Positions 1-64,000 of a DNA stretch of 64,000 bases are shown piece by piece. The notes under the pieces were generated by a model that saw only the letters and a list, made by a program, of their open reading frames with translations, was not told the DNA's origin and did no database searches. How positions within the stretch are numbered: position 1 is the stretch's first letter; the number at the start of each line of letters is the position of its first letter. The translations under genes were made by a program, and so were the position numbers. The stretch is from Tribonema minus (Eukaryota; Sar; Xanthophyceae; Tribonematales; Tribonemataceae), in NCBI GenBank assembly GCA_017506865.1, contig JAFCMP010000029.1, forward strand, positions 400,155-464,154, read 5' to 3'.

Positions 1-56
1 CTAGCCCTAACCCCAGCCTAACCCTACGCCTAACCCTATGAGATGACTTGGTGCAG

Positions 57-3000
57 CTTGGGGCCCATGACCGAATCTGAGGAAGGTGATGGGGCCGTGT
101 GCACGTACGAGGTGCGCCTGTACGACGCGCAGGAGTGGACGGAGGTGAGCCTAGCCCTAACACTAACCGTAATCCCTAACCCTAATCCTAACCCTGAGAC
201 GTGTGCACGTACGAGGTGCGCCTGTACGACGTGCAGGAGTGAATGGAGGTGAGCCTAACCCTAACGCTAACCGTAACCCTAAGCTTAACCCTACGACATG
301 ACTTGGAGGAGGTGAGCCCAGCCCTGACCCTGACCGTAACCCTCAGGCTAACCCTAGGAGCTGACTTGTGCAGCTTGGGGCCCATGACCGAATCTGAGGA
401 AGGTGATGGGGCCGTGTGCGCGTATAGGAGGTGTGCCTGTACGACGCGCAGGAGTGGACGGAGGTGAGCCTAGCCCTAGCCCTAGTTACCCTTACTCTAA
501 CCCTCTACCTTTACCCTCAACCTGACCGTAATGTTAATCCTCATCCCAGGCCTAATCCCATGAGATCACTTGACGCAGCATGCCGCAGCATGACCTAATT
601 CGGGGAAGGTCTGTACACTATTTGGTGCTGCGGATTGTAGTACGATGCGCAGGCAGACCCAGACCAGCCCATAATACTGCTGCTGAGTGCGTGGCCGCGC
701 CCCTTGAAGTTCGCCCTGGTCTCCACGGCCTGAGCGTTGCTGCTCCGACCCTCGCCTCCACCCCCAATCCTTTACCTGACCCAAACACTCATACTTCTAG
801 ATCAAGGTTGGCCATGGTGCGACGACAAAGAAGTGTTGAAACAATGTCACGAATCTGTGTACGTGCGCTGACGCTGCCGCCGCCGCCGCAGGTGCTGGCC
901 TGGACGCCCATGCCCGATGTATGCTGTGACGTTTCACTCATGACTTTCAATGATTTGCATAACAATTCCAGACAGCACTTTGAGGTATCATCTCATAAGA
1001 CTTCAGATGCCTTCCAAGCCTAATGCCCCCCGTAACCCAAACTCTAACCCTTCCCTGCTCTTGAGCAGCGATCGCTTCAGGCGTATCGCAATGAACTTAC
1101 TTGTAACGTGTCCTAAATCTGCGCACGCACGCCGCAGGTCCTGCCCTGGACGCCCGTCCCCGACTCCTACGACGTTGGCTGGCTCTCGCGCTGGGAGGGG
1201 GGCCCGGGGACGGGCATGTACATACTGTATGTACGCGCGGTAGACCCCGCCGGCAACACCGACTTTTCCTATCGCGAGGGCCTGAACATGCACACGTGGC
1301 AGTACATCAGCCCGCTGCCGTGGGGCATGATACTGGGCGTGGGATTCGCGGCGCTCGTGCTGCTGGCGCTGCTGTACGTGGAGTACCGGCGGCGCCGCAA
1401 GCGCAGCGCGATGCGCCGCTACGCGATGAAGCGCATGCGGCGCAAGTTCAAGCAGCAGCAGCGCGTCAAGGCCAAGGTGAGCGCCGCTGATGCTGCCGCT
1501 GTTGAAGTTGATGCTGCTGTTGAAGTCGTATAGAATGGGGATGCGCATGTGCGTCAAGTTCTAGCAGCAGCCGCACGTCAAGGCCAAGGTGAGCGCCGCC
1601 GCCGCTGCTGTTGAAGTTGCTGCTGCCGTTGAAGTCGTGTAGCGCATGTGCCGCAAGTTCAAGCAGCAGCAGCGAGTCAAGGCCAAGGTGAGCGGCGCCG
1701 CCGCTGCTGTTGAAGTCATTCAGCTCAAGGATGCGCATGTGCCGTAAGAAGCAGCAGCAGCAGTGCGTCTAGGCCAAGGTGAGCGCTGCTGCTGCATTGA
1801 AGCTGCGTATAATCCAGGCGCCGCAAGTTAAAACAGCAGCAGCGCGTCAAGGCCAAGGTGAGCGCCGCCGCCGCTGCTAAAGCTGTACGGTACAAGAGTG
1901 CGCAACTTTTCAAGCAGCAGCACTTGAGCGCTGCTGCTGTTCAAGTTGTGTTGCCCAAGACAAGCGCATGCGCCGCAAGTTCTAAGAGCAGCAGCGCGTC
2001 AAGGCCAAGGTGAGTGCCGCCACCACTGCTGATGCTGCTGTTGACGTCGTATACTACCAAGACTGCGCATGCGGCGCAACCGTGAGCAGCAGTGGCAGCC
2101 AAGGGGAGCACAGTGCCGTCTCAAGCGGCCGTGTTCAGGCCAAGCTGAATCTGTCGCGGCTTTGAACAACGGTTCTGCGCATCATGTGTGCAGACAGAAA
2201 GACGCGCCACCGTCGGCGTACCTCCGCCCTGAAAGCCAACGAGCGCTGCTGTCGCTGCTGCCAACCGCTGCGCAAGATCTGGACTGGCGCGAGCTGTAGG
2301 AGGACGACGATAGCTGCTGCCTCCGCCTGGGCGCTTTTATGCTGAGCTTCAATTGAGCACTGCTGACAATTTTGCCTTCAATTAAGCGCCCCTGCTGCCT
2401 TCAACTGAGCGCTGCTGCCAACCGCTGCGCAGGACCTGGACTGGCGCGAGCTGTACGAGGACGACGGCCAGGGCGGCAAGGGCAAGTTGAAGAAGAAGAA
2501 AAAGTCGAAGAAGGACGACAAGGACAAGAAGAAGCATGTGAGGGACTGGCTAATCCGCAAAGAAATTCATTGGTATATTTTTTGAATTTGTTGAAATGTT
2601 TTTATCCCACAACTTTTAACAGCAAGAAGCATGTGAGGAACGGGATGTGGTACAGAGAACGTGCTACATGTTTTTGCAGTACACGTGCAATGCGAGACGA
2701 GTGTGTATCTTCGCGCCCCAAGCGAAAGTAATGAAGAGTACAGTATGGTCAAGGACTTGAACACATTAAAACATTTTGAATTGTACACCTACTGTACTCA
2801 CCTCAGCGCACAAGATGAGTCATACTGCAAGTCGTTGGCGCACAGCCAGATCCCACGCACACAGGCAACCAAGAACAGAACTGCAACGGCAGGCAGCATC
2901 CACACATTGCAAAACTTCCCATGTATACCTTGTTAGAGTAACACGTTCAGCACTTGCCCTTTTCGTAAAATTCCATGCAATCACACATGCTTCACACCCA

Positions 3001-3234
3001 CGCGAGGCCTGCAGCAGCGCTCATCCGCACTCCGACTCCGACTCGCAGGGCAAGTCGCGCTCCAAGTCGCCCGCGCGCGGCGCCACCAAGTCGCCCGCGC
3101 GCGACAAGAAGCGGGACAAACGCGATGGCGGCGGCGGCGAGAGCGACGCCGGCGACGGCAAACGCCACCACCGCCACCACCGCCACCGCAGCGACAAGGA
3201 GCGCGCGGGCAAGTCCAAGACGAAGCAGCCGTGA
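57..3234 (+). CDS. Type I membrane protein, Fn3/Ig-like ectodomain and basic tail (5' partial)
   Basis: Exons 57..144, 1138..1476, 2433..2537 and 3049..3234 join in phase and end at a TGA; the 5' part lies outside the window. About 238 residues are visible. The first two exons encode a beta-sandwich with the YVRAVDPAGN signature common in Fn3/Ig-like extracellular repeats. One hydrophobic helix follows (WGMILGVGFAALVLLALLYV) and then an Arg/Lys block beginning YRRRRKR, giving an outside-in topology. The third exon is a Lys/Asp-rich stretch (DLDWRELYEDD, then KKKKKSKKDDKDKKKH). The last exon has KSRSKSPARG and a His/Arg cluster, resembling an RS-like cytoplasmic tail. All donors are GTGAG-type. 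Decayed copies of each exon edge fill the introns. Function is unknown; a surface receptor or adhesion protein is an inference from topology only. Confidence 0.6.
145..470 (+). repeat. Decayed copies of the first visible exon, mixed with CCCTAA tracts
   Basis: The exon end at about 100-150 (reading VRLYDAQEWTE plus GTGAGC) recurs at about 196-248 and 404-470. The third copy also includes the upstream stretch at 57-95. The copies carry stops or lost codons (TGA at 238-240, TAG in the third copy). Telomere-like CCTAACCC runs separate them. They look like direct duplications of exon edge plus donor lying in the intron. Confidence 0.7.
1438..2110 (+). repeat. Seven to eight decayed copies of an exon end plus donor
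   Basis: The true exon end at 1438-1476 (CGCAAGTTCAAGCAGCAGC, then GCCAAG and GTGAGC) is echoed near 1545, 1645, 1733, 1815, 1897 (partial), 1968 and 2062, at spacings of roughly 70-105 bp. Most copies keep AAGGCCAAGGTGAG but have stops, short indels or lost codons. A copy of the next exon's start, with its acceptor, sits at about 2245-2310 ahead of the real one at 2433. Confidence 0.8.
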
Positions 3235-5119
3235 TCGCTGACGCGCAGTGCTGGCGGGGCGAGAGCAGCGGTGGCGGTGGGGGCTGCGGCGCCAGCAGAA
3301 AGCCTTGAAATTGCGTTGTGTCCGCCGTCTGGCCAAGCGGCAGCTGCATCAGTGGCGGCGGCGGCAGCCGTGCGGCCAACGCGTTGCAGCTCCCGAGTGC
3401 TCACGCAGTCGGGCCCGCTGCGTGCATGCGCACAGTTGCCGCCGTGGTGCATGCAGACGCCGCACGTTGGAGCCGCATGCGCCTCGGGTGCAGGCAGCGG
3501 CAACTTGGCAGTCGCGTCTTTGCTCTGCACACGCGCGCTGCCAATGATGCAACTCTGACCCGGTGCCAGAGAGGGTGCCAATGGCATGGGCAGAAAAGAA
3601 TATGCCAGTGGCATCTGTGGCTGCGGTGCAGTAGCGGCAGCAGCGCGGGCCGCACCGGCGCCAGCGCAGACTGCCGCTGCTGCTGTGGGATGTGGCAGCG
3701 GCTCTGGCAGCAGCGGCACAGGGCCGCTCACTTGCAACAAGAGCTTGCACATGCACAGCGCGCGACCTGGCACGCCCGACGACCGCGCTGCTGCGGATGC
3801 GTCGCTTGATGGTGCAGCTGGCGCATGGTGTGCTGCCAAGCTGCACCTGAGGGGTGTTGGCTGGGGTGTGGTGTGTCTGCGAGGTGTTTCCTATGGTTGC
3901 ACAACGCCTGTAGCACTTCAACGAGAGGATAGTCGTGAGCATGCAGTCGCATTCCCTTCAGCTTGGGACGTGCCGCAGAGCACGATCTGCTGTAGACAGA
4001 AGCGCTGCGCTGTGCTGCGCCGCCAGATCTTCACTCAGTGCTGAACTCGTTCAGTTGGAACCTGACATGCTGTATCGCTGGATGTCACCATTTCAACAAT
4101 CAAGCCATCGCACTTGATCAGAAATATTTAGCCTCCACGCCACTGGAATCCTCTCTTTGCTCGTCAGGGTTGTCACCGTAGTCATGTCTTGATTGAAAGG
4201 CATTCGCGAGATGCAGCATCTGATCAAGAAAACGTGCTTGTAATGCCTTTAAGTCTACTGTAGTCAAAATTTTCAATGCCTTGTTGATGCAGTGCCATTA
4301 AGAGGCGTTCATAAGAGGTACGGCACCTGAACTAGAGTAATTGCACATACAATTCCCTGCAGACCAAGACCTTGATGGTGTGAGATCAGCATCTAGCACC
4401 GGTTCAGTTCAAGCGCACCATGCACAACTGAGCATTTCCAAGGCATGAGCGACAGAATGCATGCGGCTATATGTGTGCATGCTCTTTCTTGCCCACCTGC
4501 GGATGCAAGCGCATGAGTAACAATCCCCGAATGCACGCATCGATCAAAACAGCATGCGGTGCCAAAAAAACGGAACTGAGGTTGAACTTGAAGTCATTGC
4601 AACTTGAAGTCATTGTACAATTACATACCATGTCAAGCGTCCAGCGTCCGTGACCACATGTACGGCTCACCTGTACAGAAGGCCGGCCAGCGCGCATTGT
4701 TCAAACAAGCACCTCTGTGGTTACAAAAGTACACGCAGAAAGCAGCACCATCGCGAGCAATGCGTTGTACAAGGGCACCCAGACACACATGGTGTAAGAG
4801 GGGTTGCAAGTGAACCGGATACCCAACCAACAGCACAGCATGGCACAAAGACCACCGGGCTTCACCTGGCAATATTCACATCATCACTGTATTACTCAAC
4901 GCTGGACACATCCAAACTGGCTATAGCACAAGTTCCGGAGCCTCATACTTCTGCAGGGAGTACTTGCTTTCAGCTTTCCAGCATACAGCTGTGCTGTGAG
5001 CAACCGCTTTTGAGTGATTGCACAAGCGAAAAAACTGCACATTGTGCATATATCACAGGGTCTCCGCCTTTCTGGCGGAGGTGAGTAATGTACATCGTGC
5101 TCAAAACTCTACAGTGTGC
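3235..5119. other. No supported gene
   Basis: Lies between the stop of the type I membrane protein gene and the 3' end of the first minus-strand paralog. The part at 3240-3840 is GC-rich and open in several frames on both strands, as expected of low-complexity GCN-rich DNA, and shows no family motif. The rest is of mixed composition with scattered TTGAAGT words near 4575-4615. It may hold the 3' UTRs of the two converging genes. Confidence 0.4.
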
Positions 5120-8100
5120 TCATGCACCCAGCAGCAGCTCGAGATCGGGACTCAGATCGGGACTCCCCTCCAAGATCAGGAGCTCGGCGAACACAGCCAT
5201 GACATCTTGCAGACAGGAATGAGGGTTAGAGTTAGGTCACAGCAGTGTTGCATGGTAGCTGCCGCAAAGTGACAATCATGCAGCCTAAGACTGCAATTCA
5301 AAACAGCAAGTGGCTGAGAGTGGTTGGCTGCCCACTGTTGACGGTGCGGTGCTGGCGACCACACTCTGCACCCCTGCGTGTATCGTGTGAGCTCACGTTA
5401 CCTGCGAAGTTTACAGGTACACTTTGAAGTACGTGCATGAATGTTTACATGCGCGCGGGAAAGCTTGCGCATCTCTGCTGTTGGTTTCTGCATGATCGCA
5501 CGACGCATTCTGCAGACGACGCACTCTGCTTTTCACGTCGCACTGTATGAGGAATCGTACAAACCTGTGCCATGTGCTTACTCCGCATACATAGCAATGT
5601 TCTCACAATCTAAGTACGAAAACTGTTGCAGCAGCGCGCAGGAGGCCAACACACCACGGGACGGTCATGTCGTGATACTTAAAAAAGAAGCATAGTACCT
5701 TGAACTATCCTTATGACTTGCCTGCATGGAGGGTGCCACAGGCTTGAAGGATGTCCTGGCTGCGGCAAGTACCATACCGTTGTCGAACTGGACGTTCAAC
5801 CAGCCACCGTAAGCGCGTAGGAATGTGCCCGCCCGGTCCTTGAGTGTGTGCACGACCTGTTTTTGGAAAGCCAAGTTCAAGAGCCGTAAGTTGGTGTCTT
5901 CTATGAGGTGGCGCTGCAAGCCAGGAACTCTTTCTGCATTTATTGTTGCACTAGCCTGTTGACTAAAAGTGACAGTTCGTGCAGCTGATTGTACTGTAGA
6001 ATGTATACTTCAAGCAGCACTTAAGTTTTGATTTTTTTTCCAAAACGAATATGTGCGGTAGAAATGAGGCACGATAACTTCAAATCTTCATGCAAGATCC
6101 AGTTGCAGACTGATTTGAAAATTCTCAACAGTAGTCACTCACGCGTGCGCCCTTGTAAACCAGCCATGGCATGGCTTCCACAGAGGTGTTTACGACGTCA
6201 AGTCCAGAGTCGCCATCGCTTGAAGTTTCAGCATACAGTTGCGCAGGAGGCAGGCCCAACAGGTCTGAGAGGTAGGGGGAAGAGCAGAGGACAAGTCAGC
6301 ATACAGCTTCGTACAGGCCTCACCAGAGCTTGATGATTGAAGATGCGAAAGCTAGTCTAGGCTCAACAAAGTTTACACGCAATGCCTGAGCACAGTGGTG
6401 ACAGCAATCTCAGTGGCCCCTGCAGCTGTTTAATGACAGTGATGCCCGATATAATCTCCAAGTGCCGCGCAGCGTGAGCTGTACATGGCGCTCTATGCGG
6501 CGCCACGCACTGCGAAGCATTTCTGCATACTTCAAGTGCCGATCGAAGTACAGCAGGTTACACATGAACAAAGTAATGTTCCACACACTGACTGCTTTCT
6601 GCGTGCGTTTACTGTCGAAAGCATCATCTGCGATGCACCATCGCCAGACTTCTGTTACGCTGCCGCTTTGCGCGATGCTTCAGAATTCACTTCGACCTGG
6701 ACGCTGTTTCCTAGCCTAAGGGTAGGCCTTAGTTTTCAGTCAGATGCCCATGCAGGTCGAACTTGCATGCATTGCATGCATGCTGCTAGTAGCGGTACAT
6801 GCGGCAAGGACACTGTTTGCGTGGCCATCATGCATCATTGCAAATACCTGCAGGGATGATGTCGAGCTTCAAGGTGCGCAGTGCTGCGCTGGTCGCTGCC
6901 ACCGCGTCAACGGTAGCCTCGCAGCCGATGCCACTGTCAGGCACGTCCGTGATGTCCACTGCGAGTTGAACTTTAGCAATGCCGATGGCAGGCGCAGGCT
7001 CCATCTTTGACGTCAACGCCTGGCACACCAGGCAATGCAAGTTGAAGAAGTCGTTATGGCAGTATGACAGAGCGAATTGAATACTTCTATGTGATAGTGT
7101 ACGCAAGTGGCTCTGCAGCGCCAGTGGACTTTGATTGCCGAGGGTGACCATACACTTGCACATCGACGCCAAGACACTAACATGCTGCTACGCGTGTGCT
7201 ATTTCGTCGTGTTCCAGATGGCCGCTGAATGTACACGCCTCCAAACTGTTTGTGGCTTGCTCGTAGCATACGCTCAGGCTGCTCTGTTGGAGCATGACAC
7301 ACGGACAAGATCACACCAGTCACGCACCTGAACAGAAACATCGCGGTCCGCAGAAAGACGAGGCCGAACAGAGCGCAGATGGTGACGGTGAGGGCCGTGA
7401 GAGGGGCAGTGCCCAGGACGGCGATGCTTAGGTCGATGAGTTGGACTTCCTTTGATGCCTGGAAGAAGTCCTGAAGATAGGGGGGGGGGGGGGGGGGGGG
7501 GTGTTGCTGATGGGATGAAGAGCAAGCTCGGCCATCGAGAAGCTTGAGACAAACGCGTTTGAACAGAAACACCACGGCATGCCATTGGCTGACAGCACAT
7601 GAGGCGCTTTGAACAAGTCGATGCACGATGTATGCAAACAGCATAGGCATGCTTTCACTTAGTCTTGTTGCATGATGTGCCAAATTTACAGAACCGAGCA
7701 GTTGTCAACGCAGCATTCATGTAGCGATGCATATGGTGATGCAGTCCACTAGCTGAACACATCGAAGCTCAGTCACTGTACTGGCAGCTGTGCTCACCTC
7801 GAGGCTCGTTCTCTTTGTTGCAGCCATCGGCAAGCTGATCATCTGCAAAAAAAATTCGATCAGAAAGAAATACATCGGACCAGAGCGACGAAATGAGGGG
7901 AGCGCAGGATTGCAGCACGGTGCTCCGCTCACGATACTTTGTGGCGACAGGCATGAACATGCAAGACGATGATGATCATGGATACAGACAATTCAATTCC
8001 TTGGTAATTAGGCAACGGTCACATTGTTGGCCCCCCGAGCTCGGCTCGAAGGAGGACACACCCTGGACGTCTTCCGTGCAGCTTTGCAGCGCCGCCACGC

Positions 8101-8323
8101 CTGCTGCGGTCGTGGGCGCCAGCGCGATCCGCCTGGCTGCAGGAGTGACGTTCATTGCGCCTGGACGTGCTGCTGCAGAGGGGGCGCGACGAAAGCGGGC
8201 ATGCTTGTTTGAGGATGCTCAGGCTGTACATCAAGCTGTACAGCGGCATGTTGAACCAGAGCACGGGGCAGGCCTTACCTGTGTCGCGCACGTCGATGAA
8301 CCAAAGCGAAGAAGCCTGGTGGG
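5120..8323 (-). CDS. Unknown protein, paralog 1 of a tandem pair; probably degraded
   Basis: Exons, in transcription order on the minus strand: 8323..8279 (start uncertain; SLWFIDVRDT), 8172..8062, 7842..7798 (DQLADGCNKENEPR), 7470..7328 (DFFQASKEVQ, then a hydrophobic stretch around ALTVTICALFGLVFLRTAMF), 7019..6848, 6264..6143, 5856..5722 and a last exon near 5206..5120. Phases agree for 8172 to 7842 and for 7019 through 5722. The joins 7842 to 7470 and 7470 to 7019 do not agree, so an exon is missing or mis-bounded there. The exon at 5856..5722 (AGTFLRAYGGWLNVQFDNG) ends at a GC donor (CAG then GCAAGT), as in paralog 2. The last acceptor reads CAA where paralog 2 has CAG, and two paralog-2 exons are absent. 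No known family was recognised. The 5' end is not found. Confidence 0.45.
7479..7501 (-). promoter_or_regulatory. Homopolymer C tract upstream of a minus-strand acceptor
   Basis: A run of about 22 G on the plus strand is, on the coding strand, a poly-C tract ending a few bases before CTATCTTCAG and the DFFQ exon. It is placed where a polypyrimidine tract is expected. The paralog has a comparable tract at about 14199-14220 ahead of the matching exon. Confidence 0.5.
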
Positions 8324-10910
8324 CTTGATAGAAGAGAGTGAGCAGGAGCAGTGATACACATCGTGGTGGCGAAATCCCTCAGATGTAAGTCAGCTCAGAC
8401 GTCAGTCAGCGCTCCAGTCTCTGGTCCCAAGGAGTATCTTGTCGGCTGTGATCAGCTCAAGGGATAAGTATAAAAAAGCGGACCTTTCGCCACTCCCGCT
8501 CATGTAAAAGTTTTTTTTTACAAAGTAGGCAAATACCCTTTCTCTGCCTGCCGCGGAATGCAGACGTACCGCTGTTGGCAACGCGTCTTACAGCACAAAG
8601 CCTGCCTCGCACGCCTACAATCGAAGGCGAAGGCCGGGCTGTGTCACCAACATCTGAAGTTGAAGTTGTGTTTTTGTTGCCGCGAGGTACAGCGTGAACT
8701 CGAGTTCGAAGCAGAAGCAGCCTCAAATACGCCCAGCTCAAACACAGGCAACTGTCTGACGTTGCCTTCTCTTGGCTACACGCAGTTGCTGCGAAGCCCT
8801 GTTAGATGACGAACAGCGGCTTAAGGATGTTCAAGGCCCGCATGTGTGAGCCTCGCTTCTCGCAGCAGCCCTCAAGGCGCAACTTCATTTGTGAAGCAGG
8901 GGGTTATGACCCTTCCGAAAATTCTTGCAAAGGTCGTGCTGGCATGGGGCGGCGTTCGACAGCTTCTGCAGTGGCCGTGCACGCCACGACTGGCACGGCG
9001 CTAGCAGGCTGCTGCGTAACGCTCCGTTGTGCTGCTGCGCCATGCGCGGCGCTGCTGCAACAGCAGCGCGCGCTGCGACGGGCGTGGAGCGCAATACCCA
9101 TAGGCGCCGCTGCCGTCGCAACACTCCGTCGCGCAACTGAGGCATGCGAGACGCGCGCCGGCGCCGCCACACCTGCAGCACGCGCGCGTGTCAAACGGTG
9201 CCGCTGCCACCGCAGCGCTTTGTCGCGCGGCAGCTGCCGCCTGTGCGACGTCACGTCCTCATGCGCTGCTGCTGAGGCAGCTTGGGCCGCGGCGCGCATG
9301 GCGGCAGCAGCCATTGATGCACTCGGCGATGCCGCATGCGTGTGCGCCACTGAGACCTGTGTGGGGTAGTACTACCCTGCGCACCTCCATACTGGGCTGC
9401 ACCTAGGGTAAACTTTCAACAATATGTGCAGCTGCGAATAGTCGGTGCCGGGCCGTCCATCAAACGCACCTGTTTGGCTTTGGTGCTGCGGCCAATTGCC
9501 GCAAAGAAGTTCTGCCGCTGGCTGTGGGAGTCCAGCGCGTCGCAGGCAACGCTGCGCACAGCCTGTCGTACTCAACGCGCTGCTTCAAATGCACAAGTCA
9601 CTGAGGCACCAAATGCACTGCCTAGTGCATGGGCGCCTGCATGAGCGCCTGTGCCAGCCTGAGGCGGCTTAGAAGCCAAGATGCACGCGTGCGCGCCCGA
9701 GCGATGCTGGGCCGGTGGCTCGTATGATTTCAACATATCGCAAGATTCGGTGCTGGGCGAGTGGCTCGTATGATTCAACACATTGCAAGAGCCAGGCAGC
9801 GATGACATGCGCCAACGGTTCATATGATGGGGACAGCTGCTTGAAATTACTGAACTCGCCCATATCGATCCTCAGCGACAGGCAGAAGCGGTGGGACTGC
9901 ACAAGAGGAGAACGGCAGCATGTGCTGGATACAGCCGCGGCAGAAGTTCACGTAGAAGGCTCTTAAAACATGGCTGTGTCAACCTTAAATTACATCATGA
10001 TGGTGCCTTGGTGGGCGGACAAGAGGAGAGAGGCAGCACGCGCGGCGCAGCTGCAACCAAGCAAGGCTTCAGTACCTTTTGTGATGCATGCCTTTGCGGG
10101 CAAAAAAAAAAAAATGGACCATGTGCTGCAAATCATCAACATGGCACGCAGACACCGGTGGCAATGGGCCAACAGAAGACGATCGCCTCAACACAGTCAC
10201 CGTGTTTTGTGACCTAGGTGGTGTTACTGGCAGCTCACACAACGTGCGGTACTCCTGGCAGAGAGCAAAAAGCATAGCGCGTATTGTGCCCAACATGCGC
10301 CATGGCAAACTTGAAGTCCAACAGCACCGGGGCTCCGGGCGCTGAGCCGTTGATGTGCTTGGCAGGAATGGATTACTTCAAAGCAGTACAATATTCCAAA
10401 ATGAAAATCCAACCAATGAAAACCCAACCATGACTTGAAGTTTTGAAATTTGTTCCGCACATGCAAATTGGTGCCAGGAATGGCATGATTTGGACATGGC
10501 GTGGCTTGAACCAAAGCGCCATACAGCGTCTTGCTGGCTGCCACTGGCTGTTGCCTTTATCAAACCGCTATCATGCTGCGCTTTCGACGTAGAGGGTGCT
10601 GCAGCAATCTCACATATGCTGCTATTGCCACCATGCTCGCAGACAATAACAGCACAGCAGAACACAAATACCACCGCGCTTGATGACACTCACATCACCA
10701 CTTTGTTACTCCATGCTCTGGACTTGAAGCTGCAACATTTTCCCCGTCCTGAGCCTGGAACTCGTACCTTGAATTATATAGGCTGTACACTCACGTTGCA
10801 CATCAAATTCAAATCCCAGCAACACACGTGATACCCTGCCGCCCTTGGGGCTTTCATAATACAAATGCATGAGTACACTCGTGCAGCAACAGCAGCTCCA
10901 CATCCAGACA
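8324..10910. other. Spacer between the paralogs; no supported complete gene
   Basis: Homology with paralog 2 continues faintly to about 8850 (minus-strand LKPLFVI at 8808-8840 against TQPLLVM near 16000), so 5' exons of paralog 1 may lie here. The stretch at 8940-9360 is GC-rich and open on both strands without motifs. On the minus strand 9560-9470 has a plausible exon ending QNFFAAIGRSTKAKQ before GTGCGT, but it has no partner. Short direct repeats containing GTGGCTCGTATGATT occur at about 9712-9780. Confidence 0.35.
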
Positions 10911-13900
10911 TCAGGGCTCAGTAACCCCAACCCTAACCCTGAGCAGCTTGGCGCACACAGCCATCGCGTCCTGCAGACAGGAGCAACATTTACAGCGCTG
11001 TCGCATGTTAGCTGCCACGCGGTGTCAGTTGTACAGCTATGGACCAGATTCACAACAGCTCTCAGCTAACGTAAGGGTACGTTTGCTCACTGTCACGGTG
11101 TGATGCTGGCGACCACAACCTGCACTTGTGCATGTAGTGTGTGCTCCGTACATGCACGTGTTAGAGCATGTGCACTTCGAAGTATTTATTTTCACTGTTT
11201 CCGCATTATCATCTAGGGTTGTGTTCAACGCCAAGGCAGGTGCGCATTGAACGCGCAAAAGCCGTTCCGATGAGCCTCTGAGTGTGTCAGCGTTCATAGG
11301 ATGCCACAAATCCAGTGCAGCTATCTAACACATAAATTGATCTAGTCACTTATCCTCCTATATAACACCTGCACACTGCTAAACACGACATGTACTTCTC
11401 ATCTGTGACTGTGCGCTGGCTTGGCAGTGATCAGCCCACAATGGACTGCTGCCTGCATCGTCGCCTGACTAACTCAACGCAACAGAACGACATGCACCAG
11501 GGTGCTAGTAAATGCGACTGATAGAGGCAATACATACACATAAAACTGCACAACACGCAGAGGTGTGCGGGGACCGTCAAGTATGTGCGTACCTCAAGTG
11601 CTTGATTTCTGTCAACAAGCCAAATAGAGCGTACATACTGCAGCAAAGCCACTTCATGAGATGCCTGCTATCCTGAGTTTCAAGTCCTCAGCTTCAAACT
11701 GCAAGTTCAAAGCTTCGATCTGTAACCGCGCTTACCTCACATCCTCCAAATAGCCAAAATGCTTGCAACTGCGGCAGCGTCGACGTACTCATTGGCCAGG
11801 CTGTCACAGAGCAGCACAAGCAGAGAGACATAGATACAATGTAAGGGAACAAGTATTAGTATCCCCAGCACACACGCTGAAGTAGCACCTGGTGAATTGA
11901 AGCGACATTCACTTGCACGATGAGAAATGAGTTGTCAGCGTGCTGACAACCTGCTGTCACGGGTTGAAACAACGCTGTCCATTGTCGCAAAGTAGCTGAA
12001 GCGTGCAAGACTGTTTTGCACGTACAGTAGCAGAAGAGACCGGGACTAATGCCGCCATCACCATTGCCAGATCTTTGAACGTACTGGCCCTGACCTGCAT
12101 GGTGAATATACCTCGACGTTGACCCCAGCCGTCAGGCTAGGGTTGAGTTCAACGCCAAGGCAAATGCGCTTTAAATACTCGAAGCCCATTCCGGAGAGTT
12201 CTGGAGAGCGTATCACCACTTGTCAGTTGCCACCAACCAGTGCCGCTTCCTAGTACACACTAGATCATAGTTGAAACTGTCACTGACGCTCCCATGGTCA
12301 TCATTACACACAGCGCAGCACAACAAGCGCACCTGTCCAGCAGCCACTCCGCGATTTCATCATTCATCAGCCCCTCATCCACCTGTAGCAATAGAAGGAC
12401 ATGCATGCATGGCGCCCATGTGGACACTCAAAAAGCAGGATGCACGTGATCTGCATGATGTCAAGAGGCTCCGGTTGATAATGAGTTTTCAGAACGAACA
12501 CGTGATAGACTCACACCCTGACATATGTTGTACGCAGAGTCTTTGACAGTCCCCAGAGAAGGGCCAACACAGCCCAACATTTGGTTGTCGGTTTTCTGGA
12601 TGATTGTACGACGCAATCTGCACATGTCGTACCAATGAAACATTCACATTGGCTGTACGAGCATCGCGCAAAGCCGGTCCATGAATTGACTCCATGTGGC
12701 ACTGTTCCTACATACATTGTTGCTACAACGACGCTGTTGCAGCAGCACAAGCGAGGTCAGCACAGCATGGGAATGTACTGACTCCATGCAGCACTGTTCT
12801 ACATCGTGAGCAAAGCTGTTGCAGCAGCGCAAGCGACGCCAGCACGCCACGGGCATGTCGTGTCAACAACACATCGATATCACTTGCCTGCATGGCGATT
12901 ATTGCAGGCTCAAATGAGGTCCAGGCTGCAGCGAGGACCATGCCGCTGTCGAACTTGACTTCCACCCAGTCATTGTAGACGCGCAGCACTGTGCCCGTGC
13001 GGTGCGTGCGCGTGTGCGTGACCTGATGTGCGACCAAGAAAAGAGGCACTGTTAGAGCCGCAAATTGGTGTCTGCTTTGACTCGTGGTCGCAAGCCAGAA
13101 ACTCTATCCGTGGTCGTTGGTGCACTAGCCTGTCGACAGCAGCAGAGGCCTGAGCATGCAGTCAAGTGCAACCTGAAGTTTAGAGGAGTAAGCTGAAGTG
13201 ACAGCAGGAGCAGCTGGTACGCGTGCGCAATGGAACCGGCGCATGTCAACTTCAACTTTTCATGCAGTCACCAGTTGCAGACTGGTTTAATTTTCTCAAA
13301 AGTAGTCACTCACGCGTGTGCCAATGAAGTCCAGCAGCGGCACAGGTCTCACAGCAACGTCCATCAGCAGCTGTGACCAGTCGAGGCTGTAGTCGTCATA
13401 GCTTGACGCTGATGTCTCAGCCAACTGCGGCGCGGGAGTGGGAATTACCAGGTCTGAGAGGTAGAACGAAGCGCAGAGGACAAGTCAGCATACAGCTTGA
13501 AGCTCGTACATTTCTCAACAGAGCGTGATGAGCAGTGATGTGATTGACAGCCGGTTGATGCACAAAGCCTGAGCACAGTGATGACCGCGGCACTCGTCTG
13601 CCGCAGAATTTTAATGACGGTGAGGACTGATTTGGGCTGTCAATGTGTGGCGTGCAAATTGAGGTGTGTGCCGTGCAAATTGAGGTGCACCACGCGCTGC
13701 GAGACATTTCTGCATACTTCAAGTGTTGATTGGGGTACTTCAAGCAGGCACCGTCAGAACAAGCAGCATCTTCACAAAACGGCTAATTCCCAAACGATTT
13801 CAGGATCTAAATGAAGAAGCTTTAAATAACAAAACTGCGAAATACTGCATGTATGTAGTACTATCACCAGAGCTTCTATACTGCTGATGCCATGTGCGGT

Positions 13901-16395
13901 GGCTTCAGCCTCAATCATTATGCTGAATCATATTCAGATCAGATCCAGCACAAATATTCATGCATGCCCGATGTGAATTACTTGCAAACTTCGAAATTAT
14001 GTCTGCACCGAAAAGATTGTTGCCGTTGCCATGCATTATTGCAACTTCAAGTTCACCTGCAGGGGCTGGATGCCCCAGGGCAAGACGCCGTCGAACTTCA
14101 CACACTTTCTCTCCATCGGGGCGGTGCCCATGCTCGGGAGCGTCACGCTTAGCTTTCTTCGCGCCTCGAAAAAGTCCTGGACATAGAAAATTGGGGGAGT
14201 GGGGGGGGGGCAGAGGGGGATGAAAGTGTCACGGACCATTCAAGTGCATGGCCTCTCAAATACGCTGAAGCCTCGTCTTCAAGACGCACAATATGGTCGT
14301 AACATGCAAGGAGACCTATGGCATTTGTTGTCCATTTACTGTGACAGTTGAGTGCCCAGAAAGAGCCACCAAACATGTATAGCGCACATGACATCTCGCC
14401 AATAGGGGCTAAGGCGCATGATTACTTTGACCTTGCTCTCTGCCTACTAGTGGCTGGCGCATCCTTGTAGGAGCCGATTTAGTATCTGGGCATGCCTCAA
14501 TTCACAAACTTCAAGGAGAGGGTAGCTCGGAGAGCACACGGAGGGCTTTGAACGAGTGCAAGGCGCATGATTTTGGAAAGACTATTATAATAGTCTACGC
14601 AAACAAGCATGCTCTTGCTAACGTGATTGAGCATCCACAATGCATGGGATGTATGGCAACAGAGCATCGGCTATGCTCAATACGACTCTTAAAAAAAAAA
14701 AATGTATGATAATCTGAAGCACTCATCATTTGAGCTCAAAACAACACATTCGAGGCAGTGCAGCATCGTCGATTTGATTCACAGTAGCTGGCATGAAGCA
14801 ATGCACTCACCCTCGTTCTCCTTGTTGGAGCAATCGGCTAGCTGCTCATCTGCACAGAATTTGGGACAGGAAGTTCAACGGCGACAATAATTGAGGGGGA
14901 TCAGCGAATTCCAAACTGCATGCACTTTGCACGTGGAAGCTGCTGCAGCCATTGCCACTGGTAGGAATGCGCAACGCAACGCACCTGGCCGTCCACGCAA
15001 TGCTTTGTGAGTGGGCAAGTGCAGCAGTGCATTGCTTACAGTGGACAGGCAGCGACAAACGAGCACGACAAGCAATGCAAGACTATCATCCTCGGCTGGC
15101 TTGCTGTCGCGTGACTGCCTTGCAAGCATACCACACAGAACATGAGGTACCGCCAGGCTATTTGCGTCGAAGTGACTGATGAAGATATTCATGCAATGAA
15201 TGAGGACTTACCATGGTGCGCGCTTGCGCATGGCGGTGACATGGCATGGCCTAGCCCATGCCTAGTGCGGTCAGTGGCCGCCAGTGCGATGCGCCTGGCT
15301 TTCGGCGTGAAGTACATCCTGCTGGTGAGTCCTTGCTGCAGGTTGAAGAGAGCAACAAAATACTTGGTCAGGGAGGGCGAAAGCCAAGCTGTCCTGCAAA
15401 AACTGGATTGATCAAGAGGTGTGCAAGCAGGGGCCAGGCGTGGGGCTTACCTAAGCTGCTTGGGTCTATCAGCAATGCGCCAGGTTGACGTAACGCGTGG
15501 TGTGCGACTGAAGGCCCATCATGATCAACCCAACTGCAGAGCTGCTAACTACGCTAAGCTGCAAGCATCACAGCATTTGACACTGCTCGCAACTGGATGC
15601 ATTCATCCAAGGATGGGACACGCTCGTGCAAGCATGCTGTCCTGCAGCAACTGAATCAACAGCTTCTATGTACATGTTTGTAGCAGGGGGCCGAGCGCTT
15701 ACCTAAGTCGCGCGAGTCGATCAGGAGTGCGCCAAGTGAGCTTTATGCGTGGAGTGCGAGAGTGAAGGCGCATCGTCGATGACCTGCCAAAACCACTAAG
15801 GGAACGTTCGGAGCTGCGTAGAGCTGTTTTGGAGACTAAAGCCTTGAAATTTTGCCAAGTGGAGATGAAGTTTTGGGGGGTTGAGAAGTGCAACGGTTGT
15901 TTGTCGTGGTGGCCTACGCAAAGGCAGCCTTGACATGCTCTATTACTGTAGTGCCAGGACGCTAGGGCAGCGGCAAACAATCTTCCGGTCTCTCATGACG
16001 AGCAGCGGCTGTGTGAGGCGACAGGGGGCATACAGGTGCCGTATCTGCAATCAGAGAGCATAGAAGCGCATGCGCTGCACTTGCGTGAGCCTCATGACTG
16101 GGCTGCGCAGTCAACTCTGCCACTCGTTGTTGTTCATGTACATATGTATGCTCCCAGCGATCAGAGTGAAGGCGTACACCAGATGCAATAACCTCTCCTG
16201 GAATGCTCAGGATGACTGAAACGTGTGACAGGCTGCACGCTCGGTACACCGGCCGGAAACGCAGCAGTGCTCGAAGTCGGCGCCGGTTCTTGGTGGCACG
16301 TCAATGGTGACATGTGATGCAAACCGCTGTGCAGCACTCAGATTCAAGTTGTACCAAACTACCATGCACAGATGCCAGTACATCACTGCAGCCAT
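10911..16395 (-). CDS. Unknown secreted or membrane protein, paralog 2 of the tandem pair
   Basis: Minus-strand exons: a possible first exon 16395..~16250 (hydrophobic start MAAVMYWHLCMVVWYNLN, then Cys-containing RFASHVTIDVPPRTGADF), 15740..15703 (LGALLIDSRDL), 15331..15212 (MYFTPKARRIALAAT), 14849..14811 (EQLADCSNKENE), 14176..14057 (DFFEARRKLS), 13453..13314 (LVIPTPAPQLAETS), 13022..12888 (RTGTVLRVYNDWVEVKFDSG), 12595..12517 (KTDNQMLGCVGPSLG), 12200..12112 (ELSGMGFEYLKRICLGVELN) and 10970..10911 (DAMAVCAKLL, stop). Phases agree from 15740 to 14811 and from 13453 to 10911; the segment between 14811 and 13453 lacks at least one exon. The exon at 13022..12888 uses a GC donor. The last exon runs into a TTAGGG-like tract. 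The family is not recognised. The Cys-rich start and VxVxFDxG motif suggest an extracellular or SH3-like fold, an inference only. Confidence 0.5.
15421..15760 (-). repeat. Tandem copy of an exon with its donor in paralog 2
   Basis: The exon at 15740..15703 (LIDSRDL, then GTAAGC) has a decayed downstream copy at about 15500-15425. That copy keeps the GTAAGC donor but carries stops in the coding frame. The flanking text (GAAGGC, CATCATGATCAAC against CATCGTCGATGACC) is duplicated as well. Confidence 0.6.
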
Positions 16396-17106
16396 TGGCA
16401 GATTCTACTTGGAAGAAGTAAGCACTATCACCGTCAGGGCATGTCTAGATATTATGCAGCAGACATTTTCCAAGTAATACTATACACACTGCAGGCCAAG
16501 CAGCAGGCACACACAAACGCAATACCTGGAGCAGTCGCAGTCACAGGTCTTTTCTATATAATTGTGAAATGTGTGCAACTGTCATAAATGGCAATCCCGG
16601 GCCGCCGTCTGTATCCACTAGCCTGTTCTCTCGTCATCGCGCGCATCACGCGTGCACACGGGCGCCGCCGGGCGCCTTTGTCTCCGAAGGGGCTTTGGGC
16701 TGAAGCTTGAAGCTGCAGCGCACGGTGCCACTCAGTCAGAGCACAGCTGAAGTACTCAGCAGCCAACCACGCATGTGAAACCCTACATGATCGTCCGTCA
16801 GTGCCCCTGTGAGTGGGGCCGGCTCACTGTTTCAGACGCACTGGCTCACAGGCGGTGCCCCCTCCACTCCCCCTGTGCGCCAGTAGCTACTTCAAAGTAT
16901 GCGATTTCAATTCAATTTTGCTCTGGTAAAGTAAGACTCCGCTACGTGCGGTGGTGGCCCTCCGGCATCTAGCGTGCGACGGGATATGTAGGGCCCAAGC
17001 CGCTCCCATCGTAAAAGAAACGTGCGAGGGCGTCAGCGGCGCACTGAGCACGGAAGCGCTGACGACGACGTATGCGCAAGTGCGTGTGCGTGCGCGCGGC
17101 GCCGCG
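16396..17106. other. No supported gene
   Basis: Intergenic stretch between the 5' end of paralog 2 and the stop codon of the NiCoT-like gene, both on the minus strand. It presumably holds the promoter of paralog 2 and the 3' UTR of the NiCoT-like gene. No coding motif or repeat was seen. Confidence 0.35.
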
Positions 17107-20100
17107 CTAACCGAATATGTCTAGGTGGCCCGTCAAACCGAGCGCGAGCCACACGACGCCGACGCACATGCTGAGCACTGAGCTGGCCACGTTGAGCCAG
17201 TACCTGCGAGGAGAAATGGGGGGGGGGAGAGCGAGGATTGGGTGTGAGAGCACTGTACTCCAGACTGCAGACGGCTGATGATGGCACGTCGCTCTTGAGG
17301 TGCATGAAGTGCGGCACTGTGAACGGTGACGCACCAACGCCAGGGCTGATACGCTTTTGAGACCTGCGGACCAGATTGAAACCCACAGCAAACCAGTCAA
17401 ATTGAATTGAATGCGCAGTGCGTGAGGCTGCTGCATCTGGCTGCTCGCTGTGCATGCCGTCGCTGGAGGCGTCGATGCAACGGGTGCGGCACGAGGGCGG
17501 TAGGGCAGTCTCCAAGCTGTTGAGCGCAGCGCAGGTTTTTCATGCGAGTCTTAACCCCAATTTCAGATCCTAACCCTGAGCTATTTGAGCTGTGTGCCTC
17601 ACTTGGGCCGCTGTGACACGCAAATTGGCTAAGCACTGCAATGGGCTCTTAACGTCAGTGGGCCTGCCATTGGGATGCCGTGACGCATGCAATCATGCGG
17701 CCATACATGCATACTGCGCAGGCTACAAAGAGCGTCTCTTCGATCGCTGAACCGCAGCGGTCACAGGGGGGGGGGGCAGATAGCTGGCCCTTGTGGGGGT
17801 TGCTTCGCATTTTCAAACTCAAGTACCGGGAGCGTTCAAGCCGTACGAAACGCTTTTTGGCTTGCCTGCATGTGATTGCCACAGCGCCTTGTTGCGGTCT
17901 GCAGAGGCCAGATGTCAAAGATCAAACCCAACATAAACAGTGCAAGCACAACCCTCTGTGGCAGCCCTGGAGCTTGACTTTAAGTGTGCAACAGCGAATC
18001 TCACTTCTTTATTGGCGTGGGCGTCGCTCTGCCGCTGATCTCCCCGTACACCGCAGCAAAGACGCCTGCGCGAGCCACGCACATGGGGGGGGGGGGGGGG
18101 ACAGCATTCATGAGACATGGGTAGGTATGTAGGTGAGGTGCCATATTCGTACGTGAGATAACGAGGCCGTCGCCATGCAGCGCGGCACAACGTTGTGTGT
18201 GGTAAATTGTCAATGGGTAGGTATGCTGCACATAGTCTGCAAAGTCGTCAACGGAAGCCATTGGAATGCCCAGACGTGTCTCCAAGCCAGTAAGGCACGG
18301 CTTGCCGTGCTGCACTTGGGTGAGCGACATTACATTTCACCATTTCGCGCGCGCTGGCGGGCAAGGCTGCGCAGCGCTCTGCCAACCCAACCGCCTACGC
18401 GCCAACGCAGCGCCCGCAAGCACTTGCGCGTTGTTACGCCGCAGGCGGCGGCGCCCCAATGCATACCCATGTACCCCCCATCATACGCATTGGTTTGGCA
18501 GTGGAAGACGCTGAGGGGGGGGGGGGGGGGGGGGACGTTGCGCGTGCACGCTCCTCAGAGATCCTCAACGCGATGTTCGCGCACGGGCAGGTGACCTCGG
18601 CGCGCAACTGACCCATAGTGGCAGTGCTCGGCGCACTGTTTATTTTCTTTCCGTGCCGCCTCAACGCTCAGCTCGCCCATCACAGCAGCGCTCGCCAGCT
18701 CGTCCGCCGCGGCGCTGCGCGGCGCACGCTTCCGCACAGCTGACATCAACGCTCAGCCCGCACCCATCGCGGCAGGGCACAGCGCGCGCAGCGCGGCCTC
18801 GCTGCGAATCAGCTCAATCCCCCCCCCCGCCCCGCCCCCCCCCCCCCCCCAGCGTGCGGCGGCCAGCGCGCGGCGTGGCTTTCTTAGTTGTGAGTATTTG
18901 TGGTCTGACAATTCCCACCACAGTACCGGCTACAGCCGACTTTACTACGACCACGGCTCCCACCACAGGACCGGCAACGCCCGGCTATTACTACATGATA
19001 TTTGACAGTTGTGCGTGCACCCTGCCTCAGCGCTCGGCGCTCTCACCCATCGTGGCCGTGCTCGCCGCGCAGAAGCACGCCAGGTACGCCACGCTCTGCC
19101 CCGTGCTGTCCAGCGAGTGCGCGGTGCTGACACTGCGGCAGTGCTCTCCAGCAAGACCGCAGTGCTGACACTGCGGCAAAAGCGCGCCACGCATGCATCG
19201 CGGCGCAGCGCTCAGCTCTCTCACCCATCGTGGCCGTGCTCGCCGCGCAGAAGCACGCCAGGTACGCCACGCTCTGCCCCGTGCTGTCCAGCGAGACCGC
19301 CGGCAGAACCCCCAGCACCCCCCCCGGTCCCGCCGCCCCGTGCACGACCCCCACGCCGAACGCCAGCAGCCGCTGCGCAGTGGCGCCCTCCAGCGTCAGG
19401 GCGGCGCAGGCGCGCTGCCGCCGCTTGCGAGGGGGCGCGTTCGCCGCGGCGCCGCCGCTGCCTCGGTCGTCGTCGTCGCTGACGGCGGCAGCGGCGGTGA
19501 GAGGCGCGTCCAAGCCAGGCAGCACGCTGCGCGGGGCGCAAGGGGGGCAGTGAGCGGAAGCATGAAGCGGAGCCGTGGCGGCAGTGCAGCGACGCGGAGC
19601 GGTGTGCGTGTGTAGCGGGTTCCGGCGGTGTCCAGACGCAGGCCGGGCGCGGCACTGCGCCGGTGAATGGCAAACATCATGATAGAATCACTACGCACAA
19701 GCCTCAAGCAGCCTACCCCAAACATCCAGGGGAGCACCACGCGCTCCCTCGTGACTGCGCGCACATTGCAGTGTGCTTTCCGCACCCGCACGTGCATCAT
19801 CTGAGCACTGCTGCGATGCGCCTCGAATTTCCCTACCTGCATACCCTGTCCAACCGGATCTACCCTACCCTCGCTGCCGCATCAGCCGCCGCATCAGGTG
19901 GTGCAGCAATGTTCTCATGGGGTGCTGCGAAGCGGACGCGCGCTGCTAAAATTCAACTTGAAAGTTTCACGCGCACTCAGGGGGGGGCACCTCTTCCCTT
20001 TGCAGGGTGCTACCGTGCTCATGGGAATGCGGTATGGGACTCACCTGCCGTGCACCGCTGCCATGATTGCGGAGTGCGATGTGATCTGCACCTCGGGGTC

Positions 20101-22513
20101 ATCGGCAACATCTGCGGGAGAGCGGACGAGAACGACAAAAAAGTCAGCACCTCGCCTTCTCTCTGGCAACTGCAAGGGAGGGACAGCGTGCCTTCGTAAA
20201 CACTGCGATGGTCGGAGAGTGCCGGTGACTTGCAATGGGTGCGCGCATGCTTGACCTACAGTGTACTACATACAGTTACAACAGTTACGCTGCGCTTCTT
20301 TTCAGGCAACGCCCATGTTTGTGCCAAACTGAGATACGCTCACGACTTCAATGGCAGTGTGATGCACAGTCTACAACAGTCAGATATGAGGCCCCGACCA
20401 AATATCTCAAGATGCCGCAAGCATCTCTTTCCTCAGGCAGTACTCGTACTTGTGCCCAAGGAAATGTGCGTGATGCTTCAATTGCAGGGTACTAGAGGTA
20501 CAACTCTTAGACGTGCTGCCACGACCACGTTTGATGTCAGACAATTCTTATAGGTTGTGCTGCTGTTAGGGCGCACGCATGCTTCATTTGCAGAGCACTT
20601 GAAGTACATCAGATTTTCAAAATAGCACGCATGTGCAGTGTACTTGAGCACTACAGTTACAACAGTCACAACGGTTACGTTGTGGCGTCACCTTTCTTCT
20701 CGGGTGCGGGAGACAGCCCCGCCTCCGCCTCCGCCTGTCGCGCACATGCATGGCCAAGAATCAGCGGTGTCAGACCAGGCATCAACAAAGAAAGCTTCCC
20801 CCCCGCGGTCTAGTCATCAACCCCCCATACCAAGACGAGACCAGTCAAGCTGGCTCCCCCTCCCTCCCCCCCCTATCTAGGCATGACCCCCCCCCCCCGA
20901 AGAAATCAAGCAAAGGAAGTGAACGCAAGCAGCAGCCAGTGGCAGGGCCACGACCAGTGTTGCCACAAAGTGAATGGCAGCAGTGAAAACCCTTTTCCCC
21001 CCAAGAAATTGGCATAAGTGACACCTGGTCATCATATTGACCAGAGGGCTTCTGCCAGTTGGCGCCCGAAACTTGCACAGGAACGTTCTGAAGTGTAGGG
21101 GTTCCAAGGGGCGCGCCACTGTATCAGAAGTTGGGTGTAGGGTAACTTCAACATCACCCAGCGAATGTAACAGCAAATGTGACAGTCCATGCCTTTGCAG
21201 CACCCGCAAGAGCACAAGCCTCCCGCTGTTGCACACTGCAAGCATGGAGCGCCACCTGACCTCCATGAATGAGAGCGCCAGCGAGTGAAGCCGCAACGGT
21301 GAATCGCGTCGGTGATGCACCCCTCGTCGTCAGCACCAGCACGCAGATGGAAGGCAGCACGACTTCGAGCTATCACTCAAGATGCCACGGCGGAGGCTGC
21401 CCTGTTCACTTCTCAGCACAAAGTGGCTGAAATGGAGCGTAGCATGAGTCCGTACTGTGACATCGCAGCGACTGAAACCGCAATGACAGCGGTGCAATTG
21501 TTTTTCATTGGCATACATACCTCCGCTGCCGCGCGTTGCCGCCGCAGCACCACGCCCGCGCGCCGCAGCCCCCACAGCCCCAGCAGTATCAGCACGACGC
21601 CGACAATCAAGTCTCCGTATCTGCAATCAGCAGGGGGACAGGAGGGGGTGTCACAGCGGCACAGCAGCGCTCAATGCACGCGGCCCTTTTACGCGGCAAA
21701 AGCATCAGCACACGCGTTCGTGCAACAGCAGTGGTGAGGTTGGACGGGCCAGGGCTGCAGTACGCTCGCCGGCCGGCATCATACGACTGCCCGCTCCTTG
21801 TGCGCCTCGACCTCTTTTTGAACTCGAGGTGTGCAGCAACGCACTCAATGGATTGGGCCAGCAGTGCTTCAATGGGAGGAGTAGAGGATGCCACCTGCTG
21901 CATCAATGTGGCGACTGCAACAAATCAGAGATCAACAGGTATGTCGTTCAGGTATGTCGTTTGTCGCACGTTGTGTGAGTCAATGGGAGGGTAGTGGGCG
22001 GGCGCGTGTGCATGTTTCACGGCAGCGTGCTGCTGCCTGCTGGTAGCACCTGAACGAGCCTGCCGATCGGCAATATTGGCGTTGTAACCTCCTGCAGCGG
22101 CAGACCAGATGCGCATGCATCTTTCTTTCATCTCCATCATGTGACAATGCGCAAGCGCACAGGTTGCACAAGCGAGCTTGCATGCACTCGGCTGATGAGA
22201 TGTCATGTTTCACAGCACACGCTGCTGCTGAGCTGCTACCAGCATGCGAGCAGAAGCACGATTAGCACAGCACTCACTTTCCGATCTGGTCCAGGTCGAT
22301 CTTGTTCTTCAGCGACAGGAAGAGCGCAGCGACGAAGAGGAGACCGGAGGCGTGTCCCAGGCCCCAGCGAACGCCTAGGCCGAAAGCTTTCCACCCCCCT
22401 CCCGCAGCTAGAGTGGCGAGCACGCTCATGTGGTCAGGCCCTGTGACCACGTGCAGAAGCCCGAACAGAAGGCCCGTGCCACACAGCCATCCCCAGCTCG
22501 GACCGTCCGCCAT
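17107..22513 (-). CDS. NiCoT/UreH-like multi-pass membrane transporter
   Basis: Minus-strand exons 22513..22278, 21620..21521, (one unseen), 20111..20045, 19526..19225, 18065..18005 and 17203..17107 (TAG stop). Phases agree at every join except 21521 to 20111, where an exon of length 1 mod 3 is required. The start is at MADGPSWGW. The first exon gives [18 protein letters not shown] and [14 protein letters not shown], the hallmark of the HoxN/HupN/NixA-UreH transporter group. The spacing is H-x5-DH, against H-x4-DH in classical NiCoT. The next exon is a helix ([17 protein letters not shown]). The exon at 19526..19225 has an acidic loop (DDDD) and [19 protein letters not shown] with [14 protein letters not shown]. 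The following one has [12 protein letters not shown], and the last exon a C-terminal helix ([17 protein letters not shown]). Likely role: export or import of Ni/Co or a related metal. Substrate and membrane are unknown. Confidence 0.75.
18084..18100 (-). promoter_or_regulatory. Homopolymer C tract upstream of a minus-strand acceptor
   Basis: A plus-strand G run reads as C on the coding strand and ends about 20 bases before CTCGCGCAG and the VFAAVYGE exon. A similar run at 17219-17228 precedes the last exon of the same gene. Confidence 0.5.
19030..19300 (-). repeat. Duplicated exon end plus donor in the NiCoT-like gene
   Basis: The end of exon 19526..19225 ([16 protein letters not shown] plus GTGAGAG) is repeated almost intact about 185 bp downstream, at 19125-19030. 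Further ragged traces (CTGTGATGGGCGAGC) lie near 18690. This is the same downstream echo seen in the plus-strand genes, in the direction of transcription of this gene. Confidence 0.7.
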
Positions 22514-22924
22514 GCTGCGGGCGCCGCGCAAAGCGCCGCAGCGGCGCACAGCCTGATGTGTCAGCAAGGTCAGAAAATATTCCCTGCCGAAAGCAGTTGC
22601 GCAAATTTCCCGCACAAGGCAAAACCGTTGTCTAGAGCAGCAGCAAGGCTTGCTCAGAGATCTGCTGTTGGTTGGATCTGATCTGGTACACACAAGCGCC
22701 AAGACACGTGAGACGGCGCAGCCAGAACGGCGCAGGTCAGTGCTCAGCTATAGACGACTGCTATTTGTCTGCAATGCTTTGCGTCTTCTCTCCTGCTTAC
22801 GTTAAACCGCAGGAGATGGATTTGGTTTTGGTGGGATCTCTCACGCTGAAGTGCAAGTTCTTGCAGTTGAGTCCTTGAAGTGCCGGTTGTGAAGTTTGCG
22901 CAGAAGCCTTAAGGCAAAGCCGCC
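22514..22924. promoter_or_regulatory. Shared divergent promoter region
   Basis: About 410 bp separate the start codons of the NiCoT-like gene (minus) and the PPR gene (plus). No TATA box or other motif was identified with confidence. A minus-strand reading frame continues upstream of the chosen NiCoT-like ATG to about 22702, so a longer N-terminus is possible. Confidence 0.5.
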
Positions 22925-25900
22925 ATGAAGCTGCCAGCAGCAGCCCGAGCTGCTGCCTCTAGGTGGTGTCACGTGCGCGTTAGGTGCAGCGCTCGTAACA
23001 GCACCTCCACCAGCGGTGCACAGCTGTGCAGGCACCTGGGTTCACGTTCAGCGTTAAATCTTGGTGGATTCTCGACAGGACTCTGGCACGGCCGTCGAGC
23101 GTGTGGATGCCACTTCGATGGCGGAAGGCGGTCATGGTCCACCTCGCTCTCGTCAGCAGCCCCACAGACGGTCGACGGCGGCCTGCACGAGGGATCGCCA
23201 GCTGACCCTGCAGCAGAAGCGGTGCCTGCAGACAGCAGCTTCGCGGACGTGATGCCCCTGGAACACAAGGATGTCGTGCGCCTCATGAGAGTGGAGGGGC
23301 GGAAGGGCAACTGGAAGTCCGTGCTGAACCTGCTCGATGAGGCGGAGGCGGGCAGAACGCCTGTGTCCCTGGGCCTGTACAACGCCGCCATCGCGGCGGT
23401 GGGCTCCACGGGGCGCTGGCAGGAGTCGCTCAAGGTGCTGTCGTCGATGCGGTCCGAGGGCCCCGTGCCGGACTCCATCAGCTACGACAACGCCATCGGC
23501 GCGTGCACGCGCGCGGGCATGTGGGAGAGGTCCATCGAGCTCCTCCTCGAGATGCAGGACAGGGGGCTGCGCCCCACCTACTTCAGCTTCAACTCGGCGA
23601 TGCACGCGTGCGGCAAGGCCGGCAACTGGGAGCTCACGCTGCACCTGCTGGAGCGCATGGGCGACTTCGGCGTCGCGCCCACGGCGATCAGCTTCAACAC
23701 GGCGATGAGCGCGTGCGCGCGCGCCGGCGAGTGGCGCCGCGCCGAGGCACTGCTGAGTCAGATGCGCGCCGCCGGCCTGCGCCCCGACACGGTCACGTAC
23801 AACGCGCTCATCAGCGCGTACGCGCGCGACGGCGACGTCGCGCGCGCGCGCGCCGCGCTCGCCGCCATGTCCGAACTTCAACTCCAGCCGGACGTGCTCA
23901 GCTACAACGCGGCGCTGCACGCGTGCGCCGTGCGCGGCGACGCGGTCGCGGCGATGGAGCTCTTCGACGCGCTGCGCGCCGCCGCGCCGCGCGGCGTCGC
24001 GCCGACGGAGTCGACGTTCGACGTCCTCGTGCGCGCGTGCGCGCGCGCGCGCGCGACAACGCCCGCACCCTCGCCGCCCTCGAGGCGATGCGCGCCGCGG
24101 GACCGCACGCGGCGCGCCCGGACACGTACGCCGCCGCCATCTCGGCGCTCGCGCGCGGCGGCGCGTGGCGCGAGGCGCTCGACGCCTTCGACGAGCTGCG
24201 CGTCCACCCCGGCGCGGCGCCGCAGCTCGCCGCGTTCCTCGCGGCGGTGACGGCGTGCGGGCGCGCGCGGCGCTGGCCGGAGGTGGTGCGCCTGCTGCGC
24301 GAGATGCGCGCGCGGAAGCTGCGGCTGGGGGTCCACGTCATGAATACGGCGGCGGCGGCGGGGTGAGCCCCCTCACCTTCACCCTGACCCTGGTCCTAAC
24401 CCCAGGACTGGTATGTGCATGTGGCCTCCGTTTCATTTTATACTATTCCATAGGTGGTGTGCCTGCTGGGCAAGATGTGCGCGCGCGGGCTGCGGCTGGG
24501 GTCGATGCCATGAACACGGCGGCAGCGGCGGGGTGAGCTGATAACGAGTGCCTTGGGTGTAGATGCAGTATCTTGCTGTCGGGTGAGCTGATAACGACTG
24601 CCTTGAGTCTAGGTGCAGTATCTTGTTAGGGGGCTGCGGCTGGGCGCCGACGCCATGAACACGGCGGCGGCGGCGGGGTGAGCTGGCGGGTCGTGACTTC
24701 TGCCTTGAGTGTGGAAGTGGTGACGTTTGCTGTTGCTTCTCCTGAGAAGCCTGTGCCTCTATGGCGATGATTGCTTTGGCATACGAGTCAGCACGATCGC
24801 GTGGGTCAGTGACCTCATTGCGAGCACGCAGACATGCTTCAAAAGCCTTGTGCGTCGACGTGCGGCCCTTACCCTCTCTGTCAAACCTCAGCCTGCTCGG
24901 CGGGCGAGCTATCAACGCTGCACACGGCCTGGCATATCTATACTTCACTGTATCAATGACCACGTGGCGGGTGTGCGTACCCACAGGCGCCAACCTTACT
25001 GCAATGCGCCGTGGTACACACTGGCTTCACTGTGTCAGCAACCCCCACGTGGCTGCTACGAGCTCCCAACTTCACTACCACGTGCTGTGCGCCGCCGCAA
25101 TGCACAGCTGCACATCACTGCATCGCTGACCACGTGGCTGGTGTGTGCGCCCCAGAGGCTCCCGACCTCACTGCGGCGCGCTGTGTGCCACCTAACCCTA
25201 ACCCTAACCCTAAGCCCTAACCCGCAATGCGAAGCTGCGTGGCAGGGCTCCTGACCCCACTGCGGAGCTTTGTGTGCCGCCTAACCCTAACCCTCACCTT
25301 AACTCCAAACCCTAACCTTAAACCCTAATTTGCAATGCGCAGCTGCGTTGCGGGCGAGCGGGCGGCGGCGGAGGCGCTCGTGCGCGAGATGACGGCGGGG
25401 GAGGGGGAGTGGGGGGAGGCGATCAAGGCGGACACGGACACGTACAACACGCTCATGGCCGCGTGCGCAAAGGTGGGTCTGGCCTAACCCTTATCTTAGG
25501 GCGCGGGCAGTGGCGGCTGCGATGCGCGGCGTGTGGAGCGTTGCTACACTCATGGCCGCGTGCGCAAAGGTGGGGGTCGGACCCAACCCTAGCCCTAGGG
25601 TGTGGGCAGTTGCGGTTGCACTGTGCGGCATGAGGAGCGCCGCACGCCCGCTTGCTGCGGTGTGTCGTGCTGCAGTGAATGCTGGGTGTATGAGAGTGAA
25701 ACCGAAAGGGGCAGAGAGAATGTCATCGCGGCTGATGAAGTGCCGACACAAGGAGTGGTGCATCACGCGCTTGCGCTGCGCAATGTTTTCCGGCGCAGCC
25801 GCTGCAGCGCCGTGCGCGCTACGGCGGATGCAGACGTGAGGGCTGCGGCTGTTGCAGTGTCCAGTGAGTGGAGTGCCACGCGCTTGAAGTCTGCAGCTGC

Positions 25901-26958
25901 TCAAATGCAGATTTGTGGAGGTAGCCACGAGGAACCCCACGTTGCCGCGGAATCGCACTTGAAGTACAGCTGAACTGTGATCGCTGCCTCAACAAAACGG
26001 AAGTCAGTGCACCCTTCCTTTGGCTTGCGGCTAGCACCGTGTATGCGTGCACCCCTTGATGGACTTTCTTGCCGAACCGCATCCGCTTACAATCCACTAG
26101 AACCATGTGGACCACATTATCATTAAGCCGTGTGCTTTTCATTAGCAGAATGTCAACTGACGGGGGGCGCTGCGCGCGTTTGCGGACCTCAGTGCCATGG
26201 CCTGGCGTACCGACGCCGTATCCTACACCAGAACGCGTTGCGCGTATCACAGATCCTAGTTTCGAATGCACGATAATCATGCCCCAACGTCCGCACGCGC
26301 CTCATCTGATTCTGCTGCTGGACGCCAACTGGCAGGACCTCTGCGCCTGTTTTGCAGAACTGCGCACCAGCGGCCTGCGCACCGACGCCGTGTTCTATCC
26401 ACGCCAGAACGGGTTGCGCGCATCACATCGCTCTAAGTGATACACCATCCCAATACTCCAACTTCCAAACGCACCTCATCTGACTCTGATGTAGGACGCC
26501 GATTGGCCGGGCGCACGGCACCCAGTTTTTGTTGGTGCTTACCATGCTGCCAGCCGTCAGCCTGCGCACCGATGCGCCATCTTACGTTATTCCACAACAA
26601 AACAGGTCGCGCTTGATCTCAACACCCAGCGTCCGATCTGCCTCTGATGCAGGACGCCGACTGGCAGGGCGCGCTGCGCCTCTTTGCGGAGCTGCGCACC
26701 AGCGGCCTGCGCACAGACGCAGTGTCCTACAGCTCTGTGTTGTCCGCATTGGAGCGCGGACGCGCGCCCGCGGAGGCCGCGCAGCGCGTCATGCACGATC
26801 TGGAGCGCCACGGGCAGCACGCGACGGGCGTCACGGGTGAGCGCTGCTGCAGCTGCCGCCGCCGCCGAGCGCTAGCCACACTATTATAATCTGTAGTATA
26901 TAAGCCCCCTCTTGTGAAAGACCCCCCCATCAGGCACACGACGGGCTTCACGGGTGAG

Positions 26959-27004
<46 letters not shown>

Positions 27005-29037
27005 GCCGCCGCCGCCGCCGCTGCGCGCTAGCCGCACTACAGTACCGTATGTCAGGTGTGTTCGCCGCTGGCGCCACTCGCGGCGTTGATCAGCGCGCCC
27101 GCGCCGTCAGCACGCAATGCGCTTCGCGGGTGAGCGCTGCTGCTGCTGCTGCTGCGTCCGTCGTCGCGCGCCAGCCGCACTACCATAGATCGCGGGGGAA
27201 TGAAATCCCCCTCTCGCATAAGACCCCCTTATCGGGCAGCACGTGACGCGCTTCACGGGTGAGCGCTGCTGCTGCCGCCGCCGCCGTCGTGCACTAGGCA
27301 CACCACAGAACCGTGTGTCAGGTGACCCGGCCGCTGGCGACTCGTGGTGTCGGTCAGCGGGTCTGCGTGCGTCCACGCGCCCTGACTGTCGCACAACCGT
27401 GTTCAGGTGGACATGTGCAGCATGAGACGCTGCGCGACGCCGTGCTGCCTGCGAGGCACTGGCCACACACAGCGTTTCGCGTCCCACGTCTCCACAGCCG
27501 GACGGGTGAAGCTGCTCTGCGGGTGCGCGCCGCCGCGCTGCGCGGTAATGACGTCCGCCTTCTGCTGTCGCAGCAGCCCTGAAGCGCTTTTGCTTACGCT
27601 CAATGCCGAGCGCGCGTCGTGCGCGACCTGGAGCGTCGCGCGGGCAAAAGCGCTGCCACTGCTGCTGATGACGTACGCAGTGTGGGTATGCATGTATGTA
27701 GTGGCGCTCGCCAGTCGAAGTCGACTGAGTGCTGCCGCTGCGCACCCGAGCGCTGTGCCACGGCGCACCCCTGGAACAAACTAGAGATCGCGGGGGGACC
27801 AGAAGCAATGCACGCATTTGCGCCCAGGACCCGAAGGCGAAGCTCCAGAGCAAATTAACAAAAATTCCTGAGCGCTGCCGCTGCTGCGCGCCGGCCGCAC
27901 CCCCTCCCCCCCTTGCACTCGCGCTGACGACGCTGCGTTGTCAACGTGTGTCGTGGCTTGGCCCCATCGTCACTGACGACCTTGTCACAATGCCTTTCTG
28001 GACCGTACGACGTATACTTGCGTCTACATTCTGCCCTATCCCTGCTTAGCACTGCTACTCAACGTCGCCCCGCACGCGCAATACCCCCTGCTGTTCTGCT
28101 GGCAGATGCGGAGCTGTCGAAGCTCAAGCCTGTGGTGCGCGCCGCCGTGCACGCGCTGCGGCGGCAGGTGCAGCGGCACAGGGAGACGGTGAGTGGCTCA
28201 TTTGTCGTGTACCCCCATGTTCAACTCCGCACATTTTGCCAAGTAGGTGCTCACTTTGCCAAGTGGGTTCTGAAGTACATCCGTCACGGAAGTACATGTC
28301 TCAGAGTGTATAGCGGTGGGTATATATACTCAGATCGTGTTGACATGCGCGCCGCCGTGCACGCACTGCAGCAGCAGGTGCAGCGGCACAGGGAGACGGC
28401 GAGTGGCGCATTTGTCATGTGTTGTGAAGAATCATTCCGTATACGCTGCCAGGTAGGTGCTGAAGCGCATCCTTCACTGAAGTTCATGCCTCAGAGTGTA
28501 TAGTGGTCGGTATATATACTTGGATCGTGTTGACGTGCGCGCCGCCGTGCACGCGCTGCGGCAGCAGGTGCACCCGCACAGCAGGGGGCTGAGTAGGGCG
28601 TGTCCATCATGCACGGCTGAATGAGACACTGCACTGCGGCGGCGGCGGCCCCCTCGGGCCGTCTACCGCCGCGACTGCGTACCAGCTCGCACGGGCTGCC
28701 TCGCCAGCAGCGCATCAGCGTGCGCTGACACCTTACCAGCATGCTAAGCATGCTGCTGCTCAACTGCCTGCCTGCCGCTCCCGCGATCGACGCTGCGCCG
28801 CAGGCGGGCCAGGCTACCTACGTGCGCGTGCGCGACCCGCAGGACGAGAACCGCCCCAGCCGCGCGCGCCACGCCGCCGGCAGCGGCGGCGGCAGCGGCG
28901 TTGCCCGCGGCGCGCGGCGCGCCGACAGGAGCGGCAGCCTCGGCATCCCGAGCGGCGAGCGCGCGAACGCCCCCAGGGGGCAGCCGCGGGTGCCGCCCGG
29001 TCTGCGCAAGGACGGCGGCGACGGCAGCGCGCCGTAG
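22925..29037 (+). CDS. Pentatricopeptide repeat (PPR) protein, probably organellar; one frameshift
   Basis: Exons 22925..24362, 25343..25472, 26653..26836, 28106..28188 and 28804..29037 join in phase (about 688 residues) once a two-base shift in the GC run at 24039-24055 is allowed for. The N-terminus (MKLPAAARAAASRWCHVRVR) is Arg/Ala/Ser-rich like a mitochondrial or plastid presequence. From about residue 115 there are some 13 PPR motifs with the usual pattern, e.g. ISFNTAMSACARAGEWRRAE, VTYNALISAYARDGDVARAR and VSYSSVLSAL. After the shift the repeats continue cleanly (PDTYAAAISALARGGAWREA). The last exon is a Gly/Arg/Ser-rich tail. Family knowledge: PPR arrays bind organellar RNA one base per repeat for editing, splicing or stabilisation. 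No E, DYW or SMR domain is visible. The target is unknown. Confidence 0.8.
24039..24055 (+). other. GC dinucleotide run where the PPR frame shifts
   Basis: Upstream, the frame gives LVRACARAR; in that frame translation then degenerates into Thr/Pro/Arg-rich sequence with no PPR pattern. Dropping one GC unit restores DNARTLAALEAMRAAG and six further repeats. It is either a sequencing or assembly slip in a 17-base GC run, or a real frameshift allele. Confidence 0.75.
24363..24700 (+). repeat. Two downstream copies of PPR exon 1's end
   Basis: The exon end (LRLGVHVMNTAAAAG, then GTGAGC) is repeated at about 24445-24540 and 24632-24685, with CATGAACACGGCGG and the GGTGAGCTG donor preserved. The spacers also share a GATAACGA..GCCTTGAG..AGGTGCAGTATCTTG segment. 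Confidence 0.75.
24950..25330 (+). repeat. Roughly 80-90 bp tandem repeat ending in CCCTAA tracts
   Basis: Units containing CCACGTGGC, a GTGTGCG or similar word, CCCNACCTCACTGC and GCGC/GTGTGCCGCC recur about four times in the first PPR intron. The last two units end in CCTAACCCTAACCCT runs at about 25192-25222 and 25280-25330. Confidence 0.55.
26140..26600 (+). repeat. Upstream copies of PPR exon 3's start
   Basis: The exon start at 26653 (DADWQGALRLFAELRTSGLR) is foreshadowed by decayed copies at about 26150-26235, 26318-26410 and 26495-26590. Each keeps parts of TGGCAG, GCGCTGCGC, GCCTGCGCACCGACGCC and the following ACGCCAGAACGNGTTGCGC segment. Confidence 0.7.
26820..27300 (+). repeat. 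Downstream copies of PPR exon 3's end, with a CTG run
   Basis: The exon end plus donor (CACGCGACGGGCGTCACGG, then GTGAGCGCTGCTGC) is repeated near 26936, 27113 and 27240. At 26960-27003 the GTGAGCGCTGCTG context has expanded into a pure CTG run of about 14 units followed by CCG units. TAGCCGCACTAC and GACCCCC words recur between the copies. Confidence 0.75.
28330..28610 (+). repeat. Two downstream copies of PPR exon 4's end
   Basis: The segment reading VRAAVHALRRQVQRHRET with GTGAGTGG recurs at about 28344-28410 and 28535-28595. TATAGCGGTGGGTATATATA and a similar block separate the copies. The first keeps the open frame; the second is eroded. Confidence 0.75.
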
Positions 29038-30635
29038 CTTTCGCGCCGTGTCGTGAGTGCGCCGGCAGCTGCGGCGACAGCGGCGGCGGCGGCGGTGGTG
29101 GCGGCGGCGGCGGTGGCAGCGGCGGCAACAGCGGCGGCGCCGGCGCTGGCGCCGCTGCGGAATTGATGTTGTAAGGGCTATGATAGCAAAGCGCGATGAT
29201 GTATGTGCCCGTGCACGGGCGCGCTACCGGCATCAGCAACAGCCGCAGCAGCGTTTCAACCACGACAGGCAACATGTGCGCCAGAGACGCCAGATTTGGC
29301 ACATCTTTGAGTGCAGCATGGCGGCAGTGGCAGCGGCAGTGGTGGTGGCGGCAGCAGCGGCAGCGGCAGCGGCGACTGTGTGGCACAGGCTTCAGAGGCG
29401 TCAGATGTGTCAGAGAGTCTAAAGGTACGGCAGCGGTGCCAGGTCTTTAGCACATGAGATCAAGCTCGCAACAGCACTGGCCTATCCAACTGTTGCTGCC
29501 AGATGCCAGTCCACAAGAGCTCAGTAACCTACCGTGTGGCCTCCAATGCGCGGTGGCGGTTTCTTTTCTTGCTTTTTCCTCAAACAACCGCCGCAGCGAT
29601 GCCAGCGCCGTTGCGGCAGCGCATGAAGTAGTTGTAGTGTCGGGCCTAGTAGGCAGCAGCTGCGGCTGAGCGTTGTGGCAAAGCACGGACGCGGCGCCTT
29701 TATTTCCGTGATGCTGAAGTGCCTGTGTTGCCACGCGCCTGGCAGCGCGACTGCAGCGGGGGGGGGGGGGTGACGCACCGCTGCAGCGACATAAAGGAAT
29801 CATGTCAATATGGCACCTGGGCATTGCGGTGCAACGGTGTCACGGAAAGTGCAGTATGCATGCGGCACCGAGCGCTGCACTCTCGCGTTTTACTTAATTT
29901 CAGCTGTGCGCAGCCAGCGCAGGTTGTATGCGGTAACAAGTAATACACATAGATAAAGCTTTGTGATGACGCAGGAAGCAATGCATTTGGCCCCACAGGT
30001 CTCTTGATGATTGCCTTTATATGGGTCTTTTGGGCTCGCGTTGTGTTCCACTCAACTCATCGACTGCTCCGTCAGGCGCAGAATGGTGGGCTGTCATTTT
30101 GTTCCCTCACTTGCATGTCTAGGCTTGCATTGGCGCTACCCGCCTGTTGCAAGATGTCTCCTGCTTGTGAAATGGCAGTCAGCGATCCTGCAATGAGAAA
30201 CAGCGCGCACATCCTTCGATGACCATCGTGGGAATATGAATGATTCATCAACATGTACCCCACAACTACAGTATGAAGTTGAGCGCATTGACCCTTTCTG
30301 CTTGGATAGCTTGAAACGGACGCCAGATGCGGCTCCCTGATTGCGTTCTCGCTTGATGCTTTGTCTACGACAGGCGCGTTGATGGTGTTGACTGCCTCTC
30401 GTTTTGGAGTGTGGGCTGGCTGACGTCAGCGCCCTTTGGTCATGTTTGCAGGTAGTCATTTCGTTGGCTGCTGCTTGCAAGGTGGTCCTGTTGTAGCAGT
30501 CGTGTATTTCAACGCCATTGGCCATTTGTGCACACACGCACTTATTAGTCTACTTCTTGCCAGAACGGTCCAGGAACCTCCCCTAAGTTGAAGTTCTGTT
30601 CTTGAAGTTTCGTTCCGTTGTGTAAAGTTTCTGCC
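29038..30635. other. No supported gene
   Basis: Spacer between the PPR gene and the J-domain gene, both on the plus strand. It begins with GGC-rich low-complexity DNA (29070-29160) that is open in many frames; a second such stretch lies at 29320-29400, and there is an 11-base G run at about 29760. No frame shows a family motif. It must hold the 3' UTR and terminator of the PPR gene and the promoter of the J-domain gene. Confidence 0.4.
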
Positions 30636-33600
30636 ATGCTGGCTGTGCGGAGACTGGCGTCCCGGGCAGCAGCGCCTGCTGCTGTTGGATGCCGCATCTG
30701 CAGCCGGCATCGCCGCTTGCAACAACACTGGCCACCATATGCCCAATTCAGTCGACCTGTCGGCGCCTGTCTCGCTCGGCACCTGGCCTCCAGCAGAGGA
30801 AAGCCGCCGCCTCCACCACCCTTGGAAGGCCTTCCGTTTGACATTGACTCCAAGGAAGCTGAAGAGAGGTTTCGAAGGTTCTGCAAGTCGAAGGGCATAT
30901 CCCCGGGGCTTGCCATCAACAATTTCTTCAAGGGCAAGGCTGCAGCGGGCTATGACAAAGTCACAGCAGCCTTCGTCCCCTTCTGGGCCTTCGACTGCAA
31001 CGTCAGGACGTCGGCGGGGAGGACGGTGCTGCGCGAGACCCGCACGGGCTTCTCCGAGGCCAGCATGGTCTACGGGGGCTACAGCTACCACCGCTACCTG
31101 CTGCACGCCCTGCCCTCCACGCTGCTGGGCGCGGCGCCCTTCGACGCCAAGTGGCTCAGCCCGCCGCGGCCCGTTGGCCTGCCGATAGAGGTGGACGCGT
31201 GGGGCGTGTACCAGGGGACCGCGTGGGCGGTCGCGCGCGCGGCGGTGGCGGAGCAGGAGCAGAAGCACGCTAAGGAGGCGTACGGGACGTCGCTGCCTAA
31301 GGGCGAGGAGCTGCGCTGCGAGTTTGCGCTGCACGCCGTGCGGCGCGTGCTGCTGCCCGTATACGCCTTCGAGTACTCGTTCTTCGGGCAGGTGTTCCAC
31401 GTGTTTGTGAGCGGGCGGCGCGCGGGACCGGAGGCCTCGGGGATTGACCATGGGAACCTGGTGGCGTCGCTGGGGGAGGGGGCCAAGTCCATCGGAGGGC
31501 AGGTATGCTTGTTTTCTGATGATACCTACTGCTGTTGTGACAGGATGAGTCATTCGTCGTTTCAGTTGTGCGCCTGTGCGCATCTATCCGTAGTCTGCAA
31601 AGGTTGATATGGTATAGCTCCCTGTTGATACCCGCTGCTGGTGCGACAGGAGGAGACATTGGTCGCTTCAGTTGCGCGCCTGTGCGCACCTATCCGTAGT
31701 CTACAAGGTCGGCTGGGGAGGGCGCGAAGTCCATCGGATGGCAGGTATGCTTGCTCGCTGTTGATAGTCACAAACCACTTTAGAAGTTGAAGTTGAAGTT
31801 TGTAGGGGGGTCTGGCGCCGCAGTGATGCAGCTGTCGCCGAGTCCAGTTGCTGTTACGACAGGATGGGTCATTCGTCGCCTCAGTTGTGCGCATGTGCGC
31901 ATCTTTCGGCAGTGTGCAAGGTTGGTGTGCTTGCTCCCTGTTTAAGACCCACTGCTGCTGCGACAGCTGAGTCTTTCGTCGCTTTGGTTGTGCGCATGTG
32001 CGCATTTTTTTGCAGTTTGCTAGGTCGGCTGGGGAGAGTGCGAAGTCCACCGGCGGGCAGGTGTGCTTGCTCCGTTCTGAGGATAGCTTCTGTTACGATA
32101 GGGGGAGCCATGCGTCGGGGCACGCGCCAGGCTTACGCTTGTATTAGCTTGTAGCTTGTACCACGAAGACATTGCCACTGATGGTCTCAGCAAGACTTGC
32201 AGGGGGGGGGGGGGGGGGGTCAGGTATGCTTGCTTTTGTATTGATGATACGTGCTGCCATCACGGCAGGAGGAGTTGGCTCACCAGTGGTGTGGTGCGTC
32301 ACCACCCTGCGCGGCACGCAACCGCTTGATGTGTAATGCGTCACCGCTTGATGTGTGGTGCGTCACCACCCTGCGCGGCACGTAATTGCTGTATGTGTGG
32401 TGCGTCACCGCCGTGCGCGGTGCGTCACCGCCGTGCGCGGTGCGTCACCGCTTGATGTGTGAGCGTCACCATCATGTGTGGTGCGTCACACCCTGTGCGG
32501 TGCGTCACCGTTGTGCTCAGCGCGTCACCGCCACGCCAGGCACACGGCCGCTTCCGGGAGGCGATGCGGGCTCGCACGCCGCTGGGGCGCAAGACGAGCG
32601 TTTCAAGTACTTGGTTGGTGCTGATGTTGATCTGCAACCTCGCTGCTGGCACGTGAGCGCTGTGAGACTGAGATGGCACCGCCGCCGCCGCGCTGCCAGG
32701 TGGACGGCTACTTTCGCGAAGCGATGCGAGTGCTGGCGGGCTCGGGCATCGCGGGGACGCCGCTGGGGCGTATGACCGAGTGTTGAAGTTACTTGTTGAA
32801 GTACTTTCAAATTACTTGTTTTCGACCTGCGAGGGACCGAACACACCACAATCCTTCTGTCAAATCACGCGCGTGCTGCACTGCGCCGTCGCCGCCGCCG
32901 CACTGCCAGGTGGATGGCTACTTTCGCGAAGCGATGCGAGTGCTGGCGGGTTCGGGCATCGCGGGGACGCCGCTCGGGCGCATGGCGAGCACGTTCGCGG
33001 GGCGCTTCGTGGTATTTGCGCTGGGGACGCTCCTCACGGCGTCGCGCTTCGTCGTCGTGCGCTTCCCGCTGTTCTGGCCGGCGGCGATCGGCGGCTTCAT
33101 CCTGTTCCGCAAGGTGAGCGGCAAGCGAACGCTGATGCATTTGCATGAGGAAATCGGCACTCGTGTGGAGGCAGCATTGGTGCTGTGTCCAGCTGTGCGT
33201 CTGAGCTAGGATTACGGTTATGGTCAGGGTTCGCCTTTCGTCGTCGTGCGCTTCCCGCTGTTCTGGCCTGCGGCGATCGGCGGCTTCATCCTGTTCCGCA
33301 AGGTGAGCGGCGAGCGCTGCTGCATGCGCTGAACGAGGGAGTTCGTCGGGTACTGACAGTGAGGCAGCCATTGATCTCGCCTTGCTATGAGTGCGTGTCT
33401 GGTCAAGGGTGAAGGGAAGGGCTACGGGAAGGAGCAGAGGTGCGTTTAGAGGGATTCTGTTCCGCAAGGTGAGTGGCGAGCGAGCGCCGGTGAATTTGCA
33501 TCACTGCATGAATGATCGGTGGAGGCAGCACTACCCCTACCCCTATTTGTGATGGTTAAGGCATGGGAGGCAAACTCGGCACGCGGGGGGGGGGGGGGGG

Positions 33601-35283
33601 GGGGGGGTAATGCGTATCACTGCCGGACGTGTGGAGGGCGCTGGTTGCATGGGGAATGCGGATGTGATTGACGCCATTCTGACGGCTTTGCGTCCGCATG
33701 GTGAGCACTGCTACATCACAGGTGATCCAGCCAGTATGTGCGTGCGCTATTCGAAGGCCGCATGGCTGGGTCCGCAGAAACGGCATCATGCTGCGCTGCT
33801 GCTATGTACGCGCGCCAGGTCTACACGCCGCTGCGCGTGCACCGCGAGTCGTGGGAGGCGTGGATTCGACCTCAATACCTGCTACAAGTGCTGCGTTACA
33901 TACCAGCAACGGGGCGACTTGCCAGAAAACGCACACTTACCATCGCAACCCGCACTTGTTTGATCACCACCTGGGAACTTACTCTGATTGGCCAACTGAA
34001 CTACCTTGGCGCGCCAGGTCTACACGCCGCTGCGTGCGCACCGCAAGTCGTGGGAGGCATGGACAGCGCGCGCGCATGAGGAGCTCAACGCGCAGGCCGC
34101 CGCGCGCGACGTGACAGAATAATGTACTTCTTCACTTTGAAACATCACAATCTTGTTGGATCAACATCTGAGGGTTTTCATTCTCAACTGAACCACCTTG
34201 GCGTGTGCCAGGTCTACACGCCGTTGCGCGCGCACCGCGAGTCGTGGGAGGCGTGGATAGCGCGCGCACGCGAGGAGCTCAACGCGCAGGCCGCCGCCGG
34301 TGACGTTTGGACGTGGTCGGACGAGTACCGCGCCGCTGCCGCGCGGCAGCAGGCGCGCGGAAAGCAGCAGGCGGCGCGGAACCAGCGCGCGTCGCGCTCC
34401 AAGTACGTATTCTATGTACACATGTGTGCTTTGCAAGTAGCTGTGTACTTTGCAAGTAGCAGTATATATGTGTGCGAGCACGCGTGTGCGGGTCGAGGTG
34501 CGCAGGCGCCAGCAGGCTGCGCGGAACCAGAGCGGACCGCGCTCCAAGTGTGCGGCGCACCCAGCGCGCGTCGCGGTTCAAGGCGCAAGGTGCGTACGTA
34601 CATGCGTACGTGTGTACTGGGCGAGTATACATGCGTACGTGTGTACTGCGCGAGTATGTGTGTGTGCATGCACGCGCGCCTCGACGCACTGCCGCCGCAC
34701 GAGAGTTCCCAGTTGAATTCACGTTACTCTTCTAAAACTCCGTCCGCCATCGCTTCGCCGTCGCCGCAACTGTCTCAAACGCGTTAGGGAGGCGCGCGGC
34801 GCCGCGGCACGTGTGTCCGCGCGTCACGTGCCTCCGTGGCCATCAAATTCACATCACTCCACTAACTACAACTCTGTCCGTACTCGCTTCACCGGCGTCG
34901 CAAATGTCTCGAAAGCGGCAGGGAGGCGCGCAACGCCGCGGCACAAGTGTGCGTCACGCAACTCCACTGTCATAAAATTCACATCACACTATTCAGACTC
35001 CGTTTAAGCGCGCCGCCATCGTTCATGCCGCTTCAAAACATCTCAAACGCGGCGCGGCAGGGAGGCGCGCGACGCCGCGGCGCGCCTCGACGCGCTGCCG
35101 CCGCACGAGATCCTCGGCGTTGCCCCCGGCGCGAGCGGCGCCGAGCTCACGGCGGCGTTCCGGCGCGAGATGCTGCGCTGGCACCCCGACATGCAGGGCG
35201 GCAAGAGCGACGCTGAGCAGGCGTACGCGCTCGCGCGCGCGCAGGCGATCACGCAGGCGTACCGCGTCCTGCGCGCCAAGTAG
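30636..35283 (+). CDS. J-domain membrane protein, probably organellar
   Basis: Exons 30636..31502, 32910..33113, 34212..34402 and 35061..35283 join in perfect phase to give 494 residues. The ATG at 30636 starts MLAVRRLASRAAAPAAVGCR, a typical mitochondrial-type presequence running to about residue 60. Residues about 65-290 form a domain I do not recognise (AFVPFWAFDCNVRTSAGRTV, VLLPVYAFEYSFFGQVFHVF). Residues about 300-357 carry two hydrophobic segments (FVVFALGTLLTASRF, FWPAAIGGFILF). A charged, Ala/Arg/Gln-rich linker follows, then a C-terminal J-domain (HEILGVAPGASGAELTAAFR) with the Hsp70-activating HPD in RWHPD. Family knowledge: J-domains recruit Hsp70. A membrane-anchored J-protein recruiting organellar Hsp70 at an inner membrane is inferred. 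Confidence 0.75.
31560..32240 (+). repeat. Decayed copies of the J-domain gene's exon 1 end
   Basis: The true donor edge AAGTCCATCGGAGGGCAG with GTATGCTTG (31485-31510) recurs near 31728-31752, 32042-32070 and weakly 32215-32230. The intervening GTGCGCNTGTGCGCATCT and TGCTGNTACGACAGGANG words also recur near 31565, 31675, 31885 and 31995, so whole intron segments were duplicated. Confidence 0.65.
32290..32530 (+). repeat. Minisatellite of GTGCGTCACC units
   Basis: About a dozen copies of GGTGCGTCACC, alternating with GCTTGATGTGT, NCCGTGCGC and ACCCTGCGCGGC spacers, lie in the first intron of the J-domain gene. The unit length is about 18-22 bp. It stops just before the first echo of exon 2. 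Confidence 0.75.
32530..32775 (+). repeat. Two upstream copies of J-domain gene exon 2's start
   Basis: The real exon 2 start (CAG then VDGYFREAMRVLAGSGIAGT at 32910) is preceded by decayed copies at about 32537-32600 and a nearly perfect copy at 32698-32770. The perfect copy loses the frame after the LGR codons. It keeps a usable CAG acceptor, so it is a decoy exon start. Confidence 0.8.
33235..33490 (+). repeat. Two downstream copies of J-domain gene exon 2's end
   Basis: The exon end reading FVVVRFPLFWPAAIGGFILF plus RK and GTGAGCGGC (33047-33120) is repeated nearly intact at 33237-33315. A shorter copy is at 33452-33485. Both retain the donor. Confidence 0.8.
33805..34125 (+). repeat. 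Two upstream copies of J-domain gene exon 3's start
   Basis: GCCAGGTCTACACGCCGCTG and the following codons (VYTPLRAHRESWEAW) occur at 33816-33872 and 34014-34115 before the real exon at 34212. The second copy extends through ELNAQAAA but ends without a donor. Acceptor-side copies of exon 4's start also occur near 34790 and 34922. Confidence 0.8.
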
Positions 35284-36631
35284 GCTCGATCCCTGCGCGC
35301 CTGCGTGCACATTGCCCGCTGCGGAGCCGTGCGGGGCTGGCGACGGGGCCTGCGTCACCGCCCCTAGCAGGGGGGTGTTGAGGGGGGGGCGGGGGGAAGG
35401 GCGGCGCTGCGGTCCAACTCCGGCGCGCAGAGCAGGGCATGGGCGTTTGCATATGCGAGCGTTATCAGCGCGTCAGGTCGGCAGCACCGGCGGCGAGTTG
35501 GGTTGCAGCAGCGCTCGGCAGGGACTGGGGGAAGGGGGCGCCTAGGCGCGCACAGTTGCGCAGGCTGGGGTGGAACGCGACGCCGCGCGCTCGTTGGTCG
35601 TTGAAGGACAGTGCTCGGCGTTGTGGAAAGCGCTTCACAGTTCTCACAGTTCTGCCAGCATGCAACGCCGCCCAAGCCACCCCCCTGTGCGCTAAGCCCG
35701 CAGCCGCTGTGCCGCGCCCAGTCTCCCCATGCCTCTCCCACGTTAGCGTGGACCACGTGGCGCCACCTCAGGGCGTGAGCTTTGACTTGCGGCGCGTGCC
35801 GCAGCGCGCCTTCCCGCTGTGAAGCTGACACTTGGGCATCAACTGCCAAGCCGAGCCTACAGCAGTGCTCGACTCCGCTGCCGCGGCATCCTGGTAGTGG
35901 TGCCCGGTTTGCATGCAGTCGTCAAAGTGCATTGTTGGGCACTGAAGCAGCGCAGTTGAAGTGTGGAAACCCTGATGTTTTCCCAAGTGGTATGTGCACC
36001 TGCGGTGCTTCAGCTGCAGCTCTTGCAGCGCACACGTTGCGTGCGCGATGCGTGCCTCAGGCGGCATGGCGAGAGCCTGTGCGCGTATTTATTCTGCATC
36101 ACAAAACCAACTTTCAACAATCAACAAAATTTTCACGCTCATTGCAGCCTACGGGCTTCTGACGTTTGTTGGACAGGTGATCTGGCACTGCCTGTTTGCT
36201 GTTCTTGGAATTGACATTGATCAATGGCATTAGACACTTCAAGTAAGCAAGGGTGTGCGCATCTTTGCTGTCAAGCGTGCAACAGCTACGGCTGCCGCTC
36301 TTGACGCATTGCATCACCTGTCTGCCTTAGAGGCCTTCGCGTCTGATCAAGAACAGAGTGTCACCACTGATTTTTTCTTCTGTTGAGCCCGCCAGTGGGC
36401 TCGCGCAACGGCTGCCGTGTTGAAGTTGAAGCTCGAACTTCAAAGATCTGCGAACCTGCCAAAAAACTGAGGTCTCGCTTGCTCTTTGCGACTGGGCCCC
36501 ACCTCGAAGAGCAACAAGGCTGGCAACACTGCTGGTCCCCCCTGACTGAGCCCACGACGATGAATGTTTGCAACATGCACTGTGCTTCCGCTGTGCGGTG
36601 CTCTGGACCTGCGTCCAGGACGTTTGCGAAC
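35284..36631. other. No supported gene
   Basis: Spacer between the J-domain gene and the GSDH-oxidase gene. The part at 35330-35830 is GC-rich and open on both strands without motifs. A plus-strand open frame runs into the signal-peptide exon from 36383, but the signal-peptide ATG at 36632 is preferred. The promoter of the long gene should lie in the last few hundred bases; no core element was recognised. Confidence 0.4.
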
Positions 36632-36787
36632 ATGCCACCGCCATGGCTTCGCAGGAGCGCTCTTAACAGGCAGATCGCATTTGGCCTCCTGTTATGGGCC
36701 GCTGAGGTCGTTGGCGATCCTACCGCGCACAAGCGCCAGCACCATCGTCTGTTGCCGGAGCTCGAGGAGAAAACGATAGGCGGGCTG
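36632..36787 (+). other. Signal peptide exon of the GSDH-oxidase gene
   Basis: The ATG opens MPPPWLRRSALNRQ, a basic n-region, followed by the hydrophobic core IAFGLLLWAAEVVG and a polar stretch with DPTAHKR. The exon is exactly 52 codons and ends at GTACGA in phase 0, matching the phase-0 acceptor at 38420. This suggests secretion through the ER. The long intron to 38420 leaves some doubt about the link. Confidence 0.5.
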
Positions 36788-39700
36788 GTACGATTTTACA
36801 GGCGACAACGACCCTGTAATCGCCAACAAAGATGTGAGCCCGCACTTGTTGCTTACTTGCTATCCGTGCTGGCTGAAAAGGGCTTTCGCTTTGTTGTGAT
36901 GGCAGTGTTACTTGAAGAAATTGTGTGTTGCTACAACATTTCGCTTGCACCTGGTTCTCTGCGGGCACAGATGCATGTTCATCAACTCATGCGGCCTTCA
37001 ACGTAGCAGGCTGGAAAATCAAATTTCTCCCTCAGTCAGATAACCCAGGTTGGAGGCAAACAGAGGCTGGGGGACGCTGAAAATTCTCTGATCTGAGAGC
37101 ATACATGAAAAGAAAGACATAAAAGTGTGATGCGAACGTCATGGCTGTTCTACAGGCGGGCCGGACGTATTTGCACTGAATAATTCGTACACTACCCCTT
37201 GCATGCCACTCATCATTTTCAAAAGCGTATACCACTTGAGCTACTGCCGCCGCTGACAGAGCTCCTCTGCGCATTTCTCACAGAACCGTGGACTGTGCCG
37301 CCGGGGTCCTTGCTGCGCAGGAGCATCCCCATGCCAAATGTGAATTCATTAATGTGATTTGCACATGCAAGTGGCAACAATTTGTTAATGCTGACGCAGA
37401 ACAGCAGCCATGCAGCAAAGTGACAACGCAATCAACTTGCGTGACATGAGCCTGCTCGGATGTCTTCTGCAGTGAAGCGCGCTGTGCTTCATCAGGCAGC
37501 AGCGATCAGTTGTTTTGCCGGCATATACTTCCACTCTTGCGTGTGACTTCGTTGTGATCAGCCCTGCTCGTTGCGCCTTCCATGGGAAGAGAAAAAGAAG
37601 ACCTGCCAGATTGTATTGGTCACCCAGCTTGTTGGTCACTCAGCTTGTTGCGCCATGCACAGTAACTAACATCCCACTCTTTGTTGACCGAAGAGGTGTT
37701 ATCACGATCAACTTGTTGTTGGAGATCACAAGCATGAAAATGTTGAAACTGTGTCCTAAAGCAGCTTTTTTAACGGTTATTTCAGGCAACACCTCTTCTG
37801 CGCTGCATGGCCTGTAGCAGGCTTCTGGCCGCTGAAAGGCGATGAATAGCGAGAAAAACATGACGTGCCGTACACCACTCCGTCTTCCATACGCTTCATC
37901 ACGGTCTGCGGTGTACTTACTAATGGTGCTAGCCTGAGCACGCCAATACCTGTGTGCACTCCGCAGCTGCTCAACCCAACTTGAAGTCCTGGCGCACCCC
38001 TGCACCTACGCCGTAGAGGCAAAGAACGGGAGGGGAGGGGCTCTTGGGACAGATATTGGCCCTGATTTCAATATACATCGTCCTTGAGCGCAGGTGAACT
38101 TCGTCGTGTGGAGCAGCACTGGGGATTTCCCAGGGGAAGACGACAGCGCGCAGGCTGTTGTTTGAGCATCACCCACTCCATCATCACGAGAATGTAAATC
38201 TTCCCCTCAGTTGTTGTCTCTTGCTAGCACCACCATGTGTCTACTTCCATCGACAGGTGAATCTGGTCGTACAGCAGCATGGGGAGTGCTCCCCGCAGGA
38301 GAAGGCAACAGCGCTCACATTGTTGTTTGAGCACCGCCACTCCATCATCACGATAATGTAAGCCAGGAGAAGGCAACAGTGTTGACCCTGGTGTCATTAT
38401 ACATCATTCATGCATGCAGGTGAACCTCGTCGTGCAGCAGCACTGGGAATTTTCCCCGCAGGAGAAGGCCACAGCGCTCAGGTTCTCGCCCATCTCCGCG
38501 CACGTCATCACGATACACAAGCACGGCGAGGTGCGGCTGTACGACAGCGTGGACGTGGACGGCGAGGACTACAAGACCATCCTCAACATTGAAGATAAGG
38601 TGAAGTTGAACTTGAAGTACGGCAAATTCAACACCTGACTACTGCTGAACATTGAGAACAGGGTGACGTCAAACATGAAGTAGGTCCTTCGATCCTTTTC
38701 AACGCTTGACCACAAAGATCATCCTCGACATTGTGGACAAGGTGAGGTTGAACTTGAAGTAGATTGAAACGTGAAGTGGGGCCACTTCAACACCTGACTG
38801 CTGCTCAACATCAGGACAGGGTGAGGTTGAACGTGAAGTAGCGCCACTTTAACACCTGACTACAAGACCATCCTCAACATCGAGGACAAGGTGAGGTTGA
38901 ACTTGAGGTAGGGCCGCTTCATGACCGGAATCATGGTTACTGGCGGTGCCATCGGCGCGCCCCTGGTGTGTATGACGTCATACCCATTGTCATTATTATT
39001 GGGGTATGTTCGAGTATGGTGACTTGGGTGGCTCCCTGTGTCTCTGCATGTCACGTTTGCAGTTTTGCCTGATCTTGCGGTACATTCCACGATGATCGCA
39101 GCTTACATGAATCCATTGATGCCAATAATGGTCGTTTTGATCTGTGGATACTGGGAACTCGAGGTACCGTCGGTGTGCCTCTGTGTCATTGACAACGCTG
39201 TAGGACAGGCTGTTTTGTGGTATCTGCTGGTGCCACCTGGTGGTGTCATCTTTGGTCATGTTGACTGAGGGTGCCATCGGCGCGCCCCTAGTGTAAGTAT
39301 GTATGACACCGTACCATTACCATTGCCACACCGTGCCGGCCGCAGACCCGCTGGTCGTCGCTGTACGTTTCGCGGCGTATTAGAGCTACTAGGGTTAGGG
39401 TAGGGTATGCAGGTATGCATGTATGTATGTGGATGTGTGTGCTGACGCTGATGCTCATCAAGTTGCTGCGTGAGTCGCGACTCTCATTCCGCCGTGCAGA
39501 GACATCATGCAATCGTCGCTCTTTTCGCTGCACTTTTTACAAGTATTCCGCAGCCTCAAAGCCTCCTCTGCTCTTGCTGCACTTTCTATCAGGAAATGCA
39601 TACTTGACAGCCTCAAATTGTCCTTGCTCTTTCATGCAATCTTCAGGTGTACTCTGCGGACGACCACGGCATGGTGGGGTTTGCCTTCGATCCGCAGTAC

Positions 39701-42700
39701 GGCGTGGACAGGAACCAGTACGGTGAGTTCAAGTTGAAGTTGTAATTTGTGCTGTCCCCAACCTTGAAGAGCTGATGGTCGAGTAAGATGCACATCGGCA
39801 GGAGACCTATGCTACTGAGCACCGAAGAGCCAAAGTATCCAGTACGGTGTGCATGTGGTGGAGACCTATGCTGCTGAGCAGTGCTGCAACCGACGCAGGA
39901 AGTCCGCGTGTGCATGCCTGCGCGCGCCTGCACTTGACGATAAGGAAAGAGGCTGTTGTGTCTTTGCATACGCCCTGTTTGCATGCACCGTGGCCATGGC
40001 ACATGAAAAATGGCCACTACTAAGTGTGTGTGCTACATGTCGCTGCAACATGGGTTCATGCCAGGGCCACCAAAACAAGATCAAGTACAATGTAAGCATG
40101 AGCTCGTCGAGGTGTACTCTGTCTGACCCCCCCCTCCCCACCCGCAACCCGTGCCCCCTTCCCTCCTCCCCTTCAATATCAGCTTACCTGTTCTACATGT
40201 CTCAGCTGGGCCCCGCGCACGCCGTGAGCAAGACGACATTCCCCAATCCAGCGGTTGGGGCCACGCGCCCCCTGGACTGGGGGGACAACAACTGCCCGCT
40301 TGAAACGTACGGAATTGGTATTTACCCAACTTAAGTGAGAAATGATGGCTTCTTTATGTTCTGACATCCTAGCTTTAGAACGTCTCAACTTTGTGAATTC
40401 AAATGTACGGCTTAGCTTAGGGTTAGCTGTAGGACTGACCACACTCTTTGGGCTTGCGCGTAGCGGCGGCGAAGATTGCCATGTATGACCCACATTCAAC
40501 CTTGAAGTTGCGCTTATGAACTCACATCTGCTGATGGCTCAGACAGGAGCAGCTAGACCTCGAGGCGCTTCTAGACTTCTCTTCTTAGAATCAGAGAAAT
40601 TTGGAAAACTGGTTGGAAACGCCGAGGGCGCCGACTTGAAGTGCGGAGGGCGCTCACTTGAAGTGCAACCTTCACCCTCCCCCCCCCCCCCCCCCCCCCT
40701 GCCCCCCCCCTTCCCCCCCCGTCAGCAACTGCGAGAAGCTGAGCGTGCTGACACGGCTCTTGATTGACCTGGCCGCCAAGACGGCAAAGGAGGACGCCGT
40801 GCTGCTGGTGGACCAGTGCGGCGGCTCCGCCACGCACGGCGTCGGCGCCATCAACTTTGCCAGCACAGGTGAGCGCTGCTGCCTCCGGCGCGCGGAGTAC
40901 AGTACACGCAGAGTACAGTACACTGTTCGTCAGTGCGCAAGGTACTCAAGCAGGTCTGGTAGCTCAAGGGGGGCGGCGATCGTATGATGTTGACAGCAGT
41001 GCGAAGCGTCCGCAACGCACGGCGTCAGGGCCATCGACTTTGCCAGCTCAGGCGAGTGCTAGGTGTACTTTGTCTCGCGCATGCAGGCTGGCATGTATTC
41101 TGAGTGGACCAGTGCGGCGGCTCCGCGACGCACGGCGTCGGCGCCATACTTTGCCAGCACGGGCGAGCGCTGCTGCCAGGTGTACTTCAAACAACCATTT
41201 TGTCGCGCGTGCTACTATGTTGCGCGTGCACGCTGGTGTGTATGGATGGTGGACCAGTGCGACGGCTCTGCTACGCACGGCGTTGGTGCAATCAACTTTG
41301 CCAGCACGGGCGAGCGCTGCCAGCTCTGGTGCACACGCGCTAGGCGAACAGTTGCAAACAGCTCAACCGACGGCATGGTTTGTTTTTCAACGGGGGCGTT
41401 TCTTGTTGCAGTACATTGGACTCGCTCATAGACGCACAGCAACTCTGTCAAGTACCTTTGAAAAATGTGAAACATCACCGCAGCGGTCGTGTTGCCTCTA
41501 CCACGGCTAGAGCCTGTCACCCTGCTGCTGTCGCTGACCCTAAACCTGCTACCAACCCTACCCCTCCACCTGCCGCTGTTACAGAGGAGATGATCATCAT
41601 GTACGGCGAGCACGCGCAGTACGCCCTCTTCAACTACAATATGCCCGCGGTGAGTGGCTGAGCACTGCCAGTGCTGAGCGCTGCTAACACTGCATAAGTG
41701 CCTGCTGCACAACCCATACCTGCTGCACTACCCCTACAGTGCTTCTCGTGTACAACAAGCACGCGCAGTGAGTGAGCCAGCATAATATCTTGGCTGTCAA
41801 GTGACCTCATAGCCACCTTTCGCAGTACAGAGCAGATGCTCTTATTCATACTTTGGAAGGACTCTAAATCACAATGGCGAGGATGCGCAGTACGCCCTCT
41901 TCGACTACGGCATGCCTGCGGTGAGTGGCAGTGCTGAGCGCTGCCGACACTGCACGACGCCTTGTTTCAGTTTGACGATGCTTCGTGTGTCCACTGCGCC
42001 CCGATATCAGATGCACGCCCAAGCAGGGCTTCGACCCTCATATCACGTGGTTGAGCGTTGCCACAACTGCGGCGCCGTGTTCAGTAGGAGCAGATGTTCA
42101 TCACATACGGCGTGCATGTGTATTAGTACGCCCGCTTAAACAATGGCATGCCTGCCCGTGGAGAGCAGTTGTGCACAGCTGGCACTGCCCGGCCATGTGT
42201 TCCAGTACTGATACTGTGTAATTTGCAAGCTGGCCTGACAACGACGTTTTTTTTTTTTGACAGTCATCCCTAATTTTAGCCATGACAAAGCCTACCTATA
42301 CAAAATGCAACACCTGTAGTATGTGCTCGTTCAGTTTTGTAAAACTTGGCCTATGTGGTGTGAGCATACCAGATTCATTGTCTAATAGTATAGAATTCGA
42401 GTGAATGCTGCACCATCTACAGCCTTATTCTTGAGCGCTTTAAATATTGGGGCACCAACTGGACGTTCTTACCGCATATACTTGTCCGGTTGTACAAGAC
42501 TTGGCCTTGTGAGTGTGTGTGTGCAAATCAGAGTCATCGCAAAAAGTAGGAAAATTTGTGCCTGCTCCAACATCTGCTGCAGAATTTTGGTCTAACAAGC
42601 ACTTCAATTATTGGTACCTGACCAAGGCTTTCCTCTCCCGTCAACTTCAACTTCACCTGCAGAAGGACGCCTGCTACGACCCCGCAAAGCTGCCGGGGCA

Positions 42701-45700
42701 GGGCTGCTTCCACGCGCAGCGCGACGACTTCATAGACGGCAAGGGCATCCGCATCGCGCCAGACTCGTACCGCAACAGGTCACACACCACAAAAATCAGA
42801 GCGTGCACTATGCTTAACCCAAACCCTAACCCTAACCCTCGCATCAGCATGACGACTTCATACACGGCAAGGGCATAGTCTACGCAGGGCGCCAGACTCG
42901 TATTGCAACAGGTGAGTGCGGTTTGCGTCCCCAGACCCTGATCCCAATCTACTGGGTTTTTTCCCTCGCCATTCATACATGGCAAGGCGTCCGTGTTGCG
43001 CTGGAACCGTACCGCAACAGGTGACACACTGCAAACATGTGCGCGCGCACTGAGCACGCTTCACTCAAACCCTAACCCTTACTTTTGTTCAGCGCGACGG
43101 CTACAGACACGGCAAGGGTATTGGCATCGCTTTAGAGGCGTACCTCAACGGGTGATGCACACACACCAAGTGAGCACGCTGAGCTTCGCCAAACCCTAGC
43201 CATAACCCTCGCACAGTGCGATGACTTCATAGTCAAACTCGTACTGCAACAGGTGGCGTTCCGCAACAAGTGGTCACGACGAGCATCACTAAACCCTGAA
43301 TTTAAATTCTCGCCCTGCGCCAAGACCCTATACATAGCAAGGTCTTACTCATCGCTCTAGAGTCGTACCTCAACAGGTGACGCGCCGCGTCAAATGTGCG
43401 TGATGGACCTCGACCGTAACCCTCGCCCAGTGCAACGAATTGAAATATATGGCAAGGGGATCCGCATTGCGCCAGATTTGCACCGCAAAGGGTGACACGA
43501 CAAAACCAGTCACTGTGACTGTCATCTTCTAAGCCTCCTCCCTAAACCCAACCCTAACTCAGCGCCATATCTCAACTGGTGACGCACCGCACCAGGTGAG
43601 GCTGATGATGAGCATGGCTGCCAGAGTTGCCCTTAGATTTGCCCTTTAATAATGCACCGTGTGCCAAAAAGTTGCGCTGCACACACATGCGCTTGCTGAC
43701 CTGTTGTTGCAAGTGCGGCTTTAATTGCACTCTGCGAGCGCGCCTGTGCGCCCAAACGCGTCTCCTTTGAAGAAAAACTGTACTGAAGTGTTCGTGCTTG
43801 ATACGTGCTCAATCACTACGTACTTACTGGACTTGAGACGCTGAGTTCGGGTAGCGTGAGGAAAAACAACTAGCCCTGAGAACAGAAGTCGCCTGCCGCT
43901 TCCACTCAGCCTGGCAACTTCAGGTTGTCACACGGCACGGCTACAGCATAACCGTGCCGGCAACCTGAGAACCCAAGGCTAAGGCTGGGCGCGTCAATAC
44001 GGCCGTTAAGTTCAACATCCGTACAAGCAGCACTGATAGAGCATTGCATACATTCTGACGCACTGAATTATAGCCAAGATGTGACCGCGACTCGTTCATG
44101 TTGCCAAGTCAAGTCATCAGGTCAAGTCATCAAGTACACGGGCCGCAGAGTTCCAGCTCTGAGGTACAGTAAAGTAGTAGAGGATAGAGGCCGCTGTGGG
44201 TCTGAGGCCACAACTTCACATCTGCGGACAGCAGTGCTCCACAATGCTGTGTCCCCATGTATGTGCAGTGGGGGCCCTGCAACCATTGAAAGTTTTACCA
44301 GTACAGTGCACTTGAGCAGGGGGAAGCTTTCTTTCATTTTTTTACTTGCGGCACCGCGTAACTTACACAGCGGCTGCAGCGTACGCATTCAGCACAGTTC
44401 AAGTAAAAGTTGAAGATCATCAGAGCGTTGCACATGCACAAACTTCTCCAAAGCGTGTGCAACCCAGCAGCATCTTACCTTTCAACTTCCTTGTGTCGTG
44501 TTTGCGCAGCGGCGGGTACGCAGTCGATCAGCCCCTGCTCAAGGACGTGGACGACATGGTGTCAAGCAAATATATAAATACAAAACTTCCAAGTCTGCGA
44601 GAGTGCTTTGTGTAACTCTGAAGTATCTATGGTACTAGTATGACGCGCATCTATACATTGTGAATTCATTGAGGGCCTGCTTGTCTCGTGCCTGCGCGCA
44701 GCGGCGGCTACGCTGTCGAGCAGCCCCTCGTCAAGGACGTGGACTACACGGGGTTAATACCAGCACAAACGCTGAAGTTTGCAAGAGTGCTTTGTCTAAC
44801 TCCGCAGTATCTATGATACACATATTATGGGTGCTTATTCAAAGCACATCAACCCTGCTTGTCTCATGCTTGCGCAGCGGCGGTTACGCAGTCGACCAGC
44901 CCTTCGTCAAGGACGTGGACTACACGGTGTTAATACAGTACTTCTATAAAACCTGAAGTTTGTAAGGGTGCTTTATCTGACTCTGAAGTATCTATGGTAC
45001 AAGTATTATGCGCATACATACAATATATGTTCATTGAGAACCTGCTTGCCTCTACTTGTGCAGCGGCGGTTATGCAGTCGACCAGCCCCTCGTCCAGGGC
45101 GTGGACTACACGGTGTTTGTACGACTACAAAATCTGAAGTTTGTTGAAGCGCTTTGTGTAACTCTCACATATCTATTGTTCAAGTATGATGCGGGTTTAC
45201 ACACAGCACATCGACCCTGCTTGTCTCGCGCTTGCGCAGCGGCGGTTACGCAGTTGACCAACCCCTCGTCAAGGACGTGGACTACACGGTTTTTGGCAAG
45301 GGGTTCCGCAACCCCTTCCGCTCCTTCATCGCGCCCGACGACGTCCTGTGGGTGACGGACGTCGGCTCCGGCGACGAGCCGCAGACGGAGCGCATCTACA
45401 GGCGAGACTGCTTGTTGAACTTGAAGTATAGATAAAACTTGAAGTTTATATTTAACTCATCGTGACACTCTGTTCTCGCAAGGACGCCATGTATGTAGAG
45501 TGCGGTAGCAAGCAGTGCTCATCATGTGGGCGTTTTAGCGCCTTAAATGTAGAGTGTGGTAGCAAGCAGTGCTCATCATGTGGGCGTTTTGGCGCCTTAA
45601 GCGAGCTTTGCGAGCTGAGCGTCAGGGGTGATGGACGTCGGCTCCGGCGACGAGCCGCAGACAGAACGCATCTACAGGCGAGCTTGCTTGCTGTAGTTGT

Positions 45701-48700
45701 GTAGTTGAAGTACACATAGTACTTTGAGGCGCTTTGTCCTCACAAGGGCACCATGTAGACTGTAGCAGCAAGCTTGTAGGGTTAGAGGTTAGGGTTAGGG
45801 TTAGCATGTCGGGCCACGCCGGCGGCACTTCGCAGAATGTCACGGAGCCGCGCTCCAGCTCGGACGGGGGGGGGGGAGTCGACGTCGCTGTGGCTTATTT
45901 TAAACTTAGCACGCGGTACTCGCCGCCGTGCTAAGTTCAAAATAAGCCACAGCCCCGACCTAACCCTACCTCAAACTATACATCTGACCCTAATTGTAAC
46001 CACAACCCTCATCCTAAACCCTCGCCTATGCCCTCATCATCACGGCTCAGCCCTGCAGCGAGTACCGCATGTTAAGTTTGGGGTTAGCCACAGCCTCGAC
46101 CACAACCCTAAACCATACCTCAACTCAAATCCTGATCGTAACCGCAACCCTAACCCTAAACCCTTTGCCTATGCCCCCGTTATCACCTAGGCCTGCGGCG
46201 AGTACCGCGTGACCCTCAACAACCGCATGCAGGGGTACGAGCCCCCCTTCCCCGAGGCCCCCTTCAACTCGTACCGTGACCCCCTGCGCACGAACCTGCA
46301 CACGCACGGCCTGCACGTCAGCGGCTCGGAAGGCGGCGACGACGTGACAGTGGTCATCGAGCCCGGTGAATCGCACACGTTCACATACAAGATCCCCTGC
46401 AATCACAGCGGTAAGTTTGACCTGTGGCTCATCAATGTTTCAACACTTGTTGAGTAAGTTAAGGTGTGTGTATGTGTCAAGGTTGAAGTTGAAGTTGAAG
46501 TTATGGCCTGCACGTCAGCGGCGCGGCGGGCGGCGATGACGTGACAGTGGTCGTCGAGCCCGGTGAACCGCACACGTTCACATGCAAGATGCCCTGCGAC
46601 GACACCTGGTGGTTTGATGCTCGTTGGAAGCAGGGCTTCTGGTCTTCAGCTTGAAGCTGAGGGGCTGCCAGTGCAGATGCTGCGGGCGCACTGTTGCAGC
46701 AATTATGCCTGCGACTGCCTTTGTCCAAGTCACCACCGCCGTCATGTATGCTGCCACAAATGAACATACTCGCGCCAGGCCTGTAACCACGGGTTCGTGA
46801 GGCTGAAGGCCAGCGCTGGCTCCCCATCACACACTGTGCAAATTTTTGCATGCTGCTTCACATCAGATGCGCCTCAGGGCATGCCCATGCCTCGATGCGC
46901 TCGTCTGTAAAGCGAAAGTGTAGCATCACCACCATCACTTAACGCGATCCATCACGGCGGGGAGGGGGGGGGGGCGGGGGGGCGGGGGGCGCTGGCACCA
47001 TCTTCGACCTTCCAATGTACATTTCGCGATAGCGGCTTGTCAAGCGCGAAGGACACGTACATCTCGTCGTGCTGAGAAATGTTGGTGCGCTGCAAAGCAG
47101 AGATGTGGCTTCACCGCCATCATTTGACGTGAACCACCAGAACGGGCGGCAAGGGGGGGGCGGGGGGGGGGGGGCTGGTGCCATTTTCACGCCTCCCAAA
47201 ACATTTTGCAGTAGCGGCTGGTCAAGCGCGAAGGGCCCCGTGCATCGCATCGTGCTGAGCAATGTTGGTGCGCTGCAACAGACGGTCCGCGCTGAACTCA
47301 CCCCCACCTCCACGACGCTCGTTCCGCACTCATGCATTTTGCGGGTGCCGTCATGTGTTGTGCGTTTCCAAGGGCTCTTTTGCATCATACCGTGCTGAGC
47401 ACTGCTGCTGCGCCGTGACAGGCGGACTGCACTGGTACCACCCCCACCACCACGACATCGGTTCCACATCCATGCAGTCACGCTTGATGTGACGCAAAAC
47501 TCACGTGCGATGTATATATATATATATGTTGTGGAAAGGGCCATCATGACATGGCGAGCACTGCTGCTGCCATGCGCTGTGACAGGCGGCCTGCACTGGT
47601 ACCACCCGAACCACAACGTTGGTTCCGCTTGATGAATTTTGCCTGCAGCCTCGTGCGTGTGATGCGTCGCAGAAGGGCCCTGGCGCATCATGCCTTGCTG
47701 ATAACTGCTGCTACCCCGTGCGCTGTGACAGGCGGCCTGCACTGGTACCACCCCCACCACCACGGCTCCACGACGCTGCAGGCCGGCGCCGGCGCTGCGG
47801 GGCTCCTGCTCGTCGAGGACAATCCGTGGCTGGAGGGCGGCATGCCGGAGGCGCTGGCGGGCATGCGGCAGGTATGTATGTATGTTGAGTATTGTTATTA
47901 ATGGACTTGTAGAGGACGACGCTTGGTGGGAGGGCGGCATGCTGGAGGCGCTGGCGGGCATGCGGCAGGTATGTATGTATGTTGAGTATTGTTATTAATG
48001 GGCTTGTAGAGGACAACGCGTGGTTAATGGCCTTGTAGAGGACAACGCGTGGTGGGAGGGCAGCCTGCAGGAGGCGCTGGCGGGCATGCGGCAGGTATGT
48101 ATGTATGGTGAGCATTGCTATAGATGTACTTGTAGAGGACAACCCGTCCCTGGAATTGGCATGCCGGAGGCGCTGGCGGGCATGCGGCAGGTGTGCATGT
48201 ATGGTGTGTATTGTTATTAATGGACTTGTTGTGATACTATGGGCCACAACAAAGGCCGACTGGCACGTACGGTGTGCATCTTCATTAACGGACTTCTGTA
48301 CCTGATAGTCGTCAACCGCCACTGATTGCGGTGGATTGAGGCGTTGGCAATAGTCATCTTTCCCTCTTTCACTGATGCTGCCTGCTGGGTAAAAAATTGC
48401 ATGTCAAGACCTTGTACTCTAGAGTCAATGTTCGAATTCCGCACGATGGCCCTTGCAGACTCGCACTCACTTTTGCCCATTGTGTCACAGGGTGGTGTTC
48501 ACATGGTGGTTTGCTCAAGTCTGGCGTCTGCGGCACGGTAACTGTCTGCTTTGCATCTGGTGATGCCAATGTCACATGCTCGTACTCACTCTTCCCATAT
48601 ATGCCAGTGACCATTTAGGTATTGATACGCTAAAACCTGGCGTATGCTGCACCGTAACGTAACCTCTCCGCTTTGCATCTGGTGATGCCAGTGTCACATG

Positions 48701-51700
48701 CTCACACTCACTTTTTCCATATATGCCAGTGACCATTTAGGTATTGATATGCTCAAGTCCGGCGTATGCTGCGCCGTAATTATCTGCTATGTATGCATCT
48801 GCAGGCTTTCCTGCAGATCCAGCAGCTGGACCCAAACATCACCGCAAACGTGGCCGCCGCCAGCCAGGTATTGCATGCATCGCCCATGTATTGCAAGGAA
48901 CAAGACGGTGCCAACTAGGTTCAGCACCATCACACATATTGCTTCATTAAATGTGGGGCAGGAGTCGCTGAGGTCTAGCTGCCCCAGTCACACTTCGATC
49001 AAGATGAATTGCAGTCACACTTGCATGAGGATGGATTGCAGGTTAATTCCAGTGCAGAGTTAGGACCAGCGAAGGTTAATCTACTTGCATGCTTCATGCC
49101 CCAGGGCTCAGGCGCTGGCGGTGGCAAACGGATACGCACCTTTGCTCCATGCGACGCTGCATTTCATGTGTCGGGTCAGAGTACGTCTACGTACTGCATA
49201 ATGTACACAATGTGGTGATGGCAGCTACCCATTACGGCCTGCGCATTCAGACATGGGCACTGAGCTGCTGGCGAAGCCACACTGTTGCACTCACGGCAGC
49301 GCCAAACAAAGCATGCAGTGTGCTGCGCGCCTGCGCTCAATAGCGTGACTTCAACATTGCAGACAGGCAACTTCAACACCACAATCAATTTGACGTGTGT
49401 CCACGCGACCTCCGCGCGGTACTAATATCAGGACCCCATCTACACCAGACGCGACACCACGCTGCTGGTGAAGTTTTACTATTGCACTTGCCGCAATGCC
49501 CAGCGAGGCAGGTGCGGCACCGCGAGCATGCACTGAATAAGCTTTGACTCCAACATTTTAGACACCAAATCACCAACATTGCAGACACCAAACTTGAACA
49601 CCACAGTCTGCTGTGTTTACTCGCCGTGTCAAACTTCAACCAGGACCCCATCTTCGCGACGACAATGGATCTGAGCGGCGCCGCCGGCCCCGCGGCGCAC
49701 TACCTCGTCAACGGCTGTGACACCTTTGAGATGGCCGTCACGCAGGGCCAGTGGACGCGCCTGCGCATGCTGCACCACGCTCACGCGGTGAGCCGAACGC
49801 GCTCGCCGCTGCGGTCACGCCAGTGGGCACGTGGGTGCCGTGCTTGCTTTTTGTTTTGGCAACCTTTTTGTGCTTGTCTGCTTAGGTTTCAATTCGGGGT
49901 TAGAGTTAAGATTAGGGGCCGGGATGAGGGTTAGGTGTAGGGTTAGCCCTACCTCTCTGACCTCAAACCACAGTATACCCGGTTTTCCCTGGGGCCTCGT
50001 CAACGGCTGCGACGCCTTCGAGATGGCTGTCACGCAGGGGCAGTGGACGCGCCTGCGCATGCTGCACCACGCTCATACGGTGAGGATAACGCACTCGCTC
50101 AGCTGGACATGCTGGCAGCGCAATGGGCGCCTGCTGCCACCGCGAGAGTACTGATCCTGCAGTGTGGATTGTCCGCAAAGGTTTCAAACCTTCAAAGCGC
50201 GTGGGATAGCCTGCCACCCGTAGGGCCTTTATAACCAAATACTTCGAAGTACTTCAGAGCACAGACCTACAATACCTAGTCTTGAGTGCGTCCGGTCAAC
50301 GGCTGCGACGCGTTCGAGATGGCCGTCACACAGGGACAGTGGACGCGCCTGCGCATGCTGCACCACGCTCACGCGGTGAGCCGAACGTGCTGCTGCGGTC
50401 GTGCCCATTGGCGCATTGGGTGCCTGTTTTTTTCTTTTCCTTGTTCAGCTACCTTGACAACTTTTGTCGTGCCTGACCCTAACCCTAACCCTAACCCTAA
50501 GTGTGCTTGTCTGCTTTAAATTAGTGCGGGGGATAGGGTTACTTGGGCTGGGGGTAACCCTAAAAACAACCGCATACCCGGCCTCCCTTTATCTATCAAT
50601 ACAAGTCCACGAGTTGTCGGGAGTGCATCGGTCTGCTGTATACACTGCCTCGCCAGCGGCTGCGACACCTTTGATATGGCTGTCACGCAGGGCCGGTGCG
50701 CGCGCGCCAATGCACGCTGCGCCACGCTCACGCGGTGCAGCGAGTGTGCGCGTTGCTTGACGCTTGTCAGGTGGTGCACGACGATGCCTAGTGCGGCATC
50801 TGTCTCAGCGCTCGAGAGGAGCACACATGAGGCAGATGGTAAACGCTGCAAGGCTGCAGCAGAGTTCTCGTGGCGGAGCATCCGAAGCTTATGCTTGCTT
50901 GTTTGGCACAGTGCACGGCAGAGCAGAATCGGCCAGTGCGCCTGAAGCCTTGCAATGAGCGCCCGAAGACACGAAGTGCGATCACGACTACCCAGTTGAA
51001 GCACACATGAGGCGGATGCTGGTGCAACGAAGTTCTCGCTGAAAGTGATTATTACTGGTCAGACCGAGTACATGGCAGAGCACATGTCAGCTTTTCTGAA
51101 GCATGCAGTGGCGTTGAGGTGCTTATGTGCCTGATGGCTTGTTTTGTACAGAGCCAATCCTATCCCTAACCCTCGGACTTTCTGAGAACTGGGTTGGAAT
51201 TGGCCGCTATCGCAACACTCAATCAAGCACATGGGTTTGCATACTTCTTGTACAGCTTAAGTAGCTTAATCTGGCCTTGTTGTGGTCCATTTGTGTTCTG
51301 ACCATGCAGAGGCTCTTGTTGACATGGCGCAACAGTAGTTTGAAGAACTGGTTGACAAGTGTCTTAGCCGACCTGCGCCCTTGATTGCTGCCTGCACTGT
51401 GTCGCCGCCTCATTGCAGGCCAACGTGAAGTTGCGCTTTGTGAACGGCCTCGGCATGCCCGCTGGCTGCACGCTGAGCCTGCTGGCGCTGGATGGCGTCT
51501 ACCTTAATAGGTGGGTTCTAGCACATTGCTGCACCATCTGCTTCCAAAGCGCACCCTATGCTGTCTACATCTGGCCTGCCGGCACTGAATGGTGTGCATC
51601 TCAACAGGTGTGATGCAAAATACGGTACATACCGTATACGCCCAACTATACCATGTGCTGTGTACACGGTATACCCTGGTATAGTAAGGGAGATCAAAGG

Positions 51701-52202
51701 GAGAATCAAGCATACCTAACCTTGCTCTTCTCATGCTTTGTGTCAAGGGTGGGGGTTAGGGCAACGGTTAGAATTAGGGTAAGGGCGATGGAGCAGCGCG
51801 CTGGTGGCAGTAGATTTTGTACTGTTGACTGTTGATGCTATGCTACTGCCGCCGCTGCGCACGCCGTGTACTTGCTACTGACGTCCATCGCGTCGCGCGT
51901 CGACGTGGCGGCGCACTGCATTGCTCATGGACCTGTTGTCAATTAGGTTATCATGAGTCAGTGAAGTCAGCATGCGACAAAATAACTGCGCTGTTTATTG
52001 ATCACTCTACGCCGCTGCTGCTGCTGCCACGCGTGCTGCGCAGCGTGCCGCGCATCCTGCCGGACAACATACTGCTCATGTCCATTGCGTCACGTGTTGG
52101 CGTGGCCGCACGCTGCGACGTAAGCTGCCGCCGTTCTCGCCAGCTTCTGGCATATGTACCTTCATTAGACATGTATCACACTGTTGACTGCTCGCATTGG
52201 CG

Positions 52203-52244
<42 letters not shown>

Positions 52245-55200
52245 GCTGCGCAGCGTACCGCGCATCCTAACGGACAACGTGCTGCTCCTGTCCATCGCGT
52301 CACGCGTCGACGTGGCGGTGCGCTGCGACGTCCCCGGCCCCGTCCTGATGCAAGTGTCCCCGCTGGGCGTGGATGCCTACAACACCATCGGCACGATTCA
52401 CGTCAAGCCGTCGGATCAGCCACGAGAACCTGACCTTCCCGCCTGGGTCCCCTGCCGGTAAGCGGTCGCTGATGTGGAGAAGCTGTTCTTGTTAGCGTGC
52501 GCAAAGGTGTTGGTGTGTGTCAACAGCATCTACTCAGCACACTGTGAGGAAAACAAGGGAGGGTGGGGCCCATCGTAGGCGACGACGTGCGCGGACACCC
52601 ATCGAGCTGCACCTAACTCCAACCCTAACCCTAATCACTAACCCTAGCCTGAGGGTAAGCAAGTAGCAAGGGCTCAGATGGGAGGCCGGAGCCTGCAACA
52701 GCCGAGTAAGGGTTAGGGTAGGGTTAAGGTTCAGGTTAGGGATAGAATTAGGGTGAGGCCACTGGGTGTCCTGCCGGTGAGCAGGTGGTCGGTGTTGAGA
52801 AGCCGCTCTTACCGTGCGCAAAGGTGTTGGGTGTGTGCTGAAAAAAAACAGCGCACTAACGGTAAACATCAAGGGCCCAGCAGGGGGGTGGGGCCCATCG
52901 TAGGCGACGCTGTGCACGGACACACGTCAACTCGGATGGCAGCGTACGCTGCACCTAACCCTAACCCTAGCCTAAACCTAACTTTAGCCTGACCCTAACC
53001 CTCACCCACAATCATTATCATAGCTCATAATCGATTTATTCCTTCTTCAGTCCGGTATCAAGTGCCAGAAGTGCATGTGGGGCTACGCCATGCGGGTGTT
53101 ACGCCAAGTGTGAAGTTTTGCTTCCCGTGGTTCGGCGCTGAGCGCTGCTGCCAATCAGGGGACATGAGCACGGTGTCCCCACCGGTGAACGGACGTCGAG
53201 GTTGCGCTGTGCTGCGTGCTTGGACTTGTTTTCTGCTTGGTGTCGTTGAGGGCAGCGGACGCCTCAAACGCACCCCTCCTTTGTGTCCCTGCGAAGCTGC
53301 CCAAAGCGCCCGCTATATTGCGAGTGCCCACACGTTCTCAAGGCTGAGATCCAATTCCAGACAAACCTGGCCCTCTTCTGGAGGATGAGCCACTTGGGCC
53401 ATACCCAGCTTGGACGCGCAGGCTGCATGAGGCAATCGCCGGTGCGAAGTGTAGCCGGAGCTTCTGTCGCTCGTTATTCACCGCCACCACCTCGCAGGCA
53501 GCAGCACGCAGCAGGGCAGACACGGTGACCACACAAGTGATGACTTCGACAGTTGCTTCCGCCGAGGCGTGACGCGGTTTTGACGTTGCTCGCTGCTGCC
53601 ATCGCACTGGCGCGCAGGCCCCACTACCTGGCAGATCTGCAGCACCACGACTCACATCCGCCGCTGTCACGGCGCAACTTCAAGCGTGCCCCTCCATGCG
53701 CACAGGAAGTATAGCGTCTGCTGAGACCGCGATGCATTTTTTTCCTTTTTGAACATATTTTCATACTCTTCTAGTTACTGCACCATCATGCACTGCTTTT
53801 AGTTTCCATGGATGTCAATTCGAGGCGCCTGCATTCCGTTGCTCGCTGCTGCTACCGCACCCGTGCGCAGGCCCCACTACCTGGCCGATCTTCAACACGA
53901 CTTGCCCGCGCAGTCCGCCGATGTCGAGCTGCGCGGCGACGTGAACGGAGCACTACTGACGGACTACGCGCCGCTCTTCAACTTTGAAGTGAGTGGCACT
54001 GCATGCCACCGGCGACCGCGTGGCAGATGCGGGTGGTTGTTGATGTTGTGAGCTTTTGCCCTGAAGCCCTCGAGGCAGCGCTCTCGTGTTGAGAAGTGCT
54101 CGCGCGATGTGTGAGCGGAGCGCTGCTGCTGTGATGACGGACTATGCGCCGCTCTTCAGCTTTCAAGTGAGTGCTCTTCAACTTTGAAGTGAGCGGCATC
54201 GCGCGCCACTGGCGACCACGGCATTCCGTGGCGGGCGCACTTTGTCATTGAAGTTGTGAGCTTGTGTCGCATGAATCTCAAGGCAGCGCTCAAAGTGCTG
54301 AGGGTGCTCGCGACGGGGGTGCGGAGCGCTGCTGCTGTGAGGACGGACTACGAGATGTTATTTGAAGTACCTCAGTGCTTAGTAATTTGCGCACGCTGGG
54401 ATCTCAACGCTCTGCGGATGGCGCGCACAGCTGTTGAAGTTGTGTACTCGTGCCTTGGACGCTTAGAGGCAGCACTCGAATCGCGAGCTGTGCTCACAGC
54501 GTGTAAGCAGAGCGCTGCTGCTCACACTGCGGCGCGCACAGCCGATTCATCGTGGTACCATGTGCAGCCTGAGCCAAGCTCGCTGCCTCACTGCCCTCAC
54601 CATATGCTGGCGCACGCTAGTCTTGGTGCTGTTTTTTAAACATTTTACTCATTTAAATTGATTTATGGAAATAAATCAAAAGATCGCGGAGCCCTACTTG
54701 GGTGAAAAGGAGTGGTTGGCCGTAAGTGCCTTCCACCAATAACCGTGGTCGCCGCTGCTGCAGTCATTATCTCTGTTTTTTGAGTTCAGCCAATAGATAT
54801 GGCCCTGCTGTTGTAAACGCACGCTGTCTTTTGCACTCATTGCAGCTGGACTCCGTCAGCGAGTTCGTCATGGTGAACCTGCAGGAGCACCCCGCGCACC
54901 TGCACGTCAACCACGTGCAGCTGCAGGGTGCACCGACTTCCTTTGCAGACGTGCCGGGCTGGGTGAGTTTGCCCTGAGCGCTGCCGTGCGTGACTTTGCA
55001 CAAACCTCAACTGAATCAAAGTACCTACATCTCATCCTCATGAGACTGGAGCGCACGCTGACCTCGCTTGCTGATCTATTAACGAAAAATATCAAAGCCG
55101 AAGTTGCGTCGCGTCGACCACGTGCAGCTGCAGGGCGCGCCTACCTCCTTCGCGGACGTGCCGGGCTGGGTGAGTTTGCCCAGACCGCTGCTGTGCATCA

Positions 55201-58200
55201 CTTGCACAGACCTCAAGAATGAAAACCGATTCGAAGCATGTCTCACGCCCATGACACCGCAGAGCACGCGGACCTCACTTTCTATCTTATTGGACAAGGA
55301 ATATCAAGGTCAGGTGTCAGGTCACGTCGACCACGTGCAGCTGCAGGGCGCACCAACCTCCTTTGCAGATGTGCCGGGCTGGGTGAGTTTGCCCATTGCG
55401 TCACTTGCATCAATCTTAACTGAGTCAAAGCACGTCTCGTCGTGGTGTCGCAGAGCACGCAAACCTCATGTGCTGACTTGTCAGGCCAGGGACGTCAGGT
55501 CAGGCGCTACTGTAGGTCACGTCGGTCACTTCCAGCTGTAGGGCGCGCTGGCGTCCTTTGCACACGTGCAGGGCTGAGCGAGTTCATTCTGAGCGCTGCC
55601 ATGCGCGCTCTTGCACAAACTTTACCCGACACGCGTGTCTCGACCGCTGCCGTGTTGAGCTGCAGAACAAGAGCTTTGCCGGATGTGACGACATGCTGGC
55701 GCTGTGACTGCCAGCAGTGGTCGGCGTAGAGGATGCTCAGTCACAATTACTTTAAAGTACCACACAAAAAAGAGTATCAGAGACTACCACAGGCGGTGCG
55801 CGGGTGTCAGGCAGTGCGCGCTATGTAGCTCCTGGAAGCAAGTGATCGAGTTCTTGATGCGCACGGGTCTCAGCCATGGTCTGCCTCGCGTGTTGCGGTT
55901 GTTGAGCCTCCTGCACTTTGCTGCAGTCACACCAGGCCTTTGCGTGGCCCTGAGTTCTATTGGGATTCTCGCTGCGACCCCCCCCCCTGCCCAAACAGTT
56001 AGCACCCCCCTGCCCCCTGCACTTATTCCGCTTGCGGGTACGTAGTCAGCGGGCATCATCAACTGCCTGTAAGCTGCAGTGCTCTACTGCTTCGCGCACT
56101 GTGCTGCAAGCACGAGCAGCATAGGCGTTTGTTGTGACGGAGCTGGATAGTTGAGGTTGAAGTTGATGTTGGCCGCTGCCAGCGGATGTGCGCACCGCTG
56201 TTTGGGCATGTCACTGCTTGCGCAGCAGTAGGTTGTCGCTGCCACATCCCTGTCGCCACACGCGGGCGCGCTTTCTGCACTTCGGAGCAACAAGATCATG
56301 CTGGCAGAATGGAGTGCTTATCCCCCACCCACCCCTTGCCCCCCCCTCCCCCCCCATCCCCCCGCAGTTCCAGCCCGGGGACTGGTACGACACGGTGTCG
56401 CACCCCGTGCCCGTCACCACGCGCTTCGTGACGGACAGGTTCAGCAGAGCGATGATGCTTCACTGCCATGTAAGACGTGCTTACGACGTACATGCCGCAG
56501 TGTACTGTTTCTGGACTGTGGTGTACTCTCATGTGTCAACATAGAGCACGTACCTCTTGGTATGGAGGAGCTTGCTTACATAGTGATGCTGCATTGAAAT
56601 GTCGCCACCTGCTTGATTAAATGCAGCAGCTGTCACACAGGCTAGCAGAACGCATGGCTGCTCGTTGAGCAACAGGATCATGAGCAACTCTAGGTTGCAT
56701 GCTCGTCAAAGTTGTCAAATCAACTGCTGTTCCACTTGTACGCAGCTGCGTGATCACCTGCCTTTTTGGCGGGTTACTGGGAGTAATTGATGCTATCTAC
56801 ACAGTTGTCGCGGCAATAGATCTGGCACGGTGTGCACCAAACCAGTGTCAACATGTCCCTGACCTTGTCTGCCAGAGGCTCAAATCCTTGCTATGCTTTG
56901 CTTGGTGCACTCTGTGACAGTGCTCGCGCTGTACATATGCTCACAGTGCGCTGTGGCAGGTGGCGGGTAGCCTGCTCAATACTTCGGAGTACATGTCATG
57001 GTCCGAAGGTGACACTCTCCACGAGTTCACAGTCAAAACGCAAATGTAATTCGTGCTTTGCAGGTGTACGCGCACTCTGACAACGGCGTTGCGGCCATGA
57101 TGGCCATCGCCGGCAAGGGCGCAGACGCCGACGCCTCGCCGCGCTTCTTGCAGTCCGGCACGTGGCCGCTGGTGAGTTGCTGACGCTAACCCTAACCCTA
57201 ATCCTAACCCTAGCCCTAGCCCTAACCCTTAAACGTGGAAGGATTTGTAGTCGACGCCTCGCCGTGCTTCATGCAGACCGGCACGTGTCCTCTGGTGACC
57301 TGCTATCGCTAACCCTAACCCTAACCCTAACCCTAACCCTAGCCCTAAAACGTGGGAAGAACGTATAGCTAGTGTGCGCTGGCGAGTTGCAGCTGCGGGC
57401 GCGCCATGTTGTGCTCCGCAGCAACGGTGGCGGCACTGTCGTGTCCTGCAGCAATGGCGGCGGTAACAATCCCTACACTTCACAACTTCTACGCTTCAAA
57501 TCAACTCCTACACTTCAATTACTACACCAATTCATCGCGACCAGCAGCTCCGTCCCATGCGCATTACATGTACCGCTGACAGTGACGCTGGGGGTACATT
57601 GTAACATGCACTTGCATTGCATTGCTGCCAGACATGCATATCAGGCGCAGCTCGACCTCATAGCGCAATGGACCACATGCTGTCCGGCACGTGTCCGCTG
57701 GCGAGTTGCAGCTGACGCCCGCGAGCGCTGCTGCTATACTTCAAGTGCTTCTGCTCCATTGTGATGACAAGTGTAATAGTCAGGCCTGAAGTGATAGGTG
57801 CTTCAAGACCCCTGCACTCCTGAGCGCTGCTGCCACACGTCGCAACGGCACGTGCTGCTGGCACACGCTCTTGACGGCAGGTGGGACGGCGCTGCCCGCC
57901 ACAGAACTTGAAGTTGTACTGAACCGCTGTGCAGCGTTGTTGAAGATGTGATGTGAGCGTGCACTGTGATCGGACAGCACCTCCGTCTTTTCAAACTTGC
58001 TTTCACGGAGGCCCGCTACAGCCGGCTACGCTCCTTGTGCCGTGCGCAAGGCCCTGCGCATCTGCCCGCCGCCCCTGCATGTCGCTGCACGGACGATTAC
58101 AGCACATTGGCCTGTGCGCTTTTGGCGCCGTGCTATGCCGTGCACGGTCGCTGCTGATGATGATCATCCATGTGTGTGAAGGCATCAGCGCTCTGTTTGC

Positions 58201-61200
58201 CTGTAGCATTGATCGGCATCAGCCGCTTTCCATTGCCTAATCATTCTGCGTATACATTGGTATGCAAAGAGTGGCACATTCTTCTTCCTTTGAAGCATCC
58301 TTTGATGTGATAAGTGATTAGTGTTTCTGATAATCCCGCAGAGTTGGCTGACGCAGGAATCCCATGAGCTTGTTCTTTCTCAGATGTACCGTTGTGACAC
58401 GGCCTTGGCTGAATCATGTCGCGCCTTACGCCCCGCAGGCAATCCCTACCGCTGGCAAGGTCGGCATAGGTCTGGAGGGGAAGATGGAGGCAGAAGACTT
58501 TCTTGATGAGGGGACCAGGTGGGGTACTACCACCCTGATACATACCTACATACCCTAGTCAAATACCATCCTGATACATACCTACCTACCCTCGCCGAAT
58601 ACCCCTACCCCCCCTGCCCCTAGCCTTGTCGACGAGACAGTGTGATAGGGCCAGCAGCGGGGCTCTGTGCGTGAGAAGAGGTTTTCACACTCTTTTAGGC
58701 AACTAAACGCCAAGTCGTCCAGAATCAACGCATCTGAAGATGGCTCATTTTGTTGCGACTCTGGGGTCAGGATTGGGGTCAGAGTCAGAGTCAGGGCTAG
58801 GGGTTCCTGGTTCTCTGCAACTAAGCACCTGCGGTCACAACAGCCTCGCAATGGCGCTGGCACAATTAAATACTTTCATAAGGATATCTACCTGCTGACA
58901 ATGACGGCTTAGAACTTGCAGCCGCCAGACCTGCTGCTAAAACACGAGTCCCATGATTATTAGAAGTACGCCTCAAGTATTCAAAACAAGATGCTGCGGT
59001 TATGCTGGCGTTGCCGATACTATCACAGTGCACACCAGTTCAGGCGGCGCTGTGTACTCAATAATATAGATATACTTCCGCTTGAGGGGCAAATTCCCCA
59101 TGAAATATGCAAGATGTGCAGCTCTTATGCTTGTGCAATGCGAGCTCTTGCAGCGTCATGTGCTGACCTGCAACTGAAGTGTACTCCTTATGTACTGCGC
59201 AGCCGTCGCCTACATGGACACAGCAAACACCAACTCAAGTGGCACCATGTACTGACCTGTACTTGAAGTGTACTCAACATGTACTCTGCAGGCGTCACCT
59301 ACATGGACACAGCAAACACCAATTCAAAGGGCACCATGTACTGACCTGTACTTGAAATGTACTCTCCGTGTACTCTGCAGGCATTGCCTACATGGACACA
59401 ACGGACCAAAATATGGGCGGCAACATGTATCGCGGCGACGCGGCGGTGGACATTGAGGCATGCGGCGTGTGCAGCATGACCACCAACACGGGCTTCGACA
59501 TCAACTTCAACGAGAAGGGCGAATGGTTGAAGTACACCATCGAGGTGAGCTGAGTATGATCACTGCCATGCATGGGCTGACATTTCACCTTCCCTTTGTG
59601 CATGTGTGCATAGGGCACATGGATGTGTAGGAATGTGATGTTCACATACTCTGTGTTTCAGGAGTAGTAGCATCAGTGAAACACAGCTTTCTGGACATGA
59701 CCGCAAAGACGCGTCTCTGCGCACGTAGCAATCAAAAAGCGGTAGCGGCTAGACCACCTGATAGATGCCGCTTGTCCTGGTAGTCACAACTGATGTCAGC
59801 AAGGGGGTCTCGAACGCCGTAATGATGGCTGCCTCAGCAGCAGCACCGCTGAATGGTGGCCTACGCACCGAACAGCTCATTATTTGATGCATTGCATGAT
59901 AAAAAGTACCGTATATAGTGCTTCAAATCCCCAGTGCAGGGCAGACTTTTGGGGGCTTGAGCATCTGAGCCTGAGCGCAAGCACTTCAACAAACTCACGA
60001 CGCCATAAGTACACTTGCGGATTGACTTCGGCCTCATGGCAATACCGGCGATGCCTACAACAATGAACGTGCATCAGCAATTTTGCAAGGCTACATTACT
60101 TCAACTTATTTCATTCTCCAGCATGCCAACTTCAGTTTGTAACTGTGCGCATCCCCCCCGCCATCTCCATCCAATGCAGGTGCAGGACACGGCCTACTAC
60201 ACCCCCTCTATCACCATCTCGGGCCCCCTCCCCGACCCCCCTGCTCCGCCGGCCCCCCTGGTCCCCCCCCCACCACCACCTAAAGGCCCCCCCGTCATCG
60301 CCAAAACGCAGGGGCCCCCTGCACGTCTGCTGTTGAAAGGTAGCACCGCTCAACGCAAGCTACCACCGGGGGACGGTTTGCCTGCAGGTGACCGTCAGCG
60401 AAATCGTGTTTATTGAAAATATAGGCACCGTGTCTGATTTGAATTGGTATTGCCTACCAGCTAGCGCTCTGCTTTAGCTACGTGCCGCGGGCTATTGGCT
60501 TGTGCCAGACAACTAGTTGTGGCTCTACGCTGCCGCTTCCCTGAGTTTCTTCGCAAAAGCTTGACATGCTACTTCATGCGCCTGTTCCCAATCAGCCGAG
60601 GCGACTGCAGGAGGGCTACAGCCGGTTGGCGTTGCCAACAGCATCATGTCTGCGATGGAAGCAGTCAAAGAGGCGCCCACACAGTCGGTCATATGCATAT
60701 GCCAGAGTAGTCTGAGGCACGTCTCTGGGTTGGCGCGCGCGAGCGTGCATGGCAGCGCTCCACATCCCGTGAAGAGCAGGATACAGCTGACAGGGAATTG
60801 GCAGTTGGGCGCCGCCGACAGCATGGTGGCCAGCCTCACTTGCCAAGCGAGCGCTCAGAGGCGGTATTGGCAGCAACACATTTACCGCCAGCGCGCCGTT
60901 ACCCTCCTATACATCTGCTGTACTACATGACAAACCCGTCCCCGCCAGCCTGCCCTCCCACGGACTGCTGGCGCTGATGCCCTCACAACTTGTTGATAAA
61001 CCCTTGCTAGTCCTAACCTGCACCCTTTCCCTAACTCCACTCTACTCGTTGCAGTCCCCCCCGTCGATGATCCTGCTGCCCCCGCCGCCCCCCCAGTTGC
61101 GCCTGGCAAGCCTGCGAAACCGGTAAAGCCGGCCAAGCCCGCGCCTCTGGCGGTGCAGATGTACGTCGCCGTGACCCCTGGGGCGTGGTTCGAGGCAGCA

Positions 61201-63405
61201 GATCCTGTCTGCGCGGATGGCGCGCCCATGGCCACGCCGGTGAGCACTGCTGTGCACGGCAGAGGGCTAGGATTCGGGTTATGTAACAAGTGGCGGTTCT
61301 TGCAGATGCGGGTGTCATGTTTGTAGGTTTGAAGTTTGTGTTGATCTGCAGGTGCGCTAGCAAGCGCGCAGTATGTGCAGTCAGCACGGACAGCGCGCCC
61401 ATTGCCACGTGATTGATCACTGCTGCGCATATGAGAGCTAGGGTCACGCATCATGTGCAAGACATGCCTTACAGGTTCTGGGAGTCATGCATGTGTGCGC
61501 GTAATATTTCAGTTCCACCAACAGGAGCATGACATGTATAAAGTCTGCGCGGACGGCGTGCCCATCCCCATGCCGGTGAGCGCTGCTGCGCATGCTAGGG
61601 CTAGGGTTAGGGTTGCGCAGCGAGTGAAGAGTGTGCATGCCTTCGTAGGATGCGAGCGTGATGGATGTCGGAAATGAACGTTGGGCAGCTTGTTGTTCAG
61701 ATGCTTAAGGTAGATGCACGAGCGGTGCTACCACCACGTCAGCTTCTGCATGAAAAATACATGTCAGACTGCGCGCTGCATTTCACTTGGCGGAAGCGCA
61801 GCACACAGTGCACAGCATGACCCACCAAACTGCTCTGGCAGATGAGCATCACCGGTACTGAGCTTAGGTCACTTCTCACAGCGTCCAACCACGATTGCTT
61901 GGGTGGGAGGGCCGTGCAATGCGCTGTGCCACCAGTTGAAGTTTGTACTTGTCTGACTCGTTTACCTCCATGTGGCATGGCGGCACACTGACTCAACACC
62001 ATCGTCAACAATACCAAAGCCCAGTACACATTTTGTCGGGCAGGCTGAAAATTCTGTGTCACGTCCTCAGGAGGCTCATCCCTCACAATAGCCCCTCTGC
62101 AAGCGGGGCGCTGCATGCACCGAGCGCCTCCTCCGCACGCAGCCCCACCCCTGAGCACTGTGATCTCTCTGCAAGAGCCTGAGCAGAAACGCGCTGGGCG
62201 CCGCGTGCACCGAGCGCCTCCGCGCAACGCACCCTCTCTGGCATCCGTTAATCACACATTCATGCATCATATTATCATGTTGTTCGACTGCGCTCTGCGG
62301 CGCGCAGGGCACCGTGGACTACGTGACGTACGCCGCCTTCCCCTCCCCCAAGAACCTGCTCCTGTACGAGGGCGCGGTGTGCGTCAAGCTGTGCGTCACC
62401 ACCGGCGGCTTCAACATTGACTTCTTTTCGCTGGCGCCCGCGCTCGATGTGCCGCCGCCCCCCACTGGGCCTATCAACGGCGCTCCGGTGAGTGTCATAG
62501 GCGCGTCTGGTGTTGGTACGAGGAAGCAACAGGTCATGGACGCCCCGTAGGCAGAGCAGCGAGAGAAGACTACAGAGGGTCGAGCTGCTGAGAGCATGAA
62601 GCGAGTTAAGGTAGGTGGGCAAGCAACGCGGCCCCTGAGAAGGAAACGTGCTCAACATGGAAAGACCCAGAGAATGTGGGGAGGCCCAGAAACATCTGAA
62701 GAATATGTTGTGACCCTGCACTGAACTGTAGCCGACCTCCCATGACCTAATTAACAGCAGACCTAAGAGAGCCTGCAATTCCAACATCTTGTTGTGACCG
62801 CGCCCATGATGCTGATGAGTGGCACCTTGCTATAAGGCCTGATCCTGGGGCTCCGCTGCATACAGAAGCAGCGCCCTTGTCGTCATTGATGCGCACTGGG
62901 CCCATTGCTGGTGCACCAGTGGTAAGAAACAGGATCCTTTATGTGAACGTGCACGCCCTAGCCACGGCGGGCCCCCGTCAATAGCGCACTGGTACGCACA
63001 GTAAACAACAGCTTTCTTGTTCTGCAGAGTGCGCCACTGGGCCTATCGATGCCGCGCCGGCGCGTACAGGTGTGCGAGTTTGTTAATCTCTGGGAGAAAA
63101 CGTCAGCAGTATGTTGCCAACTGCTACTTGGAGGTATGTTGCCAACTGCTACTTGGAGGTAGTTCTGGTGCGCTGATTGCAGAATTTCAAAGTGCATCGT
63201 GTGCGCTTTTCAGGCGCTTCGTGTGCAGTATTTCAGTGCAACGCTCCCCGTGCCGCTAACCCTCGCCTAACCCTAACCCTAACCCTAAGCGTATCGCGCG
63301 TGTTGCGCTGTACAGGCCGCCCTCCCCGGCGTGGTTGCTGCAACGGCATTCGACCTCGGTACCAACGCCATGGTGAACGGGGTTCTGGTGCCCAAGCCAC
63401 CCAAG
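36632..63405 (+). CDS. Secreted GSDH-multicopper oxidase-CBM6 fusion protein (3' partial)
   Basis: Twenty-six exons join in unbroken phase to 1106 residues and run off the window: 36632..36787, 38420..38599, 39647..39722, 40183..40306, 40726..40868, 41585..41649, 42663..42778, 45240..45401, 45805..45889, 46191..46410, 47732..47871, 48805..48867, 49644..49787, 51419..51510, 52254..52457, 53871..53988, 54683..54721, 54846..54962, 56368..56469, 57064..57171, 58439..58523, 59381..59544, 60180..60339, 61055..61239, 62308..62487, 63316..63405. The order is: signal peptide (1 to about 28), GSDH/HHIP-like beta-propeller (about 55-345), multicopper oxidase (about 350-815), CBM6 (about 825-915), Pro/Ala/Lys linker, and further CBM6-like modules. 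Weaker donors are GTACGA at 36788, GTACGG at 40307, GC at 45402, GTGGCT at 45890 and GTACTA at 58524. The GSDH-oxidase join rests on the small exon 45805..45889. If it is wrong there are two adjacent genes. Confidence 0.65.
38085..38365 (+). repeat. Two upstream copies of GSDH exon 2's start
   Basis: CAGGTGAA with the VNLVVQQHWEFSPQEKATAL coding segment (real at 38420) is present in decayed form at about 38092-38195 and 38252-38362. Both copies keep a CAG acceptor and the TCATCACGA word, and both end in ATGTAA. Three or four donor-side copies of the same exon (ATCCTCAACATTGAGGACA with AGGTGA) lie at about 38640, 38715, 38805 and 38868. Confidence 0.8.
40985..41330 (+). repeat. Three downstream copies of the GSDH His-motif exon end
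   Basis: The exon end coding DQCGGSATHGVGAINFAST with GTGAGCGCTGCTGCC (40812-40885) recurs at about 41000-41060, 41102-41180 and 41245-41325. The last copy still reads DQCDGSATHGVGAINFASTG. The copies have GCGAGC or GCGAGT in place of GTGAGC at the donor, so they are disarmed. Confidence 0.85.
41735..42150 (+). repeat. Downstream copies of the GSDH MYGEHAQYALF exon
   Basis: Decayed copies of 41585-41660 lie at about 41740-41772, 41828-41937 and 42055-42150. The middle one still reads AQYALFDYGMPA followed by GTGAGTGGC. A polymorphic reader could mistake it for a real exon. Confidence 0.75.
42830..43500 (+). repeat. Six decayed copies of the GSDH GKGIRIAPD exon end
   Basis: The real edge at 42715-42780 (CGACTTCATAGACGGCAAGG to CGCAACAGGT) is echoed near 42850-42915, 42970-43025, 43095-43155, 43215-43260, 43325-43382 and 43430-43495. 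Spacing is about 110-125 bp. The first few copies are preceded by CCCTAACCCT runs. The GGTGA donor context survives in most. Confidence 0.8.
44505..45120 (+). repeat. Four upstream copies of the GSDH GFRNPFR exon start
   Basis: TGCGCAGCGGCGGTTACGCA and the following codons (SGGYAVDQPLVKDVDYTV; real exon at 45240) occur at 44507-44570, 44694-44755, 44873-44937 and 45056-45120. The period is close to 180 bp. Each copy carries the acceptor CAG and keeps the frame for about 18 codons. The flanking CTGAAGTTTGNNAGNGTGCT intron text is duplicated with it. Confidence 0.9.
45486..45602 (+). repeat. Two-copy 58-bp tandem repeat
   Basis: The block GTAGAGTGNGGTAGCAAGCA followed by GTGCTCATCATGTGGGCGTT occurs twice in direct succession. 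It is followed at 45628-45680 by a copy of the GSDH exon end (DVGSGDEPQTERIYR) with the same CTACAGGCGAG donor-like edge. Confidence 0.75.
45887..45953. repeat. Near-perfect 27-bp inverted repeat at an exon end
   Basis: Arms 45887-45913 and 45927-45953 are complementary at 26 of 27 positions, with a 13-base loop. The proposed donor (GT at 45890) lies within the left arm. The loop and inner arm ends are a reverse-complement copy of the start of the next exon (CGGCGAGTACCGCGTG at 46195-46210), and a direct decayed copy lies near 46055-46095. The DNA or RNA could form a strong hairpin. Confidence 0.85.
46495..46605 (+). repeat. Downstream copy of the first copper-site exon
   Basis: GGCCTGCACGTCAGCGGC through CACACGTTCACATGCAAGAT repeats 46300-46405. 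It codes LHVSGAAGGDDVTVVVEPGE in frame, then degenerates. It is preceded by a TTGAAGTTGAAGTTGAAGTT run. Confidence 0.8.
46960..47310 (+). repeat. Tandem intron repeat of about 190 bp with G runs
   Basis: Two units share G-rich starts, GGCGCTGG/GGGGCTGGTGCCAT, TAGCGGCTNGTCAAGCGCGA and GTGCTGAGNAATGTTGGTGC. They lie in the intron between the first and second copper-site exons. No coding role was seen. Confidence 0.6.
47400..47635 (+). repeat. Two upstream copies of the HWYHPHHHG exon start
   Basis: GTGACAGGCGGNCTGCACTG followed by GTACCACCC (real at 47725) occurs at about 47413-47465 and 47578-47630. Both retain an acceptor. Both keep the HWYHP codons; the second changes the distal His codons to Asn. 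Confidence 0.85.
47885..48200 (+). repeat. Three downstream copies of the GGMPEALAGMRQ exon end
   Basis: GAGGCGCTGGCGGGCATGCG and GCAGGTATGTATGTATG (real at 47848-47880) recur at about 47895-47985, 48005-48105 and 48112-48205, with the same TGTAGAGGACAA lead. Copies are 85-95% alike by eye, so the duplication looks recent. Confidence 0.9.
48440..48800 (+). repeat. Intron tandem repeat of about 120-130 bp
   Basis: TTTGCATCTGGTGATGCCA, GTCACATGCTC, CATATATGCCAGTGACCATT and TAGGTATTGATA recur in two good units and one partial unit just before the exon at 48805. These units contain no exon sequence, so purely intronic segments are amplified too. Confidence 0.75.
49975..50745 (+). repeat. Three downstream copies of the oxidase NGCDTFEMAVTQGQW exon end
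   Basis: Copies at about 49990-50085, 50293-50382 and 50645-50740 reproduce VNGCDxFEMAVTQGQWTRL and RMLHHAHA with the GCGGTGAGC or similar donor. The spacers contain CCCTAACCCT and GGGTTAG tracts. The first two copies keep an intact frame and donor over the whole echoed part; the third is eroded. Confidence 0.9.
51845..52115 (+). repeat. Two upstream copies of the SIASRVDVAVRC exon start
   Basis: Decayed copies at about 51850-51930 and 52015-52118 precede the real exon at 52254. All share CTGCGCACGCCGTGT or CTGCGCAGCGTGCCGCGCAT, a CTCNTGTCCATNGCGTC segment and GTGGCGGCGCACTGC-like text. A CTG run at 52203-52238 sits directly before the real acceptor. Confidence 0.75.
55090..55590 (+). repeat. 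Three downstream copies of the HPAHLH exon end
   Basis: CACGTGCAGCTGCAGGGCGC and the VPGWVSLP edge (real at 54913-54972) recur at about 55112-55182, 55327-55397 and, more eroded, 55520-55580. The copies start downstream of the HPAHLH codons, so none could supply the copper ligands. Confidence 0.85.
57180..57350 (+). repeat. Interstitial telomere-like CCCTAA tracts
   Basis: CTAACCCTAACCCTAATCCT and CTAACCCTAACCCTAACCCT runs (57186-57232 and 57308-57350) follow a real donor and its echo. The same motif occurs at 1-45, 160-200, 255-300, 465-550, 10921-10942, 25195-25222, 25280-25330, 42817-42840, 46145-46165, 50468-50500, 52617-52650, 52955-53010, 63250-63292 and 63768-63812. The reverse (GGGTTAG) occurs at 45779-45804, 52709-52752 and 61600-61615. 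Confidence 0.8.
58439..63405 (+). other. CBM6-like carbohydrate-binding modules and linker
   Basis: The first module spans exons 58439, 59381 and the start of 60180. It reads GIGLEGKMEAEDF, IAYMDTTDQNMGGNMYRGDA and VDIEACG, then GEWLKYTIEV joined to QDTAYYTPSITISG, which matches the CBM6 pattern (EAEdF, GGnxYR, VDI, GeWlxYTvxV). A Pro-rich tail and a PAKPVKPAKP-type linker follow. A second unit has YVAVTPGAWFEAADPVC, YVTYAAFPSPKNLLLYEGAV and GGFNIDFFSLAPA. The exon at 63316 (LPGVVAATAFDLGTNAMVNG) opens another module that continues outside the window. Family knowledge: CBM6 binds beta-glucans, xylans or agarose; the ligand here is unknown. Confidence 0.7.
59200..59345 (+). repeat. Two upstream copies of the CBM6 exon start
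   Basis: CTACATGGACACAGCAAACA with CTGCGCAG or CTCTGCAGGCGTC upstream occurs at about 59200-59260 and 59286-59345, before the real GCATTGCCTACATGGACACA at 59381. The ATGTACTGACCTGTACTTGA text between them is also repeated. Confidence 0.85.
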
Positions 63406-64000
63406 GTGATGATTCATCCGTGCTCATGTACCTCTTGGTTGATGGCATTCAGGTGATGCTGCTCACATGCGCTTCTTATTCATCGTTGCTCAGGGCGAGA
63501 AAAAGCCCGATAGATTGATGTCGAGCTTGCTACCAGGACCTACATGCACCCTGTGATAAGGTGTCTCAGTGCGCATTGTCAACCACTTCTAACGCCATAG
63601 CCAAATGGCGTCTCACCCCCCACTACGTTATCTACACCTTGAGATCGGTGGCCCTAGCCGCAGGCGGCTTCATGTATTGATGCTGACCACGGCCATGATG
63701 CAAACGCCGAGTACTCTTCAACTGCTATCGATACGGAATCCCAACGGTGTGTGGGGGCAAGCGCGCCTACCCTAATCCTAACCCAATGCTAGCCCTAATC
63801 CCAACCCTAACCATAAGATGCGGCACACTCCAGCTCCTGCAACCCCACCCTCACCCTTCGTCCTTGCCTTTTCGAGACTATGCACTGCGGTGGCCACTGA
63901 TACAGACTGCACGGCATGCCTGAGGGTGAGTGTTGAGGTGTTAGGGTCAGGGTTAGGATTAGACCTCCCAGGGCTCCAAACCCTGATTTAATTAGAATCC
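63406..64000 (+). other. Intron of the GSDH-oxidase gene, running off the window
   Basis: Follows the donor at 63406 (CCCAAG then GTGATG). It contains CCCTAATCCCAACCCTAACC at about 63770-63812 and a GGGTCAGGGTTAGGATTAGA tract at 63943-63962. No acceptor with a recognisable CBM6 continuation is visible, so the rest of the module must lie further on. Confidence 0.5.

Follow-up and report, generated by a model that had tools for sequence, protein, structure and literature searches.

A Tribonema minus gene family predicted to encode GSDH-like, multicopper oxidase, and CBM6 domains in one protein, and a copy that lacks the join as assembled

We analyzed a 64-kb stretch of Tribonema minus DNA (the window), taken from the end of contig C29 (464,154 bp) in a 158-Mb assembly; the contig ends where the window ends. 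The assembly also contains two rbcL fragments; the one searched is closest to Rubisco chains such as 8bdb, 6ftl, and 5mz2, several of them diatom enzymes of the red type, so that the plastid is most likely of the red lineage. Very probably, the gene in the window, as assembled, is an internally deleted member of a family in which the intact genes each code for a single secreted or surface-anchored protein with GSDH-like, multicopper oxidase (MCO), and CBM6 parts. An intact member would read, in order: (i) a signal peptide; (ii) a GSDH-like propeller; (iii) a short Pro/Ala linker; (iv) a laccase-type MCO; and (v) one to three CBM6-like modules, to which one copy would add a C-terminal membrane helix.

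We modeled 23 exons in the window copy and one possible first exon (Table 1), choosing splice sites by score among phase-compatible pairs. The GSDH, MCO, and CBM6 exons are colinear and all lie on the + strand. Of 20 junctions that can be compared with a diverged copy, C517A, 19 agree in intron phase; the sole disagreement involves an exon that is split in the window and unsplit in C517A. Introns are mostly GT-AG. The donor following exon 45240-45401 is GC, and no good donor follows 60285. Over the possible first exon, another copy, C155, is identical to the window at 155 of 156 bases; in the window, the sequence matching the end of the C517A signal-peptide exon does not stay in the frame set by the start. 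A previous sequence-only reading had described 26 exons of continuous phase over 36632..63405. Its exon work was largely right, as the phase agreement with C517A indicates, but no continuous phase was found across 45402-46190. Nor does the gene end at 63405: the contig ends there, and C155 runs on for about 7.5 kb with further CBM6-like exons.

Table 1. Features of the gene copy in the window, in window positions
Feature	Position	Strand	Basis or remark
Possible first exon, signal-peptide-like start (MPPPWLRRSALNRQIAFGLLLWAAEVVGDP)	36632..36787	+	Resembles C517A signal-peptide exon, by eye; uncertain
GSDH-like domain, first part, 7 exons	38420..45401	+	Pfam GSDH 31.1 bits; splice sites and phases
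GSDH exons 1-4	38420-38599, 39647-39722, 40183-40306, 40726-40868	+	
GSDH exons 5-7	41585-41649, 42663-42778, 45240-45401	+	
Bridge exon of the sequence-only reading	45805..45900, end approximate	+	Intronic in C155
Deletion scar	45889..45928	no strand	7,528 bp of C155 swapped for 40 bp
Multicopper oxidase, 10 exons	46191..57171	+	Pfam Cu-oxidase_3 and Cu-oxidase_2 above cut-off; copper ligands; phases
MCO exons 1-5	46191-46410, 47732-47871, 48805-48867, 49644-49787, 51419-51510	+	
MCO exons 6-10	52254-52457, 53871-53988, 54846-54962, 56368-56469, 57064-57171	+	
CBM6 module 1 with Pro/Ala-rich inserts, 5 exons	58439..62487	+	Profile vs solved structures; phases
CBM6 module 1 exons	58439-58523, 59381-59544, 60180-60285, 61055-61239, 62308-62487	+	
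Second CBM6-like module, start only	63316..63405	+	Gene continues past contig end

C155 aligns with the window in three blocks, of 12,953 bp (98.4% identity), 3,387 bp (97.7%), and 14,677 bp (98.7%). The first and second blocks are separated by 7,528 bp in C155 and by 40 bp in the window (between 45888 and 45929). The missing 7,528 bp holds exons e9-e13, which encode the C-terminal portion of GSDH, the bridge, and the beginning of the MCO; none of these five exons was found in the window, and all five were found in C155. The window MCO is consequently without its first ~35 residues, including the first cupredoxin strand with its PGP motif, which is present in C155 and C517A. The exon ending at 45401 leaves two codon bases and the next MCO exon begins at a codon boundary; joined directly, the 45401 and 46191 exons read seven codons and then a stop, and no phase-compatible donor/acceptor pair was found close to these exon ends. 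A candidate bridge exon at 45805 was rejected, as it falls in C155 within the intron that separates e8, whose product ends in ERIYR, from e9, which starts with VDLKQDW. The window copy is without the join and cannot make the fusion protein by ordinary splicing, an example of how reading across a missing stretch can mimic an in-frame fusion.

We searched the assembly for GSDH-like loci with the window's GSDH exons as query. Counting the window, 20 loci were found, and at least 18 of them are followed on the same strand by an MCO match at a distance of 0.8-8.3 kb, the gap being shortest in the window and in contig C452. The loci without a downstream MCO are C154, a single weak match, and C162, where the contig runs for another 2.7 kb before it ends. 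About 14 loci are left if C29, C452, and C155 count once and C549, C343, and C193, which have nearly the same scores, count once; because 96 of 196 candidates were scored in the MCO search, locus counts are lower bounds.

A single exon with AG/GT borders spans the GSDH end and the linker, and runs to or into the MCO, in C457, C290, and C155. In C457, this exon (567155-567476) contains the last GSDH strand, the linker, and a segment aligning with the first MCO strand, and its C290 equivalent (413773-413483) has the same end point. The C155 exon (128614-128285) leads from the last GSDH blade across the linker as far as the segment ahead of the MCO, and the first MCO strand (LPGPLMRME) is the exon next after it. 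The complete C457 model, with exon borders placed by hand, has eight exons with GT-AG at all seven junctions and encodes 1,315 aa: a signal-peptide-like start is followed in order by GSDH, the linker, the MCO, and CBM6, and the only stop is at the end. The linker is conserved in C22 (GPTEPPTAAPTAAPFAVP), C457 (GPTDPPTAAPTPAPFAVP), and C290 (PPPTNAPTAAPFAAP). Intron positions nevertheless differ: in C22 an intron lies directly after the linker, within the joining stretch, and in C517A an intron divides parts that form one exon in C155. A conserved protein order with shifting introns points to one polypeptide.

We compared substitution rates between copies (Table 1 lists the window exons). Measured against C517A, the window has a dN/dS of 0.29 over 963 codons, and C155 one of 0.275 over 1,467 codons. 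By part, the values are 0.30 for GSDH, 0.28 for the bridge (C155), 0.28 for the MCO, and 0.28 for CBM6; all fall within 0.25-0.30, as expected of one protein. Between the window and C155 there are 8 synonymous and 25 nonsynonymous changes (ratio 1.0) and one stop, in a C155 MCO exon (979 codons). The family therefore appears constrained and the window/C155 locus looks relaxed, with the qualification that these numbers are small and the copies may hold consensus errors.

Two alternatives bear on these results. The GSDH-like part and the MCO-CBM6 part might be two neighboring genes, each with its own start, and MCO-CBM6 frames without a GSDH do occur at C179 and C90, where they are intronless and begin with their own signal-peptide-like start. 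We set this reading aside on the strength of the single exons that cross the join in C457, C290, and C155; the linker shared by C457, C290, and C22 and the colinearity of the protein across differing intron positions also weigh against it, and we regard it as very improbable. One polypeptide is strongly supported for the family by the genome sequence, through the bridging exons, the linker, and the arrangement at 18 or more of 20 loci; what had been claimed for the window copy is thus supported for the family but not for that copy as drawn. We also note that the C179 (L031) and C90 (L032) frames are very similar to each other.

The other alternative is that the 7.5-kb deletion is an assembly error and that the organism's window copy is as full as C155. 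The 40 bp at the scar form a hairpin with the right flank, placing a hairpin at the junction. Contig C452 has the same short junction as C29, so that the junction is common to two separately assembled contigs, but the three pieces of C452 show, relative to C29, 8 substitutions and 6 gaps in L011, 1 and 6 in L016, which spans the junction, and 2 and 10 in L034, with five of the gaps counted in both L016 and L034. Near the junction, C452 is possibly C29's haplotype assembled twice. For this reason, C452 supports the deletion weakly, and the evidence for the deletion may come from a single haplotype. The many one-base gaps between copies suggest a noisy consensus, and a contig that is a mosaic of both types (C302) also favors error. 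On the other side, the dN/dS of 1.0 between the window and C155 and the stop in C155 suggest relaxed constraint at the locus. Taken together, we judge an assembly error unlikely, though it carries appreciable weight, and retain the internally deleted copy as our reading of the window.

Several further features of these copies were recorded. The hairpin at 45885-45950 has a folding energy of about -39 kcal/mol as RNA, which suggests a fold-back template switch or an artefact. The mosaic contig C302 (L028, L038, L041, L044) is like C155 over window 50.9-54.0 kb (99.7%) and like the window from 57.9 kb (99.6-99.9%). Single-base frame changes occur in the first exon and, in C155 and C302, in the last exon, and among the 24 stretches compared there are gaps in three C155 exons, two C302 exons, and one C452 exon. 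We did not take these changes as proof of a pseudogene, since one-base gaps are common between copies. Many introns (window 38100-55600) contain decayed same-strand copies of neighboring exons. With the Pro-rich exons e26 and e27 counted as having none, at least one decayed copy lies within 3 kb of 9 of 23 exons in the window, 15 of 35 in C155, and 8 of 34 in C517A, which suggests that introns enlarge through local tandem duplication of parts of exons. By eye, window introns also contain runs of CCCTAA/TTAGGG-like repeats, for example at 57190-57350, 50480-50500, and 52600-52760.

The product had been described as secreted, which fits the signal-peptide-like starts of C457 and C517A but is incomplete for the latter. 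The predicted C517A protein finishes with a Gly/Ser-rich linker followed by a hydrophobic helix, both in the frame of its final CBM6-like exon, and at least this family member is probably membrane-anchored. The C457 model is without such a tail. Domain boundaries, signal peptides, and the membrane helix were all judged by eye. On contig C517 (L149, ~611452-611080), a single open frame covers the CBM6 end, linker, and likely membrane helix. The CBM6 end and the helix are in different frames in C155 and C302.

The joined window exons match Pfam GSDH with an E value of 1.9e-7 and 31.1 bits (cut-off 25) over profile positions 6-204 of 332, and the whole C457 protein scores 24.5 bits, just below the cut-off of 25. 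As a single sequence, the GSDH part gave no match to solved structures at 0.1, and we therefore used a profile for the structure search. The nearest structures are soluble quinoprotein glucose dehydrogenase (sGDH) chains (best 2e-7); no AA12 chain was recognized by name among the 10 structure matches up to E 1. Profile-profile comparison with the bacterial enzymes gave a probability of 99.4 over the full length.

We aligned five algal rows (C457, C290, C22, C155, and C517A) by profile with two sGDH-type and one Asd-type bacterial enzyme sequences (L142, L143, and L140). The equivalent of the catalytic His144 is kept in 4/4 rows covering the position, that of Arg228 (the Arg of RNP, beside the PQQ ketones) in 5/5, and that of Lys377, which we take to have a role in the sGDH site, in 4/5. 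Equivalents of Arg406/Arg408 (Arg-x-Arg before the last blade), the pair that presumably holds PQQ, are absent in 5/5 sequences, in an alignment placed here by a nearby GPDG motif that is clear in three rows. The residues in their place are N-V (C457), N-I (C290), G-V (C22), G-V (C155), and G-I (C517A), and a weak alignment of the same region with 2g8s has a non-Arg residue at that site too. The roles of the catalytic His and Arg228 are supported by PMC6881789 and PMC6881810. By these residues, the domain would have the fold and part of the site, and its use of PQQ is doubtful. A search for PqqA gave no match for any control.

The MCO part of the joined window exons matches Pfam Cu-oxidase_3 (5.5e-10) and Cu-oxidase_2 (1.6e-8). 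All 10 His and the one Cys of the four copper motifs are present in the window row, and the C22 row ends before the last copper motif. The usual axial Met site is occupied by Val, Leu, or Met in the four rows that extend this far (by eye). A profile of five CBM6 modules, the window's included, matches solved structures at 1.2e-17 (2y8k) and 1.1e-4 (2cdp). Profile search of the joined exons thus bore out the proposed GSDH and both Cu-oxidase assignments in Pfam, but the window CBM6 exons, joined and searched alone, match no Pfam family. C457 scores 22.4 bits against Pfam CBM6 as a whole protein (cut-off 28.9) and 28.9 bits, at the cut-off, as a single sequence. In C517A, module 1 scores 14.8 bits, below the cut-off, and modules 2 and 3 gave no match to this family.

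We looked for the same arrangement outside the alga. For bacteria and archaea, we kept 80 MCO loci of at least 551 confirmed stretches and searched them with the algal GSDH profile and with a profile of three bacterial GSDHs, added because the algal one detects bacterial GSDHs poorly. With either profile, none of these 80 loci has a GSDH match in frame with its MCO. Separate GSDH-like frames lie near the MCO at 2 of the 80, L096 and L113; the bacterial profile gives 3.2e-22 at L096 and 7e-6 at L113, a weak match on the opposite strand, and the algal profile matches among the 80 at L096 only. At L096 (6001-8798, from a Nitrosocosmicus archaeon), a GSDH-like gene comes after the MCO match on the same strand, and the two are separate frames. 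A search for viral MCO relatives returned 33 pattern-matching stretches, 0 of which were confirmed. We found no description of a GSDH-MCO-CBM6 protein in open-licence papers, including passages of PMC6881789, PMC6881810, PMC11685980, and PMC9052079. These are known domains in a combination that we have not found described, as far as these searches reach. The family places a dehydrogenase-fold domain and an O2-reducing copper oxidase in one protein, at over a dozen loci in one alga, and compact genes such as C457 make a concrete biochemical question testable.

Our best reading of the intact protein is a surface-held copper oxidase in which the catalytic role of the propeller is uncertain. The CBM6 modules would hold the protein on surface polysaccharide, where the MCO would oxidize its substrate, perhaps a phenolic or a metal ion, and reduce O2 to water; the propeller may bind or position a partner or a sugar. 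The sequence-only reading had instead suggested a relay, in which a PQQ-bearing GSDH domain oxidizes sugar and electrons pass to the MCO and on to O2. The fusion of the two domains, the retained His144, Arg228, and Lys377 equivalents, and the intact copper ligands are in keeping with that idea, but the missing Arg406/Arg408 pair weighs against a sugar-to-oxygen relay. PQQ would also need an outside source. We rate a true sugar-to-PQQ-to-copper relay as a possibility, though one less probable than the surface-held oxidase, and we consider the relay as it was proposed improbable. Quite improbable, too, is that the intact C457, C290, and C517 proteins are self-contained cell-surface oxidases, in which carbohydrate held by CBM6 would be oxidized in the propeller, with bacterial PQQ or another cofactor, and electrons would travel within the molecule to copper and O2.

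Each part of the surface-held copper oxidase has known relatives. The MCO resembles bacterial three-domain MCOs and laccases (2xu9, which we take to be the Thermus laccase, and CueO) in its sequence and four copper motifs. Compared with the CBM6 modules of 2y8k and 2cdp, presumably those of Clostridium Xyl5A and a Saccharophagus agarase, the algal modules have Pro-rich inserts and sit behind an MCO. The GSDH-like domain keeps the His144 and Arg228 equivalents of Acinetobacter sGDH (1c9u), a stand-alone enzyme, whereas it is without the Arg406/Arg408 pair and is fused to an MCO. Hedgehog-interacting protein (HHIP) has the same propeller type (0.03, profile vs solved structures) with different partner domains; it acts by binding and is not known to be a PQQ enzyme. 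The third domain of the fungal AA12 pyranose dehydrogenase CcPDH is a CBM1. CcPDH is likewise a multi-domain GSDH-fold enzyme with a redox partner domain (PMC6881789), but its partner is an AA8 cytochrome b, whereas that of the algal protein is an MCO.
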